Shown: positions 1 through 50,584 of the stretch, piece by piece | How positions within the stretch are numbered: the first letter of the stretch is position 1 | Layout of the letters: each line of letters starts with the position of its first letter | Assembly: GCA_009783695.1 (NCBI GenBank) | Contig: WRCY01000010.1 | Location: 1-50,584, forward strand | Length of the DNA: 50,584 bases | Source of the DNA: Oscillospiraceae bacterium | GTDB lineage: Bacteria > Bacillota > Clostridia > Oscillospirales > Ruminococcaceae | Direction: 5' to 3' | The notes under the pieces: model-generated | The model's input: the letters and a program-made list of their open reading frames with translations, nothing else | Databases searched by the model: none | What the model was told of the DNA's origin: nothing | Program-made: the position numbers and the translations under genes

Positions 1-1
1 G

Positions 2-178
2 GAAGACCCCGGTGAAATGACGGCACGGCTCTCCGACCCGTATAACGAGCCGCTTCTGCTCAAAACGCAGTATATCCGCGAGATGACGTATGATTATATT
101 TCCGACGAGTGTTATCTGATTTTCATGCCGCTTTATGAGGCGGAGGAGATACTGGGGCTGCGGGAATTAGCGGCGTGA
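2..178 (+). CDS. C-terminal end of an unknown protein (partial)
   Basis: An open frame enters from the left edge and stops at TGA 176-178, leaving 58 codons. The fragment is acidic and ends in ..EAEEILGLRELAA. I do not recognise a family. Codon use (many GCG, CTG and CGG codons) matches the GC-richer core genes of the window, not the A+T-rich gene that follows. The true start lies outside the window. Confidence 0.6.
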   Translation, partial: EDPGEMTARLSDPYNEPLLLKTQYIREMTYDYISDECYLIFMPLYEAEEILGLRELAA

Positions 179-180
179 CG

Positions 181-219
181 GACAATGTACAATTGACAAT
201 GCACAATGTACAATTGTAA
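181..219. repeat. Intergenic AATTGACA/ACAATG simple repeat
   Basis: Short units of the type ACAATGTACAATTG and ACAATGCACAATG are repeated imperfectly between the partial gene and the next gene, ending in the palindrome ACAATTGT. A similar array lies at 44092-44125, upstream of gdpP. No coding capacity is apparent. Confidence 0.6.
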
Positions 220-242
220 AATAAAAAAAGAGTGAAGAATTA

Positions 243-974
243 ATGGGAAACGAAAACATAGCGCAAGATAACCTAAACGAAACAAAAAAATTTAACAAAA
301 AATACATAGGGCTGACGATTGCAGCGTTTGCAATATCGCTTGCACATATAATTTTTTATATGTCGTTTGAATCATATAAATATTATAAAGAACAGCATGA
401 AAGTGTTAAAATATTTATTAACTCCGATTATTCGTTTAAAGTTGATATTGATTATTATAAGCTTTCTGAACTTTTATTTTATGGCTTCACGACGCTTGAT
501 AAATATGATTTTTTCATTTGGAAAGAAGTGCGTTTTGCTGTAGTGAATACATCGAACAATCCAATTATAACTTTAGGGTTTAAAATCACAGACGCTGATG
601 GTATGTCTATGTCAAATGCACACATTGACCATAAAGATATGGTTTATGAGCGGATTTTAGCTAATGATGCCGCAATTCATCACATTGATTTGTGTGTTCC
701 AACGTATTTTCCCGAGTACGAGGAAATGAATGACTATATAGTAAAATTCGTTAAAGAAAGATTTGTTGATTACGTAAATAATGAATTGATAGTTAGTGAT
801 GAAGATTATGATTATGATTCACTTATGAACTGCATAAATGATATTTTCACGCACGCGTTATTAAATTATTACAAAGAAAAAGAAATACCGATTGTGTTTT
901 ATTATGAACTCGAAACTGTTAATAATGTTTATCATGAAGAAATAGTTATCGAAAATTTATTAGTGTATACTTAA
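243..974 (+). CDS. Membrane-anchored hypothetical protein
   Basis: A 243-residue protein of unknown function. A short polar N-terminus with basic residues (KKFNKKY) precedes one hydrophobic segment at about residues 22-42 (GLTIAAFAISLAHIIF..). The rest is acidic, rich in Asp, Glu, Tyr and Asn, and would lie outside the membrane if the N-terminus is cytoplasmic. The ATG at 243 follows an A-rich stretch with a weak GAAGA ribosome site. The gene is far richer in A+T than the transketolase genes that follow, which suggests recent acquisition. No family is recognised. Confidence 0.55.
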   Translation: MGNENIAQDNLNETKKFNKKYIGLTIAAFAISLAHIIFYMSFESYKYYKEQHESVKIFINSDYSFKVDIDYYKLSELLFYGFTTLDKYDFFIWKEVRFAVVNTSNNPIITLGFKITDADGMSMSNAHIDHKDMVYERILANDAAIHHIDLCVPTYFPEYEEMNDYIVKFVKERFVDYVNNELIVSDEDYDYDSLMNCINDIFTHALLNYYKEKEIPIVFYYELETVNNVYHEEIVIENLLVYT

Positions 975-1007
975 TAATTCAAACTAAAATAAAAGGAGCA
1001 AAAACTT

Positions 1008-1850
1008 ATGGACAATGAACTTAAAAAGCGGTTGCAAATCATTGCAGCCAAGGTGCGTATGGGCATCATCGAGGGCGTTTACAACGCCAAGTCCGGACAC
1101 CCGGGCGGTTCGCTTTCAATCGCGGACACACTGACCTACCTTTACTTTTCCTTAATGAACACAGACCCTGAGAACCCGAAGATGCCGGAGCGCGACCGCT
1201 TCGTGCTTTCAAAAGGGCATACCGCGCCCGCCTTATACTCGGTATTGGCGAACTGCGGCTTCTTCCCGGTGGACGAGCTCAAAACTTTGCGTAAGTCCGG
1301 CTCTCGTCTGCAGGGGCACCCCGTCATGGATAAGGTTCCGGGCGTTGACATGAGTACAGGCTCGCTCGGACAGGGGATTTCGGCGGCAGCGGGAATGGCA
1401 CTGTCCGGCAAGACGAGCGGCGACAGCTACAGGGTTTACGCGGTTCTCGGTGACGGCGAGCTTCAGGAGGGTATGGTTTGGGAGGCGGCAATGTTCGCCG
1501 CACATCATAAGCTTGATAATCTTTGTGCAATTGTAGACAACAACGGACTTCAAATCGACGGAAATATCGACGACGTCATGTCGCCGAATCCGATTGATGA
1601 GAAGTGGAAAGCGTTCGGCTGGAACGTGATATGCATAGACGCGCATGATTTTGACCAGATTGAAAAAGCTTTTTATGAAGCGAAGTGCAAAGAGGGGCAG
1701 CCGACCGTGATTATACAGAAAAGCGTCAAGGGCAAAGGCGTGAGCTTTATGGAGGGCCTTGCAGGCTGGCACGGTGCCGCACCCAACGATGAGCAGTACG
1801 CGACGGCTATAAGCGAGTTAAAAGCCGCATTAAACGAATTGGAAGCTTAA
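1008..1850 (+). CDS. Transketolase, N-terminal (TPP-binding) subunit
   Basis: This is the thiamine diphosphate-binding half of a split transketolase, which moves two-carbon units between sugar phosphates in the non-oxidative pentose phosphate pathway. The 280 residues match the usual length of the half protein. The motif SGHPGGSLS near residue 29 and the diphosphate/Mg motif GDGELQEG followed by VDNNGLQ at about residues 147-180 are clear. An AAGGAG site precedes the ATG at 1008. The second half (1932-2867) follows after about 80 bases, so the two are surely co-expressed and form the active enzyme together. Confidence 0.93.
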   Translation: MDNELKKRLQIIAAKVRMGIIEGVYNAKSGHPGGSLSIADTLTYLYFSLMNTDPENPKMPERDRFVLSKGHTAPALYSVLANCGFFPVDELKTLRKSGSRLQGHPVMDKVPGVDMSTGSLGQGISAAAGMALSGKTSGDSYRVYAVLGDGELQEGMVWEAAMFAAHHKLDNLCAIVDNNGLQIDGNIDDVMSPNPIDEKWKAFGWNVICIDAHDFDQIEKAFYEAKCKEGQPTVIIQKSVKGKGVSFMEGLAGWHGAAPNDEQYATAISELKAALNELEA

Positions 1851-1872
1851 AAGCCTATAAACTATATCAGCT

Positions 1873-1931
1873 GAATCGGGGAAAACGTTGTTTTCATTCC
1901 GCATTTAGTTAAGAAAGGACTTATTGAAAAT
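1873..1931 (+). promoter_or_regulatory. Dispersed leader, copy 1 (transketolase C)
   Basis: A full copy of the window's recurrent leader: GAATCGGGG, hairpin GAAAAC-gtt-GTTTTC, spacer CATTCCGCATTTAGTT, ribosome site AAGAAAGGACTT, then ATTGAAAAT directly abutting the ATG at 1932. It lies between two genes that must be translated together. It is one of about 20 copies in this window. Confidence 0.85.
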
Positions 1932-2867
1932 ATGGAAAAGATTGCAACACGTATTAGTTATGGTAATGCATTAAATGAATTAGTGAAAAAGCGTCCCGAC
2001 CTGTTCGTACTTGACTCGGACGTATCCTGCGCGACTATGACTAATATTTTCCAAAAGGCAAACCCCGGCAGGCACTTCAACTGCGGGATTCAGGAATGTA
2101 ATATGCTCGGCGTCGCGGCGGGAATCGCGTCAACAGGGCGGCTCGTTTTCGCGAGTGCGTTTGCGATGTTCGCAGCGGGCAGGGCTTATGAAATAGCGCG
2201 CAACAGCATAGGCTATCCGAAGCTTAACGTTAAAATAGGTGCGACCCACGCGGGTATTTCCGTCGGCGAGGACGGCGCGTCGCACCAGTGCTGTGAAGAC
2301 ATTGCGCTTATGCGCACGATTCCCGGAATGACTATAATTAACCCCGCCGACGACGTCGAGGCGAAAGCAGCGGTAATCGCAATGGCTGATTACGAGGGTC
2401 CCACATACCTGCGTTTCGGCAGGCTTCCGGTACCTGTGTTCAATGACCCCGACACTTATAAATTCGAGGTCGGCAAGGGTGTAACTTTGCGCGATGGCGA
2501 CGACATCACAATTATCGCAACAGGCTTGCTCGTCTATCCCGCGCTTGAAGCCGCGGAAGAGCTTGTTAAAGAGGGCGTAAACGCCCGTGTAATAAACATT
2601 CATACAATCAAACCTCTCGACGAGCAGCTTGTGCTGAAAGCTGTAAAGGAAACCGGCAAAATCGTGGTCGCCGAAGAACACTCGGTCATTGGCGGGCTCG
2701 GCTCTGCCGTTGCGGAGCTTGTCGCGGAGAAATGCCCCGTGCCTGTTCACAAACTCGGCATTAACGACACATATGGTTATTCCGGCCCCGCTGTTCAGTT
2801 ATTGGAGGAATTCGGACTTACAACCGCAGGCGTTATTGCAACTATTAAAAAAGCAATCGGTAAATAG
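1932..2867 (+). CDS. Transketolase, C-terminal subunit
   Basis: The pyrimidine-binding and C-terminal domains of transketolase (311 residues), partner of the protein at 1008-1850. Visible features are the N-terminal RISYGNALNEL, FNCGIQECNMLGVAAGIA (pyrimidine domain with the catalytic Glu region), GATHAGISVGEDGASHQ, and a C-terminal transketolase domain starting near residue 180 (GKGVTLRDGDDITII). The ATG lies 12 bases beyond the AAAGGA of the dispersed leader. A terminator follows, closing the two-gene unit. Confidence 0.93.
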   Translation: MEKIATRISYGNALNELVKKRPDLFVLDSDVSCATMTNIFQKANPGRHFNCGIQECNMLGVAAGIASTGRLVFASAFAMFAAGRAYEIARNSIGYPKLNVKIGATHAGISVGEDGASHQCCEDIALMRTIPGMTIINPADDVEAKAAVIAMADYEGPTYLRFGRLPVPVFNDPDTYKFEVGKGVTLRDGDDITIIATGLLVYPALEAAEELVKEGVNARVINIHTIKPLDEQLVLKAVKETGKIVVAEEHSVIGGLGSAVAELVAEKCPVPVHKLGINDTYGYSGPAVQLLEEFGLTTAGVIATIKKAIGK

Positions 2868-2871
2868 TTTT

Positions 2872-2896
2872 AAGGGGGAAGTATTTCCCCCTTTTT
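2872..2896 (+). terminator. Rho-independent terminator after transketolase
   Basis: Stem AAGGGGGAA / TTCCCCCTT with loop GTAT, followed by a T run. It starts 4 bases after the transketolase stop codon. Confidence 0.9.
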
Positions 2897-2935
2897 ATGT
2901 ACAGAGAATTTATATAATGGGAAGGTACTTTATTA

Positions 2936-3427
2936 ATGGAAGCGATAATATTTTTGTTTTGTCTTACAATTCATAATATTGAAGAAGCTCTTTGGTTTAA
3001 CGATTGGCGAATAAAAAATATGCCTAATAAACGAAAAACATATAAGAAAGAATATTTTATTTTTTCGGTATTGGGTATAACAATTTTAGCATATTTATCC
3101 GTAGGATTATTTCTTCTTTTTCCTGATATTATTTACTTGGAATATATATTCATCGGATTTGTATGTGCAATGCTTATTAATACAATTATGCCTCATTTAC
3201 TGCTCACAATTATATACAGAGAATATTGTCCGGGATTATTTACAGGCTGTTGTTTATTAGCACCTTTTAATATTATTATTTTAGCTAAAACCTTAAATAA
3301 AGGTTTTAGTATTTCGGAAGTAATTATTTCAACTCTTATTGTTGGGGTAGTACTTCTTAGTTCTATTCCTATGTTTGAAATTATAGCGAAAAAAATACTT
3401 AAGAAAAAAGAAAAACAACAACTATAA
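2936..3427 (+). CDS. HXXEE-motif membrane protein
   Basis: A 163-residue membrane protein with four to five hydrophobic segments. The N-terminus contains IHNIEEAL, the His-x-x-Glu-Glu signature of the HXXEE family. Further on, a PHLLLTIIYREYCPGLFT stretch resembles the family's second conserved block (His, then R-x-Y-x-P-G). The function of the family is not known, although conserved acidic and His residues in membrane segments suggest metal binding. Starting at 2936 keeps the HXXEE motif; a later ATG at residue 29 would lose it. The gene is A+T-rich and stands between two operons. Confidence 0.65.
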   Translation: MEAIIFLFCLTIHNIEEALWFNDWRIKNMPNKRKTYKKEYFIFSVLGITILAYLSVGLFLLFPDIIYLEYIFIGFVCAMLINTIMPHLLLTIIYREYCPGLFTGCCLLAPFNIIILAKTLNKGFSISEVIISTLIVGVVLLSSIPMFEIIAKKILKKKEKQQL

Positions 3428-3480
3428 TTCAACTTCGCAAAATAAGCATTATCTAAATTTCAAAATCTCAAAAATATTTC

Positions 3481-3509
3481 TTGCAATTATTTCCGGATTA
3501 TGGTATAAT
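3481..3509 (+). promoter_or_regulatory. Promoter of the pyr operon
   Basis: TTGCAA (3481-3486), a 17-base spacer and TATAAT (3504-3509). The leader to the pyrC ATG is only about 30 bases and carries GAGGAG. There is no room for a PyrR-type attenuator, so control by that mechanism is unlikely here. Confidence 0.75.
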
Positions 3510-3543
3510 TAATTAATTTGAGTAAAATTGCCGAGGAGTCAAA

Positions 3544-4809
3544 ATGTTATTGCTTAAAAACGCCCGCGTTGTTGACTACACAACAATCACAGATAAGAAA
3601 AGCGACATACTTATAAACGCGGGTGAAATTCTCGCCATATCTGAAAACATCGAAACGACAGCGAACGCGGTTATCGACTGTGCGGGTTTAGTGGCGATAC
3701 CCGGGCTTTTCGATATGCACGTTCATGCCCGCGACCCCGGGCAAACGCACAAGGAAGACCTGCTCACCTGCGCGGCGGCGGCGGCGGCGGGTGGCGTCAC
3801 GGGCTTCCTGTGTATGCCGAACACCGAACCGGTTATTGATAATGTGGAAACGATTGAATATATAGACGAAAAAGCAAAAGACTGCAAAGTAAAAATATAT
3901 ACCTCCTGTGCGATTACAAAAGGGCAGCAGGGAAAGGAGCTCTGCGATTTTGCAACGCTTGATAAAGCCGGTGTAATCGCAGTTACCGACGACGGCAGGC
4001 CGGTCAGAAGCGCGCAGCTCATGGGCGAGGCGATGATTAAGGCAAACGACCTGGGGCTTACGATTATCTCGCACTGCGAAGACTTGGACATAGCTTGCGG
4101 CGGCGCGATGAATGCGGGAATCGTCAGCATTGAGCTCGGTGTGCGCGGAATTCATCGTGCGAGCGAGAATATAATAACGTCGCGTGAGATTGACCTTGCG
4201 CGGGATTTATACGGAAAAGTGCACATAGCGCACGTTTCCACCAAGGAAGCGGTTGCTAAAATCCGCGCCGCAAAAGAAGAAAACGTAAGCGTTACCTGCG
4301 AAACCGCTCCGCATTATTTTGCGATTACGGAAGAAGTTTTACGCACACGCGACGCAGACTACCGCATGAACCCGCCGCTGCGCCTGCAGGCCGACGTTGA
4401 CGCTATTATTGCGGCGATTCGGGACAAAACCATCGACTGCATTATCACCGACCACGCGCCGCACAGCGTGCAGGAAAAAGTTGATTTCCGCTCCGCGCTG
4501 AACGGCGTTGTGGGGCTTGAAACCTCGCTCGCCGCGACGCTGACATTCCTGTACCATACGGGTAAAATCGACCTGTTCGATATAGTGCGGCTGATGTGCG
4601 TAAACCCGCGCAGAATCCTCGGAATAGACGGCGGCAAGCTCGCCGTCGGCGAGGCGGCGGATATAACGCTGTTTGACCCCGAGGAGGAGTGGATTGTAGA
4701 ACCGGACAAGTTTAAGTCTAAGTCACGTAATTCCTGCTTTAAAGGCATGAAGCTGAAAGGCAGGGTTAAGTATACGATTGTTGACGGGAAAATAGTTTAC
4801 GAAGATTGA
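3544..4809 (+). CDS. pyrC: Dihydroorotase
   Basis: Cyclises carbamoyl-aspartate to dihydroorotate, the third step of pyrimidine synthesis. The 421 residues fit the class I bacterial enzyme. The zinc motif DMHVHARDPGQTH is at about residues 58-70, later metal-site histidines lie in ISHCED and HIAHVS, and the catalytic Asp lies in ITDHAPH near residue 300. A GAGGAG site is placed well before the ATG. It is the first gene of a pyrimidine operon that continues with pyrF, carA, carB, pyrK and pyrD; pyrB and pyrE are not in the window. Confidence 0.96.
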   Translation: MLLLKNARVVDYTTITDKKSDILINAGEILAISENIETTANAVIDCAGLVAIPGLFDMHVHARDPGQTHKEDLLTCAAAAAAGGVTGFLCMPNTEPVIDNVETIEYIDEKAKDCKVKIYTSCAITKGQQGKELCDFATLDKAGVIAVTDDGRPVRSAQLMGEAMIKANDLGLTIISHCEDLDIACGGAMNAGIVSIELGVRGIHRASENIITSREIDLARDLYGKVHIAHVSTKEAVAKIRAAKEENVSVTCETAPHYFAITEEVLRTRDADYRMNPPLRLQADVDAIIAAIRDKTIDCIITDHAPHSVQEKVDFRSALNGVVGLETSLAATLTFLYHTGKIDLFDIVRLMCVNPRRILGIDGGKLAVGEAADITLFDPEEEWIVEPDKFKSKSRNSCFKGMKLKGRVKYTIVDGKIVYED

Positions 4810-4817
4810 GGTAATTA

Positions 4818-4898
4818 AAAGTTTGAAAATAAATAACATTGATTCGTGGAAAACGGCATTTTCATTTACATTTGGTGAAGAAAGGACTTAATGAAAAT
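4818..4898 (+). promoter_or_regulatory. Dispersed leader, copy 2
   Basis: It begins with AAAAGTTTGAAAATAAAT, then GATTCGTGG, hairpin GAAAA-cggca-TTTTC, AAGAAAGGACTT and AATGAAAAT, and ends at the ATG at 4899. In this copy ATTTTCATT and AATGAAAAT are a perfect 9-base complement that would enclose the ribosome site. Confidence 0.85.
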
Positions 4899-5342
4899 AT
4901 GGCGGATAATTTCTATAAGCACTGGTTTAAGGGTTTTGAAAATTTTGTTGTAAACCTTGATGATGAAAACAGAACAAATGTTTTTAAGGAATGTGGAAGA
5001 GCGTGCTCGGATTCATACACTAAGCAGGTTTATATTGAGGAGTATAAAAAGTCAAAAAGCATTGATGATTTTTTAGACCGTTTAAAAGTCAGATTCCCTG
5101 AAATTGGCTTTAATATAATGAAAAAAGATGAGATTATCGAGCTTAAATATAGCTATTGCGCGTGCGATTTGGTTAAGAACGGGTACATAAAGACAGCTTT
5201 GATGTGCGAATGTTCAAGGCAGAGTCTGCTTTATAACTGGAGCTCGGTTTTCGGTGAGGGCAATGTTACGGTTCAGCTGCATCAATCTATTCTTGAAGGC
5301 AAATCATGCTGCAAGTTCACTATAAATTTAAAGCAAACGTAA
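4899..5342 (+). CDS. Cysteine-rich small protein of unknown function
   Basis: A 147-residue soluble protein with cysteines spaced as in CGRACS, CACDL, MCECS and SCCKF, which suggests a metal or redox site. The start is set at 4899 because the upstream part of the open frame is simply the translated leader repeat. The C-terminal pattern (a Gly-rich turn, then C-x-F-x-I) loosely recalls small ligand-binding V4R-like or hydrolase-like folds, but that is a guess. It sits between pyrC and pyrF with 12 bases to pyrF, so it is co-transcribed with the pyrimidine genes. Confidence 0.7.
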   Translation: MADNFYKHWFKGFENFVVNLDDENRTNVFKECGRACSDSYTKQVYIEEYKKSKSIDDFLDRLKVRFPEIGFNIMKKDEIIELKYSYCACDLVKNGYIKTALMCECSRQSLLYNWSSVFGEGNVTVQLHQSILEGKSCCKFTINLKQT

Positions 5343-5354
5343 AGGAGAAGAACA

Positions 5355-6443
5355 ATGTCATTCGACCGTTTAATCGAAAAAATCGCAGAAACAGGGAACC
5401 CGACCGTAGTCGGGCTTGACCCGAAGCTTGAATACATTCCCGAGTTCATAAAACAAAAAGTCTTCGCCAAAAACGGCGAAAGCCTCAAGGGTGCGGCAAA
5501 GGCGGTTTTAAAGTTCAACAAGGGTATTATCGACGCGATTCATAAAGTCGTGCCGGCGGTAAAACCGCAGCTGGCTTTCTATGAAATGCTCGGTGTGGAG
5601 GGCATAAAGGCATTTCATAAAACTATTGAATATGCAAAAGCACGCGGTATGTATATAATCGCCGACGGAAAGCGAAACGACATCGGCTCGACTGCCGAGG
5701 GGTATGCGGCGGCGTATCTCGGGAAAGTGCAGGTCGGAGCGAACGAGTACGAGCCTTTTCCGGCGGACGCGCTGACCGTCAACGCCTATCTCGGCTCGGA
5801 CGGTATAACACCGTTCACGGATATGTGCAAAAAATATGATAAAGGAATCTTCGTGCTTGTAAAAACCTCAAATCCGTCTTCAAATGAGTTGCAGGACAGA
5901 ATATTAGATATTTCAATTTCTTCTGCAAAAGAACTTGCCGGTGGTATAAATGAGCGTTTAAATAACGGGCGGGAGATTACAAAAAACTGCGATAATTCAA
6001 AGAGCTTAGTTAATTGTTCATCGGGTCAATTGCAGGAAATAAATACAGGCAGCCCGCAGCTTATGAACGGGGAACTTGTATATGAAATTATGGGTCGCTT
6101 ATGTGAAATTTGGGGTAAAGATATAATGGGTAAATACGGTTATTCCGCAGTAGGCGCAGTTGTAGGCGCGACGTACCCCGAACAGATTAAAATAATGCGG
6201 GAAAAACACCCGCATACGTTCTTCCTGATTCCCGGTTACGGCGCGCAGGGCGGCAAGGCGGACGACTTAAAAGCCGCGTTCGACTCGCGGGGGCTCGGCG
6301 CAGTCGTGAACAGCTCGCGGGCGGTCATGTGCGCGTGGCAGAAAGAGAAGTGCGACGAGCAGGATTACGCCGGCGCTGCGCTGCGCGAGGTTATGCGAAT
6401 GAAAAATGAACTTATAAGTATAACGGGAGAGATAAAAATTTGA
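5355..6443 (+). CDS. pyrF: Orotidine 5'-phosphate decarboxylase, with insertion
   Basis: Converts OMP to UMP, the last step of the pathway. It belongs to the longer type 2 group: VVGLDPKLEYIP at residue 17, DGKRNDIGSTAEGY at about 98-111 with the catalytic Lys and Asp residues, and IPGYGAQGG for phosphate binding near residue 296. The 362 residues exceed the usual size of about 300. The excess is an A+T-rich stretch at about residues 186-238 (bases 5910-6070), after NPSSNELQ and before ELVYEIMG, where homologues have a short loop. An AAAGGAG site precedes the ATG. Confidence 0.93.
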   Translation: MSFDRLIEKIAETGNPTVVGLDPKLEYIPEFIKQKVFAKNGESLKGAAKAVLKFNKGIIDAIHKVVPAVKPQLAFYEMLGVEGIKAFHKTIEYAKARGMYIIADGKRNDIGSTAEGYAAAYLGKVQVGANEYEPFPADALTVNAYLGSDGITPFTDMCKKYDKGIFVLVKTSNPSSNELQDRILDISISSAKELAGGINERLNNGREITKNCDNSKSLVNCSSGQLQEINTGSPQLMNGELVYEIMGRLCEIWGKDIMGKYGYSAVGAVVGATYPEQIKIMREKHPHTFFLIPGYGAQGGKADDLKAAFDSRGLGAVVNSSRAVMCAWQKEKCDEQDYAGAALREVMRMKNELISITGEIKI

Positions 6444-6515
6444 AATTAAATACCGTTGAATCGGGGAAAACGACGCTTACATGCTGATTTAGTATAGAAA
6501 GGACTTATTGAAAAT
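6440..6515 (+). promoter_or_regulatory. Dispersed leader, copy 3 (carA)
   Basis: GAATCGGGGAAAACG, then a weakened hairpin (3' arm CTTACATG), followed by TAGAAAGGACTT and ATTGAAAAT ending at the carA ATG (6516). A TTG inside it would read TTG AAA ATA TGA, its stop overlapping the carA start as ATGA. Confidence 0.8.
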
Positions 6516-7595
6516 ATGAAAAAAAGAGCATGGCTGACACTGGAGGACGGCACGGTTTTTGAAGGGGAGAGTTTCGGCGCGGACGGCGAGTTAATCGGAG
6601 AGGTCGTTTTCACGACTTCCATGACCGGCTTTCAGGAAACGCTGACAGATTCTAATTATATCGGGCAAATCGTCGTGCAGACGTTTCCGCTTGCCGGCTG
6701 CCCCGGCACGAACAGCCACGACGACCTGTCGGATTACGGCGGCGCGGCGGGCTTAGTTGCTCGCGAATACAGCGAAATCGCCTCCAATTTCCGCTGCGAG
6801 GAAACCATTGACGAGTTCATGAAAAAGCGCGGAATCATCGGGCTTTGCGGAATCGACACACGTAAACTCACCCGGATTCTCCGCAGCAAAGGCACGATAA
6901 ACGGCATAATTTCCGGCACGGAGCCTGCGCAGGAAGTAACGGCAGAAACTCTAAGCAAGCTTAAAACATACTCGCCCGATATAACTCTAATCAGTGGTAC
7001 TGAAACAGTCACTCATGAAGCCGAAAACGCGAAATACAACGTCGCGCTGCTTGATTACGGACATAGAAAAAGCATAGTTACTCTGTTTAATAAGCTCGGC
7101 TGCAACGTAACTGTAATCCCTTTCACGGAAACCATAAACCCCGCAGATTACGACGGTATTATATTATCTAACGGCGCGGGAAATCCCGCCGAATGTGCTG
7201 ATGAAATCGAAGCCGTCAAGGCGCTTGTCGCCGCGAAGATTCCATTATTCGGAATCGGACTCGGACACCAGCTGTTGGCGCTCGCAAACGGCGGTACGAC
7301 GGCAAAACCGGGGCACGGACACCGCGGCGCGAATATCCCCGTAATTGACCTTGGGGCTGAATCCGGCAGAACCTTTATCACCGCGCAGAATCACGGTTAT
7401 GTTGTTATGAGCATACCGGAATCCGTTGGAAAAATCACGCACATCAATGCGAACGACAAAACCTGCGAGGCGATAAGTTATAAAAACATTCCCGCGCTGT
7501 CCGTGCAGTTTGTGCCGAGCGAAGAGGGCGGCGTGAACTCGACTGCATATTTGGCAGAAAAGTTTATAGAATTAATGCAGTCCGTCAAAAATTAA
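6516..7595 (+). CDS. carA: Carbamoyl-phosphate synthase small subunit with lost glutaminase residues
   Basis: The small subunit normally hydrolyses glutamine and feeds ammonia to CarB. The N-terminal domain (WLTLEDGTVFEGESFG, STEP-like dimer region GIDTRKLTR) and overall length of 359 are normal. In the amidotransferase domain, however, the nucleophile motif GICLGHQ reads GIGLGHQ (Gly248, codon GGA 7257-7259), the HPE motif reads FVPSEE (Val333, Ser335), and SNGPGDP reads SNGAGNP. All three triad positions are therefore lost while the frame is intact. By known family chemistry it should not use glutamine and may only support ammonia-driven CarB. Its 3' end overlaps the opposite-strand gene at 7572-7820. 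Confidence 0.93.
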   Translation: MKKRAWLTLEDGTVFEGESFGADGELIGEVVFTTSMTGFQETLTDSNYIGQIVVQTFPLAGCPGTNSHDDLSDYGGAAGLVAREYSEIASNFRCEETIDEFMKKRGIIGLCGIDTRKLTRILRSKGTINGIISGTEPAQEVTAETLSKLKTYSPDITLISGTETVTHEAENAKYNVALLDYGHRKSIVTLFNKLGCNVTVIPFTETINPADYDGIILSNGAGNPAECADEIEAVKALVAAKIPLFGIGLGHQLLALANGGTTAKPGHGHRGANIPVIDLGAESGRTFITAQNHGYVVMSIPESVGKITHINANDKTCEAISYKNIPALSVQFVPSEEGGVNSTAYLAEKFIELMQSVKN

Positions 7596-7820
7596 TTTGC
7601 TTGCGGTTTTGTATCCGCACTCAAAGTTATTAAATGCGATTTCATTTTCATAAATACAGCGGGCAGCTTTATATGCCTTAAATAACTGCTTTTGATTATC
7701 GTTGAATGTTTCCCGTAATTCTTTTTCTGCTGAATCAAACCCGTCATCAAATAAATAAAAATAGTCATTGCTTGAAGGATTAATTTGACCGTTAAAAAGG
7801 TTTCTTATTATATCGCTCAT
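7572..7820 (-). CDS. 82-residue helical protein (DUF6809-like), module 1
   Basis: A small, acidic, probably all-helical protein. It has the same length as the protein at 34817-35065 and shares its C-terminal pattern: F-x-x-Y-x-x-A-R, about 12 residues, F-x-x-G-(Y/F), then a hydrophobic end. It resembles the DUF6809 group of Firmicutes proteins, whose function I do not know. A GGAGC site precedes the ATG at 7820. It diverges from an XRE regulator gene and its 3' end overlaps carA by 24 bases. Its promoter carries an operator-like palindrome. Composition is A+T-rich compared with carA and carB. Confidence 0.7.
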   Translation of the reverse strand: MSDIIRNLFNGQINPSSNDYFYLFDDGFDSAEKELRETFNDNQKQLFKAYKAARCIYENEIAFNNFECGYKTASKLIFDGLH

Positions 7821-7852
7821 TGGCTTGCTCCTTTATATTTAATTTTAAATTC

Positions 7853-7916
7853 ATTATACTACGGGTACACCCGTATGTCAATATTAAATTACGGTATCGC
7901 CCGTAATTTGTATGAT
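7853..7916. promoter_or_regulatory. Divergent promoters with two operator palindromes
   Basis: Minus strand: TTGACA (7876-7881), 17-base spacer, TATAAT (7853-7858). The palindrome ACGGGT-ac-ACCCGT fills the spacer. Plus strand: TTACGG (7889-7894), 16-base spacer, TATGAT (7911-7916). A second related site, TTACGG-tatcg-CCCGTAA, covers this spacer. The shared half-site ACGG(G) suggests that one dimeric regulator, probably the adjacent XRE protein, represses both genes. Confidence 0.75.
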
Positions 7917-7941
7917 TAAACAAAAGGCGGTGTATAAAATT

Positions 7942-8169
7942 ATGAATAATTTACAAATAACTGAAAGAATAAAAGAACAATGTAGAAACAAGAAAATTTC
8001 AGTTGCTGCTTTATTGAAAGAATGTGGATTAGATAAAGGATTAATATATGAATTAACAAGATGTGTTAAAGCACCGTCGGTGGAAACGTTTGAAAAAATC
8101 GCAAATCATCTTAATTGTTCCGTTGATTACCTTATAGGTCGAACCGATAATCCTAAATTATATAAATAG
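7942..8169 (+). CDS. XRE-family HTH regulator, module 1
   Basis: A 75-residue helix-turn-helix protein. The motif runs from about ISVAALLKECGLDKGLIYEL to the end of the next helix, followed by the family's typical APSVETFEKIANHLNCSVDYLIG. The ATG at 7942, with AAAGGCGG upstream, is preferred to 7912, because 7912 falls inside the predicted -10 box. It reads towards carB with 23 bases between them, so its promoter may also drive carB. It probably represses itself and the divergent 82-residue gene through the two palindromes between them. Confidence 0.85.
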   Translation: MNNLQITERIKEQCRNKKISVAALLKECGLDKGLIYELTRCVKAPSVETFEKIANHLNCSVDYLIGRTDNPKLYK

Positions 8170-8192
8170 AAAAGAAAGGAACATTTGAAAGT
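8170..8192 (+). promoter_or_regulatory. Remnant of dispersed leader (carB)
   Basis: AAAAGAAAGGAACATTTGAAAGT before the carB ATG matches only the 3' part (ribosome site and TTGAAA-T) of the dispersed leader. The hairpin half is missing, as if the xre module had replaced it. Confidence 0.6.
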
Positions 8193-11100
8193 ATGCCACT
8201 CAGAAAAGACATCAAAAAAGTACTTGTCATCGGCTCGGGGCCCATTGTAATAGGGCAAGCCGCCGAGTTTGACTACGCGGGGACGCAGGCGTGCCGCGCG
8301 CTCAAGGCGGAGGGCTTGGAGGTCGTCCTCGTGAATTCCAACCCCGCAACAATAATGACAGACAAAAATATGGCAGACATAATTTATATAGAGCCGCTGA
8401 CGCTTGATTCAATCAAGAAAATCATCAAAATTGAAAAGCCCGACAGTCTGCTTTCCACGCTCGGCGGGCAGACGGGTCTGACGCTTTCGATGCAGCTCGC
8501 GAAATCCGGATTCCTTGACGAGCAGGGTGTAAAGCTGCTCGGCGCAAAGGTCGACACCATCGACAAGGCAGAGGACAGGCAGATTTTCAAGGACACAATG
8601 GCGGCAATCGGCGAACCCTGCATACCGTCGGCTGTTGTGGAAACCGTGGAGGACGCGGTGGAGGTTGCGGGAAGACTCGGCTATCCCGTTGTTGTGCGTC
8701 CGGCGTTCACGCTCGGCGGCTCCGGCGGCGGTATTGCCGCGGACGAAGAGGCGCTGCGTATAATTGCAGATAACGGGCTGCGCCTTTCGCCGATTACGCA
8801 GGTGCTGATTGAAAAAGGCATATCGGGCTGGAAAGAAATCGAGTTCGAGTGTATACGCGACAGCAAGGGTAACGTGATTACCGTCTGCTCGATGGAAAAC
8901 GTAGACCCTGTCGGCGTTCACACGGGCGACAGCATAGTGATTGCCCCTTGCGTTACGCTCGCGGACAAAGAGTTTCAAATGCTGCGTACAGCGTCGCTCA
9001 ACATAGTTAACGCGCTCGGAATAGAGGGTGGCTGCAATGTGCAGCTCGCGCTCAATCCAAACAGCTTTGAATACGCCGTGATTGAGGTGAACCCGCGCGT
9101 GAGCCGTTCGTCCGCGCTCGCCTCAAAGGCTACAGGGTACCCCATTGCAAAAGTCGCGACACGAATCGCAATAGGCTACTCGCTCGATGAAATCCCGAAC
9201 GAGATTACAGGCACAACCTACGCCTGCTTCGAGCCCGCGCTCGACTATGTGGTTATAAAATTCCCGCGCTTTGCGTTCGATAAGTTTGTCTACGCGAAAA
9301 AAGCCCTCGGCACACAGATGAAAGCCACGGGCGAGGTTATGTCTATCGGCGTGAGCTTCGAGGAAGCGATGATGAAAGCTGTGCGCGGTATTGAGCTCGG
9401 CATGGACACGATGACCAAGCCCGCCTTTGAGAAGCTTACGGACGGAGAAGTTAAAGCCAAGCTCAGCGATATCGACTGCGACCGTATCTTTTGTATTTTT
9501 GAAGCGCTGAAGCGCGGCGTAAGCACAGAAGAAATCTGCAGCATAACCGCCTTTGACAAGTGGTTTATTGAAAAACTGCGCAATTTGTGCAGTATGGAGC
9601 AGGAATTAGCGAAAGGTCTGACCGCGGAAAAATATCTGCAGGCTAAAAAGTACGGCTACTTAGACAGAACAATCGAGCGTATTTCGGGGCAGAAGCTGTC
9701 GGATAAGAACATTGAAAAGAAACACTGCGTTTATAAATTAGTAGACACCTGCGCTGCTGAATTCCGGGCGCTGACGCCTTATTTCTACGGCGTGGGCGGC
9801 GACGAGGAGAACGAGGCCCTCGAATTTATTGAAGCAAATAATAAGGGTAAAAAGAAAGTGATTGTTTTCGGCTCGGGCCCGATAAGAATAGGGCAGGGGA
9901 TTGAGTTCGATTACTGCTCGGTGCACTGTGTCTGGGCGCTCAAGGAAATGGGTTATGAGGCGATAATCGTCAACAACAACCCCGAAACTGTTTCCACCGA
10001 CTTCGACACCGGCGACAGGCTCTACTTTGACCCGCTTACCCCTGAAGACATTGATAATCTTATGAACACCGAAAAGCCGTGGGGCGTGGTGGTGCAATTC
10101 GGCGGGCAGACGGCGATTAAGCTCACCAAACACATGCAGGAAATAGGTGCAAATATCCTCGGCACTCCCGCCGACAGTATTGACGCGGCGGAAGACAGGG
10201 AGCGCTTCGACGCGCTGCTTGAGAAGTGCGGGATTCCCCGTCCTGAGGGTATGACGGTTTACACAACTGAGGAAGCTTTAAACGCCGCGCAAAAGCTCGG
10301 CTATCCCGTGCTGCTGCGCCCGTCGTATGTACTCGGCGGACAGAATATGATAATAGCGCACTGCGACAGTGACGTCAGTGAATATATGGATATAATCACC
10401 GCGACCAAGCTCGACAATCCCGTGCTGATTGACAAGTATCTGACGGGCGTAGAAGTCGAGGTAGACGCAATCTGCGACGGCGAAGACTTCCTCATACCGG
10501 GCATAATGGAGCATATCGAGCGCGCGGGTGTGCACTCGGGCGACAGCATATCTGTTTATCCCGCGCAGACGCTCACCGAGCGCATAAAGAAAGTGATTAT
10601 CTCGTATACCGAAAAGCTTGCAAAGGAGCTCAAGGTAATCGGGCTTGTGAACATTCAGTATGTCGTGCACAATCATCAGGTTTACGTAATTGAGGTTAAT
10701 CCGCGCTCGTCCCGCACCGTGCCTTACATCAGCAAGGTGACGGGTGTACAGATGGTGGATATTGCTACAAAAATCATGCTCGGGCAGACGCTGAAGCAAC
10801 AGGGCTTGCCGGCAGGCTTGTTCCCCGAGGGAGAGTATATCGCCGTGAAAGTCCCTGTGTTCAGCTTCGAGAAGCTGCACGACGTCGACACGCAATTAGG
10901 TCCTGAAATGAAATCCACCGGCGAAACCCTCGGGATTGCTAAAACCTTTAAGGAAGCGCTTTATAAGGGGCTGGTCGCGGCAGGCTTCAAGATGAAAAAG
11001 GCGAACGGAAATTCCGGCGTGCTCTTCTCGGTGCGCAACTCCGACAAGCCGGAGGTAATTGAGCTTGCGGGCAGATTCGAGAAGCTCGGCTTCGACATTT

Positions 11101-11408
11101 ATGCAACAAGCGGAACCGCCTCGCTGCTCAACCACAACATGATACCCGCAAATTTTGTTTACCGCATAAACGACGGCAAGGAGCCGAACATTATCTCGCT
11201 GATTGAAAGCGGGAAAATCGACTACGTTGTTTCCACTTCAGAAGCGGGACGCAACCCCGCGCTCGACAGCGTGAAAATCCGCCGCAAATCTGTTGAACGC
11301 GGCGTGGCGTGCTTAACGTCAATCGACACCGCGAACGCCCTCGCAGACTGCCTTGAATCGGGAATGACGATTGACGACATGGAGATGGTGGATATAACGA
11401 AGATTTAA
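8193..11408 (+). CDS. carB: Carbamoyl-phosphate synthase large subunit
   Basis: Makes carbamoyl phosphate from bicarbonate, ammonia and two ATP. The 1071 residues are full length, with two homologous ATP-grasp halves. The first begins KKVLVIGSGPIVIGQAAEFD and the second, near residue 552, KKVIVFGSGPIRIGQGIEFD. ATP-grasp loops such as RPAFTLGGSGGG and RPSYVLGGQNM, and metal-site ends EVNPRVSRSSALASKATGYP and EVNPRSSRTVPYISK, are intact. An MGS-like regulatory domain covers about the last 140 residues. It should be active with ammonia even though the CarA encoded upstream looks unable to supply it from glutamine. Confidence 0.97.
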   Translation: MPLRKDIKKVLVIGSGPIVIGQAAEFDYAGTQACRALKAEGLEVVLVNSNPATIMTDKNMADIIYIEPLTLDSIKKIIKIEKPDSLLSTLGGQTGLTLSMQLAKSGFLDEQGVKLLGAKVDTIDKAEDRQIFKDTMAAIGEPCIPSAVVETVEDAVEVAGRLGYPVVVRPAFTLGGSGGGIAADEEALRIIADNGLRLSPITQVLIEKGISGWKEIEFECIRDSKGNVITVCSMENVDPVGVHTGDSIVIAPCVTLADKEFQMLRTASLNIVNALGIEGGCNVQLALNPNSFEYAVIEVNPRVSRSSALASKATGYPIAKVATRIAIGYSLDEIPNEITGTTYACFEPALDYVVIKFPRFAFDKFVYAKKALGTQMKATGEVMSIGVSFEEAMMKAVRGIELGMDTMTKPAFEKLTDGEVKAKLSDIDCDRIFCIFEALKRGVSTEEICSITAFDKWFIEKLRNLCSMEQELAKGLTAEKYLQAKKYGYLDRTIERISGQKLSDKNIEKKHCVYKLVDTCAAEFRALTPYFYGVGGDEENEALEFIEANNKGKKKVIVFGSGPIRIGQGIEFDYCSVHCVWALKEMGYEAIIVNNNPETVSTDFDTGDRLYFDPLTPEDIDNLMNTEKPWGVVVQFGGQTAIKLTKHMQEIGANILGTPADSIDAAEDRERFDALLEKCGIPRPEGMTVYTTEEALNAAQKLGYPVLLRPSYVLGGQNMIIAHCDSDVSEYMDIITATKLDNPVLIDKYLTGVEVEVDAICDGEDFLIPGIMEHIERAGVHSGDSISVYPAQTLTERIKKVIISYTEKLAKELKVIGLVNIQYVVHNHQVYVIEVNPRSSRTVPYISKVTGVQMVDIATKIMLGQTLKQQGLPAGLFPEGEYIAVKVPVFSFEKLHDVDTQLGPEMKSTGETLGIAKTFKEALYKGLVAAGFKMKKANGNSGVLFSVRNSDKPEVIELAGRFEKLGFDIYATSGTASLLNHNMIPANFVYRINDGKEPNIISLIESGKIDYVVSTSEAGRNPALDSVKIRRKSVERGVACLTSIDTANALADCLESGMTIDDMEMVDITKI

Positions 11409-11484
11409 AATAATGAATTGCATTATACAGTAAAAATTTGTTAATAATATCAATAAGGGCGCGCACTGCGCGTCCGAGAAGGTC

Positions 11485-11564
11485 AAGTTTAAAAATAAAT
11501 GAAATTGAATCGGGGAAAACGAAACTTTTCATTTCTCGTTGGTGCAGAAAGGACATGGTGGAAA
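11485..11564 (+). promoter_or_regulatory. Dispersed leader, copy 5 (pyrK)
   Basis: AAGTTTAAAAATAAAT, then GAATCGGGG, hairpin GAAAA-cgaaac-TTTTC, CAGAAAGGAC and ATGGTGGAAA, ending at the pyrK ATG (11565). The frame is open through the leader, so an automatic call would start 22 codons too early. A GC-rich hairpin of the type GGGCGCGC..GCGCGTCC lies just upstream. Confidence 0.8.
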
Positions 11565-12383
11565 ATGCCCTACAAATGCGGCTCTTATCATATAATAGAA
11601 AAAACCGCCATTTCGGCGGGTGTATACTCGTATGGCATTTTATGCCCGGATGTTGCGGAAATCGCTGCTCCCGGGCAGTTCGTGCATATCAAAGTCGAGG
11701 GCTTCACTCTGCGCCGCCCTATTTCAATCTGCGATATTGACCGCAGAAACGGCAGCATCCGCATAGTTTTTGAAATCCGCGGTCACGGCACAAGAAAGCT
11801 CGTCGACGCAAAGGTAGGCGACAGCATAGATATGATTGCGCCGCTGGGCAAAGGCTTTACACTGCCTGACGACATTTCCCCCGACAGACGCGTTATAACA
11901 GTCGGAGGCGGAATCGGCGTTGCGCCTCTTTTTAGCGTAGCAGCTGCTTTTCGGGAAAACGCTACGGCAATCCTCGGTTTCAGAAGCTATGATAAGATTA
12001 TACTTGCCAACGATTTCAAGCAGAATGACGTCCACGTTATCACCTGTACTGATGACGGCAGCGTAGGAATAAAAGGCACTGTTACCGCGCCTTTGGAGGC
12101 GGAGCTCGTTAAGGGCGACGTGGACATGGTTTACGCATGCGGCCCCCAGCCGATGCTGGCAGCGATTGTCGGGATTTGTGAAAAAGCGGGCGTACCGTGC
12201 GAGGTTTCGCTTGAGCAGCGCATGGGCTGCGGCGTGGGCGCGTGCGCTGTTTGTGCCTGTGAAATAAAGCGTACATTAAATGACAGTGATGTTTCCGCAG
12301 AAACAGCGGGAGCCGAGACACTCGGTATGCTTATGGTTTGCAGGGACGGCCCTGTATTCAAGGGAGAGGAGGTAGTGCTGTAG
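11565..12383 (+). CDS. pyrK: Dihydroorotate dehydrogenase electron-transfer subunit
   Basis: The FAD and 2Fe-2S subunit of class 1B dihydroorotate dehydrogenase, passing electrons from PyrD to NAD. FAD binding shows as LRRPISICD near residue 48, nucleotide binding as VGGGIGVAPLFS and YACGPQPML, and the iron-sulfur ligands in EQRMGCGVGACAVCAC with a final Cys in MVCRDGP. The length of 272 is close to the family's usual size. The start is placed at 11565 because the upstream residues are translated leader. The stop TAG overlaps the likely GTG start of pyrD by one base. Confidence 0.93.
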   Translation: MPYKCGSYHIIEKTAISAGVYSYGILCPDVAEIAAPGQFVHIKVEGFTLRRPISICDIDRRNGSIRIVFEIRGHGTRKLVDAKVGDSIDMIAPLGKGFTLPDDISPDRRVITVGGGIGVAPLFSVAAAFRENATAILGFRSYDKIILANDFKQNDVHVITCTDDGSVGIKGTVTAPLEAELVKGDVDMVYACGPQPMLAAIVGICEKAGVPCEVSLEQRMGCGVGACAVCACEIKRTLNDSDVSAETAGAETLGMLMVCRDGPVFKGEEVVL

Positions 12384-13312
12384 TGGCTGTGAAAAAGAAG
12401 TGGAACTTGACAGCGTCTGTCGCGGGCGTTACGTTCCCGAATCCGGTAATAGCGGCTTCGGGCGTTTACGGCTTCGGCGAGTATTATACCAACCTTTATC
12501 CTTTGAGTCTGCTCGGCGGGATTTCCTGTAAGGGGCTGACGCTTCATAAAAGGCAGGGGAATACCCCGCCCAGAGTGGCGGAAACCCCTGCGGGCATGCT
12601 TAATTCCGTGGGCTTGCAAAATCCGGGGGTTGACACATTTATAGAAAAGCATCTGCCTTTCCTTAAGGAAAACGGCGCGAACATCATAATTGCGAACATA
12701 GCCGGCAACACACCCGAGGACTATGCAGAAATCGCGGGAAAGCTTGACGGCACTGATGTTGACATGCTTGAGGTGAATATCTCCTGCCCCAACGTCAAGT
12801 GTGGCGGCGCTGCATGGGGTATCAGCACACAGGGCGCGGCTCTTGTTACTAAAACCGTACGTGCAGCGACGAAAAAGCCGATTATGGTAAAGCTCACCCC
12901 GAATGTAACCGACATAACCGAAATCGCAAAAGCAGCCGAAAGCGAGGGAGCTGACGCTATTTCACTTATAAACACGCTGCTCGGTATGCGCATTGACATA
13001 CGCACCAAGCGTCCGATTCTGCACAGGAACGTGGGCGGGCTCTCGGGGCCTGCGGTGTTTCCCGTGGCTGTACGTATGGTTTGGCAGGTAGCGAACGCCG
13101 TTAAAATTGACGTTGTCGGTATGGGCGGCATAAACTGCGCTGAGGACGCGGTTGAGATGATGCTTGCGGGCGCGAAAGCTGTGCAAATCGGAACGGCGAT
13201 TATTTCCGACCCGCTCGCGCCGCTTAAAATTATAGGCGGGCTGGAGCATTATATGGACATCAACGGGATTAAAAAGATTGATGAGTTTATAGGCAAAGTG
13301 AAACCGTGGTAA
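12383..13312 (+). CDS. pyrD: Dihydroorotate dehydrogenase, class 1B catalytic subunit
   Basis: Oxidises dihydroorotate to orotate with FMN. NISCPNVKCGG near residue 129 holds the catalytic Cys typical of class 1 enzymes. VKLTPNVTDI, INTLLGMRID, GGLSGPAVFPVAV and VGMGGI form the FMN and substrate site. The GTG at 12383 is chosen because AGGAGG lies 10 bases upstream and the result (309 residues) matches family length. The in-frame ATG at 12338 lies deep in pyrK. It forms the active complex with PyrK. Confidence 0.93.
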   Translation: MAVKKKWNLTASVAGVTFPNPVIAASGVYGFGEYYTNLYPLSLLGGISCKGLTLHKRQGNTPPRVAETPAGMLNSVGLQNPGVDTFIEKHLPFLKENGANIIIANIAGNTPEDYAEIAGKLDGTDVDMLEVNISCPNVKCGGAAWGISTQGAALVTKTVRAATKKPIMVKLTPNVTDITEIAKAAESEGADAISLINTLLGMRIDIRTKRPILHRNVGGLSGPAVFPVAVRMVWQVANAVKIDVVGMGGINCAEDAVEMMLAGAKAVQIGTAIISDPLAPLKIIGGLEHYMDINGIKKIDEFIGKVKPW

Positions 13313-13314
13313 AT

Positions 13315-13343
13315 GAAAAAGCCGGGTTTTGAAGCCCGGCTCT
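13315..13343 (-). terminator. Terminator of the HU gene
   Basis: On the minus strand AGCCGGGC-ttcaaaa-CCCGGCT is followed by TTTTT, 9 bases beyond the HU stop codon. It begins 3 bases after the pyrD stop, so it may also stop transcription of the convergent pyr operon, although the plus side lacks a long T run. Confidence 0.85.
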
Positions 13344-13351
13344 GCACTGCA

Positions 13352-13642
13352 TTATTTTTTAACTTTCGCTTTCGCTACGGATTCCTTAAGGAGCTTGCCT
13401 GCTTTGAAAGCCGGAACTTTTTTTGCGGGAATCTTGATTCTCTTGCCCGATTGCGGGTTGACGCCTTCTCTTGCGGCTCTTTCGCGAACTTCAAAAGTTC
13501 CGAATCCTACTAAGGAAACTTTTTCGCCCTTTTTAAGAGCGTCGGTGATGCTGTCGATTACAGCGATGAGAGCAGCCTCGGAATTTTTTTTGCTGAAGCC
13601 GGTCTTTGCGGCGATAGCGGCTACCAATTCGATTTTTGTCAT
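13352..13642 (-). CDS. hup: HU-family DNA-binding protein
   Basis: A 96-residue nucleoid protein of the HU/IHF family that bends DNA. MTKIELVAAIAAKTGFSKK opens the helical dimer body, and VSLVGFGTFEVRERAAREG with NPQSGKRIKIPAKKVPAF forms the DNA-binding arm with its Pro. The C-terminus is extended by a few lysines (KAKVKK). The start at 13642 has GGAGGAAG upstream; eight more open codons upstream are not needed. Its own promoter and terminator make it a single-gene unit. Confidence 0.95.
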   Translation of the reverse strand: MTKIELVAAIAAKTGFSKKNSEAALIAVIDSITDALKKGEKVSLVGFGTFEVRERAAREGVNPQSGKRIKIPAKKVPAFKAGKLLKESVAKAKVKK

Positions 13643-13676
13643 TCTGAACTTCCTCCAAATAAACATTATATGTCAT

Positions 13677-13704
13677 ATTATATCATAAAATGGCGGTTTG
13701 TCAA
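13677..13704 (-). promoter_or_regulatory. Promoter of the HU gene
   Basis: Minus strand TTGACA (13699-13704), 16-base spacer, TATAAT (13677-13682). A second TATAAT lies closer to the gene. Confidence 0.75.
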
Positions 13705-13842
13705 TTAATATGAGGCAAAAAAACTAAAAATTTACTTTTTCGTAATAATTACTTAAAAATCTATCGGACAGGCGATTTAACATAGTATAAATTGCACTAA
13801 AGAGATTCGCGGCGGTTACATTTAAGTAGGAGGTGAAACTAA

Positions 13843-13947
13843 ATGTACAAGCGGGAAAAGTACACCAAAATTTTAAGAATCGGGGCGCTCATTATCGCAA
13901 TTATATTCATTTTGGGTATAATTCTGGATTCTGTCGGTCTTTTTTAA
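13843..13947 (+). CDS. 34-residue single-pass membrane peptide
   Basis: A short open frame with an almost perfect ribosome site (TAGGAGGTG, 6 bases before the ATG). The peptide is a basic head (MYKREKYTKILRIG), one hydrophobic segment of about 17 residues (ALIIAIIFILGIILD..) and a short tail. It is preceded by a TATAAA box near 13783. The strong ribosome site and clean membrane design argue that it is translated. Function unknown; such peptides often bind a larger membrane complex, but nothing here identifies one. Confidence 0.65.
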   Translation: MYKREKYTKILRIGALIIAIIFILGIILDSVGLF

Positions 13948-14025
13948 ACAAGTTTAGCAAATCATCAAACTCTTTAAATTCCTTTTAAACTAACTCAGCA
14001 ATTCATCAAGCTGTTTAAGTCCCGG

Positions 14026-14054
14026 TTGACAATTTTTGCAGCTTATGGTAGAAT
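14026..14054 (+). promoter_or_regulatory. Promoter of pduL
   Basis: TTGACA (14026-14031), 17-base spacer, TAGAAT (14049-14054), 34 bases before the ATG at 14089. Confidence 0.75.
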
Positions 14055-14088
14055 TAAAGCAAATAAATTAATAATCCGGAGGCTAATC

Positions 14089-14664
14089 ATGGCTAAAGTC
14101 ATCGTAGAAACATCGGCAAGACACGTACATCTGACGCAGGAGGCGTTAGAGGCGCTTTTCGGGGAGGGCGCGGAGCTTCATGAAATAAAACGGCTTTCGC
14201 AGCCTACGGAGTTCTCCACCGAAGAACGCGTTACAATCGTAGGCCCTAAAAGAGAAATACCTAATGTAATCGTGCTCGGCCCCAACAGAGCGGCGGTTCA
14301 GGTAGAGGTTTCGGCATCGGACGCACGTTCGCTCGGCATTAAGCCGGTAATCCGCGAGTCCGGCGACGTTGCGGGGACACCGGGCTGCAAGCTCATCGGT
14401 CCCAAGGGCGAGTATGAAATCGCAGAGGGCGTAATCGTTGCAAAAAGACACGTACATATGACGCCGCCGTTTGCAGAGCAGCACGGCTTTACAAACGGCG
14501 AGATTATTAACATAAAAATAACAGGCACAGGCAGGGACGCGCTGCTCGGCGATGTGGTCTGCAGAATCCGCGATACTTTTGCGGAAGCCGCGCATATTGA
14601 CACCGACGAAGCGAATGCGGTGAGCGCCGGTGCGGATTTGGTCGGGGAGCTTATCAAGATTTAA
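14089..14664 (+). CDS. pduL: Phosphate propanoyltransferase / phosphotransacylase
   Basis: PduL-type enzyme that interconverts acyl-CoA and acyl phosphate, here most likely acetyl-CoA and acetyl phosphate for ATP formation. The 191 residues show both zinc-binding repeats, SARHVHLTQE near residue 9 and AKRHVHMTPP near residue 125. The ATG at 14089 has CCGGAGG upstream; an earlier in-frame start would overlap the promoter. No microcompartment genes lie nearby and there is no obvious encapsulation peptide, so a housekeeping acetate role is more likely than propanediol use. Confidence 0.9.
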   Translation: MAKVIVETSARHVHLTQEALEALFGEGAELHEIKRLSQPTEFSTEERVTIVGPKREIPNVIVLGPNRAAVQVEVSASDARSLGIKPVIRESGDVAGTPGCKLIGPKGEYEIAEGVIVAKRHVHMTPPFAEQHGFTNGEIINIKITGTGRDALLGDVVCRIRDTFAEAAHIDTDEANAVSAGADLVGELIKI

Positions 14665-14665
14665 C

Positions 14666-15757
14666 TCACCCGTCCCCAAACGAAATTCCGATATTCCTCG
14701 CCGTCACAACTTCCTTGTTCTCGGGCGCAACAAACTTCATCTTCATCGCAACTTCGGCAAGAGGGTTCTCAACAATCTCATCTTTAACCATCGCAATCGT
14801 ATAACCGAATTTTTCTTGCTGAATCAGCGTCGCCGCCCTTGCGCCGAACTTCGTGGCGAGAACCCTGTCATACGCGGACGGGCTTCCTCCGCGCAGCATG
14901 TGCCCGGGCACAACCGTACGGGCTTCAAATCCGGTGGCTTCCTGAATACGCTTCGCGACACGCGCCGTAACGGTAGTTTCACCGGCTTCGGCGCGTTTTT
15001 GTGTGCGCTCTTTTCTTTTTAGATTTGCTTCATCAATATCGAACGCACCCTCGGCGACCGCGAGAATTGAGAAATACTTGCCTGAATCCGCACGTTTTTG
15101 CACGGCGCCTATTACGCAGTCCATATTAAAAGGAATCTCGGGAATAAGAATAATGTCGGCGCCGCCCGCGATTCCGGTATAAAGCGTGAGCCAGCCGGCT
15201 TTGTTGCCCATGATTTCAATGACCATGATTCGGCTGTGCGAGTGTGCGGTCGTATGAATACGGTCGATTACCTCCGTGCCTATTTCAACAGCGGTATGAA
15301 AACCGAAGCAGACAGATGTCCCCCAGATGTCGTTGTCGATGGTTTTGGGCAGTCCGATGATGTTGAGACCCTCCTCGGACAGCAGGTTTGCGGTTTTGTG
15401 CGTGCCGTTGCCCCCGAGTGTCAGCAGGCAGTCCAAGTTCCATTCTTTGTAAGTATTCTTCATCTGCGCGACTTTATCTACATTGTCCTCCTCAACGAGC
15501 TGCATTTTTCTAAACGGCGTTCTGCGCGAGCCTAAAATTGTCCCTCCGAGCGTCAGAATACCATAGAAGTCCGAGGGTTTCATCAGCTTGCAATGGTTGT
15601 TAATGAGCCCCTGGAATCCGTCAGATATTCCGACTATTTCAATGTTTCCCTCACCCATAAGCTGATAGCAGGCTTTTACGACTCCGCGGATAGTGGCGTT
15701 AAGGCCCGGGCAGTCGCCTCCGCCGGTAAGTATGCCGATTCTTTTTGGCTTTAACAT
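14666..15757 (-). CDS. pfkA: 6-phosphofructokinase
   Basis: Phosphorylates fructose 6-phosphate in glycolysis. It has the A-type fold: ILTGGGDCPGLNATIRG at the start, LGGNGTHKTA near residue 115, LPKTIDNDIWGT near 136 and a catalytic-site MGNKAGWL block. The residue after GGN is Gly118 and the residue in P-K-TID is Lys138. Gly at the first site is linked to ATP use, and Lys at the second is found in PPi-dependent and in the long 'group III' enzymes, so the phosphate donor is not settled. Asn117 replaces the usual Asp. The 363 residues fit group III. It converges on pduL with one base between the stop codons. Confidence 0.9.
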   Translation of the reverse strand: MLKPKRIGILTGGGDCPGLNATIRGVVKACYQLMGEGNIEIVGISDGFQGLINNHCKLMKPSDFYGILTLGGTILGSRRTPFRKMQLVEEDNVDKVAQMKNTYKEWNLDCLLTLGGNGTHKTANLLSEEGLNIIGLPKTIDNDIWGTSVCFGFHTAVEIGTEVIDRIHTTAHSHSRIMVIEIMGNKAGWLTLYTGIAGGADIILIPEIPFNMDCVIGAVQKRADSGKYFSILAVAEGAFDIDEANLKRKERTQKRAEAGETTVTARVAKRIQEATGFEARTVVPGHMLRGGSPSAYDRVLATKFGARAATLIQQEKFGYTIAMVKDEIVENPLAEVAMKMKFVAPENKEVVTARNIGISFGDG

Positions 15758-15763
15758 AAAATT

Positions 15764-16168
15764 TTATCCGTCCTTTGTTATTAGTTTTTTGATTACGAAG
15801 TAGATAATCTGATAGGCAATACAGGTAGACAATGCCGCGAGAATAATGTATGGCTCGGGGTCGCGAGGCCCGGTGGTGAGCAGATTATCGGCAAGCGTGC
15901 CGCGATAGGTGAAGTTCATTATATAAGTTATAAGAATGACTGCCTCAATAGTAATCGTATAATATAAAACCCATTTCGTCAAGCATTTCCCGATGCTTAT
16001 ATCATCACCGTCACGCCTGTAAAATATAAACGCATATAAGTACTGATAAGCAGCAGCAATAACAAATATAAGAATGAATATTTCAGATGATTGTATGGAG
16101 TTATAAAAAATAATATCCCTTATAAATATTCCCGAAATTATAAACGAGAGCTTATAAACCAGGCTCAT
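15764..16168 (-). CDS. Small polytopic membrane protein
   Basis: A 134-residue protein with four hydrophobic segments (about residues 5-20, 29-50, 66-90 and 108-128). The ATG at 16168 follows GGGGGTG on the minus strand. The longer open frame upstream overlaps the neighbouring TauE gene and has an unlikely Arg/Cys-rich sequence, so it is rejected. It ends 6 bases before pfkA, so the two are probably co-transcribed. No family is recognised. Confidence 0.65.
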   Translation of the reverse strand: MSLVYKLSFIISGIFIRDIIFYNSIQSSEIFILIFVIAAAYQYLYAFIFYRRDGDDISIGKCLTKWVLYYTITIEAVILITYIMNFTYRGTLADNLLTTGPRDPEPYIILAALSTCIAYQIIYFVIKKLITKDG

Positions 16169-16199
16169 ATCAGTCACCCCCGCTGTAAGTATAGCACAG

Positions 16200-16574
16200 C
16201 TACGGCTTTTTTTCAACCGTTTTCCTGTGAAAAATTTCCCGAAGCCCCACAAATACCAGCAGCCCCGCGAACAGCTTCCGAAGCAGCCCCTCATCAACAA
16301 CGCCAAGCAGCAGCGCGCCGCCCGCCACTCCAACCGCCCCGGCAATGCAAATCGGCGCAACAAGCTTCCACTCAATCAGCTTGTTTTTCGTGTGAATAAA
16401 CATCGAAATCAGCGCAATCGGCAGAAAGAACAGCAGGTTAATCCCGCCCGCCGCAACCTGCGCCGTCCCTGTGAAAACCGTCAGGTAAATAATCAGCACA
16501 AAACCTCCGCCCAGCCCCATAGAAGCCGTCACGCCCGTTAAAAACCCTGCAATTGCAATCCATAATAAACTCAT
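16200..16574 (-). CDS. Half-size TauE/SafE transporter, second half-like
   Basis: A 124-residue membrane protein with four hydrophobic segments. The opening GFLTGVTASMGLGGGFVLI matches the glycine-rich repeat that starts each half of TauE/SafE exporters (sulfite or other organosulfur anions). Normal family members have about 250 residues, so this is a single half. The partner half is at 16648-17010, and the two may form the full transporter as a heterodimer. It has its own copy of the dispersed leader. Confidence 0.85.
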   Translation of the reverse strand: MSLLWIAIAGFLTGVTASMGLGGGFVLIIYLTVFTGTAQVAAGGINLLFFLPIALISMFIHTKNKLIEWKLVAPICIAGAVGVAGGALLLGVVDEGLLRKLFAGLLVFVGLREIFHRKTVEKKP

Positions 16575-16647
16575 ATTTAAATAAATCCTTTTTTACCCGA
16601 GAAGTAAAAACATCGTTTTCCCGGCTCGGTAATTAATATAATCAAAC
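16575..16647 (-). promoter_or_regulatory. Dispersed leader, copy 6
   Basis: Minus strand: GAGCCGGG, hairpin GAAAAC-gat-GTTTTT, then AAAAAAGGATTTATTT ending at the ATG at 16574. It fills the gap between the two half transporters. The AATGAAAA start region is eroded to ATTTAAAT in this copy. Confidence 0.75.
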
Positions 16648-17010
16648 TTAAAAGAATAAAATTTTTACAGCAGATATAAGCACAACAATCCCGAAAATCC
16701 GCCGCAGCAGCGAGTTCGGGACTTTTTTAAGCAGCAGCGCGCCCAGGACTGCCCCCGCCACTCCCCATGGTACGTAAGACAGCGCAGTCTGCCACTCAAG
16801 GCTGCCGCGAAGCCCGTATGCAATCACCGACATAACGGACAGAAAAAAGATTACGGCGACTGATGTTGCATGGCTTTTTCTGGCTTCGAGCCCGAAAAGA
16901 CGCAGCATAGGCACGGCAATTACGCCGCCGCCCGAACCGAACAAGCCGTTCAGCAAGCCGCAAAGTGCGCCTGTCAGGGTTTTCATGTGCTTTTTAATAA
17001 ATTCTTTCAT
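16648..17010 (-). CDS. Half-size TauE/SafE transporter, first half-like
   Basis: A 120-residue membrane protein. LTGALCGLLNGLFGSGGGVIAVPML is the glycine-rich first-half signature of TauE/SafE, followed by ARKSHATSVAVIFFLS, a conserved second block. Three to four hydrophobic segments are visible. It is the upstream gene of the pair and carries a well-preserved leader. The substrate cannot be told from sequence; members export sulfite, sulfoacetate and related anions. Confidence 0.87.
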   Translation of the reverse strand: MKEFIKKHMKTLTGALCGLLNGLFGSGGGVIAVPMLRLFGLEARKSHATSVAVIFFLSVMSVIAYGLRGSLEWQTALSYVPWGVAGAVLGALLLKKVPNSLLRRIFGIVVLISAVKILFF

Positions 17011-17083
17011 ATTTTCATTAAATCCTTTTTACGAGCGGAGAATGAAAAGTGTTGTTTTCCCGATTTTATATCATTTATTTTCA
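17011..17083 (-). promoter_or_regulatory. Dispersed leader, copy 7
   Basis: Minus strand: ATTGAAAATAAAT, AATCGGG, hairpin GAAAA-caacac-TTTTC, TAAAAAGGATTT and AATGAAAAT, ending at the ATG at 17010. TTTTCATT and AATGAAAA are a perfect 8-base complement. Confidence 0.82.
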
Positions 17084-17091
17084 ATCGTATT

Positions 17092-17265
17092 ATATAGCCG
17101 ATTAACTTGAAAAATGCTCTGCATTTTTCACAGCTAACTTGTTTGTTGCCGCGCCGTAGGCGCGTAAATCGGCTATGCAATCGAATTAAGCTGCTTCGCG
17201 GCTAACGCGGCATTTGCCGCGTCTTCAAAAATGCCGAAGCATTTTTGAAGTTAATTAATTATAGT
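17092..17265. repeat. Chain-of-hairpins element A (MITE-like)
   Basis: Terminal inverted repeats start TATAGCCGATTAACTT on the left; the right end read in reverse is TATAATTAATTAACTT. Between them are perfect stems: 17109-17117/17121-17129 (9 bp), 17150-17155/17159-17164 (6 bp), 17205-17212/17215-17222 (8 bp) and 17223-17234/17239-17250 (12 bp). TAGCCGAT (17095-17102) also pairs with ATCGGCTA (17168-17175). No coding potential. The same design recurs at 29766-29947. Confidence 0.75.
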
Positions 17266-17351
17266 ATTGCCATGAATTAAGGCTAAAGATTTGGAAATAT
17301 CTTCCGATATTAATAGAGAAGTATAATAATCTTATGAAAGGAGATTCCGCC

Positions 17352-17912
17352 ATGAATATTTCTTTTGCCCCGATGACTTCCATGTTTACGAAAACGCAGA
17401 ATCAAAAACGGGAAGCAAGCTTCTATGCCCGAACGATAAATAATAAAGCCGATATAAAAAATAACGATAAACAAACTCCGCCGCTGAATGAACGGGAAGA
17501 GGAAAAGAACACGGACAGGTTTGATGACAGTAATTACAAGTGTGAGCATAAGGAAAAGCGGGAAGATACAGAACGCACGTTTGCGATGCTTTACAGGGAG
17601 CTTGAGAGCACAAAGATTAAAGGCAGCACGATGTTCGTCATGGCGAAGTGCATAAGAATCGCGCAGCGGATTCAACGCGGGGACAACGTCCCGCTCAAGG
17701 ACGATAAGTTCCTGTACGACAATTACCCCGAGATGCACCTGAAAGCCTGGATGCTGAGGAGGTTCAAAGAAGACCCCGAAGACCACAAGAGCGAGCTTGA
17801 TGACGAGGATTGCGGCAGCGGCGGAGTGAAGTTTACGATTATGGCGGGTTCCGCCTCTTTCGATTTTGGCGGCACCGCTGACATTGCAACGCCGGAAATA
17901 AATATTTCTTAA
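17352..17912 (+). CDS. Hypothetical acidic protein
   Basis: A 186-residue hydrophilic protein. Residues 1-65 are polar and probably disordered, residues 70-140 look helical (ERTFAMLYRELESTKIKG.., RIAQRIQRGDNVPLKDDKFLYD), and the tail is glycine- and serine-rich (CGSGGVKFTIMAGSASFDFGG). The start at 17352 has GAAAGGAG 8 bases upstream. I recognise no family. The promoter of the next gene begins just after its stop codon, so it is probably expressed alone. Confidence 0.65.
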   Translation: MNISFAPMTSMFTKTQNQKREASFYARTINNKADIKNNDKQTPPLNEREEEKNTDRFDDSNYKCEHKEKREDTERTFAMLYRELESTKIKGSTMFVMAKCIRIAQRIQRGDNVPLKDDKFLYDNYPEMHLKAWMLRRFKEDPEDHKSELDDEDCGSGGVKFTIMAGSASFDFGGTADIATPEINIS

Positions 17913-17917
17913 GTCTA

Positions 17918-17946
17918 TTGACATTTTTTCCCGCTTGGTATATAAT
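17918..17946 (+). promoter_or_regulatory. Strong promoter of the beta-eliminating lyase gene
   Basis: Consensus TTGACA (17918-17923), 17-base spacer, TATAAT (17941-17946). Confidence 0.88.
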
Positions 17947-17985
17947 TTTAGAATAGCAGGCGCGGCAAATTTTATAAAAATCTTG

Positions 17986-18014
17986 TCCCCGAGTAAGCCA
18001 TGTTTGCTCGGGGA
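17986..18014 (+). promoter_or_regulatory. Leader hairpin before the lyase gene
   Basis: TCCCCGAGTAA pairs with TTGCTCGGGGA (one G-U pair), loop of 7. No T run follows, so it is not a plain terminator. It lies in the roughly 90-base untranslated leader between the promoter and the AAGGAG site and could stabilise the mRNA or be a regulatory stem. Confidence 0.6.
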
Positions 18015-18045
18015 TTAGTGATGTTAAACAAAAAGGAGAATCGTT

Positions 18046-19494
18046 ATGTCAACTGTAAAATTTATGTCCGGGGAAAACATTCCGCTCGAAATGCACAAAG
18101 TCCGCATGGTACAGAAAATCAATCTGCTGCCCGTTGAACAGCGCTTGAAATGTATTGAGGAAGCGGGGTACAACACATTTCTGCTTAAAAACCGTGACGT
18201 GTTCTTAGACCAGCTGACCGACAGCGGCGTCAACGCCATGAGCCAGGACCAGTACGCGGCTATGATGCGCGCGGACGACAGCTATGCGGGCTCGGAAACC
18301 TTTTACCGCTTAGAGGCGGTATTGCAGGATATATTCGGCATGAAGTATTTCCTGCCCGCGCACCAGGGGCGTGCGTGCGAGCATCTTATTGCGAAAATCC
18401 TTGTGCAGCCCGGCATGACGACAATCATGAACTATCACTTCACGACGACCAAGGCGCATATCACGCTGCTCGGCGGAATCGTTGAAGAAATCGTAATTGA
18501 CGAGGGACTCAAAATCGAGAGTAACCTGCCTTTTAAAGGCGATATAAATATAGACAAGCTGAATGATTTAATCGCAAAGCTCGGAAAGGAAAAAATCGCG
18601 TTCGTGCGTATTGAGGCGGGAACCAACTTAATAGGCGGTCAGCCTGTTTCCATGAAAAATATGCGCGAAGTTTCTAATATTTGTCGTAATGCCGGCATAC
18701 CCTTGGTATATGACGCGAGCCTGCTCGGTGATAATCTGTATTTCATAAAAGAGCGTGACGAGCAGTATAAAAATGTTGACATAAAGTCAATCTGCCGTGA
18801 AATCGCCGCGATGATGGACATTATCTACTTCTCCGCGAGAAAGCTCGGTTCGGCGCGCGGCGGGGGCATACTTGTAAATGACGACGAATTATATTTGAAG
18901 TTCCGTGATTTGATTCCGCTTTACGAGGGCTTTTTGACTTACGGCGGCATGTCTGTGCGCGAAATGGAGGCGCTTGCGGTCGGCTTGCAGGAAACAATGG
19001 ATTTTGAAGTGATTAACCAGACGCCGATAATTGTAGAAGCACTGTGCAACGAACTGATGGCGAAAGGCGTTCCTGTTGTAACACCGCCCGGAGGACTCGG
19101 CTGCCACGTGGACGCAACGGCAGTCTGCGAGCATATACCGCAGGCGCAGTACCGCGCAGGCGCGCTTACCGCCGCGATTTACATTGCGAGCGGCGTGCGC
19201 AATATGGAGCGCGGCACAATGAGCGAGCAGCGCAACGAAGACGGCAGCGAGCGTTTCGCCGAGATGGAGCTTGCCCGGCTTGCGGTACCGAGGCGCGTGT
19301 TTACGCTGTCGCAGGTGAAGTACACGGCGGATAGAATTAACTGGCTTTATCAGAACCGCAATCTTATCGGTGGGCTTGAGTTTGCGGAGGAACCCAAGGT
19401 ATTACGCTTCTTCTTCGGCAGGTTGAAGCCGATTGGAAACTGGCCCGAGGTATTGGCTAAAAAATTCCGCGAGGATTTCGGCGACAGTTTATAA
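18046..19494 (+). CDS. Tyrosine phenol-lyase/tryptophanase-family lyase, divergent
   Basis: A PLP enzyme of the beta-eliminating lyase family (482 residues). Members split tyrosine or tryptophan to phenol or indole, pyruvate and ammonia. The N-terminal RLKCIEEAGYNTFLL and LTDSG, HQGRACEH near 106, NLIGGQPVS near 194, the PLP lysine in FSARK (Lys266), YGGMSVREMEALAVGL, GVRNMERG and PRRVFT all align with tyrosine phenol-lyase. However, the family's Arg after the PLP Asp (DATR) is Leu226 in DASL, the GGHAxFxDA motif reads GGLGCHVDA, and SGKKD reads SARKL. The substrate may therefore differ from both known types. An AAGGAG site precedes the ATG. Confidence 0.85.
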   Translation: MSTVKFMSGENIPLEMHKVRMVQKINLLPVEQRLKCIEEAGYNTFLLKNRDVFLDQLTDSGVNAMSQDQYAAMMRADDSYAGSETFYRLEAVLQDIFGMKYFLPAHQGRACEHLIAKILVQPGMTTIMNYHFTTTKAHITLLGGIVEEIVIDEGLKIESNLPFKGDINIDKLNDLIAKLGKEKIAFVRIEAGTNLIGGQPVSMKNMREVSNICRNAGIPLVYDASLLGDNLYFIKERDEQYKNVDIKSICREIAAMMDIIYFSARKLGSARGGGILVNDDELYLKFRDLIPLYEGFLTYGGMSVREMEALAVGLQETMDFEVINQTPIIVEALCNELMAKGVPVVTPPGGLGCHVDATAVCEHIPQAQYRAGALTAAIYIASGVRNMERGTMSEQRNEDGSERFAEMELARLAVPRRVFTLSQVKYTADRINWLYQNRNLIGGLEFAEEPKVLRFFFGRLKPIGNWPEVLAKKFREDFGDSL

Positions 19495-19497
19495 AAA

Positions 19498-19820
19498 CCC
19501 GCATTTAAATGCCGTAAAAAAATAATACCCGCCGAACGCTTGACAAAACTGCTAAATGAAAGGTTAGATATGCAATCAAGTGTAAGTTCGCTCACACCTC
19601 TTATAAGTGCCCGCATTTAAATGCCGTAAAGAAATAATACCCGCCGAACGCTTGACAAAACTGTTAAATGAAAGGTTAGATATGCAAACAAGTGTAAGTT
19701 CACTCACACCTCTTATAAGTGCCCGCATTTAAATGCCGTAAAGAAATAATACCCGCCGAACGCTTGACAAAACTGCTAAATGAAAGGATAAATATGCAAA
19801 CAAGTGTAAGTTCACTCACA
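19498..19820 (+). repeat. Three tandem copies of a 112-bp gene-start unit
   Basis: Units start at 19498, 19610 and 19722 (exact 112-base period), each opening CCCGCATTTAAATGCCG with the palindrome GCATTTAAATGC. Each contains CTTGACA, GAAAGG and an ATG followed by codons matching the start of the next gene (MQTSVSSLTP). The first two copies end after 16 codons with TAA (MQ(S/T)SVSSLTPLISARI). The third continues into the real gene. Confidence 0.9.
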
Positions 19821-20945
19821 CCGCAAAAGTTCCCGTTCGGTTCTGTAATAGTTTCGGAAGATTCCCTGAAGCAGATGATTGTCGTGCTTCAGGGAAATGC
19901 GGGCATTTATAAGAATTATAAAATGACCAATGAAACATTTATAAAGTCGGTCGGGCAGGGGGGCTTCGCTTGTGAGCAGTCGCTGTTTCTGAATAAAGAG
20001 CACGACGAAGCGCTTGTCGCGCTGACCGATGTGCTCGTGCTTTCCGTTACGCGCAACAATATAAAAGAGTTCTTCACCAAGTATCCCGACGCTGCATTTT
20101 CAATAGTCGAGCAGATTTATAAACGGCTTGCGGATACCGCAGCCGCACTTGACAAGTATGAGAGGCTGCAGCCGAAGGAAACAATGCAGGGTGAAGTTAA
20201 AAAAAGCTCGCTGTTCCCGGAATGGCATACAGGAAATTATACTCTGCCGCTGACCCACAATCAATCGGAGATTATCTGCCTTAATAAAACCGCCTGCCCC
20301 TTATGCGGGCGCAAGTTTGAAACGCACTACATACTGTCATCGAAACTGCGGCGATTGAACTCTGACGATGATATGCGCGTACGGTACAAGGACGTAGAGC
20401 CGCTCTATTACAGCATTATTACCTGCCCGAACTGTTTGTACAGCGCGGAAACCACCAACTTCAGCGAGGCTCCCAAACGCCATGCCGACGCCGTAAACGC
20501 GAAAATAGCGCCCTACAGACTCGATACTGTTATTCAAACGGGCAGCGAGCGGGACACGCATACTGTTTTTATCGGCTATTATCTTGCGCTACTCTGCGCG
20601 CAGATTGTCGCCGAAAGCCACGAGCTTATTGTCGCCGCGTTATGGCTTAAAATAAGCCGCCTTTACGAAGACTGCAAGGATTCAAAGATGCACCTGTATG
20701 CAACGAAGCAGGCGCTCGAAAGCTATAACTATGTTTATGCAAACCTGCGCATTTCCGACAGCCAGACGCAGCAAATCCGCTGCATGATTGGGGAGCTGTA
20801 CTACAAACTCGGGGATTACGATGCGGCAAGGCAATTCCTCTTTATGATAAAATCCGACAAAGAAGCGCCGGCTTCGCTTAAAAGGCAGGCGGAGAACAGA
20901 CTTGAGATTATTCGCGAGATTAAAAAGAACGAAAATGAGGCGTAA
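19794..20945 (+). CDS. Cyclic-nucleotide-binding-like / DUF2225 protein
   Basis: A 383-residue cytoplasmic protein. Residues about 15-115 look like a cNMP-binding (Crp-type) beta-roll: FPFGSVIVSEDSLKQMIVVLQG, then QGGFACEQSLF. From about residue 160 comes a DUF2225 domain with zinc-type knuckles CPLCGRKFE and CPNCLYSAET, followed by helical, TPR-like repeats (ESYNYVYANLR.., GELYYKLGDYDAARQFL). The start at 19794 follows GAAAGGA; the in-frame GTG at 19719 lies in the repeat. The role of DUF2225 proteins is unknown. No HTH domain is visible, so it is not a Crp-type transcription factor. Confidence 0.8.
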   Translation: MQTSVSSLTPQKFPFGSVIVSEDSLKQMIVVLQGNAGIYKNYKMTNETFIKSVGQGGFACEQSLFLNKEHDEALVALTDVLVLSVTRNNIKEFFTKYPDAAFSIVEQIYKRLADTAAALDKYERLQPKETMQGEVKKSSLFPEWHTGNYTLPLTHNQSEIICLNKTACPLCGRKFETHYILSSKLRRLNSDDDMRVRYKDVEPLYYSIITCPNCLYSAETTNFSEAPKRHADAVNAKIAPYRLDTVIQTGSERDTHTVFIGYYLALLCAQIVAESHELIVAALWLKISRLYEDCKDSKMHLYATKQALESYNYVYANLRISDSQTQQIRCMIGELYYKLGDYDAARQFLFMIKSDKEAPASLKRQAENRLEIIREIKKNENEA

Positions 20946-21022
20946 AACCTTAGCAATCATTTTGTGTTAGAGGGCGTAGTTATTCCTTAATACCCAAAAC
21001 TAAATAAGAAGAAAAAGAACAA

Positions 21023-21052
21023 TAAAAGCCGTTCTTTATGAACGGCTTTTAT
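21023..21052 (+). terminator. Rho-independent terminator
   Basis: AAAAGCCGTTC-tttat-GAACGGCTTTT, 78 bases after the DUF2225 gene. It has A and T runs on both sides and so can work in both directions, but the convergent nadE gene ends at 21163. Confidence 0.85.
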
Positions 21053-21162
21053 ATTAGATTCTGTTAGATGATTGTATTGACATACAACATGTAGGGCATG
21101 GCGTCCCCGACACGCCGATTCCATGTTAACTAATTATATCATATACTGCATATGAAAGTCAA

Positions 21163-21906
21163 CTAAAGCCGGAATATCGGCAAGGGTGTAAATTTATGCC
21201 GGCTGACTGCGTGCAGTCTGTCGATTTTTTGCTTTACGGCTTTGTCCCCACAAACTCCCTCGCGGATATACTTGTCAAGAACCTCGTAAGTGAAGCCAAA
21301 GTTTTCCTCGTCCGTTTTGCCGCAGAGCCCGTCGAGCGGCACCTTGCCGATGAATCTTTCCGGCAGTCCCGTTTCACACCCCACGGCTTTAACCTCCGTT
21401 ACCGTCAAGTCGGACAGCGGGCTGAAGTCGCCCGCCGAATCGCCGAACTTCGTCGCGTAGCCGACCCAGTCTTCGCTGAGGTTGCTGGTGTTCGCGACCC
21501 TGCCTTCGATAATGGCGCTGACAGCGTAAAGCGCAGTCATGCGAATACGTGCGGGCGTGTTGAAAGTCGCAGTATCGCTGAGTTTTAAATCGCCCGCTAA
21601 AATCTCATCGTATAAATTCTGCACCGGCTTTTCAATGTTAATCTCGATATATTCAATGCCGAGCGTTTTGCATAAGTCATATGAAACATCAATGTCATGC
21701 TGTTTGCCTTGCGGCATGAGCACGCCGAAAACGCGCTCCTTGCCGAGCGCCTCTGCGCAGAGCGCAGCGACGACAGAGCTGTCTTTCCCGCCGCTGATGC
21801 CGACTACGGCTTTGGTTTCGGGAAAGGCGTTATTTTTGAAATAATCTGCAATCCATTGCACTATCCGGTTTTTAGTTTCTCTTGCATTAAACATGATTAT
21901 TTTCAT
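21163..21906 (-). CDS. nadE: Ammonia-dependent NAD synthetase
   Basis: Amidates deamido-NAD to NAD with ATP. The PP-loop motif GISGGKDSSVVAALC starts near residue 37, and the middle shows TSNLSEDWVGYATKFGDSAGDF. At about 247 residues it is the short form without the nitrilase-type glutaminase domain, so it uses free ammonia. The start is uncertain among ATGs at 21918, 21906 and 21894; 21906 corresponds to the first ATG of the leader consensus, and 21894 gives MFNARETK. It follows pncA, whose product feeds the salvage route to NAD. Confidence 0.93.
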   Translation of the reverse strand: MKIIMFNARETKNRIVQWIADYFKNNAFPETKAVVGISGGKDSSVVAALCAEALGKERVFGVLMPQGKQHDIDVSYDLCKTLGIEYIEINIEKPVQNLYDEILAGDLKLSDTATFNTPARIRMTALYAVSAIIEGRVANTSNLSEDWVGYATKFGDSAGDFSPLSDLTVTEVKAVGCETGLPERFIGKVPLDGLCGKTDEENFGFTYEVLDKYIREGVCGDKAVKQKIDRLHAVSRHKFTPLPIFRL

Positions 21907-21962
21907 TAAACCTTTCATTCATAGAATCGAAACGAAACAAAGTTTCCCCGATTCGTTTTTAT
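21907..21962 (-). promoter_or_regulatory. Dispersed leader, copy 8 (nadE)
   Basis: Minus strand: GAATCGGG, hairpin GAAAC-ttt-GTTTC (both arms shortened together), GAATGAAAGGTTT, then AATGAAAAT. It starts one base after the pncA stop codon. TTTCGTT could pair with AATGAAA through one G-U pair. Confidence 0.8.
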
Positions 21963-22478
21963 TTAATCTCTAACCTCAACCTGACATGATTTCATGACTA
22001 ATATAGCGGCACGGTGAGCCACTTCCGAAACGCCCGCACAGCAGGCAGTGTCGACAATGATTTTCGTTTCCGGCAGCCTTGCTTTTAAAATTAAAGCGTT
22101 TGAAACCACGCATATATCCGTACAGAGCCCGCAAATCTCGATTTCATCGAAGCCGCCGCCGGCGATTTTTTCAGCAAGCTCAAGCGAGCCGAAGGTGGGT
22201 TTATTAAAGACATAGTAACCGCCGAAGTTGAGCTCGGGCGTGATTTCGTGCCCCGCCGTGCCGAGTATACAGTGCGGAACGGGAAGAAACCTGCCTTCCT
22301 GCGTGTTATAATAATCGACATCATGAGTGTCGCGTGTGAGTATGATTTTATCACCGTTTTGCTTATACTGTTCGATTTTCGCCTTAACGGCGGGCACGAT
22401 TTTCTGCGCCTGAGGCGAGCCGAGCGAGCCGGTGATGAAGTCAACCTGCATATCAATGACGAGCAAAAGCTTTTTCAT
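21963..22478 (-). CDS. pncA: Nicotinamidase (isochorismatase-fold hydrolase)
   Basis: Hydrolyses nicotinamide to nicotinate and ammonia. The 171 residues show the isochorismatase fold: LLLVIDMQVDF with catalytic Asp near residue 9, TRDTHD for metal binding, VPHCILGTAGHEI (typical of nicotinamidases), a Lys in FNKPTF, and the nucleophile Cys in CGLCTDICVVSNAL. The ATG overlaps the cutA stop as ATGA, implying coupled translation. Placement beside nadE supports an NAD salvage role. Confidence 0.87.
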   Translation of the reverse strand: MKKLLLVIDMQVDFITGSLGSPQAQKIVPAVKAKIEQYKQNGDKIILTRDTHDVDYYNTQEGRFLPVPHCILGTAGHEITPELNFGGYYVFNKPTFGSLELAEKIAGGGFDEIEICGLCTDICVVSNALILKARLPETKIIVDTACCAGVSEVAHRAAILVMKSCQVEVRD

Positions 22479-22792
22479 TTTACATAACCCTCAATCCATT
22501 TCAGATATTCCGGCAGTCCGTCAGTGAGCGGGATTTGCACTATCTCGGGAATATTATAACTGTGATTATTTTTAATAAGTGCAGAAATCTCTTCAAACAA
22601 CGAAGCTTTTGACTTCACAAATAGTAACACCTCGTTCCCGTCGCAGACTTTGCCATCCCAGGCATAAATGCTTTCAACTGTCATGATTTGTACGCAGGCT
22701 GCAAGCCGCTGTTCAACAAGCAGCTTTGCAGCAGCTTTTGCGGCAGTTTTATCGGGAAAAGCGGTGATGGTTATTGAGAATTTACTTTCCAT
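22475..22792 (-). CDS. cutA: CutA1 divalent-cation tolerance protein
   Basis: A small trimeric protein of the CutA1 family, with a ferredoxin-like fold resembling the PII signalling proteins. The 105 residues show the typical LAACVQI, ESIYAWDGKV, EVLLFVKSK, HSYNIPEIVQIPL and YLKWI blocks. Its role in copper tolerance is doubtful in most bacteria. The start at 22792 abuts a dispersed leader; the eight residues upstream are translated leader. The stop overlaps the pncA start. Confidence 0.93.
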   Translation of the reverse strand: MESKFSITITAFPDKTAAKAAAKLLVEQRLAACVQIMTVESIYAWDGKVCDGNEVLLFVKSKASLFEEISALIKNNHSYNIPEIVQIPLTDGLPEYLKWIEGYVK

Positions 22793-22872
22793 ATTTTCAT
22801 TATGTCCTTTCTTCATTAAAGGGATATGAAAACGTTATTTTCCCGGTTAAGCAGCTTTTGTTTTAAACTTAA
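22793..22872 (-). promoter_or_regulatory. Dispersed leader, copy 9 (cutA)
   Basis: Minus strand: AAGTTTAAAAC, CCGG, hairpin GAAAA-taacg-TTTTC, GAAGAAAGGACAT, ATGAAAAT, ending at the cutA ATG. It begins right after the guaA stop codon. TTTTCAT and ATGAAAA are complementary. Confidence 0.82.
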
Positions 22873-23823
22873 TTATTCCCACTCAATCGTCTTTGGCGGC
22901 TTGCTTGTTATGTCGTAAACCACGCGGCTGATTCCGTCCACTTCGCTTATTATTCTGCCCGAAACCTTTTCCAAAACGTCATAAGGAATTTGCGCGATTT
23001 CTGCGTTCATATAATCTTTTGTTGTGACTGCACGGAGCGCTGCAACATACCCGTAGGTCCGCCTGCCGTCCAGAACCCCGACCGCTTTCAAGTCGGTAAG
23101 GATTGCAAAGCACATACTGATTTCGCGGTTTATTTCAAGCTTTTCAAGCTCCTCGCGGAAAATATAATCTGCGTCTCTTAGGATATTGAGCTTTTCCTTT
23201 GTTATTTCGCCGATAATGCGAATCGCAAGCCCCGGGCCCGGGAAGGTCTTGCGGTTCACGATATAGTCTTTTAGGCCTAAAGCCGCGCCGAGCTCCCGAA
23301 CCTCATATTTATATAATTCCCGGACAGGCTCAATTATTTCGCGGAAGCTGATATACTCGGGCAAGCCGCCGACGTTATGGTGTGATTTAACGATGTCTTT
23401 CCCGTCCTTACCGCTTTCGATTACGTCGGAAAGAATCGTCCCCTGCGCCAGAAAGTCAATCGTGCCGAGCTTTTTCGACTCCTCCTCAAACACGCGGATA
23501 AACTCCTCGCCGATAATTTTACGTTTTTGCTCGGGGTCGGTGACTCCGGATAATCTTGAAAGAAATCTTTCCTCGGCGTTCACCGTGATTAAATCCAGCT
23601 CCCAGTCGGCGAAAGCCGCCTCAACCTCTGAGGTTTCATTTTTACGCATAAGTCCGTGGTCTACGTAAACGCAGGTTAACTGCTTGCCGATTGCCTTTGA
23701 CAGCAGTGCGGCGCACACGGAACAGTCAACGCCGCCTGAAAGCGCAAGCAAAACTCTTTTGCTGCCGATTTTTTCACGAAGCTCTGCGAGCATTTTCTCT
23801 TTATAAGCCTTAATATCCCTCAT
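22873..23823 (-). CDS. guaA: GMP synthase, ATP-pyrophosphatase subunit only
   Basis: Converts XMP to GMP. The protein starts at the synthetase domain: [18 protein letters not shown] (P-loop) near residue 27, [11 protein letters not shown], then SHHNVGGLP and the C-terminal dimerisation domain with [15 protein letters not shown] and a KPPKTIEWE end. The usual N-terminal glutamine amidotransferase domain of about 190 residues is absent, leaving 316. Split GMP synthases occur in archaea; here no glutaminase subunit lies in the window. ATG 23823 has AGGAG 10 bases upstream, better than 23832. It heads the operon guaA-cutA-pncA-nadE. Confidence 0.92.
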
Positions 23824-23852
23824 TTTCCACATACTCCTAAATTATTTTATTA

Positions 23853-23895
23853 AGTATAACACATATTTGCTATAAATGCAAATATGTGTTATAAT
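23853..23895. promoter_or_regulatory. Overlapping divergent promoters on a 15-bp palindrome
   Basis: ATAACACATATTTGC (23856-23870) and GCAAATATGTGTTAT (23878-23892) form a perfect 15-bp inverted repeat with a 7-base centre. Plus: TTGCTA (23867-23872), 17 bases, TATAAT (23890-23895). Minus: TTGCAT (23876-23881), 17 bases, TATACT (23853-23858). The two promoters share the palindrome and could be controlled by one dimeric regulator. Confidence 0.75.
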
Positions 23896-23917
23896 AAATT
23901 TAAATCAAAATACTCGT

Positions 23918-23980
23918 GAATCGGTAAAATGATGTTTTCATTTCTCTTTGATGAAGAAAGGACTTAATGAAAATACGAAC
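23918..23980 (+). promoter_or_regulatory. Dispersed leader, copy 10
   Basis: GAATCGG, hairpin AAAAt-gat-gTTTT, CTTTGATGAAGAAAGGACTT, AATGAAAAT. Here the first ATG starts a five-codon frame (MKIRT) whose TGA overlaps the ATG of the real gene at 23981. Confidence 0.82.
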
Positions 23981-25120
23981 ATGAATATATTTTTGAAAGA
24001 CGACCCGCTGCTCCAAAAGGAAAGCCTTTCATACGCAGAGGTTATTGAAGAGAGAATAATCGAGCCTGAAACCCGCGAATTGACGCAGAAATTCGGGATT
24101 AATAAGCACGAGCTTATTTTAATAGAAGCAAAACCGCTGTCCTCATTTAAGGTGAAAACAAAAAAGGGGTTCAGCGGAACCGAAGAAGACGCACGCAGGC
24201 TTATGCTGTTGAAGCTGATTCTAAAAGGCAGGCGGGTTTATTTCAGTCGGCTGTTCATGAATGACGGCTGTTTTGAGTTTTCGCCGCCGGAGCAGGTAGT
24301 TTTTGAAACAACCTGCCCTCGGCTCAGCAAACGCTTTCAAAAAAAACAGAAAGCTTCGCCCGTAAGCGGCACGCATCTCGAGAAAATAACGGGATACCTT
24401 AGTGAAATCAACAGGGAAGCGGTTCGCGGGCTGCTCGCGTCGGCTAAGCGCGACTTCGATTTTATAATTCACATCAACAGCGAGATGTTTCATCACAGCC
24501 TGACTGCGAAGGGTTTGACACTTTACAAGGAAAACGTAATCGGGATTTATGAGCAGGAAAGGTACACAAAAATTATCGACCTTTCTGATATGCGGGAAAG
24601 AATGGGTTTCATCTCGCTTTATGCGATGACGTTCCATGGCTTGAATCTCGCCGACCTTTATTCGGTTGATGGCATTTTTACGCTTCAGCCGAGCCGCGAA
24701 GCAGACGAGAAGAAGCGCCTCGCGGGGCAGGAGGTGTTCGGGCTTGTTTTTAGTGAAAACCGCGCGGAAATCAAGGCGCGCACAGCAATAATGGCACAGA
24801 CGCTCAAAAATATGCCGCTGCCCGAAATAACGTTGAATATAACAGGTCAGGTCAAGAAAAACTATACGCTGTATCTCGCATCGGGCGACATCGGGCGCTC
24901 TTTCTCAAGGCTGATTTTAAGCGACGACAAAGATTTCGAGAGTGCGGTTAAAACCGCGCGGCGGCTTTCGTTTTACAGGCTGCTCGAAAAATATTACTAT
25001 GAGCTCGCAAGCGGCAGAGCGGGCTTTGAAAAAAGCGAGCTTTACAAAAGCGTCATGATGTTTGCGGGGGCGGCGAGCGGAAAAAAGACAGCGGGAGAGT
25101 TAAATTTTAATATAAAGTAA
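23981..25120 (+). CDS. Hypothetical protein
   Basis: A 379-residue soluble, basic protein that I cannot assign. It has an N-terminal acidic helical part (SYAEVIEERIIEPETRELTQKFG), a mixed alpha/beta middle, and a C-terminal helical part (RRLSFYRLLEKYYYELASG). No signal peptide, membrane segment or known catalytic motif is visible. ATG 23981 lies 18 bases from AAAGGA, rather far, but an overlapping five-codon frame could carry ribosomes to it. It is transcribed divergently from guaA across a shared palindrome. Confidence 0.7.
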   Translation: MNIFLKDDPLLQKESLSYAEVIEERIIEPETRELTQKFGINKHELILIEAKPLSSFKVKTKKGFSGTEEDARRLMLLKLILKGRRVYFSRLFMNDGCFEFSPPEQVVFETTCPRLSKRFQKKQKASPVSGTHLEKITGYLSEINREAVRGLLASAKRDFDFIIHINSEMFHHSLTAKGLTLYKENVIGIYEQERYTKIIDLSDMRERMGFISLYAMTFHGLNLADLYSVDGIFTLQPSREADEKKRLAGQEVFGLVFSENRAEIKARTAIMAQTLKNMPLPEITLNITGQVKKNYTLYLASGDIGRSFSRLILSDDKDFESAVKTARRLSFYRLLEKYYYELASGRAGFEKSELYKSVMMFAGAASGKKTAGELNFNIK

Positions 25121-25124
25121 ACGA

Positions 25125-25212
25125 GAATTAAACTTGACAATAAATAAAACTGAATCGGGGAAAATGTTGTTTTCATTTCGCATTTAATTGTTAAATGATT
25201 ATAATGAAACAG
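25125..25212 (+). promoter_or_regulatory. Dispersed leader, copy 11a (upstream of a pair)
   Basis: GAATTAAAC..AATAAATAAAACT, GAATCGGGG, hairpin AAAA-tgttg-TTTT, CATTTCGCATTTAATTG, ATAATGAAAC. It lacks the GAAAGGA ribosome site and is followed by a second copy after exactly 88 bases. Confidence 0.8.
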
Positions 25213-25291
25213 GAATTAAACCTAACAATAAATAAAACTGAATCGGGGAAAATATTGTTTTCATTCTGAATTTAATTATGAAAGGACTATA
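25213..25291 (+). promoter_or_regulatory. Dispersed leader, copy 11b
   Basis: Second copy of the tandem pair. GAATCGGGG, hairpin AAAA-tattg-TTTT, ATGAAAGGACTAT, then the gene's ATG inside AATGAAAAT. This shows that the first ATG of the leader can itself be the start codon. Confidence 0.85.
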
Positions 25292-25972
25292 ATGAAAATA
25301 GAACAAAAGTTCCCGTGCCTTTACACAAAGGAACAGGAAGAAAAGTTAAAAGACCATATTGAAAAGTATTTGGGTAAGAGCGTAGCCGTTTTTCGAGAGG
25401 AGCATATACCCGATATTAAAGTTGATATTCACCTTATTGCCCCCTGCGAGAGATATGCGGGTTATACGCTGGTGACAAGCGGCGCAGGTGCGTTTCGGAT
25501 GGACATTCCCGAAGATTATGAGCATCCCATCAATTCAAAGCGCGCTGAGTACATAATCAGGCTTCCCGAAAACTGGGAGTTCCCGGAGGATTTCAATAAG
25601 ACAACGGAAGAGATTGAGCCTGATGAAAACCTTTACTGGCCGCTGCGCTGGCTGAGAATCCTTGCGCGTATGCCGATTATCCATAAAGTATGGCTCGGCT
25701 GGGGGCATACCGTGCCGTGCGGAAGCCCGTTTGCCGAGAATACCGACCTGTGCTGTGTATTGGTCGAGATGCCGTATGTATTCGGAATCGGTATGTTTAA
25801 AGTTGATATAAACGCGGAGGAGCCGGTGCACTTTTATCAGCTTATACCTTTATACCGGGAGGAAATGGAGTATAAAATCCAGAACGGTACCCACGAGCTA
25901 ATGGAGATGTTTGACGACGACTTTTCCGATATTGTTGATATTAACAGGAAAAACTATTGCGCAGACGAATGA
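25292..25972 (+). CDS. Suppressor-of-fused (SUFU) domain protein
   Basis: A 226-residue protein with the SUFU-like pattern: VDIHLIAPCERYAGYTLVTSG near residue 45, RAEYIIRLPENW near residue 84, WPLRWLRILARMPIIHKVWLGWGHT near 118, and CCVLVEMPY. Bacterial SUFU-domain proteins are often immunity proteins against secreted toxins. No toxin gene is nearby, so that role is only a possibility. The 3' end overlaps the convergent flippase gene by 32 bases. Confidence 0.75.
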   Translation: MKIEQKFPCLYTKEQEEKLKDHIEKYLGKSVAVFREEHIPDIKVDIHLIAPCERYAGYTLVTSGAGAFRMDIPEDYEHPINSKRAEYIIRLPENWEFPEDFNKTTEEIEPDENLYWPLRWLRILARMPIIHKVWLGWGHTVPCGSPFAENTDLCCVLVEMPYVFGIGMFKVDINAEEPVHFYQLIPLYREEMEYKIQNGTHELMEMFDDDFSDIVDINRKNYCADE

Positions 25973-27563
25973 AGACGTCCTTGTCGGAAATAAAAGTCGC
26001 AGCAACATAGACAGCCGCGCCAGTTCCGATTGAAAGCACGAGCTGTATTATTCTGCCGAAATCGTTAAAGACAAGGTTAAACGCAAGAAGCGCGGCGCCT
26101 GCGCAGAACGCGGAGTTTGCAAGCGCTTTAATAAAGAATATGGGCAGCCGGAGTTTTATCTTGATAATCCGCGCAAGGCAGACGAATCCTAAAACGCAAA
26201 TCACCGCATAACAGCTAATGGTTGCAATCGCAGCGCCGCTAATATTGAGATGAGGAACTCGCAGCAGCCAGAGGTTCATACATAGTTTTACAACAGCGCC
26301 AGTGAGCATCAGCTTCACCGGCAGGTCGGAGCGCCCGATTGCGAGAAAAATACTGAACAGCGTACCGGTCAAAGACAGCGTAATTCCGCCCAGGCTGAGA
26401 ATTATAAGCGGGCGGGTGCAAATATAGGCTTCGACGGGCTTCGCACTGTAAAGCAAATTGAGTACAGGCTCGGAGAACGCCGCCATTCCGAGGCAGAGAG
26501 GCAGCCCGACCATGAATGTGCTTTTAAAAAGAAGCTTTAAGTTTCGGCCGAGCAGGTTTTTATTCTGCTTTTCCCACGCCGCCGTAACGGCGGGAAGCGC
26601 GCTTTTGCTCAGCATACCCGTCATCGCGGGAACGAGCGTGAAAATAGAAGCCACAATCCCCGTGTAGCTGCCGTAGATGAAGTTTCCGAGGTCCTCGAGC
26701 GGGATTCCTCCCTGCAATCCATATGTAAAACGAGCAAGAAAAAATGCACGGTTCTGCGTAATCGCATAGTTTATGCAGTTTGTAATTGTCAGCAGGTCAA
26801 TCAGAGAGTTTAAGTTAACCGCCAGCGCGCCGAGCGTAATCGGAAAGGCTTCCCGCAGGAACTTCACGAGCAGTTTTATGCCGTTCTCGGGCTCGGGGCT
26901 GAAGTCGAGCTCCTCCTTAGAAATGCCGTCGCTCGTAAAACCGCGCAGAACCAGGAACAGCAAGCCGAAAACCTCGCTGAGTGTAATGCCGAGCACAGCC
27001 GCCGCCGCCGCAAGGGACAGCGAGCCGGTAAAGCGCAGGACGATGAGTGAAAGCGTGACGCCGAGCGCGGACTTTACAACAGCTTCGATTACCTGCGAAA
27101 TCGCAGTCGGGAGCGTGTTGCGGAGCCCTTCGTAATACCCGCGGTACACCGAGGTGATACAGCAGAAGAAAACAGACGGCGCGATAATCAGCATGGAGGG
27201 TATGCTTTTCGGGGCGTCGGCGACGAGGCGCGCGAAAGGCACGGTAATAACTAAGATTAACACTGTCCCGCCGAAGCCGAGCAGCGCAGCGGCGCGAAGC
27301 GCAACTTTCCTTATTTTGCGCACGTTCTTGAACTTCCCGGCAGCGGCGTTCTGCGCAACGATTTTGGTCAGAACCGTCGGGATTGCAGCTGCGGTCAGAG
27401 CGAAGACAGGCCCGAAAACGCTGTACGCCGAGGAGAAATAGCTCATACCGAGGCCGCCGAGGATGTTGCCGAGCGGGATTTTAAGCAGAGCGCCGACCGC
27501 CTTCGTTACCGCCATTGCGATAAAGAGAATCGCGGCGTTTTCAATCATGCTTTTATTTTTCAA
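25941..27563 (-). CDS. MurJ/SpoVB-like flippase (MOP superfamily)
   Basis: A 540-residue membrane protein with about 14 hydrophobic segments. The start IENAAILFIAMAVTKAVGALLKIPLGNILG, the early SSAYSVFGPVFAL and the VYRGYYEGLRN segment match the SpoVB/MurJ-like group of polysaccharide or lipid II flippases. Clostridia often have several members, so the substrate (lipid II, teichoic acid precursor or sporulation-related) cannot be fixed. It is a single minus-strand gene divergent from the small membrane protein gene at 27714. Confidence 0.88.
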   Translation of the reverse strand: MKNKSMIENAAILFIAMAVTKAVGALLKIPLGNILGGLGMSYFSSAYSVFGPVFALTAAAIPTVLTKIVAQNAAAGKFKNVRKIRKVALRAAALLGFGGTVLILVITVPFARLVADAPKSIPSMLIIAPSVFFCCITSVYRGYYEGLRNTLPTAISQVIEAVVKSALGVTLSLIVLRFTGSLSLAAAAAVLGITLSEVFGLLFLVLRGFTSDGISKEELDFSPEPENGIKLLVKFLREAFPITLGALAVNLNSLIDLLTITNCINYAITQNRAFFLARFTYGLQGGIPLEDLGNFIYGSYTGIVASIFTLVPAMTGMLSKSALPAVTAAWEKQNKNLLGRNLKLLFKSTFMVGLPLCLGMAAFSEPVLNLLYSAKPVEAYICTRPLIILSLGGITLSLTGTLFSIFLAIGRSDLPVKLMLTGAVVKLCMNLWLLRVPHLNISGAAIATISCYAVICVLGFVCLARIIKIKLRLPIFFIKALANSAFCAGAALLAFNLVFNDFGRIIQLVLSIGTGAAVYVAATFISDKDVFIRLRNSFSC

Positions 27564-27596
27564 TAGTCTGTCCTCCGCTTTTGATAATATATACTA

Positions 27597-27625
27597 TTGA
27601 AAAATAATTTAATCTATGCTATAAT
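27597..27625 (+). promoter_or_regulatory. Promoter of the membrane protein-metA unit
   Basis: TTGAAA (27597-27602), 17-base spacer, TATAAT (27620-27625). Confidence 0.72.
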
Positions 27626-27646
27626 TGTTAAAACATAATAAGAACA

Positions 27647-27684
27647 TGTATTCAATAACGCTCAACGCACATATATTGAATACA
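27647..27684 (+). promoter_or_regulatory. Inverted repeat in the leader
   Basis: TGTATTCAATA (27647-27657) and TATTGAATACA (27674-27684) are perfect 11-base complements with 16 bases between. It lies just after the promoter and 30 bases before the start codon. It may be an operator or an RNA stem; it has no resemblance to a SAM riboswitch. Confidence 0.6.
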
Positions 27685-27713
27685 AGTTTTAAAAATTTAT
27701 GGAGTCTTGTATT

Positions 27714-28103
27714 GTGTCTTTGTTAACATTTAAGCAAGGGGCGATTGCAGTAATCGCATATATGTTTGTTTGGGCGGTTAGCATTGTTTTGCTTGTTTTG
27801 CTTGGCGGAATGATTTATTATGCGGCAGTTCTTCTGCCGTCTGCCATAACCGGAATAATGTTTGCCGTTCAAGTAAGGAAAGCTAAACGGAATTATTGGC
27901 GGGGTTTATTATTTTTGGTAATCTCATTTTTTCTGTGCATTATAATTACGAGCATATTTCCGATTTTCTCGCGGTTCGCGGGTGGCGGCGGTTTCGGCGA
28001 TTTAATAACAATGCTTGGATTTGCGTTCGCTTACCCCATTATAGCGCAGACGACCTACACAATTATGTACTTTAAATTAAACAGCAAATATAAAGGAGTA
28101 TAA
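27714..28103 (+). CDS. Small polytopic membrane protein
   Basis: A protein of about 129 residues with four hydrophobic segments, a short basic loop (RKAKRNYWRG) after the second, and a glycine-rich FAGGGGFGD loop. The GTG at 27714 is preferred because GGAG lies 8 bases before it; the in-frame ATG at 27699 has no ribosome site. The metA ribosome site lies in its last codons (AAAGGAG before TAA), so metA is co-translated. No family is recognised. Confidence 0.65.
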   Translation: MSLLTFKQGAIAVIAYMFVWAVSIVLLVLLGGMIYYAAVLLPSAITGIMFAVQVRKAKRNYWRGLLFLVISFFLCIIITSIFPIFSRFAGGGGFGDLITMLGFAFAYPIIAQTTYTIMYFKLNSKYKGV

Positions 28104-28106
28104 AAA

Positions 28107-29066
28107 ATGCCCATTAATATCCCCCGAACTCTCCCTGCTTTTCAAACGCTTTCGGGCGAGAACGTCTTCGTTATGTGCGAGGAGCTCGCGCAAAAGCAGG
28201 ACATCCGCCCGCTTGAGGTGGCAATTGTAAACCTCATGCCGACTAAAATAGAAACAGAAACCCAGCTCCTGCGGTTATTATCGAACACGCCGATTCAAGT
28301 CAATGTAACGTTAATAAAAACAGCCACCCATATCTCTAAAAACACCGCTTTAGAACATATGGAGACTTTTTATACGACATTTAATAAAATAAAAAACAGA
28401 AAATTTGACGCTTTAGTAATTACGGGTGCACCTGTGGAGAAGCTGCCGTTTGAAGAAGTTACATACTGGGAAGAATTATGCAGCATTATGGAGTGGAGCA
28501 AAACAAACGTCTTCTCAACCATGTATATTTGCTGGGGCGCACAGGCGGGGCTTTATTATCATTACAGAATAAATAAGCAGAACTTAGAAACAAAATTATC
28601 GGGTATTTATTCACAAGTTGTAGTGAAAAAACACCAGAATCATCCGCTATTGAAAGGGTTTTCTGATTACTTTTATGTTCCGCAGTCGCGTTATACCGAA
28701 ATTATTTCCGAAGATGTTGACAAAAATGAAAATCTTGATGTTCTTGCAACTTCAAGAACATCAGGAAGATGGAAAACAAAAAAATCAGGCGACCATATTA
28801 TCGCAGATAAGACAGGGCGGCAATTCTTCATAACGGGTCATGCGGAATATGATACCGATACCCTTGCCAAAGAATACGAGCGCGATAAGGACAAAAATTT
28901 GGAACCTAATATCCCGCATAATTACTTTGATAAGAACACTCCCAAAAATGCAATTACAAACACATGGCGCGGTCACGCCAGCCTGATGTACTCGAACTGG
29001 CTTAACTTCTGTGTGTATCAGAAAACGCCGTTCGATATCAACAGAATTGAACCGTTGGTTATATAA
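28107..29066 (+). CDS. metA: Homoserine O-acetyltransferase (MetA family)
   Basis: Activates homoserine for methionine synthesis. The 319 residues start MPINIPRTLPAFQTL, typical of MetA. The catalytic Cys is in MYICWGAQAGLYYHY near residue 142, and the His and Glu follow in ITGHAEYD. The residue after ITGAPV is Glu (position 111 in the family), which is associated with acetyl-CoA use, where Gly would mean succinyl-CoA. The name homoserine O-succinyltransferase would therefore be misleading. Three bases separate it from the small membrane protein gene upstream. Confidence 0.93.
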   Translation: MPINIPRTLPAFQTLSGENVFVMCEELAQKQDIRPLEVAIVNLMPTKIETETQLLRLLSNTPIQVNVTLIKTATHISKNTALEHMETFYTTFNKIKNRKFDALVITGAPVEKLPFEEVTYWEELCSIMEWSKTNVFSTMYICWGAQAGLYYHYRINKQNLETKLSGIYSQVVVKKHQNHPLLKGFSDYFYVPQSRYTEIISEDVDKNENLDVLATSRTSGRWKTKKSGDHIIADKTGRQFFITGHAEYDTDTLAKEYERDKDKNLEPNIPHNYFDKNTPKNAITNTWRGHASLMYSNWLNFCVYQKTPFDINRIEPLVI

Positions 29067-29100
29067 AATAGGGGCGGATTAATACCCGCCCCTATTTTAT
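29063..29100. terminator. Bidirectional terminator
   Basis: ATAAAATAGGGGCGG / CCGCCCCTATTTTAT, a 15-bp stem with loop ATTAATAC. It includes the metA stop codon on the left and the stop codon of the convergent gene on the right. Confidence 0.93.
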
Positions 29101-29643
29101 GCGTTTTAAGAACTTCGGTTTTATCCACTTTTCAATCACGAATTCAAGCTGGCTGAGGCAGAATTCATAGCATAAAAACGCAAAGTTCGCGAAACCCCAG
29201 AAGACGTAAACCGCCAAATCGCCGAAACGCTCCATTCCCTCAAGCACCTGCTCAACTGCTATGAACAGCGTAATTACCTGAAAGGCGGCGACGCAGGCGG
29301 CGTTGAAAACCGCAAGCTTCACAGTCAGCCGCAGAACAACAGGCTTCACGGCGATAAGCTTGTCCCTTATAACCGGGTAGTAACCGAAGAACGCTATGTA
29401 GACTATGTTCGCTTCCAGCGAATGGGAGAGCAGAATTAAAAGCAGCAGGCAACTCGCCGCGTATGAAAGCAAAGCCCACTTGTAGTTAATAAAAAAGCAA
29501 ATCGACCAAATCAATATGCCCGCGACCGCCGGAACGGCATATGTAAATCCCGGTATGAGCGAAACGAGCATAATCATAACCGCTAAGGCGCAGATGATTC
29601 CACTGTAGGCTATTTTGTGACTTATTTGCTTAAAATTACTCAT
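29092..29643 (-). CDS. Polytopic membrane protein of unknown function
   Basis: A 183-residue protein with five to six hydrophobic segments, a short basic tail (KWIKPKFLKRIK) and few charges within the membrane. The layout (short N-terminus, then AYSGIICALAVMIMLVS) resembles small substrate-binding components of ECF-type transporters, but no specific motif supports this. The ATG at 29643 follows GGAGGCG; the in-frame TTG at 29655 is less likely. Function unknown. Confidence 0.65.
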   Translation of the reverse strand: MSNFKQISHKIAYSGIICALAVMIMLVSLIPGFTYAVPAVAGILIWSICFFINYKWALLSYAASCLLLLILLSHSLEANIVYIAFFGYYPVIRDKLIAVKPVVLRLTVKLAVFNAACVAAFQVITLFIAVEQVLEGMERFGDLAVYVFWGFANFAFLCYEFCLSQLEFVIEKWIKPKFLKRIK

Positions 29644-29721
29644 ATTCGCCTCCAATTTGGTTGTTGTTTCAGAAAAAGTTACAGAATAGTTTCAGTTTCG
29701 ATAAATATTTTAAATTTTCTA

Positions 29722-29750
29722 TTGACAATTACCAAAAAAAAGTATATTAT
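29722..29750 (+). promoter_or_regulatory. Promoter of the MarR gene
   Basis: TTGACA (29722-29727), 17-base spacer, TATTAT (29745-29750). The chain-of-hairpins element B lies between it and the gene and would form the 5' part of the mRNA. Confidence 0.7.
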
Positions 29751-29765
29751 TAGAAGTAAGAACTG

Positions 29766-29947
29766 ATTATAATCGTTTAACTTAAGAAACAGCAAAGCTG
29801 TTTCATACATTCGCCGTTGGGCGAATACCGCGCCACAGGCGCGGAAGTTACGGTTTCATATGTCGTTTGACGGCAGAGCCGACCGATGCGCAAAGCGCAT
29901 CGAATTTAAAAAGCATTTCATGCTTTTTAAATTAAACGACTATAGTA
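29766..29947. repeat. Chain-of-hairpins element B (MITE-like)
   Basis: Left end TATAATCGTTTAACTT; the right end in reverse reads TATAGTCGTTTAATTT. Inner stems: 29786-29793/29797-29804, 29809-29815/29820-29826, 29828-29834/29838-29844, 29884-29891/29895-29902 and a 14-bp stem 29903-29916/29920-29933. The inner stems differ from those of element A while the ends and overall design agree. No coding potential. Confidence 0.78.
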
Positions 29948-29968
29948 AGAATAGAAGGAGGGCTTTTA

Positions 29969-30436
29969 ATGGTGAAATCAATAAAAAAATCAAAAAACAC
30001 ACCGGTATCGCTCGCGGTTGATATTGCGAAGCTGTTTGATGCGCAGATGCGGGTTGAGATGCTCAGGAATGGCGCGAGAACGTCATACAAGCAGATTCTT
30101 CATTCGCTGTCCCGAAAAGACGGCGTAACCCAGCTTGACCTCGTAAAAGTTACAAAGCTTAAGGCGCCCACAATCAGCACAACTCTGCGCAATATGGAAA
30201 CTGCCGGCTTGGTTCGCCGCGAAACCGATAAAGACGATGCAAGGGCGACACGCGTTTACATAACCGAAAAGGGAAGAGAAACAGATAAAAAAATCCGCAG
30301 TTCAAAAACGAAAATTGAAAAAGCCTTTCATCTCAATTTAAGTGCGGAAGAAAAGGAGCAACTAATAATTCTTCTCGGCAAAATGAAAGAAAACATAAGC
30401 ATATCGGCTGATGAACTGCCGGTGGATGAAAGTTAA
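29969..30436 (+). CDS. MarR-family transcriptional regulator
   Basis: A 155-residue winged-helix regulator. The recognition part TQLDLVKVTKLKAPTISTTLRNMETAGLVRRETDKDDARATRVYIT-type sequence spans about residues 52-98 and ends in the wing with the usual D-x-R-A. Flanking helices form the dimer interface. AAGGAGG lies upstream of the ATG. Target genes are not evident: the next gene is convergent and the previous one is separated by element B, so it may act elsewhere or on itself. Confidence 0.92.
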   Translation: MVKSIKKSKNTPVSLAVDIAKLFDAQMRVEMLRNGARTSYKQILHSLSRKDGVTQLDLVKVTKLKAPTISTTLRNMETAGLVRRETDKDDARATRVYITEKGRETDKKIRSSKTKIEKAFHLNLSAEEKEQLIILLGKMKENISISADELPVDES

Positions 30437-30449
30437 TATAAAAGACTGC

Positions 30450-30504
30450 CCATCGGGGAAACGATGTTTTCATGCCGCATTTGTTAAAAAGGTTTATTGA
30501 AAAA
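30450..30504 (+). promoter_or_regulatory. Orphan dispersed leader, copy 12
   Basis: CATCGGG, hairpin GAAAC-gat-GTTTTC, GCCGCATTTGTTAAAAAGGTTT, ATTGAAAA. It ends against the stop codon of a convergent gene, so no plus-strand gene follows it. The ribosome site is degraded (AAAAAGG). Confidence 0.75.
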
Positions 30505-30505
30505 G

Positions 30506-31054
30506 TTAATACAGCAGCCCTATTTCCGAATCATAATCGTCAAGAACAAGCCTTAACGCCGTATAAGCGATGATGTCATAGACATTATCGGGAGCGGTGT
30601 TAAATTTTATGGGAATCTCAAGCGGCTGAATCTTTTTGCCCGAAAACGCCGTAATTTCCCTGTTGAGCGAAATCATAATCCCATCATAGGTGAGGCTTGT
30701 GTAAGAAAGTGTGTCGCGGTTATTTTTGCCGCAGGAGATTACCCGCTGCCCCATTGATTCAAGCCGCTCAAGCTGCCCCGTGTTCTCGGAATTGGCAATC
30801 ACTATGCTTTTTTCCGGGAGCCGCGTGACCGGAACCTCGCCGAAGTCTTTCATAACCACAATGCATTCATTAAGCTCTGCAAGTTGCAGGTGCGGGGTGT
30901 CAAGCACAAGTATATCATAACCTTTTCCAAGGCGCATAACTGCGCCGTCTTTGATATAAGTAACGCTGTAGGTGCCGGAAAGATTGCTTTTAATAAGGCT
31001 TTCAAGCCCTATGTCTTCGCGCTCTCCGATTAAAAATACGGTAGTCAGAATAAT
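30506..31054 (-). CDS. Conserved-looking protein with a probable ATT start
   Basis: From the first ATG (30937) the protein has 143 residues, but the same frame stays open upstream to 31054 and encodes a natural-looking beginning (TTVFLIGEREDIGLESL). No ATG, GTG or TTG occurs in that extension. AAGGATGGTG precedes an ATT at 31054, so a rare ATT start is proposed, giving 182 residues. Inside are ISCGKNNRDTLSYTS and PLEIPIKF, reminiscent of the nucleotide-binding central part of Mur ligases, but nothing firm. It follows the oxidoreductase operon on the same strand. Confidence 0.55.
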   Translation of the reverse strand: MILTTVFLIGEREDIGLESLIKSNLSGTYSVTYIKDGAVMRLGKGYDILVLDTPHLQLAELNECIVVMKDFGEVPVTRLPEKSIVIANSENTGQLERLESMGQRVISCGKNNRDTLSYTSLTYDGIMISLNREITAFSGKKIQPLEIPIKFNTAPDNVYDIIAYTALRLVLDDYDSEIGLLY

Positions 31055-31126
31055 TCACCATCCTTAATGCGGAAACTCCGCTTTCGGAATTAGAATTACC
31101 TGATTACCGTAGTTTTATACCCCTGT

Positions 31127-31672
31127 TTAATACTCTGCCCCGATTTTAAGAGCCTTCATGTTAAGGTCGTATAAATGCTCCTTGCCCTCGGTTACGAGCT
31201 TCATTGCCTTTTCTACGGTTTCGGCACTTGCGAAGCCGGTTTCTTTAATAAGCTTGCCGAGCATGATGATATTCGCCATGCCTACAATGTCGTTATCAAG
31301 GGCGAGCTTGGTAGCGGGAATGTTGAAAACCTGCACGCCGTCAGCGGGCTTCGCGCTTGACGCCGAGGTATCTGCAAGCGTCGAGTCTACAAACGCCTTG
31401 CCGCCGCTTGCAACAATACCGATAAACTTATCGTAACTGGGGCCGTTCATTGCGAGCAGCAGATTCGGATGTGAAACCACCGGCGAGCCTATAGGACTAT
31501 CGCTGATTACAACCGAGCAGTTGCAGGTACCGCCGCGCATAGCGGGCCCGTAAGCGGGGAACCATGTCACTTCCTTGCCATCAAGCAAGCCTATTTCGGC
31601 GAGCAGCTTCGCTCCGAAGAGTACGCCTTGTCCGCCGAAGCCGGCGGTTAAAATTTCATAAGTCTTGTTCAT
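31127..31672 (-). CDS. 2-oxoacid:ferredoxin oxidoreductase, gamma subunit
   Basis: The gamma subunit (181 residues) of a four-subunit CoA-dependent 2-oxoacid oxidoreductase. LTAGFGGQGVLFGAKLLAEIG opens the domain, followed by WFPAYGPAMRGGTCNCSVVIS, the standard CoA-side motif. The start overlaps the beta stop by one base (TAATG). The gene order ferredoxin-alpha-beta-gamma on the minus strand is typical of branched-chain or 2-oxoglutarate enzymes in Clostridia. Confidence 0.93.
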   Translation of the reverse strand: MNKTYEILTAGFGGQGVLFGAKLLAEIGLLDGKEVTWFPAYGPAMRGGTCNCSVVISDSPIGSPVVSHPNLLLAMNGPSYDKFIGIVASGGKAFVDSTLADTSASSAKPADGVQVFNIPATKLALDNDIVGMANIIMLGKLIKETGFASAETVEKAMKLVTEGKEHLYDLNMKALKIGAEY

Positions 31673-32415
31673 TATTCGTTCCCTCCTTTGTCCGCGTATA
31701 CTCCGAGCGGGTAGTGAGGGAGCATATTTTCTTTTAACCAGTCGAGTGCCTTTAGCGGCGTGAGTCCCCAGTTGGTAGGGCAGGTGGAGAGAACCTCAAC
31801 GATGGAAAATCCCTTTTTCGCTTTTTGAATTTCAAAGGCTTTTCTGATTGCCTTTTTTGTATTGGCAATGCTCTTCGGGTCTACGGTCATAGTGCGCTCC
31901 GCGTAAGCCACGCCATCAAGCGTACTGAGCATTTCGCTTACTCTAATCGGGTGACCCTCCCTTACGGTATCTCTGCCGTAAGGCGTGGTCTGCGTGAACT
32001 GACCGGGGAGGGTTGTGGGCGCCATTTGCCCGCCTGTCATGCCGTAGATTGCATTGTTAACAAATATAACGGTGATATTTTCACCTCTTGCCGCCGCATG
32101 AACAGTTTCAGCCGTGCCGATTGCGGCGAGGTCCCCGTCACCTTGGTATGTAAAGACGAACTTATCGGGGTTAGCACGCTTGATGCCTGTCGCGACTGCG
32201 GGCGAGCGCCCGTGCGAGGCCTGCATCATATCGCAGGAAAAATAAACATATTCAAGAACCGAGCAGCCTACGGGGCAAATCCCGACGGTGTCGCCCTCGA
32301 TTCCCATCTCGTCAATAACCTCCGCGACAAGGCGGTGGATAATCCCATGAGTGCAGCCGGGGCAGTAGTGGGTCGGCATATCTATTAAAGCGTTTGGTCT
32401 TTTAAAGCTTGGCAT
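31672..32415 (-). CDS. 2-oxoacid:ferredoxin oxidoreductase, beta (TPP) subunit
   Basis: The thiamine diphosphate-binding subunit (247 residues). HYCPGCTHGIIHRLVAE near residue 16 and YQGDGDLAAIGTAETVHAA with NNAIYGMTGGQ near residue 90 are the TPP and Mg motifs. It oxidatively decarboxylates 2-oxoacids and passes electrons to ferredoxin. AGGAGG precedes the ATG. Confidence 0.94.
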   Translation of the reverse strand: MPSFKRPNALIDMPTHYCPGCTHGIIHRLVAEVIDEMGIEGDTVGICPVGCSVLEYVYFSCDMMQASHGRSPAVATGIKRANPDKFVFTYQGDGDLAAIGTAETVHAAARGENITVIFVNNAIYGMTGGQMAPTTLPGQFTQTTPYGRDTVREGHPIRVSEMLSTLDGVAYAERTMTVDPKSIANTKKAIRKAFEIQKAKKGFSIVEVLSTCPTNWGLTPLKALDWLKENMLPHYPLGVYADKGGNE

Positions 32416-32445
32416 ATTTAAACCTCCTATATTTATTAAGTTTTA

Positions 32446-33495
32446 TCAGTTATTTGAAATTTCTTTGATTTTCTTAAGGATTTCATCGGGATTAGGCACG
32501 AAGCCGCCTTGACGTCCGTAGAATTCTACGGGCAGCTTAAACTCAAGCGCCATCTTAACGTCGTCGACCATCTGCCCCATCGACATCTCGGAAACAAGCA
32601 CGGCCTTTGCGTTCCCGGTGGCTTCTTTGAGCTGCTTCACGGGGAAGGGCCAGAGCGTCTGCGGGCGGAAGAGACCTGCGTTTATGCCCTCGGCGCGCGC
32701 CTTATCTACCGCGCTTCTTGCGACCCTCGCTGTCGAGCCGTATGCCGCTACTACAATCGTCGCGTCCTTGTCATATTCGGCGGCGGCTTCTGTTTCCGCG
32801 ATTTTTGCATAGCGCTCAAAGCGCTCGTTTATTTTTTCCTCTAACTTCAGCGGGTCTAAATAGAGCGAATTGATTATGTTTCTTTCGCGCTTATTGCCAT
32901 GACCGTATGCGCCGTAAGGATACTGAGCGGCATTGTTCTCAATTTCGCCGAAGCTCACGGGCTCCATCATCTGCCCGAGCAAACCGTCGGCAAGGATTAT
33001 AACAGGAGTGCGGTATTTTTCGGCGATTTCAAACGCCTTTACGGTCATATCGACCATCTCCTGCACTGAGTTCGGCGCGAGTGTGGGTATTTTCAAGTCA
33101 CCGTGCCCGATTGCCTTTGTCGCCTGGAAATAATCCGCTTGCGACGGCTGGATTGTGCCGAGGCCGGGGCCTCCGCGCTGGACATTTACGATTACGCACG
33201 GCAGGTCAGCGCCTGCGAGGTACGAAATGCCCTCGGATTTGAGCGATATACCGGGCGAGGAGGAGCTCGTCATGCAGCGCACGCCGCTGCCCGCGCAGCC
33301 GTAAACCATATGTATTGCGCCGATTTCCGATTCAGCCTGCACAAAAACGCCGCCGTCGATTTTCGGTAATGCTTTAGACATATAAGCTGTGATTTCATTT
33401 TGCGGCGTGATGGGATAGCCAAAGTAGCTCTTGCAGCCTGCGCGGATTGCCGCCTCGGCGCATGCCTCGTTGCCTTTCATTAAAACTTTGTTCAT
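32446..33495 (-). CDS. vorB: 2-oxoacid:ferredoxin oxidoreductase, alpha subunit
   Basis: The alpha subunit (349 residues). The start LMKGNEACAEAAIRAGCKSYFGYPITPQNE-type block, SSSSPGISLKSEG and the late VVAAYGSTARVARSA match the VorB/KorA group. Likely substrates are branched-chain 2-oxoacids or 2-oxoglutarate; sequence alone does not separate them. A dispersed leader lies between it and the ferredoxin gene, so its translation may be set separately from that of the other subunits. Confidence 0.92.
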   Translation of the reverse strand: MNKVLMKGNEACAEAAIRAGCKSYFGYPITPQNEITAYMSKALPKIDGGVFVQAESEIGAIHMVYGCAGSGVRCMTSSSSPGISLKSEGISYLAGADLPCVIVNVQRGGPGLGTIQPSQADYFQATKAIGHGDLKIPTLAPNSVQEMVDMTVKAFEIAEKYRTPVIILADGLLGQMMEPVSFGEIENNAAQYPYGAYGHGNKRERNIINSLYLDPLKLEEKINERFERYAKIAETEAAAEYDKDATIVVAAYGSTARVARSAVDKARAEGINAGLFRPQTLWPFPVKQLKEATGNAKAVLVSEMSMGQMVDDVKMALEFKLPVEFYGRQGGFVPNPDEILKKIKEISNN

Positions 33496-33549
33496 ATTTT
33501 AGTAAGTCCTTTCTGCACATCAGTGCTTTTAAACAACGTTTTCCCCGAA
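33496..33549 (-). promoter_or_regulatory. Dispersed leader, copy 13 (alpha subunit)
   Basis: Minus strand: CGGGGA, hairpin AAAC-gtt-GTTT, GTGCAGAAAGGACTTACTAAAAT, ending at the ATG at 33495. The hairpin's 3' arm has changed to GTTTAAAA and the start region to CTAAAAT, so the arm no longer matches the start. Confidence 0.75.
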
Positions 33550-33594
33550 AAGGAGGTATAGTTATTAAGTTTTAAGTTTAATTAAAGTAAGGCT

Positions 33595-33804
33595 TTACGC
33601 CTTGGTAATCGTAATAGCACAGTCGGGGCACATCACTGCGCACAGCGCGCAAGCAGTACAGGCTTCAAGGTCTGTGCAGACAGCCGTGCTGAACCCCTCC
33701 TTGTTTAGCTTCTCGCTTTGCATGACCACGATGTTCTTCGGACAGGCTGTGGTGCACAGTCCGCAGCCCTTGCAGCGGTCAAACTCGATTTTGAACTTTT
33801 CCAT
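33595..33804 (-). CDS. Ferredoxin-like delta subunit (2 x 4Fe-4S)
   Basis: A 69-residue iron-sulfur subunit with two cluster motifs, CKGCGLCTTACP and CTACALCAVMCP, spaced as in 8Fe-8S ferredoxins. It carries electrons within the oxidoreductase complex to external ferredoxin. An AGGAG site precedes the ATG, and the alpha subunit follows. Confidence 0.94.
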   Translation of the reverse strand: MEKFKIEFDRCKGCGLCTTACPKNIVVMQSEKLNKEGFSTAVCTDLEACTACALCAVMCPDCAITITKA

Positions 33805-33827
33805 TTCTTTTCTCCTTTATTTTATTT

Positions 33828-34484
33828 TTATTTAAACCTAATTGACTCAATCGCCTCTTCGATGATTGCGAGGTCGAAATCCTTATAGGCGCCGCTGCGC
33901 ACAAGATAGGCGTCTTCATCGTTGATTATCATATAAAAAATATAGTTCATATCGGTAAGCAAATTTGTGATTTTCAACGTATCCCTGCCGTCAATAAGAC
34001 AGAGCTCTTTCTCATAGATAGGTGTGTTATGCTCGCTTATCATGTTGTCCGCCGCTATGCTGAGAATTTCCTCATTGGAGATGTTCTCGGGGAAGTCGAG
34101 CAGGTCGGGAATAAATTCCTTGTCAATGACAAACTGCGCCTCGGCAGCAGTCCCGTAATAAGCGCGGAGCTCCCCCGCGATTGTGTCGGGCGGGGTTCTG
34201 GCCTCGGCTATTGCGCTCAGCACTTCCTCATGGTTTGCCGTTATTTCCTCGCGGGTCGCGGTTTCATATTCCCAAGCTTCAGGCAGCATAATCCAGTAAT
34301 CGTCGGTTTCAATAAGTGTACCCGTAAATTCGGGAGGGTTGTCCGTTTCCGCTGTAAGCGTGCCGTCCGCTTCAGGCGGGTCTTCCTGTTGTTCGGCGGC
34401 AGGCTCGGGAGCGCCAATATTTTCGGAACAGGCGGTAAGTATTGTTATTGTCAGGGCTGTAATGATTAACGTTCTGATTTTCAT
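33828..34484 (-). CDS. Lipoprotein of unknown function
   Basis: A 218-residue exported protein. Lys/Arg head, hydrophobic stretch (TLIITALTITILT) and lipobox LTAC with Cys19 mark a lipoprotein. A Pro/Glu-rich linker (about residues 20-50) leads to a globular domain with TGTLIETDDYWIMLPEAWEYE and a C-terminal YLVRSGAYKDFD. This resembles small domains seen in Clostridial surface lipoproteins, but no name can be given. It sits 19 bases after the xre gene and 23 before the ferredoxin gene, so it may be read with either. Confidence 0.8.
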   Translation of the reverse strand: MKIRTLIITALTITILTACSENIGAPEPAAEQQEDPPEADGTLTAETDNPPEFTGTLIETDDYWIMLPEAWEYETATREEITANHEEVLSAIAEARTPPDTIAGELRAYYGTAAEAQFVIDKEFIPDLLDFPENISNEEILSIAADNMISEHNTPIYEKELCLIDGRDTLKITNLLTDMNYIFYMIINDEDAYLVRSGAYKDFDLAIIEEAIESIRFK

Positions 34485-34503
34485 TTTTCTCTCTTTTATA
34501 ATT

Positions 34504-34710
34504 TTATTTTTCTTTTAAGCCTAATAGATAATCAGCCGAAACATTAATCGTTTCCGCTATTCTTTTGAAAGTCGCTAAATTTGGCTCTCTTGTGCCGTAT
34601 TCATAATTCTGATAATGACGTTCAGCAATACCAATTAATTCAGCTAATTGCTTTTGAGTTAATTTTTTTTGTATGCGAATGTTTTTAATTTTTGTATTAA
34701 ACCCCGTCAT
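34504..34710 (-). CDS. XRE-family HTH regulator, module 2
   Basis: A 68-residue Cro/CI-type regulator. The HTH is KKLTQKQLAELIGIAERHYQNYEYG (about residues 14-38), followed by NLATFKRIAETINVSADYLLGLKEK. AGGAG lies before the ATG. It diverges from the 82-residue gene at 34817 exactly as the xre gene at 7942 does from 7572-7820. The two XRE proteins are related but not close copies. It is A+T-rich. Confidence 0.9.
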   Translation of the reverse strand: MTGFNTKIKNIRIQKKLTQKQLAELIGIAERHYQNYEYGTREPNLATFKRIAETINVSADYLLGLKEK

Positions 34711-34743
34711 TTATGTAACTCCTAAAAATATTTTTAAAAACCC

Positions 34744-34794
34744 TTGACACCCACGCAAATAGCGTGTATAATATAATTGCACCCACAATTATAT
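34744..34794 (+). promoter_or_regulatory. Promoter with operator palindromes, module 2
   Basis: TTGACA (34744-34749), 17-base spacer, TATAAT (34767-34772). The palindrome CACGC-aaata-GCGTG (34752-34756/34762-34766) fills the spacer up to the -10 box. A second inverted repeat, ATATAATTG (34771-34779) / CAATTATAT (34786-34794), follows over the transcription start. This repeats the operator-in-spacer design of module 1 with a different sequence. Confidence 0.78.
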
Positions 34795-34816
34795 CGTCAA
34801 GAAAGGAATCAAAACC

Positions 34817-35065
34817 ATGAACAAACATATGCTTCAACGATTTTTCAACACTTATGCAAAAGACATTAAATCTAATGAGGAAATAGAGCATCTTACAAAG
34901 AAGCTGCAAACAAAACTGCAAAATATTCTGCAGGGCGAAGACCTGGTTGAATTCAACAAGTATGAGGACGCGAGAACCGAGGAAACCCAGCTCCTCACAT
35001 ACGAAAGCTTCAGGCAGGGCTTCCGCGCAAGCATACTGCTGATGCTTGAGGTCATGCAGGGCTGA
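34817..35065 (+). CDS. 82-residue helical protein (DUF6809-like), module 2
   Basis: A small helical protein of the same length as the one at 7572-7820. Shared features are K-L near residue 30, F-N-K-Y-E-D-A-R against F-K-A-Y-K-A-A-R, and a F-x-x-G-(F/Y)-(R/K) motif near residue 67 followed by a hydrophobic C-terminus. AAGAAAGGAATC precedes the ATG. The stop codon abuts the stop codon of the convergent ATPase gene (35066), with no base between. Function unknown. Confidence 0.78.
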   Translation: MNKHMLQRFFNTYAKDIKSNEEIEHLTKKLQTKLQNILQGEDLVEFNKYEDARTEETQLLTYESFRQGFRASILLMLEVMQG

Positions 35066-35710
35066 CTACTCCCAAACCTTTTTCACCAGTATTCGGACAG
35101 GGAAGTCGAGCCCGACCGAAAACAGCAGCGGCACGCCCGCCTTTTCCGCGATTTCTTTTGCGTAGGGCAGGGAAGCTTCGATAAGCTCCGGCGTTGTTTC
35201 TTCACATAAATGCGTGTTGTTTATAATTCCCGTGCATTTCAAGCCCGAAACGGATTCAATCGCGCGCAGCAGCTCAAGCGCCTCTTCGGGCGTCTGCGTG
35301 TGTAGGCGGGATTTGTTCACGACATAGAGCATGTCGTAGTCCTGCCCGAGCAGAAAATCGCGGTATCTTCCGAGCGCCCGCGCGCCCTCGTCGTCGCCGC
35401 CGACGTCTATGATTGTATAGCCGCTGCTTTTGACGGCGCCCGCGATGTCGAAGCCGAGCGCGGGAACGTCAAGGCTTGAGTTTGCATACTTTGAGGCGAT
35501 AATTTTGATGTTCTTTCCGGAAAAAACCTGCCCCGCCGCATTAGCGGGATTTTGGAAATCCGCCGTCCTAAAGTAAGCGTTGACAATGTCGAGGTCGACG
35601 ATTGACACGGAATCCTGTTCGGCGAGCTTTAATGCTAAGTTCGCGGCGATGTTCGTCTTTCCCGAGCCGTAGTGCCCTGTGATTATAATTATATTTTTGA
35701 ATTCTGTCAT
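35066..35710 (-). CDS. ParA/MinD/CobQ-like ATPase
   Basis: A 214-residue P-loop NTPase. [24 protein letters not shown] holds the Walker A motif near residue 12, [13 protein letters not shown] has the MinD-type switch Asp, and [16 protein letters not shown] is Walker B-like. Proteins of this type are often found beside 2-oxoacid:ferredoxin oxidoreductase genes in Clostridia, which fits this location, though the xre module and lipoprotein now stand between. Its start overlaps the ftsH stop by four bases (ATGA), so the two are translationally coupled. Confidence 0.88.
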
Positions 35711-37680
35711 TCGTTTTTGTCCGGCTCTTCCGTGATTTCAAGCGTATCAACAGGAGGAAGGTCTTCTGCCGGCGGCTCTTCGAGCGCGGCTTTCGCCTCT
35801 TCCTTTAAGTCCTTGTCGGCAATCAAATCAAGCTCGCCTTTCATCAGCTTCACGAAGTCCTCGCCGTCCACCTTTTCCTTTTCAAGAAGATAATTCGCGA
35901 CGACATGAAGCTGCGCCATGCTGGCGGTGAGAATGTCCTTGGCTTTCTCGTAGCCGAACTCGACGATTGCGCGGATTTCCGCGTCTATTTCAGCCGCGAC
36001 GTTTTCGGAGTAGTTGCGCCCCTGCGAATAGTCGCGTCCGAGGAATACCTCGGGGTTTTCGTGCCCGTAAACGATGGGGCCGAGCTTTTCGGAGAAGCCG
36101 TAGCGCGTTACCATGTTACGCGCGATTTGAGAAGCGCGGACGATGTCGCTCGACGCGCCGGTCGAAATTTCGTTCAAAATCAGCTTTTCTGCGACGCGCC
36201 CGCCGAGAAGAACAATAATCTCCTCCTCGAACTCGGTCTTGCTCTTGTAGCTCTTGTCGTGCTCGGGCAGTGACATAGTGAAGCCGCCCGCCATTCCGCG
36301 CGGAATAATCGAAACCATGTGAACCTTGTCCTGTGTTTCGCAGTTGTATACGCAGATTGCGTGTCCTGCCTCGTGATAGGCGGTGAGCTTTTTCTCCTTG
36401 TCGGTGACGACGCGCGATTTCTTTTCGGGTCCCGCCACGACCTTAATCGTCGCCTCGCCTATATCCTTTTCGGTTATGGATTTTCTGTTGTGCCGTGCAG
36501 CGAGCAGCGCCGCCTCGTTCACTAAGTTTTCCAGGTCCGCGCCCGTAAAGCCCGCGGTGGACTTTGCAATCGTTCCGAGAACGACATCGGGAGCTAAGTT
36601 TTTATTTCGCGTGTGAACGACAAGGATTTCCTCCCTGCCTTTAATATCGGGATAATTTACAACCACCTGCCTGTCGAAGCGTCCCGGGCGGAGCAGGGCG
36701 GGGTCTAAAATATCGCGCCTGTTGGTTGCGGCAATGATGATAATGCCCTCGTTCTCGGCGAAGCCGTCCATTTCGACAAGAAGCTGGTTGAGCGTCTGCT
36801 CGCGTTCGTCATGACCGCCGCCGAGGCCCGCGCCTCTGTGACGCCCTACGGCGTCGATTTCATCTATGAATATAATTGAAGGTGTGTGCTTTTTCGCCTG
36901 GTCGAACAGGTCGCGGACGCGCGAAGCGCCCACACCCACGAACATTTCAACAAAGTCAGAGCCGCTTATAGAGAAGAACGGTACGCCTGCTTCGCCGGAA
37001 ACAGCTTTTGCAAGCAGGGTTTTCCCCGTTCCCGGAGGCCCGACGAGCAGCACGCCCTTAGGGACTCTGGCGCCTATTTCCTGGTATTTGGCAGGGTTTT
37101 TAAGGAAGTCGACGATTTCCGCGAGTTCTTCTTTTTCTTCGTCCGCGCCCGCAACATCAGTGAACATGATTTTCTTGCCGCCGGCAGGCTTTTGGCGGGT
37201 ATTCGCCCTTGAGAACGACGACATCTTGCCGCCGCCTGTAGTCTGGCGCATTATTATATAGGTGAAGCCGACCATAAGTGCTATTAACAGCAGATACGGC
37301 AGGAAGTTAGTCAAAAATGTGTTATCACTGGGCCTGATGAAATTCTGAACAAGCGCGGTGTTGTATCTGTCGTTATATTCTTTTCTGTATTCGGCAGTTT
37401 CGTTAAGAAACATACCCACGTGAGGAACGGAGTAATGGTGGGTATAATTACCGTCGATTGGCTGCTGGCTCGGGTCGGTGCGCAGGTTATACTTTAGCAT
37501 GCCTGAGCCGAGGTCAAGCTCGTATGCCGACACGTTAAAATTATCGAAGTGCGTGATTACGGTTGAATAGTTTTCGGGTCTTACGCCGCTGCCAATAAGG
37601 TTCAGCATTGAAACAAGACCGATTATTAAAGCGATGATTATAGCAACGTATATTAACGTTCCTTTGTGTTTAGACTGCAT
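35707..37680 (-). CDS. ftsH: ATP-dependent zinc metalloprotease FtsH
   Basis: A membrane-bound AAA+ protease that degrades misfolded and regulatory membrane proteins. Two membrane segments (about residues 9-27 and 124-144) flank an extracellular domain of about 100 residues. The AAA domain shows [11 protein letters not shown], Walker A GPPGTGKT at 214-221, [12 protein letters not shown] and the second region of homology [18 protein letters not shown]. The zinc site HEAGHA lies near residue 435. The 657 residues are normal. It lies in the conserved order tilS-hpt-ftsH. Confidence 0.97.
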
Positions 37681-37765
37681 TTTCCCCCCATCCCTTTAAA
37701 GCAGCGACAAATATTATTATTTGTTATCCGCTAAAAAGGCTTCTTATTGTCAAGTTTTATCTATG

Positions 37766-38302
37766 CTAATTATATATTTCTCTTCTCAGGACGCCCACAT
37801 ATGGCAGATTCCTGTACCTTTCGGCATAGTCAAGCCCGTATCCCACAAGAAACTCGTTTTCCGCGTCGAAGCACTTATAATCAGCACTAACGGGCTTTTT
37901 AATTCCCAGGTTCTTATCCAAAAAGACAGCGGTTTTAAGCGACGCGGGTTCCCGCAGGGAAAGGGTATGTAAGAGCGCGGACAGCGTCACCGCCGTATCT
38001 AAAATGTCTTCGACTATTATTATATCGCGGTTTTTTATGTCAATCTCGGGCTCTTTGAGGATTTTGAGCTTGCCGGAGCTCTGCGAGCTCATTCCGTAGG
38101 ATTTGGCGATTAAAAAGTCGGCTTCAACAGGCAGGTCAATTGCCCTCATTAAATCGGCATGGAAAACCGAAGAGCCTTTTAAAATACAGAGCAGTACGGG
38201 CGTTTTTCCTGTGTAATCGCGGGTAATTTGCTCTCCGAGCTTCTTTACGGCTTCGGCGATTTGCACCTCGCTGTATAAAATGCGCTCAATGTCATGGTTC
38301 AT
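37766..38302 (-). CDS. hpt: Hypoxanthine phosphoribosyltransferase
   Basis: Salvages hypoxanthine and guanine to IMP and GMP. The 178 residues show LCILKGSSVFHADLMR near residue 38, KSYGMSSQSSG, and the PRPP-binding motif VEDILDTAVTLSALL near residue 96 (Thr to Ala at one position, as seen in other members), ending in a typical GYGLDYAERYRNLPYVGVL. It follows tilS and precedes ftsH, a widespread arrangement in Firmicutes. Confidence 0.95.
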   Translation of the reverse strand: MNHDIERILYSEVQIAEAVKKLGEQITRDYTGKTPVLLCILKGSSVFHADLMRAIDLPVEADFLIAKSYGMSSQSSGKLKILKEPEIDIKNRDIIIVEDILDTAVTLSALLHTLSLREPASLKTAVFLDKNLGIKKPVSADYKCFDAENEFLVGYGLDYAERYRNLPYVGVLRREIYN

Positions 38303-38356
38303 TGCAAATTTTCTCCCTAATTAAATAAGTATAACATAAAAAATATAAAAAATCAA

Positions 38357-39382
38357 TCAGTTTTTTCTGTAATTCTGCGGAATTATCTGTATGTTCAGCG
38401 AATTATCCTTTACTACAGCGAATTTATCTTTAGAAAGGTTGATTTTTTTTAAAGCGGACTTCGCGCCGCCGCTTTCGAGCAGGGAAGCGATTCCGTTAAT
38501 GCGGAGATTAGTGGGTGATATATTATTTTTGGACAGGAGCAGGGAAATTATACGGTTTTTAATTGCCGGCGGTTGTTTTATAAGAAAATCAACTTTAAAA
38601 GAATCGCTGTTAACCGCAATTCCATGCAGATACTCCTCGTCAAAACGCAAGCTATTGCACATTCTTGTGACAGCTGCGGTGAGCGACGGATTGATTTTTT
38701 CAAGCAGCGGGATTATATTTAACCGCAGATTGTTACGGGTGAATTCATCGGAAAAGTTACTCTCGTCCGAAATATAGTCAGCGCCTTTTTCAGCAAGATA
38801 AGCCAGTACCTCTTCTCTTGTGGTTTCAATCAGAGGGCGGATAATAATCGCAGAGGTCTTCTCATCCGACGGCGAGCTTGCGAGCCTGTCATGGCTTGAG
38901 GCTTTCATATTTCCGCGCACAGGCGGAATCCCGCATAGTCCGCGCAGTCCCGTGCCGCGGATTAAGTTCAGAAGAACCGTTTCGGTGTTATCACCTGCGG
39001 TATGTGCGGTTGCTGTAATTGAATTTGTTCCTATCTCATTAAAATATGCATACCGTGCTTCGCGCGCACATTCCTCAAGGCTTTGATGTTTCTTTTTAAG
39101 CGATTTTACGTCAATTTTATGCACATGGAGATTTACGCCGAGCCGTTCACATAATGCACGCACAAAACTCTCGTCACTATCGCTTGACTCGCCGCGCAGC
39201 TTATGGTTGACATGGCAGGCTTCAACAGGAATATTCATCTCGAGCAGTACGTGAAGCAGGCAGACGCTGTCCGCGCCGCCCGAAAGCGCAACAATAATCG
39301 GTTGAAAGCTGCCCGTATTATTCTGCGCGGTTTTCCCAAGCATATCATATTTATCTATAACGTTCCTAATATTCGTTAACAT
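38357..39382 (-). CDS. tilS: tRNA(Ile)-lysidine synthase
   Basis: Modifies the wobble base of the tRNA that reads AUA, making it essential. The PP-loop IVALSGGADSVCLLHVLLE is near residue 30, followed by VNHKLRGESSDSDE and ATAHTAGDNTETVLLNLIRGTGLRGLCGIPP-type blocks. The start at 39382 has GGAG upstream and overlaps the dnaB end by 17 bases; the longer frame is rejected. About 20 polar residues (KASSHDRLASSPSDE) are inserted between GIPPVRG and the RPLIE motif. The 341 residues are on the short side, so the C-terminal domain is reduced. Confidence 0.93.
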   Translation of the reverse strand: MLTNIRNVIDKYDMLGKTAQNNTGSFQPIIVALSGGADSVCLLHVLLEMNIPVEACHVNHKLRGESSDSDESFVRALCERLGVNLHVHKIDVKSLKKKHQSLEECAREARYAYFNEIGTNSITATAHTAGDNTETVLLNLIRGTGLRGLCGIPPVRGNMKASSHDRLASSPSDEKTSAIIIRPLIETTREEVLAYLAEKGADYISDESNFSDEFTRNNLRLNIIPLLEKINPSLTAAVTRMCNSLRFDEEYLHGIAVNSDSFKVDFLIKQPPAIKNRIISLLLSKNNISPTNLRINGIASLLESGGAKSALKKINLSKDKFAVVKDNSLNIQIIPQNYRKN

Positions 39383-40712
39383 GAATAAACTCCGCTGACG
39401 TAAAGCTGTAGTATTCTCCCTCAAAGTTTAAATCGAATTTGCCGGTTTCACCGCGGCGGTTTTTTTCGATTATACATTCGCACCTGTTAGGGAACTCGGT
39501 TTCGGGGTTGAACATACTCTCCCTGTGCAGCATGAGCACGATGTCCGCGTCCTGTTCAATCGCGCCGGAATCGCGCAGGTCAACGAGCGTGGGGCGCTTG
39601 TCCTGCCGTTTCGCCGATTCGCGCGAGAGTTGGGAAGCAAGGATTACAGTGATTCCGAGCTCCTTCGCCATGATTTTGAGGTTTCTTGTGATTTCTGAGA
39701 TTTCAGCGTTCCTGTTCATATCGCGGCGGTTCAGTGACATGAGCTGCAAATAGTCGATTACCACCACGCTCACACCTTTTAGACGGCGCAGCTTCGCTTT
39801 CATCTCGCCGACAGAAACGTTCGGCGTGTCATCTATATAAATATCGAGCGAAGAGAGAAAATCGGTCGCGTCGCTGATGTTTTTCCAGCCGTTGCGGTCA
39901 ATCTCGCCTTTTCTCATCTGGTCGGTTGTAACGCGGGCTTCTGAAGCAAGGATTCGCTCCACAAGCTGATGGCGTGACATCTCAAAGCTGAACACGGCGA
40001 CCTTTCTGCCGCGGTATTTCTTCGCAACCTTTACGGCTACGTTAATGGCAAACGTAGTCTTGCCGGTACCGGGCCTGCCTGCAACGATGATTAAATCGGC
40101 GGGCGCGAAGCCGAAGATTTTCTTGTCGAGCGATTCAAATGAAGTGGCGATATACCTGCTTTCAAAAGCCTGCGGGTCGTCAGCGATTTCAGAAAGCTCC
40201 TTTACTTTCTCCAAAATCGTAGGTTTAATGGGGGTCAGCCCGACTATATCTTTTTCGCTTCGTATGCTGTAAATCTTGGTTTCGGCGAAGTCGAGCAGGC
40301 TTTGCGGTTCTTCCGTGCCGGCTCCGGCGAGGTTGAAAATCTCGTTGGAGGCGAACATGAGCTGCCTTACCATATATTTTTCGGCAATAATCGTTGCATA
40401 GCTCTCAATACTTGACGGGCTGATTGCAGATTCCATGAGCTTTGTGAGGTATAGCTTTGCGTCCGCCTGGCTGTCGAAAATATTTTTTCGGACGCAGTTC
40501 TCCATGACCGTGATAATATCAATCGGCTGCCCCGAAATGAACATCTGCATCATAACGCCGAAAATCTCGCTGTTGAGCCCGATGTGAAAGCTCTGTGTAC
40601 CGAGCTTGTTCGTAACGTCATTGATTAATTTGGAATCAAGCAGAATCGAGCCCAGCACGGCTTGTTCCGCGTCAAGGCTGTAGGGGAGAGTGGAGTTATT
40701 TAAATCTGCCAT
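39366..40712 (-). CDS. dnaB: Replicative DNA helicase DnaB
   Basis: The hexameric helicase of the replication fork. The N-terminal domain LPYSLDAEQAVLGSILLD and the RecA-like domain with Walker A AGRPGTGKTTFA near residue 208, VVVIDYLQLM (Walker B) and LRDSGAIEQDADIVLMLHR are clear. The 448 residues are normal and no intein is present. Three tandem leader copies precede it. It belongs to a minus-strand run gdpP-rplI-CYTH-dnaB-tilS. Confidence 0.97.
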   Translation of the reverse strand: MADLNNSTLPYSLDAEQAVLGSILLDSKLINDVTNKLGTQSFHIGLNSEIFGVMMQMFISGQPIDIITVMENCVRKNIFDSQADAKLYLTKLMESAISPSSIESYATIIAEKYMVRQLMFASNEIFNLAGAGTEEPQSLLDFAETKIYSIRSEKDIVGLTPIKPTILEKVKELSEIADDPQAFESRYIATSFESLDKKIFGFAPADLIIVAGRPGTGKTTFAINVAVKVAKKYRGRKVAVFSFEMSRHQLVERILASEARVTTDQMRKGEIDRNGWKNISDATDFLSSLDIYIDDTPNVSVGEMKAKLRRLKGVSVVVIDYLQLMSLNRRDMNRNAEISEITRNLKIMAKELGITVILASQLSRESAKRQDKRPTLVDLRDSGAIEQDADIVLMLHRESMFNPETEFPNRCECIIEKNRRGETGKFDLNFEGEYYSFTSAEFIHVNEY

Positions 40713-40981
40713 TTTTTCTTTATAATCCTTTCCGCACAGATGAGAACTTAAAACAACATTTTCCCCGATTTAGTGCCGGTTATTTCAAAGTTTTACCTAT
40801 GTCCTTTTGTTACTTAACTGTGAAAGAAAAGCTTCGTTTTCCCCGATTTAGTGCCGGTTATTTCCAAGTTTTACTCATGTCCTTTTGTTACTTAACTGTG
40901 AAAGAAAAGCTTCATTTTCCCCGATTCGGTGCCGGTTATTTCAAAGTTTTAACTATATTCTTTTTAGTTGTACGCGAAGTT
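40713..40981 (-). promoter_or_regulatory. Dispersed leader, three tandem copies (dnaB)
   Basis: The AATCGGGG block recurs with an exact 78-base period (plus-strand CCCCGATT at 40763, 40841 and 40919). The two distal copies are nearly identical and have hairpins GAAAA-(c/t)gaagc-TTTTC and AAAAGGACAT but no start codon. The copy next to dnaB has diverged in its lower part (GCGGAAAGGATTATAAAGAAAA) and serves the ATG at 40712. This 269-base gap holds no gene. Confidence 0.85.
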
Positions 40982-41581
40982 TTAAGCGGGCAAGCCGTCT
41001 TTGGAGAGCATGGCGTTTCTATACCTCAGGTCCTCGGTAACATCTTCACCGAACCACGGAAAAGGCTTGAAAGCTTCAGCATCCTCAACACTGTCAAAAA
41101 GAACCTCGGCAAATACGAGCCCGTCCAAGTCACCAAAGAAAATATCAATACGAACATCAACCTCATCATACTTAAAACGGTATCTCGTCTTGTGTATGAC
41201 TGTTCCCGAAATCTTTTGGAACAGTTCATCATACTCTTCTCTTGATAATTCAAACTCAACATCCTGACGGGAAATCAATGATTCTTCAATAGGTGTCCTA
41301 AGCAGAAAAGTAAATTCAATTCCGTTGACATTACGCAGGCGTATTTCGGGAGTGAAGCTTATATATGACTGTAAAATATCAATGCTGGTGCCCATTTTGC
41401 CCCAGGGTAAATCATCAAAATCAATTAAAAATCTCCGCTCGATTTGAACTCTGTTAATTACCCTTGATGAGGGGTCGTCGTCAGCTCCGAGCAGCTGCAT
41501 TATCAATAAGGCGGCGACAGCTGCTGATAAAATAATAATCAATACGTTTTTGATTACATCTTTTTTGCTTGTTATTTTCAT
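40982..41581 (-). CDS. Membrane-anchored CYTH-domain protein
   Basis: A 199-residue protein with one N-terminal membrane segment (about residues 11-31) and a CYTH (triphosphate tunnel) domain. QIERRFLIDFDDLP starts the tunnel, followed by SYISFTPEIRLRNVNGIEFTFLLRTP, RFKYDEVDVRIDIFFGDLDGLVFAEVLFDS and WFGEDVTEDLRYRN, all in family order. The first Glu of the ExExK motif is Gln46 and the Lys is Arg50, so activity is uncertain. Basic residues before the segment suggest the domain lies outside the cell. It starts 3 bases after rplI. Confidence 0.82.
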   Translation of the reverse strand: MKITSKKDVIKNVLIIILSAAVAALLIMQLLGADDDPSSRVINRVQIERRFLIDFDDLPWGKMGTSIDILQSYISFTPEIRLRNVNGIEFTFLLRTPIEESLISRQDVEFELSREEYDELFQKISGTVIHKTRYRFKYDEVDVRIDIFFGDLDGLVFAEVLFDSVEDAEAFKPFPWFGEDVTEDLRYRNAMLSKDGLPA

Positions 41582-41584
41582 GAT

Positions 41585-42028
41585 TTAATCCCTCTTTACA
41601 TTTAATGTAAACTTGGCGATTGTGCCGCTGTAAAGCTTAGCCTGTGCTTCGTAAGTACCGCAGTTTTTTATGTCCCCGGGGACAATCAGCTTCTTCTTAT
41701 CGATATCGAATCCTTCTTTACCGAGCGCGGCAGCAACGTCTTTCGTCGTTACGGAGCCGTACAGCCTGCCTTCCTCGCCCGCCTTGACGGTAACGTTAAT
41801 CGTTCTGCCGGAGAGCTGCTTCGCTATTGTTTCGGCAGCTTCGCGTGCTGTGTCGATTTTATGCTGTGCTGATGCTTTCTTCTGCTCGAGCATTGCAAGG
41901 TTTGCCTTCGTAGCTTCAATCGCAAGACCTTTCGGCAGCAACGCGTTACGTGCGTAACCGTCTTTGACTTCCTTGATTTCGCCTTGTTTGCCGGTACCCT
42001 GAACGTCTTGTAATAAAATTACTTTCAT
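41585..42028 (-). CDS. rplI: 50S ribosomal protein L9
   Basis: Binds 23S rRNA near the L1 stalk. The 147 residues show [32 protein letters not shown]-type N-terminal domain, a long central helix and the C-terminal domain with [16 protein letters not shown]. The ATG at 42028 gives the standard start; the frame-open GTG 12 bases upstream belongs to the leader. It sits between gdpP and dnaB as in many Firmicutes. Confidence 0.97.
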
Positions 42029-42113
42029 TTTTATTTTCACTAAGTCCTTTCTTCACAAATGAATCATGAAAACAGCATTTTCCCGATTCAATTGTTTTAT
42101 TTTCAAACTTTTA
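42029..42113 (-). promoter_or_regulatory. Dispersed leader, copy 15 (rplI)
   Basis: Minus strand: AAAAGTTTGAAAATAAAAC, GAATCGGG, hairpin GAAAA-tgctg-TTTTC, GTGAAGAAAGGACTT, AGTGAAAAT, then AAAAATG. TTTTCAT and GTGAAAA pair with one G-U. Confidence 0.85.
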
Positions 42114-42119
42114 CTCCTT

Positions 42120-44078
42120 TCATGAATTTAATTCAAAATACTTATCGATTGATTTAATTAACCTCTCTTTAATCTCATTTAAACTTGCATCTATGAACTG
42201 TGCGCCTGCCATCGTCAGATGTCCGCCGCCGCCAATCTGCTCCATCACAAGCTGAACGTTCATAGCACCGAGCGAGCGCGCGCTTATTGAAATTTCGTCC
42301 TGCCTTGAGCGAAACACAACGAAAGAAGCAGCGACCCCGGAAATCCCGAGCATCTCGTCCGCCGCCTGAGGCGCGATTAGGCGTATGTTATCGGTAAGTT
42401 CCGAGCTGTATGCGATTGCACATTTGTTGTAAATCCCCGCCGACGAAACGATAGCGATTTTCTTTTTGTATGAATCGAAGGAGTTCGCAAAAAGTGACTT
42501 CACGCTGACGGTGTCTGCGCCGAGCTTTCGCAAAAACGCCGCAGCTTCAAATGTACGCACACCTGTACGAACCGTGAAATTTTTAGTATCAAGCATGATT
42601 CCCGCGAGCAGCGCTTCCGATTGCTGCGCCGAGAGCTTGCCCGCCTCGCCGTAGTAGGGGAGCAGCTCCGTAACCATTTCCGAAGCTGAAGAAGCGTAGG
42701 TTTCATGAAAGAAAATAAGTGCGTTGTCAACGTGATTAACCATTTTTCTGTGATGGTCAATTACAACTACTTTTTGGGCCGCGCGGTAAAGCTCTATATC
42801 CTCAAGCATATTGGGTATATGCGTGTCGGTAATGATGAGAAGCGAGTTTTCGGTGAATTGTTCCCGCGCTCTCTGCGGGGTAATGAGCAGTTGTTCCTTG
42901 AACCTGTCGATTAAATCAGCGCATAATGTTGAACTCTTGTCAACCGCTATGTAGGCGTCCTTGCCGAGATTGCGAATCAAGCAGGCGAGCCCGATTGACG
43001 AACCCACGCTGTCCAAATCGCCGGACTTATGCCCCATTATGTAAACACTGTCGGAGTTCATTATTAAATCCGCAAGCGAGTTTGCGATAATCCGTGCCTT
43101 AACTTTATTCTGCCGCTCGATGCCTTTTGAGACGCCGCCGTAAAACTCGAAGCCGCCCGCGGTCTTAACCGCCGCCTGGTCGCCGCCGCGTCCCTGCGCC
43201 ATTTCAAGCGCCTGCCGAGCCAGCTGTTCGCTTTCGGAAATACTGTTTCCGGTAGAGCCTATGCCGATGGACAGCGTAACGTTAATCCGGTCCCTAACCG
43301 CGATTTCGCGCGCTTTGTCAAGAAGCTTTACTTTTTCCTCAATCAGCTTGTCGACGTGCCGCTGCTCGATTACAGCCCAGCAACGGTCGCGGTTGGTTTT
43401 CTTCATGATGCCTGTCGTGCCGGCGCTGAATTCTTCAAGCAGCTGGTCGATTTTTACCGTGACGTGCGCTTTCTCGCTTTCCAGCGCGCCCTCAAACATC
43501 TCGTTGTAGTTGTCAATCGAAATAAGAATAACAACGGGTTTAGAAAGCCTTTTTTCTATTTCGAGCAGAACTCTTTCAGTTATATCTTCAAAGTAGATAA
43601 CATAAACGTTTTCGGTTTTCTCCGTTAAGGGAACAATCGCGCTGACTTTAAAATATTTTTCGTTATAAAAAATTTTTGCCGGTTCGTTTTTAAGGAGCTT
43701 CTCTACATTTATATCCGAAAAGGAAGCGAGAGAATTGCCGGCTATTGCTTCATTCTTGAAGTTGTTCAAAAAGTTTTTATTAAACCAGATAAATTTATAC
43801 GCAGAGTCGATTATGGCGACACAAACCGGCAGATTGTATAGCGATTTTTTATCCGCCGTATCAATTTCATCTGAAATAAAGGCGGAATACTGAAAAGTTT
43901 TGCGAGTGACCATAACCAGCTTTCCGAGGCATAAACCCGAAATGAGCACGACAAAAGGCGCAATCATCCAAAACAAGTCGGATTCGGTAAGGTAAAAATA
44001 CCCCGTGAGAATGAACAGGATTAACACTAAGCAGCAGACGACAATAATAAGCCCGCTGTCGCGGTAGAAGTTTTTCAA
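42120..44078 (-). CDS. gdpP: Cyclic-di-AMP phosphodiesterase GdpP
   Basis: Degrades c-di-AMP, which controls potassium and cell-wall homeostasis. Two membrane segments (about 10-31 and 34-55) are followed by a PAS-like domain, a degenerate GGDEF domain (SIGIGSTG.., GRGGDQAAVK in place of GGDEF), and a DHH-DHHA1 phosphodiesterase: MGHKSGDLDSVGSSIG, ITDTH, VIDHHRK and GGGHLTMAGAQF. All metal ligands of the DHH part look intact. The 652 residues match the family. It heads the gdpP-rplI-dnaB order. Confidence 0.95.
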   Translation of the reverse strand: MKNFYRDSGLIIVVCCLVLILFILTGYFYLTESDLFWMIAPFVVLISGLCLGKLVMVTRKTFQYSAFISDEIDTADKKSLYNLPVCVAIIDSAYKFIWFNKNFLNNFKNEAIAGNSLASFSDINVEKLLKNEPAKIFYNEKYFKVSAIVPLTEKTENVYVIYFEDITERVLLEIEKRLSKPVVILISIDNYNEMFEGALESEKAHVTVKIDQLLEEFSAGTTGIMKKTNRDRCWAVIEQRHVDKLIEEKVKLLDKAREIAVRDRINVTLSIGIGSTGNSISESEQLARQALEMAQGRGGDQAAVKTAGGFEFYGGVSKGIERQNKVKARIIANSLADLIMNSDSVYIMGHKSGDLDSVGSSIGLACLIRNLGKDAYIAVDKSSTLCADLIDRFKEQLLITPQRAREQFTENSLLIITDTHIPNMLEDIELYRAAQKVVVIDHHRKMVNHVDNALIFFHETYASSASEMVTELLPYYGEAGKLSAQQSEALLAGIMLDTKNFTVRTGVRTFEAAAFLRKLGADTVSVKSLFANSFDSYKKKIAIVSSAGIYNKCAIAYSSELTDNIRLIAPQAADEMLGISGVAASFVVFRSRQDEISISARSLGAMNVQLVMEQIGGGGHLTMAGAQFIDASLNEIKERLIKSIDKYFELNS

Positions 44079-44091
44079 AGGTTCACTCCTT

Positions 44092-44125
44092 AATTGTCAA
44101 TTGTCAATTATACATTGTCAATTGT
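44092..44125. repeat. Intergenic AATTGACA simple repeat
   Basis: TTAATTGTCAATTGTCAATT, ATACATTGTCAATTGTT: repeated AATTGACA/ACAATTG units between rnj and gdpP, similar to 181-219. It contains no promoter or stem beyond its short palindromes. Confidence 0.6.
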
Positions 44126-44128
44126 TCG

Positions 44129-45970
44129 TCATATCTCCATAATAATCGGCAGAATCATCGGACTTCTCTTGGTTTTTTGGAACATGAAATCGCTCATTGC
44201 GTCGCGTATATTATTTTTCATCACGCTGATTGGCCCGCCCGCGGATTCAACAATCGCCTTTTCCATGAGCTCGCGCGCCTTGTCGATGAGCTCCTCGGAT
44301 TCACGCACGTACACGAAGCCGCGCGAAACTATGTCGGGCCCCGACATAAGCCGTCCGCTTGTGCGTTCAATTGAGGCTACAATTATAATCAGACCGTCCT
44401 GCGCAAGTTTTTTCCTGTCACGCAGAACCACGGTGCCCACGTCGCCGACGCCGAGCCCGTCGACAAGCACTTTTCCGGCTGTGACCTGCGTTGTGATTTT
44501 CATGGAGCTGCCGTCGGTTTCAAGCTGCTGCCCTAAACCGGTGATGAAAACATTCTCTTCGGGAACGCCCATTTTTACCGCAAGCTGAGCATGCTTAACC
44601 AAGTGTTTATACTCGCCGTGCACTGGGATGAAAAACTTAGGCTTCGTGAGTGACAGCATCATCTTGAGCTCGTCCTGGCAGGCGTGCCCCGAAACGTGAA
44701 CCTCGTACATTGATTCGTAGACGACTTCTGCGCCCGACTTCATGAGGTCGTTGATGACGCGTCCGACGGTCTTTTCATTACCCGGTATTGGAGAAGCTGA
44801 GATTACAACAAGGTCGCAAGGAGAAATATTAACCTGCCTGTGGTCGCCCGCGGACATCCGTGACAGTGCAGAAAGAGGCTCACCCTGGCTGCCCGTGGTT
44901 ATGACGACTACTTTTTCGGGCGGATATTTATTCACCTGCTCAATGTCAATAAGAAAGCCGCCCGGAATTTTAACGTAGCCGAGCTCAATTGCCTTTTGAA
45001 TGACGTTAATCATGCTGCGCCCTGAAAGCGCAATTTTACGTTCATAAAATATGGCGTTGTCAATGATTTGCTGGATTCTGTGAATATTGCTTGCGAAAGT
45101 AGCGACGATGATTCTCCGGTTCTCGGCAGAGCCGAAGATATTGCGGAAGCTGTCGCCGACCTTGCGCTCCGACATGGTGTACCCCGGGCGCTCGGCGTTG
45201 GTGCTGTCGGACATCAGCGCAAGCACGCCTTTGTTTCCAAGCTCGCCGAACCGCGCAAGGTCAATAATCCCGCCCTCAATAGGCGTGTAGTCGACCTTAA
45301 AGTCGCCGGTGTGCACGATTATGCCTGCCGGCGTGTGAACCGCCAGCGCGCAGGCGTCGGGAATCGAGTGGTTGACCCGGATGAACTCCACACTCATGCA
45401 GCCGAGCTTAACCGTTTGTTTTGGTTGGATTATATTAAGGCTGCAATCGCTTAAAATCCCGTGCTCGCGCAGCTTCCCCTCGCATAAGCCCAGAGTCAGC
45501 TTTGTGCCGTAAACAGGGACGTTGATTTTCTTAAGCAGATAGGGAAGCGAGCCGATATGGTCTTCATGCCCGTGCGTGAGCACGATACCGCGGAAACGCT
45601 CCCGGTTCTTTTCAAGATAGGTGAAATCGGGGATTACAAGGTCAACCCCGAGCATATCCTCGTCAGGGAAGGCGAGTCCGCAGTCGATTATGAACAGGTC
45701 GTTTACACATTCGATGACATACAGGTTTTTTCCGATTTCGGAGAGTCCGCCAAGCGCGGTAATCCGAACAGCGGAAAGATTATGTTTAATCGATGGTTTT
45801 TTTCGCTGAATCTGCTTCGGGTGCGAAGTATCTTTAGGTTTTTGCTTTTTCTTATCCTTTTCCTTTTCCTTTTCTTTTTGTTTGATTTTACCCGCAATTT
45901 CTTCTTCAAGACGAAGAATACTATCGGATAAGCTGTGCTTTTTCCGTTTTGTTTTATTAATTTCCGACAT
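44129..45970 (-). CDS. rnj: Ribonuclease J
   Basis: A main mRNA-decay and rRNA-processing nuclease of Firmicutes. The metallo-beta-lactamase core shows LGGLSEIGKNLYVIE, the zinc motif THGHEDHIGSLPYLL near residue 133, HTGDFKVDYTP and the beta-CASP motif with GSQGEPLSAL and VHVSGHA. A lysine- and glutamate-rich extension of about 70 residues (KEKEKEKDKKKQK and similar) precedes the core, coded by AAGGAA-like repeats. Such tails bind RNA or partners. The gene has its own strong promoter and a structured leader. Confidence 0.95.
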   Translation of the reverse strand: MSEINKTKRKKHSLSDSILRLEEEIAGKIKQKEKEKEKDKKKQKPKDTSHPKQIQRKKPSIKHNLSAVRITALGGLSEIGKNLYVIECVNDLFIIDCGLAFPDEDMLGVDLVIPDFTYLEKNRERFRGIVLTHGHEDHIGSLPYLLKKINVPVYGTKLTLGLCEGKLREHGILSDCSLNIIQPKQTVKLGCMSVEFIRVNHSIPDACALAVHTPAGIIVHTGDFKVDYTPIEGGIIDLARFGELGNKGVLALMSDSTNAERPGYTMSERKVGDSFRNIFGSAENRRIIVATFASNIHRIQQIIDNAIFYERKIALSGRSMINVIQKAIELGYVKIPGGFLIDIEQVNKYPPEKVVVITTGSQGEPLSALSRMSAGDHRQVNISPCDLVVISASPIPGNEKTVGRVINDLMKSGAEVVYESMYEVHVSGHACQDELKMMLSLTKPKFFIPVHGEYKHLVKHAQLAVKMGVPEENVFITGLGQQLETDGSSMKITTQVTAGKVLVDGLGVGDVGTVVLRDRKKLAQDGLIIIVASIERTSGRLMSGPDIVSRGFVYVRESEELIDKARELMEKAIVESAGGPISVMKNNIRDAMSDFMFQKTKRSPMILPIIMEI

Positions 45971-45987
45971 TTGTACCTCTATGATTT

Positions 45988-46043
45988 GGCCGAACTGCGT
46001 TCGACCTATTATGTAAGGGCGTTGTTTTTGCTTAAAACGCCCT
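45988..46043 (-). promoter_or_regulatory. Two stem-loops in the rnj leader
   Basis: GGCCGAAC-tgc-GTTCGACC (45988-46006, one G-U) and AGGGCGTT / AACGCCCT (46016-46023/46036-46043). Both lie between the promoter and the start codon, and neither has a T run on the minus strand. They could be part of autoregulation, known for other ribonuclease genes. Confidence 0.65.
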
Positions 46044-46065
46044 AAAAATTTTGACTAACAGTAAA

Positions 46066-46094
46066 ATTATACCAAATTCATAATTAAATGTCAA
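46066..46094 (-). promoter_or_regulatory. Promoter of rnj
   Basis: Minus strand TTGACA (46089-46094), 17-base spacer, TATAAT (46066-46071). The -35 box lies inside the end of the upstream gene. Confidence 0.88.
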
Positions 46095-48435
46095 GCATAA
46101 GTCTTTTGACCTGTGCTTCAACATCGTCACAGAGGGATTTTGCAGTCTCGCTTGATACGCTTTCCGCCATAAGAAACAGTGCGTTGCCTTTTTTATTTGA
46201 GCGCAGAAGAACCCTGCCCGCCCTCTGTTTACCCGCGAGGTCCAGCACAATACCCTCGCCGCAGCCGGACTTTCCCGCGCAGAGGCGTCCCAAAATTCTT
46301 TGAGGGGGGCAGTTGATGACGACTACGCGGTTCTCGCGGCTGAATTCCGGAAGACTGCGCGCGGTATCAATGAGAGAAGCTCCGTCCCTTGTAATCCAGC
46401 CCAGCACGAACAGAGCAAGATACGCACCGTCCCATAAGAACGTTTCGCTTTCCGCCGTAATTCTCGCTTCCTTGTCGGAATCGTCGTTGGAACAGGCGAA
46501 GAAACGGTGAACACTGCGCTCATAACGCCCTGCAAGCACATCAGCGGCGCTCGGGAAATCAGCGGGCAGCGCAACGTCGCAGCCGCCCATGAAAATGTCA
46601 AGGCAGGCGAGCAGAATCAAATTATCGTGGTTAATAATGAAATCCTTGCCGAGTCTAAATTCGGCTTTGGTTCCGGCGTTGTTCAGAGTGATTATAAGCT
46701 GTTCGCCCGTGGGGTTGCTGATTCTTTCAAATATAGGCTTCAAGAGCGCAAAAAGACGCTCATTTGTGCAGTTGAGGATAATTTTGCAGCCGGTCTTGAA
46801 TCCCGACATAGACTCAAGCATAGCGGCATAAAGCTCATCGGTGCACTTTATATCGCCAACGGAGCCGAAGCCATCGCTGGGCGCGCTTCTGTATTCCGCG
46901 CGGTTAAGGCCGCCCTCTAAGCTGCGCTCCTGCTGACGAGTAAGTGCAAGCCCGTGGCTGTTGAGGATTATTATTTCGGTTTTGGAATTTGCACGGATAT
47001 GCACGATTAAATCTGCGAGCATTAGCTTGCTTAAATGAATAAGCATCGGCAGCGTCGCCGTGCCGCAGTCCGACGAGTTCACGCCCGTGCTTGAAATCCC
47101 CGCGAGCAGTGCGCTTTTAAGCGACAGCGAGGCGTTGTTCTCTTCGCAGGAAACGAGCACGTTGTTAGGGTGAAGCCCCGAAAGTGCGCAGCCTGCCTTT
47201 GCGGCGAAATCGGGCGTTATATCTATGTTTGTGTCGCCGGTGATTCCGCGCTCGCTTATTTCGATTTTACCCTTGCCGCCGAACTTGAAGTCGTTCAAGA
47301 CCGCAGTGTTCGCGGGAATGGTCTTGTTCTGCCATACGCGCACGTCACTTTCAACGCTTGCGTTTTCGTTAATAACCGTTCCCTCGCCGATTACCGCGCC
47401 GTCCGACAGGCGAACGTTCGACTTTATTTTTACATTCTCGCAAATAACCGCGCCGCTTGCCTCAAGCTCGTTCGCAGATATTACGCCGTCGAGAATAACG
47501 CTGTCGTTTACGCGGCAGTTCGCGCCGAGCGTCACATTATCACTTAAAACCGTGCCGGAAATCACGCAGTTCTTGCCGAGCTGCACATTTCTGCCGATAT
47601 ATGCGGGGGCTTTGATTACAACGTTGCTTGGTATTGCATTATTGGCATAAACGCCGTCCGCGATTTTTTTAGCGTTAACCGTGCAGTTTACTTTTCCTGT
47701 TAAAATATCGCGCTGGCATGAAACATAGGTGTCGATGTCGCCGATGTCGCACCAGTAGCCGCTCTCTGCGAATGACATCAGCGGACGGTTCTCTTTGAGC
47801 ATCTTCGGGAACACATCGCGCGCGAAGTCCCACATCTTGCCGTCTGGGATGAGCTCGAGTACCGACGGATTCAAAACATAGACGCCTGTGTTTGCGTAGT
47901 CGGAAATGCAGTTGAGGTACGACGGCTTCTCGGAAAAGCCTGTAATCTCACCGGTTTTGCCGTCGGAAATCACGAGTCCGTATTCGCGCGGGTCTTTCAC
48001 CTGCTTTGTTATGACAGTGGCTTCCGCGTGTGTTTCCTTGTGAAACTTGAGCACAGCCGATAAGTTAAAGTCGCAGAGCGCGTCACCGCTGATTACAAGG
48101 AAGTCGTCGGTAAAATCGGCTGCCGCTTTTTTTACGCAGCCGGCTGTCCCGAGCGGCTCATCCTCATAAGAAAAGCGTAAATCTATGCCTTTGTCCGGCG
48201 TTTTTTCTTGGAACATACTATCCGTCATATAGTACTCGCTCTCGAAAAGCCGCTCAATCATCTCGCCTTTGTAGCGCAGGGTAAACACAGCCTCGGTGAA
48301 GCCGTGCCGAATCAGCAGGTCTAAAATGTATTCCACAGCCGGACGCCCGCAAAGCTTCGCGAGGGGCTTCGGAACCGTGCCGGTCAGAGGGCGCAGGCGA
48401 GTACCTTCGCCGCCCGCCATAATTACAGCTTTCAT
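46084..48435 (-). CDS. Sugar nucleotidyltransferase fused to a degenerate phosphomannomutase
   Basis: A 783-residue fusion. Residues 1-230 are an NTP transferase with MAGGEGTRLRPLTGTVPKPLAKLCGRP and a GDIDTY-type product site, residues about 250-370 a left-handed beta-helix (hexapeptide) domain, and 380-783 a phosphohexomutase-like domain. In the last, the phosphoserine loop is replaced (IRANSKTE instead of TASHNP), no DGDxDR metal loop is present, and the R-x-S-G-T-E-P loop is LRSNKKGN. It is therefore probably an active mannose- or glucose-1-phosphate nucleotidyltransferase with a regulatory pseudo-mutase tail. Confidence 0.9.
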   Translation of the reverse strand: MKAVIMAGGEGTRLRPLTGTVPKPLAKLCGRPAVEYILDLLIRHGFTEAVFTLRYKGEMIERLFESEYYMTDSMFQEKTPDKGIDLRFSYEDEPLGTAGCVKKAAADFTDDFLVISGDALCDFNLSAVLKFHKETHAEATVITKQVKDPREYGLVISDGKTGEITGFSEKPSYLNCISDYANTGVYVLNPSVLELIPDGKMWDFARDVFPKMLKENRPLMSFAESGYWCDIGDIDTYVSCQRDILTGKVNCTVNAKKIADGVYANNAIPSNVVIKAPAYIGRNVQLGKNCVISGTVLSDNVTLGANCRVNDSVILDGVISANELEASGAVICENVKIKSNVRLSDGAVIGEGTVINENASVESDVRVWQNKTIPANTAVLNDFKFGGKGKIEISERGITGDTNIDITPDFAAKAGCALSGLHPNNVLVSCEENNASLSLKSALLAGISSTGVNSSDCGTATLPMLIHLSKLMLADLIVHIRANSKTEIIILNSHGLALTRQQERSLEGGLNRAEYRSAPSDGFGSVGDIKCTDELYAAMLESMSGFKTGCKIILNCTNERLFALLKPIFERISNPTGEQLIITLNNAGTKAEFRLGKDFIINHDNLILLACLDIFMGGCDVALPADFPSAADVLAGRYERSVHRFFACSNDDSDKEARITAESETFLWDGAYLALFVLGWITRDGASLIDTARSLPEFSRENRVVVINCPPQRILGRLCAGKSGCGEGIVLDLAGKQRAGRVLLRSNKKGNALFLMAESVSSETAKSLCDDVEAQVKRLMLDI

Positions 48436-48537
48436 CTTTTATCCATTCCTTCCCGGCATCTGTGTGCCGCCTTTATTTGGACAGTTGCGTTAATTAATAG
48501 TCTTACGCGATAGAGGGCGGTTTATTCAATATACCGT

Positions 48538-48594
48538 TTGACATTTTCGGAAATCTGTGATATGATTGTGATTCCGACAAAAATATCCGGAATC
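48538..48594 (+). promoter_or_regulatory. Promoter and inverted repeat before the ABC gene
   Basis: TTGACA (48538-48543), 17-base spacer, TATGAT (48561-48566), followed by GATTCCG (48570-48576) and CGGAATC (48588-48594), a 7-bp inverted repeat over the expected start site that looks like an operator. A further TATAAT-like box near 48622 is a weaker candidate. Confidence 0.65.
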
Positions 48595-48644
48595 TATTGA
48601 CTTTGACGTTACGTTATAGTTTATAATAGTATTGCGGGATGAAA

Positions 48645-48721
48645 AAGTTTGAAAGCAAATAATATTGAACCGGAGAAAACAAAACTTTTTATTTTCCGTT
48701 AATAAAGAAAGTACAAGGTGA
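48645..48721 (+). promoter_or_regulatory. Dispersed leader, copy 16a
   Basis: AAGTTTGAAAGCAAATAATATT, GAACCGGAG, AAAAC..CTTTT, TAAAGAAAGTACAAGG, TGAAAGT. It is the diverged first copy of a tandem pair (77-base period) with no start codon of its own. Confidence 0.72.
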
Positions 48722-48793
48722 AAGTTTGAAAACAAGTAAAACTGACAGGGGGAGAACGTTGTTTTCATTCCACTTTTGTGAAGAAAGGACTTA
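48722..48793 (+). promoter_or_regulatory. Dispersed leader, copy 16b
   Basis: AAGTTTGAAAACAAGTAAAACT, GACAGGGG, hairpin GAGAAC-gtt-GTTTTC (one G-U), GTGAAGAAAGGACTT, then AATGAGAAT containing the ATG at 48794. Confidence 0.82.
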
Positions 48794-50584
48794 ATGAGAA
48801 TAAAGATGGATAAAAATGAATCAAGGGTTAAGATATTCCGTAATAATGCTTACGCTGTAAAAACCGTATGGGGCATAAGCAAAAAGCGGGTAATCAGCAC
48901 AGCTCTCGACGCCATTACCGATTATGCCGGCTGGCTGTTTTTCACTATATTTTTTATGCGTTACGTAATCGGCGCAATCGAAAACGAAAAGCCGTTTAAC
49001 GAAATCATGATTTTCCTCGGCATATGCTGCGCTGTTTTTGGGTTGCTTTCTTTTTACAGCAATTATCTTCATGCGATGGTTTACCCGTATACATATAATA
49101 AGATTTACCGCAGGTTGTATAAAAAGCTTTATACAAAGGCGCGAAACGTTGAACTGCGCTGCTTTGAGGACGCTTCTTTTTATGACAAGTACACCATGGC
49201 GCTCGACAATGCGGCGGAAAAAATGACGGATTCGGTGAAGGATTTCTTCTGGGTGCTTTTCGGAGTTATTGCGGCGGGGATCGGCTTTTCGGCGATGGTA
49301 ATGCTTGATAAATTTTCGGTTCTGTTCGTGATATTTCCAATACTTGGGAATTTTCTCTTCGGCTGGCTGATGAGTAAAATATATACGGGGAAGTATGAAG
49401 AAAACGTAAAGAACGTGCGCCGCGACGGCTATGTAAACCGCGTCATGCATCTTGCCGAATTCGCTAAGGAAGTCCGCTACTCAAATATTCACAGGCTGAT
49501 GATGAAGCGGTACCGCGAGTCCGTCGACGGCATTATAAAGGTCGCCGACAAATACGCGCCGAGAGCGATTGTATACAACTGGTTCAAAAACACGTTTACA
49601 TTCGCCGTACCTTTCGAGGGGATAATGATTTACGCGGCTTACCGTGCGATTATTTCCGAAACGCTCGGGCTTGCCGAGCTTGCGATTATGTTTACCGCCA
49701 TGGTTACCTGCTCGTGGATTTTAATCGGGCTTTTCGAGAATGTTCAGAACGCGCTCAAGAACGGCAGATTCCTTGCGTATTTCCACGCTTTTATGGAATA
49801 CGAAGAAAAAATCCCCGAGGACGGGGACGGCATAATGCCCGATGAACACGTAAACAGCATAGAATTCAAGGGCGTTTCTTTCGGGTATGCGGAGGGCGAA
49901 AGTACTATAAATAATCTTTCGTTTAGGATTGAGGGCGACAGAACCGTCGCGCTTGTCGGGCACAACGGCGCGGGGAAAACCACGATTATAAAGCTGCTTT
50001 TCCGCCTTTATGACCCGACGGAGGGCGAAGTTTATGTAAATGGTGTAAATATAAAAGAGTATAACCTGAAAGCGTACCGCAGGCTGTTTGCTGCGGCATT
50101 CCAGGATTATAAAGCAATATCAATGCCTGTAAGAGACAACGTGCTCATGGGCGTCAGGCATGATAGCGAGGATGAAACGGAAATTGTTGAAAAGGCACTT
50201 AAGCGCGCGGGGATTCTCGAAAAAATAAAATCGCTGCCCAAAGGAATCGATACGGTTTTAACAAAGGAGTTCGATGAGGACGGAGCGGTTCTTTCCGGCG
50301 GTGAAGTGCAGAAAATCATCGTTGCGCGCGCGTTTGCGCAGAAAAGCCCCGTAAAAGTATTCGACGAGCCGAGCAGCGCTCTCGACCCTATTGCGGAGTA
50401 TCAGCTTTATAAGGGTATAATGAAAGACAGCAAATCAAGCGACTTGACCGTGTTTATTTCGCACAGGCTTTCCTCCGTAAAGGACGCGGATATGGTTTTT
50501 ATGCTTGAAAAGGGCATGATTATCGAGCAGGGGACACACAAGGAGCTCATGAAAACCGGCGGCGAGTATTGCAAAATGTTTACC
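48794..50584 (+). CDS. ABC exporter, fused membrane and ATPase domains (partial)
   Basis: A type IV (exporter) ABC protein with 597 codons to the window edge. Residues 1-340 hold about six membrane segments; the ATPase part starts near 355 (IEFKGVSFGYAEGE). Walker A is GHNGAGKTT, the signature is LSGGEVQK (normally LSGGQ, here Glu), Walker B is VKVFDEPSSALD with Asp in place of the usual catalytic Glu position (VFDEP keeps it), and the H-loop is ISHRLSS. The start is 48794 (MRIKMDKNESR) or 48806. The sequence ends ..YCKMFT, close to the normal C-terminus. The substrate is unknown. Confidence 0.9.
   Translation, partial: MRIKMDKNESRVKIFRNNAYAVKTVWGISKKRVISTALDAITDYAGWLFFTIFFMRYVIGAIENEKPFNEIMIFLGICCAVFGLLSFYSNYLHAMVYPYTYNKIYRRLYKKLYTKARNVELRCFEDASFYDKYTMALDNAAEKMTDSVKDFFWVLFGVIAAGIGFSAMVMLDKFSVLFVIFPILGNFLFGWLMSKIYTGKYEENVKNVRRDGYVNRVMHLAEFAKEVRYSNIHRLMMKRYRESVDGIIKVADKYAPRAIVYNWFKNTFTFAVPFEGIMIYAAYRAIISETLGLAELAIMFTAMVTCSWILIGLFENVQNALKNGRFLAYFHAFMEYEEKIPEDGDGIMPDEHVNSIEFKGVSFGYAEGESTINNLSFRIEGDRTVALVGHNGAGKTTIIKLLFRLYDPTEGEVYVNGVNIKEYNLKAYRRLFAAAFQDYKAISMPVRDNVLMGVRHDSEDETEIVEKALKRAGILEKIKSLPKGIDTVLTKEFDEDGAVLSGGEVQKIIVARAFAQKSPVKVFDEPSSALDPIAEYQLYKGIMKDSKSSDLTVFISHRLSSVKDADMVFMLEKGMIIEQGTHKELMKTGGEYCKMFT

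Follow-up and report, generated by a model that had tools for sequence, protein, structure and literature searches.

The window, the whole stretch of 50,584 nucleotides that was analysed, is one contig of the draft genome G000 (2.23 Mb, 97 contigs, 94% complete) and contains 19 copies of a repeated element of about 80 bases, distributed over both strands. The leftmost copy (1860..1930, forward strand; 64.2 bits with the profile R1 described below) precedes the C-terminal half of a transketolase gene (start at 1932; Transket_pyr and Transketolase_C domains) and has a degraded left end that lacks the TTG codon. The following forward copies precede an ORF without Pfam match (4823..4897, 64.9 bits; ATG at 4899), with a TTG mini-ORF of 22 codons and a GAGG motif upstream, then carA (6440..6514, 63.2 bits; CPSase_sm_chain; ATG at 6516), where the old Shine-Dalgarno (SD) sequence GGGAG lies upstream, and a pyrK-like gene (11489..11563, 64.1 bits; DHODB_Fe-S_bind; ATG at 11565), the last two sites being empty in the related genome G023. 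On the reverse strand, copies are located before two half genes of TauE (16576..16645, 44.7 bits, gene 16574-16200, corresponding to profile positions 2-112; and 17012..17084, 47.3 bits, gene 17010-16648, profile positions 130-236), before nadE (a diverged copy at 21900..21971, 42.0 bits; NAD_synthase) and before cutA (22794..22867, 61.2 bits; CutA1; ATG at 22792).

Another forward copy precedes an ORF without Pfam match (23900..23973, 61.5 bits; ATG at 23981) and is followed by a forward tandem pair, composed of a distal copy (25134..25209, 58.8 bits) and a proximal copy (25223..25298, 58.7 bits) in front of a SUFU-domain gene, which seems to have exchanged the start used in G023 for the ATGAAAAT of the element (25292). 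The forward copy at 30433..30503 (44.4 bits) is an orphan: as originally predicted, no gene follows it in the same direction. The reverse strand carries a copy before a vorA-type subunit of a 2-oxoacid:ferredoxin oxidoreductase (33497..33568, 44.9 bits; POR_N and PFOR_II; ATG at 33495), three copies before dnaB (proximal, 40714..40789, 57.1 bits, DnaB, ATG at 40712; middle, 40792..40867, 53.4 bits; distal, 40870..40945, 51.8 bits, near-identical to the middle one) and a copy before rplI (42034..42106, 61.1 bits; Ribosomal_L9), where an AAAGGAG motif is retained upstream. Finally, a forward pair precedes an ABC transporter gene (distal, 48649..48723, 45.1 bits; proximal, 48726..48799, 64.3 bits, with a TTG mini-ORF of 22 codons; ABC_tran; ATG at 48806). 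The SD-like stretch at 8170..8192 (forward), previously listed as a remnant copy, has no R1 match on its strand and a similar native SD is present there in G023, leaving its membership of the family unproven.

R1 was built from the 19 window copies as a sequence-only profile, since RNAalifold detected no base pairs. It retrieves these copies with 42.0 to 64.9 bits, the next match in the window reaching 9.7 bits; as this recovery is circular, the same copies having built the model, we also searched independent sequence. Twenty further G000 stretches (388,802 bases) yielded 189 R1 matches (E ≤ 0.01), and the recurring element recognized by the original prediction is therefore real. Two of the motifs originally proposed also exceed shuffled sequence (15 matches versus at most 13, and 23 versus at most 20). 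A genome-wide search gave at least 190 matches with 150 of 2,483 candidates scored. With nhmmer, the window and the 20 stretches together (439,386 bases, about a fifth of the genome) contain 200 copies in 125 arrays, of which 81 are single, 24 double, 10 triple, 9 quadruple and 1 quintuple. The density in the window (19 copies per 50.6 kb) and in the sampled stretches extrapolates to roughly 800-1000 copies genome-wide, a figure that may be biased upward because the stretches were hand-picked, partly among contigs with known matches. The 16-mer TGAAGAAAGGACTTAA is the most repeated one in the 439 kb of G000 (n = 61), whereas no 16-mer occurs more than 8 times in 400 kb of G023. The carrier is a gut-type bacterium with many copies of a mobile element of about 80 bases. 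No match at gathering score was obtained in the window with 4227 Rfam families, and one copy (window 4811-4903) had no match in phage and plasmid collections.

The element is placed at start codons. Genes were predicted with our own hexamer script and left uncurated (401 ORFs, 83% coding). Downstream sequence was long enough for evaluation at 121 arrays. At 111 of these, an ORF of 50 codons or more begins in the interval from −8 to +11 relative to the end of the element (with ATG in 103 cases), and the position found most often is one base past the model end (55 arrays). The same criterion is satisfied by 10.8% of 4,000 random intergenic sites and by 19.1% of random sites anywhere. Among the ten arrays that deviate, some face ORFs that are short or may be broken, one copy is followed by a terminator-like hairpin, and another is the orphan mentioned above. 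Orientation is equally constrained, as 117 arrays, out of 121 whose downstream gene is known, point along that gene. In the 439 kb sample, no array lies wholly within a predicted gene (the largest overlap is 0.47 of an array), so that the element is not found equally often inside genes or against the direction of the next one. Placement and orientation thus agree with the original prediction. An element is present at, or within 150 nt upstream of, the predicted start of 105 of 323 scored genes (about a third). It had also been described as sitting mostly between genes of operons, and the upstream neighbour is indeed usually co-directional (75 of 94 element genes), but this is the genome baseline (180 of 227 other genes), and we reject a specificity for operon junctions. 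In-frame extensions originating from the element, such as KKGLNEN, can mislead gene callers.

Comparison with relatives locates the insertion more precisely. The closest of 30 relatives by transketolase identity are G023 (93%), G012 (89%) and G017 (88%). The gene downstream of 19 of the 125 arrays has a counterpart in 400 kb of sampled G023 sequence, and the element is absent from all 19 within the 75 nt compared. By inspection, 13 of these counterparts display a plain succession of SD, spacer and ATG, and six have no clear SD-ATG arrangement or no aligned start. The clearest case is carA, which reads GGAGAAATAAAAATATGAAC in G023 versus GGGAGAGATAAAAAT, the element and ATGAAAAAA in G000 (ATGAAA after the element). 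Because of these empty sites, the insert can be placed between the gene's old SD and its ATG. No clear target-site duplication was seen at the G023 empty sites by inspection. From the flank profiles we also weighed TA target duplication and tetranucleotide targets of the IS605 type, and retained neither; AAG(T) on the left probably belongs to the element as its terminal bases. The first AAGT is constant in seven identical copies of G012 and not seen at carA, so that the exact breakpoints are not fixed.

The element has the layout AAGTTTGAAAATAAAT ... CGGGGAAAACG ... TTTTC ... AAGAAAGGACTTAATGAAAAT. Its left end reads TTG AAA ATA AAT, and its tail carries its own SD, AGAAAGGA, about 12 bases before the ATG of the gene. 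This tail is complementary to the 3′ tail of 16S rRNA, CACCTCCTTTCT, of the genus member G014 (16S rRNA was sought in G000, G012 and G023 and not found). This anatomy is incomplete in at least a third of the flanks and window copies. The core CGGGGAAAAC is unusually well kept, also in diverged copies and species, and is better conserved than a pure passenger would need.

The TTG at the left end opens a mini-ORF, a feature that the original prediction had missed. A tetranucleotide of the SD ends 5-12 nt before this TTG in 49 of the 86 left flanks of G000 (the 125 arrays minus 39 with a truncated left end or located at the edge of a stretch), versus a mean of 12 and a maximum of 20 in 200 mononucleotide shuffles of the flanks; the other 37 flanks have no SD tetranucleotide at this distance. 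The modal distance, 8 nt, is also the mode for the starts of element-free genes (102 of 218), so that the flanks as a whole corroborate an insertion downstream of the old SD. The sister species G012 shows the same arrangement for 24 of 31 first copies (shuffles: mean 5.5, maximum 12 in 300). The mini-ORF analysis was restricted to the 121 of 200 copies that are sufficiently full-length, 83 of which possess the start codon. An early stop in the TTG frame is present in 16 of these 83 copies. In 60 of them the stop codon falls in the final 26 nt; 1 of 500 column permutations gave as high a proportion, in a test that ignores relatedness among copies. Most mini-ORFs have 18-22 codons and two lengths dominate, a 22-codon form ending with TAA just before the gene and an 18-codon form ending with TGA just before AGAAAGGA; 34 of 99 stops lie 6 nt and 18 of 99 lie 19 nt from the element end, the two commonest positions, both upstream of the ATG. 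In G012, whose copies are young, 29 of 34 mini-ORFs stop near the end, 2 stop early and 3 run past it. The start codon is kept in 11 of the 19 window copies, and 2 of these 11 stop after two codons.

A peptide selected for its amino acid sequence was rejected: among codon differences of a single base, the synonymous fraction is 0.237 in the TTG frame, below the 0.337 and 0.340 of the two alternative frames, and the three codon positions have very similar entropies (0.78, 0.73 and 0.72 bits). The frame is kept open with a product that seems unimportant, as would be expected if selection acted on the process of being translated, or did not act.

Taken together, these data lead us to consider it probable that the element is a mobile mini-cistron, inserted in one orientation between SD and ATG, whose TTG ORF is coupled to the gene. 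Insertion would occur most often directly before the ATG. The old SD, still present upstream, would direct ribosomes to the left-end TTG; these would read a short peptide of unimportant sequence and terminate close to the SD of the element or immediately ahead of the ATG, at which re-initiation, or fresh initiation, would start translation of the gene. Insertion would then be cheap, and the proposed consequence is that the element could persist as a selfish passenger where a gene is most sensitive. The original prediction had viewed it as a portable translation-initiation element. It is indeed portable, located at starts and endowed with a ribosome-binding site; the idea of a selected regulatory leader added upstream of genes is at odds with an insert between the old SD and the ATG, recent copying in a sister species, a presence in some species only and a TTG mini-ORF.

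Alternatively, the element could be a portable ribosome-binding site and nothing more, supplying AGAAAGGA and its spacing, with a left TTG that is accidental and untranslated. The absence of constraint at the amino acid level, the 8 of 19 window copies without a left-end start codon and the retention of the tail in partial G012 copies all agree with this simpler possibility. It does not predict, however, that the TTG should be found at a normal SD distance in more than half of the G000 flanks (49/86) and in most of those of G012 (24/31), that the TTG frame alone should be mostly open (early stops in 16/83 copies, versus 105/121 and 104/121 in the other two frames), or that 29 of 34 G012 mini-ORFs should end near the SD or the ATG. 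We therefore regard it as possible, though rather doubtful.

The distribution of the element is patchy. R1 matches (E ≤ 0.001) were detected in 6 of 41 genomes, G000 included, all from one genus, with 116 candidates scored per genome: at least 130 matches in G000, 115 in G012, 115 in G006, 50 in G020, 5 in G003 and 1 in G023. No match was found in G017 among its 116 scored candidates. A shallower scan of the family (297 genomes, 16 candidates scored in each) recovered only G000. The MAG Pal332_bin5 also carries R1 matches. Judging from these searches, the carriers of known kinship all belong to one genus and represent only some of its species. Records of Paludibacteraceae, Eubacteriales STE_11, UBA55 and Gracilibacteria contain the exact pattern without any R1 match, which we attribute to chance, and a Verrucomicrobia record reached only 13.6 bits. 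The model search suggested with the original prediction, run here with R1 instead of a covariance model, found the family across the sampled G000 sequence and in other members of the genus.

In G012, seven different contigs each carry an identical copy with its own flanking sequence, which indicates recent movement; the genes that follow these copies were judged unrelated from their differing sequences, not from a family search. By inspection, five orthologous genes carry elements in both G012 and G000 that belong to different subfamilies, which would mean repeated insertion, replacement or concerted change. Some G012 loci were found with an exact pattern containing ATG, which favours ATG flanks; five G012 copies found by R1 and inspected all show TATG. 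Of the 125 arrays, 44 hold 2-5 copies. Identity between copies is 0.87 within arrays versus 0.70 between them, and for 40 of 58 copies the closest one belongs to their own array. Arrays thus grow largely by local duplication, and independent repeated insertion is disfavoured as their main source.

The element is also present on phage contigs. Six IMG/VR loci contain the exact pattern and five of them have R1 matches; the sixth, L206, has none and was taken as chance. Two loci with clear head and tail genes, L209 (9.3 kb) and L205 (13.3 kb examined), harbour 12 and 6 copies, several of which precede phage structural genes. These occurrences suggest that the element enters phages of these hosts, or that phages ferry copies between hosts.

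Candidate mobilisers were sought in two protein families, the Y1 transposases (PF01797) and the reverse transcriptases (RVT_1). No Y1 transposase was found in G000, G012, G006 and G003, and G020 has one match just over the cut-off. RVT_1 is missing from the incomplete genomes of the carriers G000, G006, G020 and G003 and is present in G017, where no element was found, and in G023, which has one match; it does not track the element across genomes, and a reverse transcriptase was rejected as the mover. Among the partial matches listed, no left half and right half flanking a gene were found that could represent an autonomous parent.

These results bear on a classical explanation, in which a REP- or MITE-type element is moved by a transposase with sequence-defined targets and its placement at start codons results from later selection. 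REP and BIME elements are short, numerous and dispersed, contain an inverted repeat and are associated with RAYT (Y1) transposases, and MITEs such as Correia, RUP and BOX are small non-autonomous elements dispersed near genes. The element resembles the former in its many short dispersed copies, with many repeated 16-mers, and in the inverted repeat of some single copies. However, four of the five carriers tested lack a Y1 transposase, so that REP/RAYT was rejected as the mover, and we know of no REP described as a start-codon insertion. Unlike MITEs, the element has ends, AAGTTTGAAA and TGAAAAT, that are not inverted, shows no target duplication at the empty sites on inspection, is strictly oriented and is placed at start codons. 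Selection would hardly explain why copies are missing from harmless intergenic spots, with 111 of 121 arrays at start codons, and insertion upstream of the SD would harm less. We thus find this explanation unlikely.

We more tentatively envisage that targets are recognized through the translation signals themselves, the SD and the start codon, by a route involving neither a Y1 transposase nor a reverse transcriptase. Targeting may then involve the mRNA, the initiation complex, or pairing of the element's anti-SD strand with target SDs. If true, this would be a mobile element that targets initiation sites across whole genomes, both those of bacteria and those of their phages.

A regulatory leader, binding RNA or resembling a riboswitch and controlling a regulon, could account for the conservation of the CGGGGAAAAC core across diverged copies and species. 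The genes concerned, however, represent about a third of those scored and have unrelated functions, the nearest relatives are nearly devoid of the element, two species have different subfamilies at the same genes, and phage structural genes are served as well. The hairpin included in the original description is not supported as a consensus fold either: RNAalifold detected no pair in alignments of 19 and of 150 copies, which led us to reject a structured RNA leader, and 2 of 8 single copies folded clearly better than shuffles (z = −1.9 and −2.3). With no Rfam family in addition, a regulatory role of this kind is very improbable. The insertion of copies by a reverse transcriptase acting on mRNA, which would naturally produce both start targeting and co-orientation, is likewise very improbable, given the distribution of RVT_1 in these incomplete genomes.

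The proposed mobile mini-cistron finds its closest analogue in mycobacteria. Mycobacterial interspersed repetitive units (MIRUs) were reportedly described by Supply et al. in 1997. They are apparently mobile repeats inserting at start codons, where an ORF coupled at −4 spacing softens the effect of insertion (PMC12548453), and their units of 40-100 bp occupy 41 places in H37Rv (PMC2734929). Both families consist of short dispersed units, apparently mobile, in repeats of variable copy number (PMC12548453; PMC2734929). They also share insertion at start codons (111/121 arrays), co-orientation (117/121), a small predicted ORF leading to the gene, free of early stops in 67 of 83 G000 copies and 32 of 34 G012 copies, and tandem arrays whose copy number varies within one genome (2-5 copies in 44/125). 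In contrast to MIRUs, the stops of the element lie upstream of the ATG, without the −4 stop/start spacing; the element brings its own SD, reuses the host SD for its TTG and ends upstream of the ATG; and it is far more numerous, with 200 copies in the sampled fifth or so of the genome versus 41 places in H37Rv, and occurs in phages as well. We thus file it, by analogy of description, as MIRU-like but not as a MIRU. The original statement that no described family matches holds as regards Rfam at gathering score, but mycobacterial MIRUs have been described and are functionally analogous (PMC12548453). The same article mentions bicistronic-design leaders, which similarly use a short ORF to deliver ribosomes to the next gene but are engineered and not mobile. 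Our literature search, whose coverage excluded most subscription papers, found no description of the present element.

The element offers a natural experiment on a large scale in translation initiation, in which many native genes have received a small cistron between their SD and their ATG. The near relative G023 provides clean empty sites, and re-initiation, SD spacing and coupling by short ORFs would become testable on native genes. The element also shows how mobile DNA can persist at the point where a gene is most sensitive, and its likeness to MIRUs suggests that such mini-cistrons may form a wider, perhaps convergent, class.

The central block of the element, CGGGGAAAACG (for instance at window positions 1876-1886), is conserved across subfamilies from several species, and neither folding nor codon constraint accounts for this conservation. 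One subfamily of the element is of greater length (94-96 nt) and carries an additional hairpin-like stretch, e.g., GCTTCGTTTTAAAATGAAGC; its copies were found at L159:3639-3734, L156:3769-3862, L177:2592-2687 and, on the minus strand, at L179:5321.

Two further palindromic repeats, built around CCAATAAACCGGTTTATTGG and TTTAAATTGAAACTGTGGAACAGTTTTCAATTTAAA, adjoin element copies or lie within them in G012, the genome of a sister species rich in the element (loci L163, L183, L182, L187, L195 and L154). Another palindromic repeat, around GGGAACGCATTAATGCGTTCCC, is present in G023, a relative with a single reported element match, where its 16-mers reach 8 occurrences in the 400 kb sampled (stretches L134-L153).

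Within the window, TauE/SafE (16200-17010, minus strand) takes the form of two half-size genes whose order is swapped: by profile match, the upstream half gene corresponds to profile positions 130-236 and the downstream one to positions 2-112. Each of these half genes has one element copy. The window also encodes a protein with a SUFU (suppressor of fused) domain (25292-25969, plus strand).

Numerous element copies are present in the phage head and tail modules of two IMG/VR contigs, L209 and L205. In L209, the element was found by reading at 7 of 12 genes, a small sample, which is a larger share than in the host, where 105 of the 323 scored genes have the element near their start.
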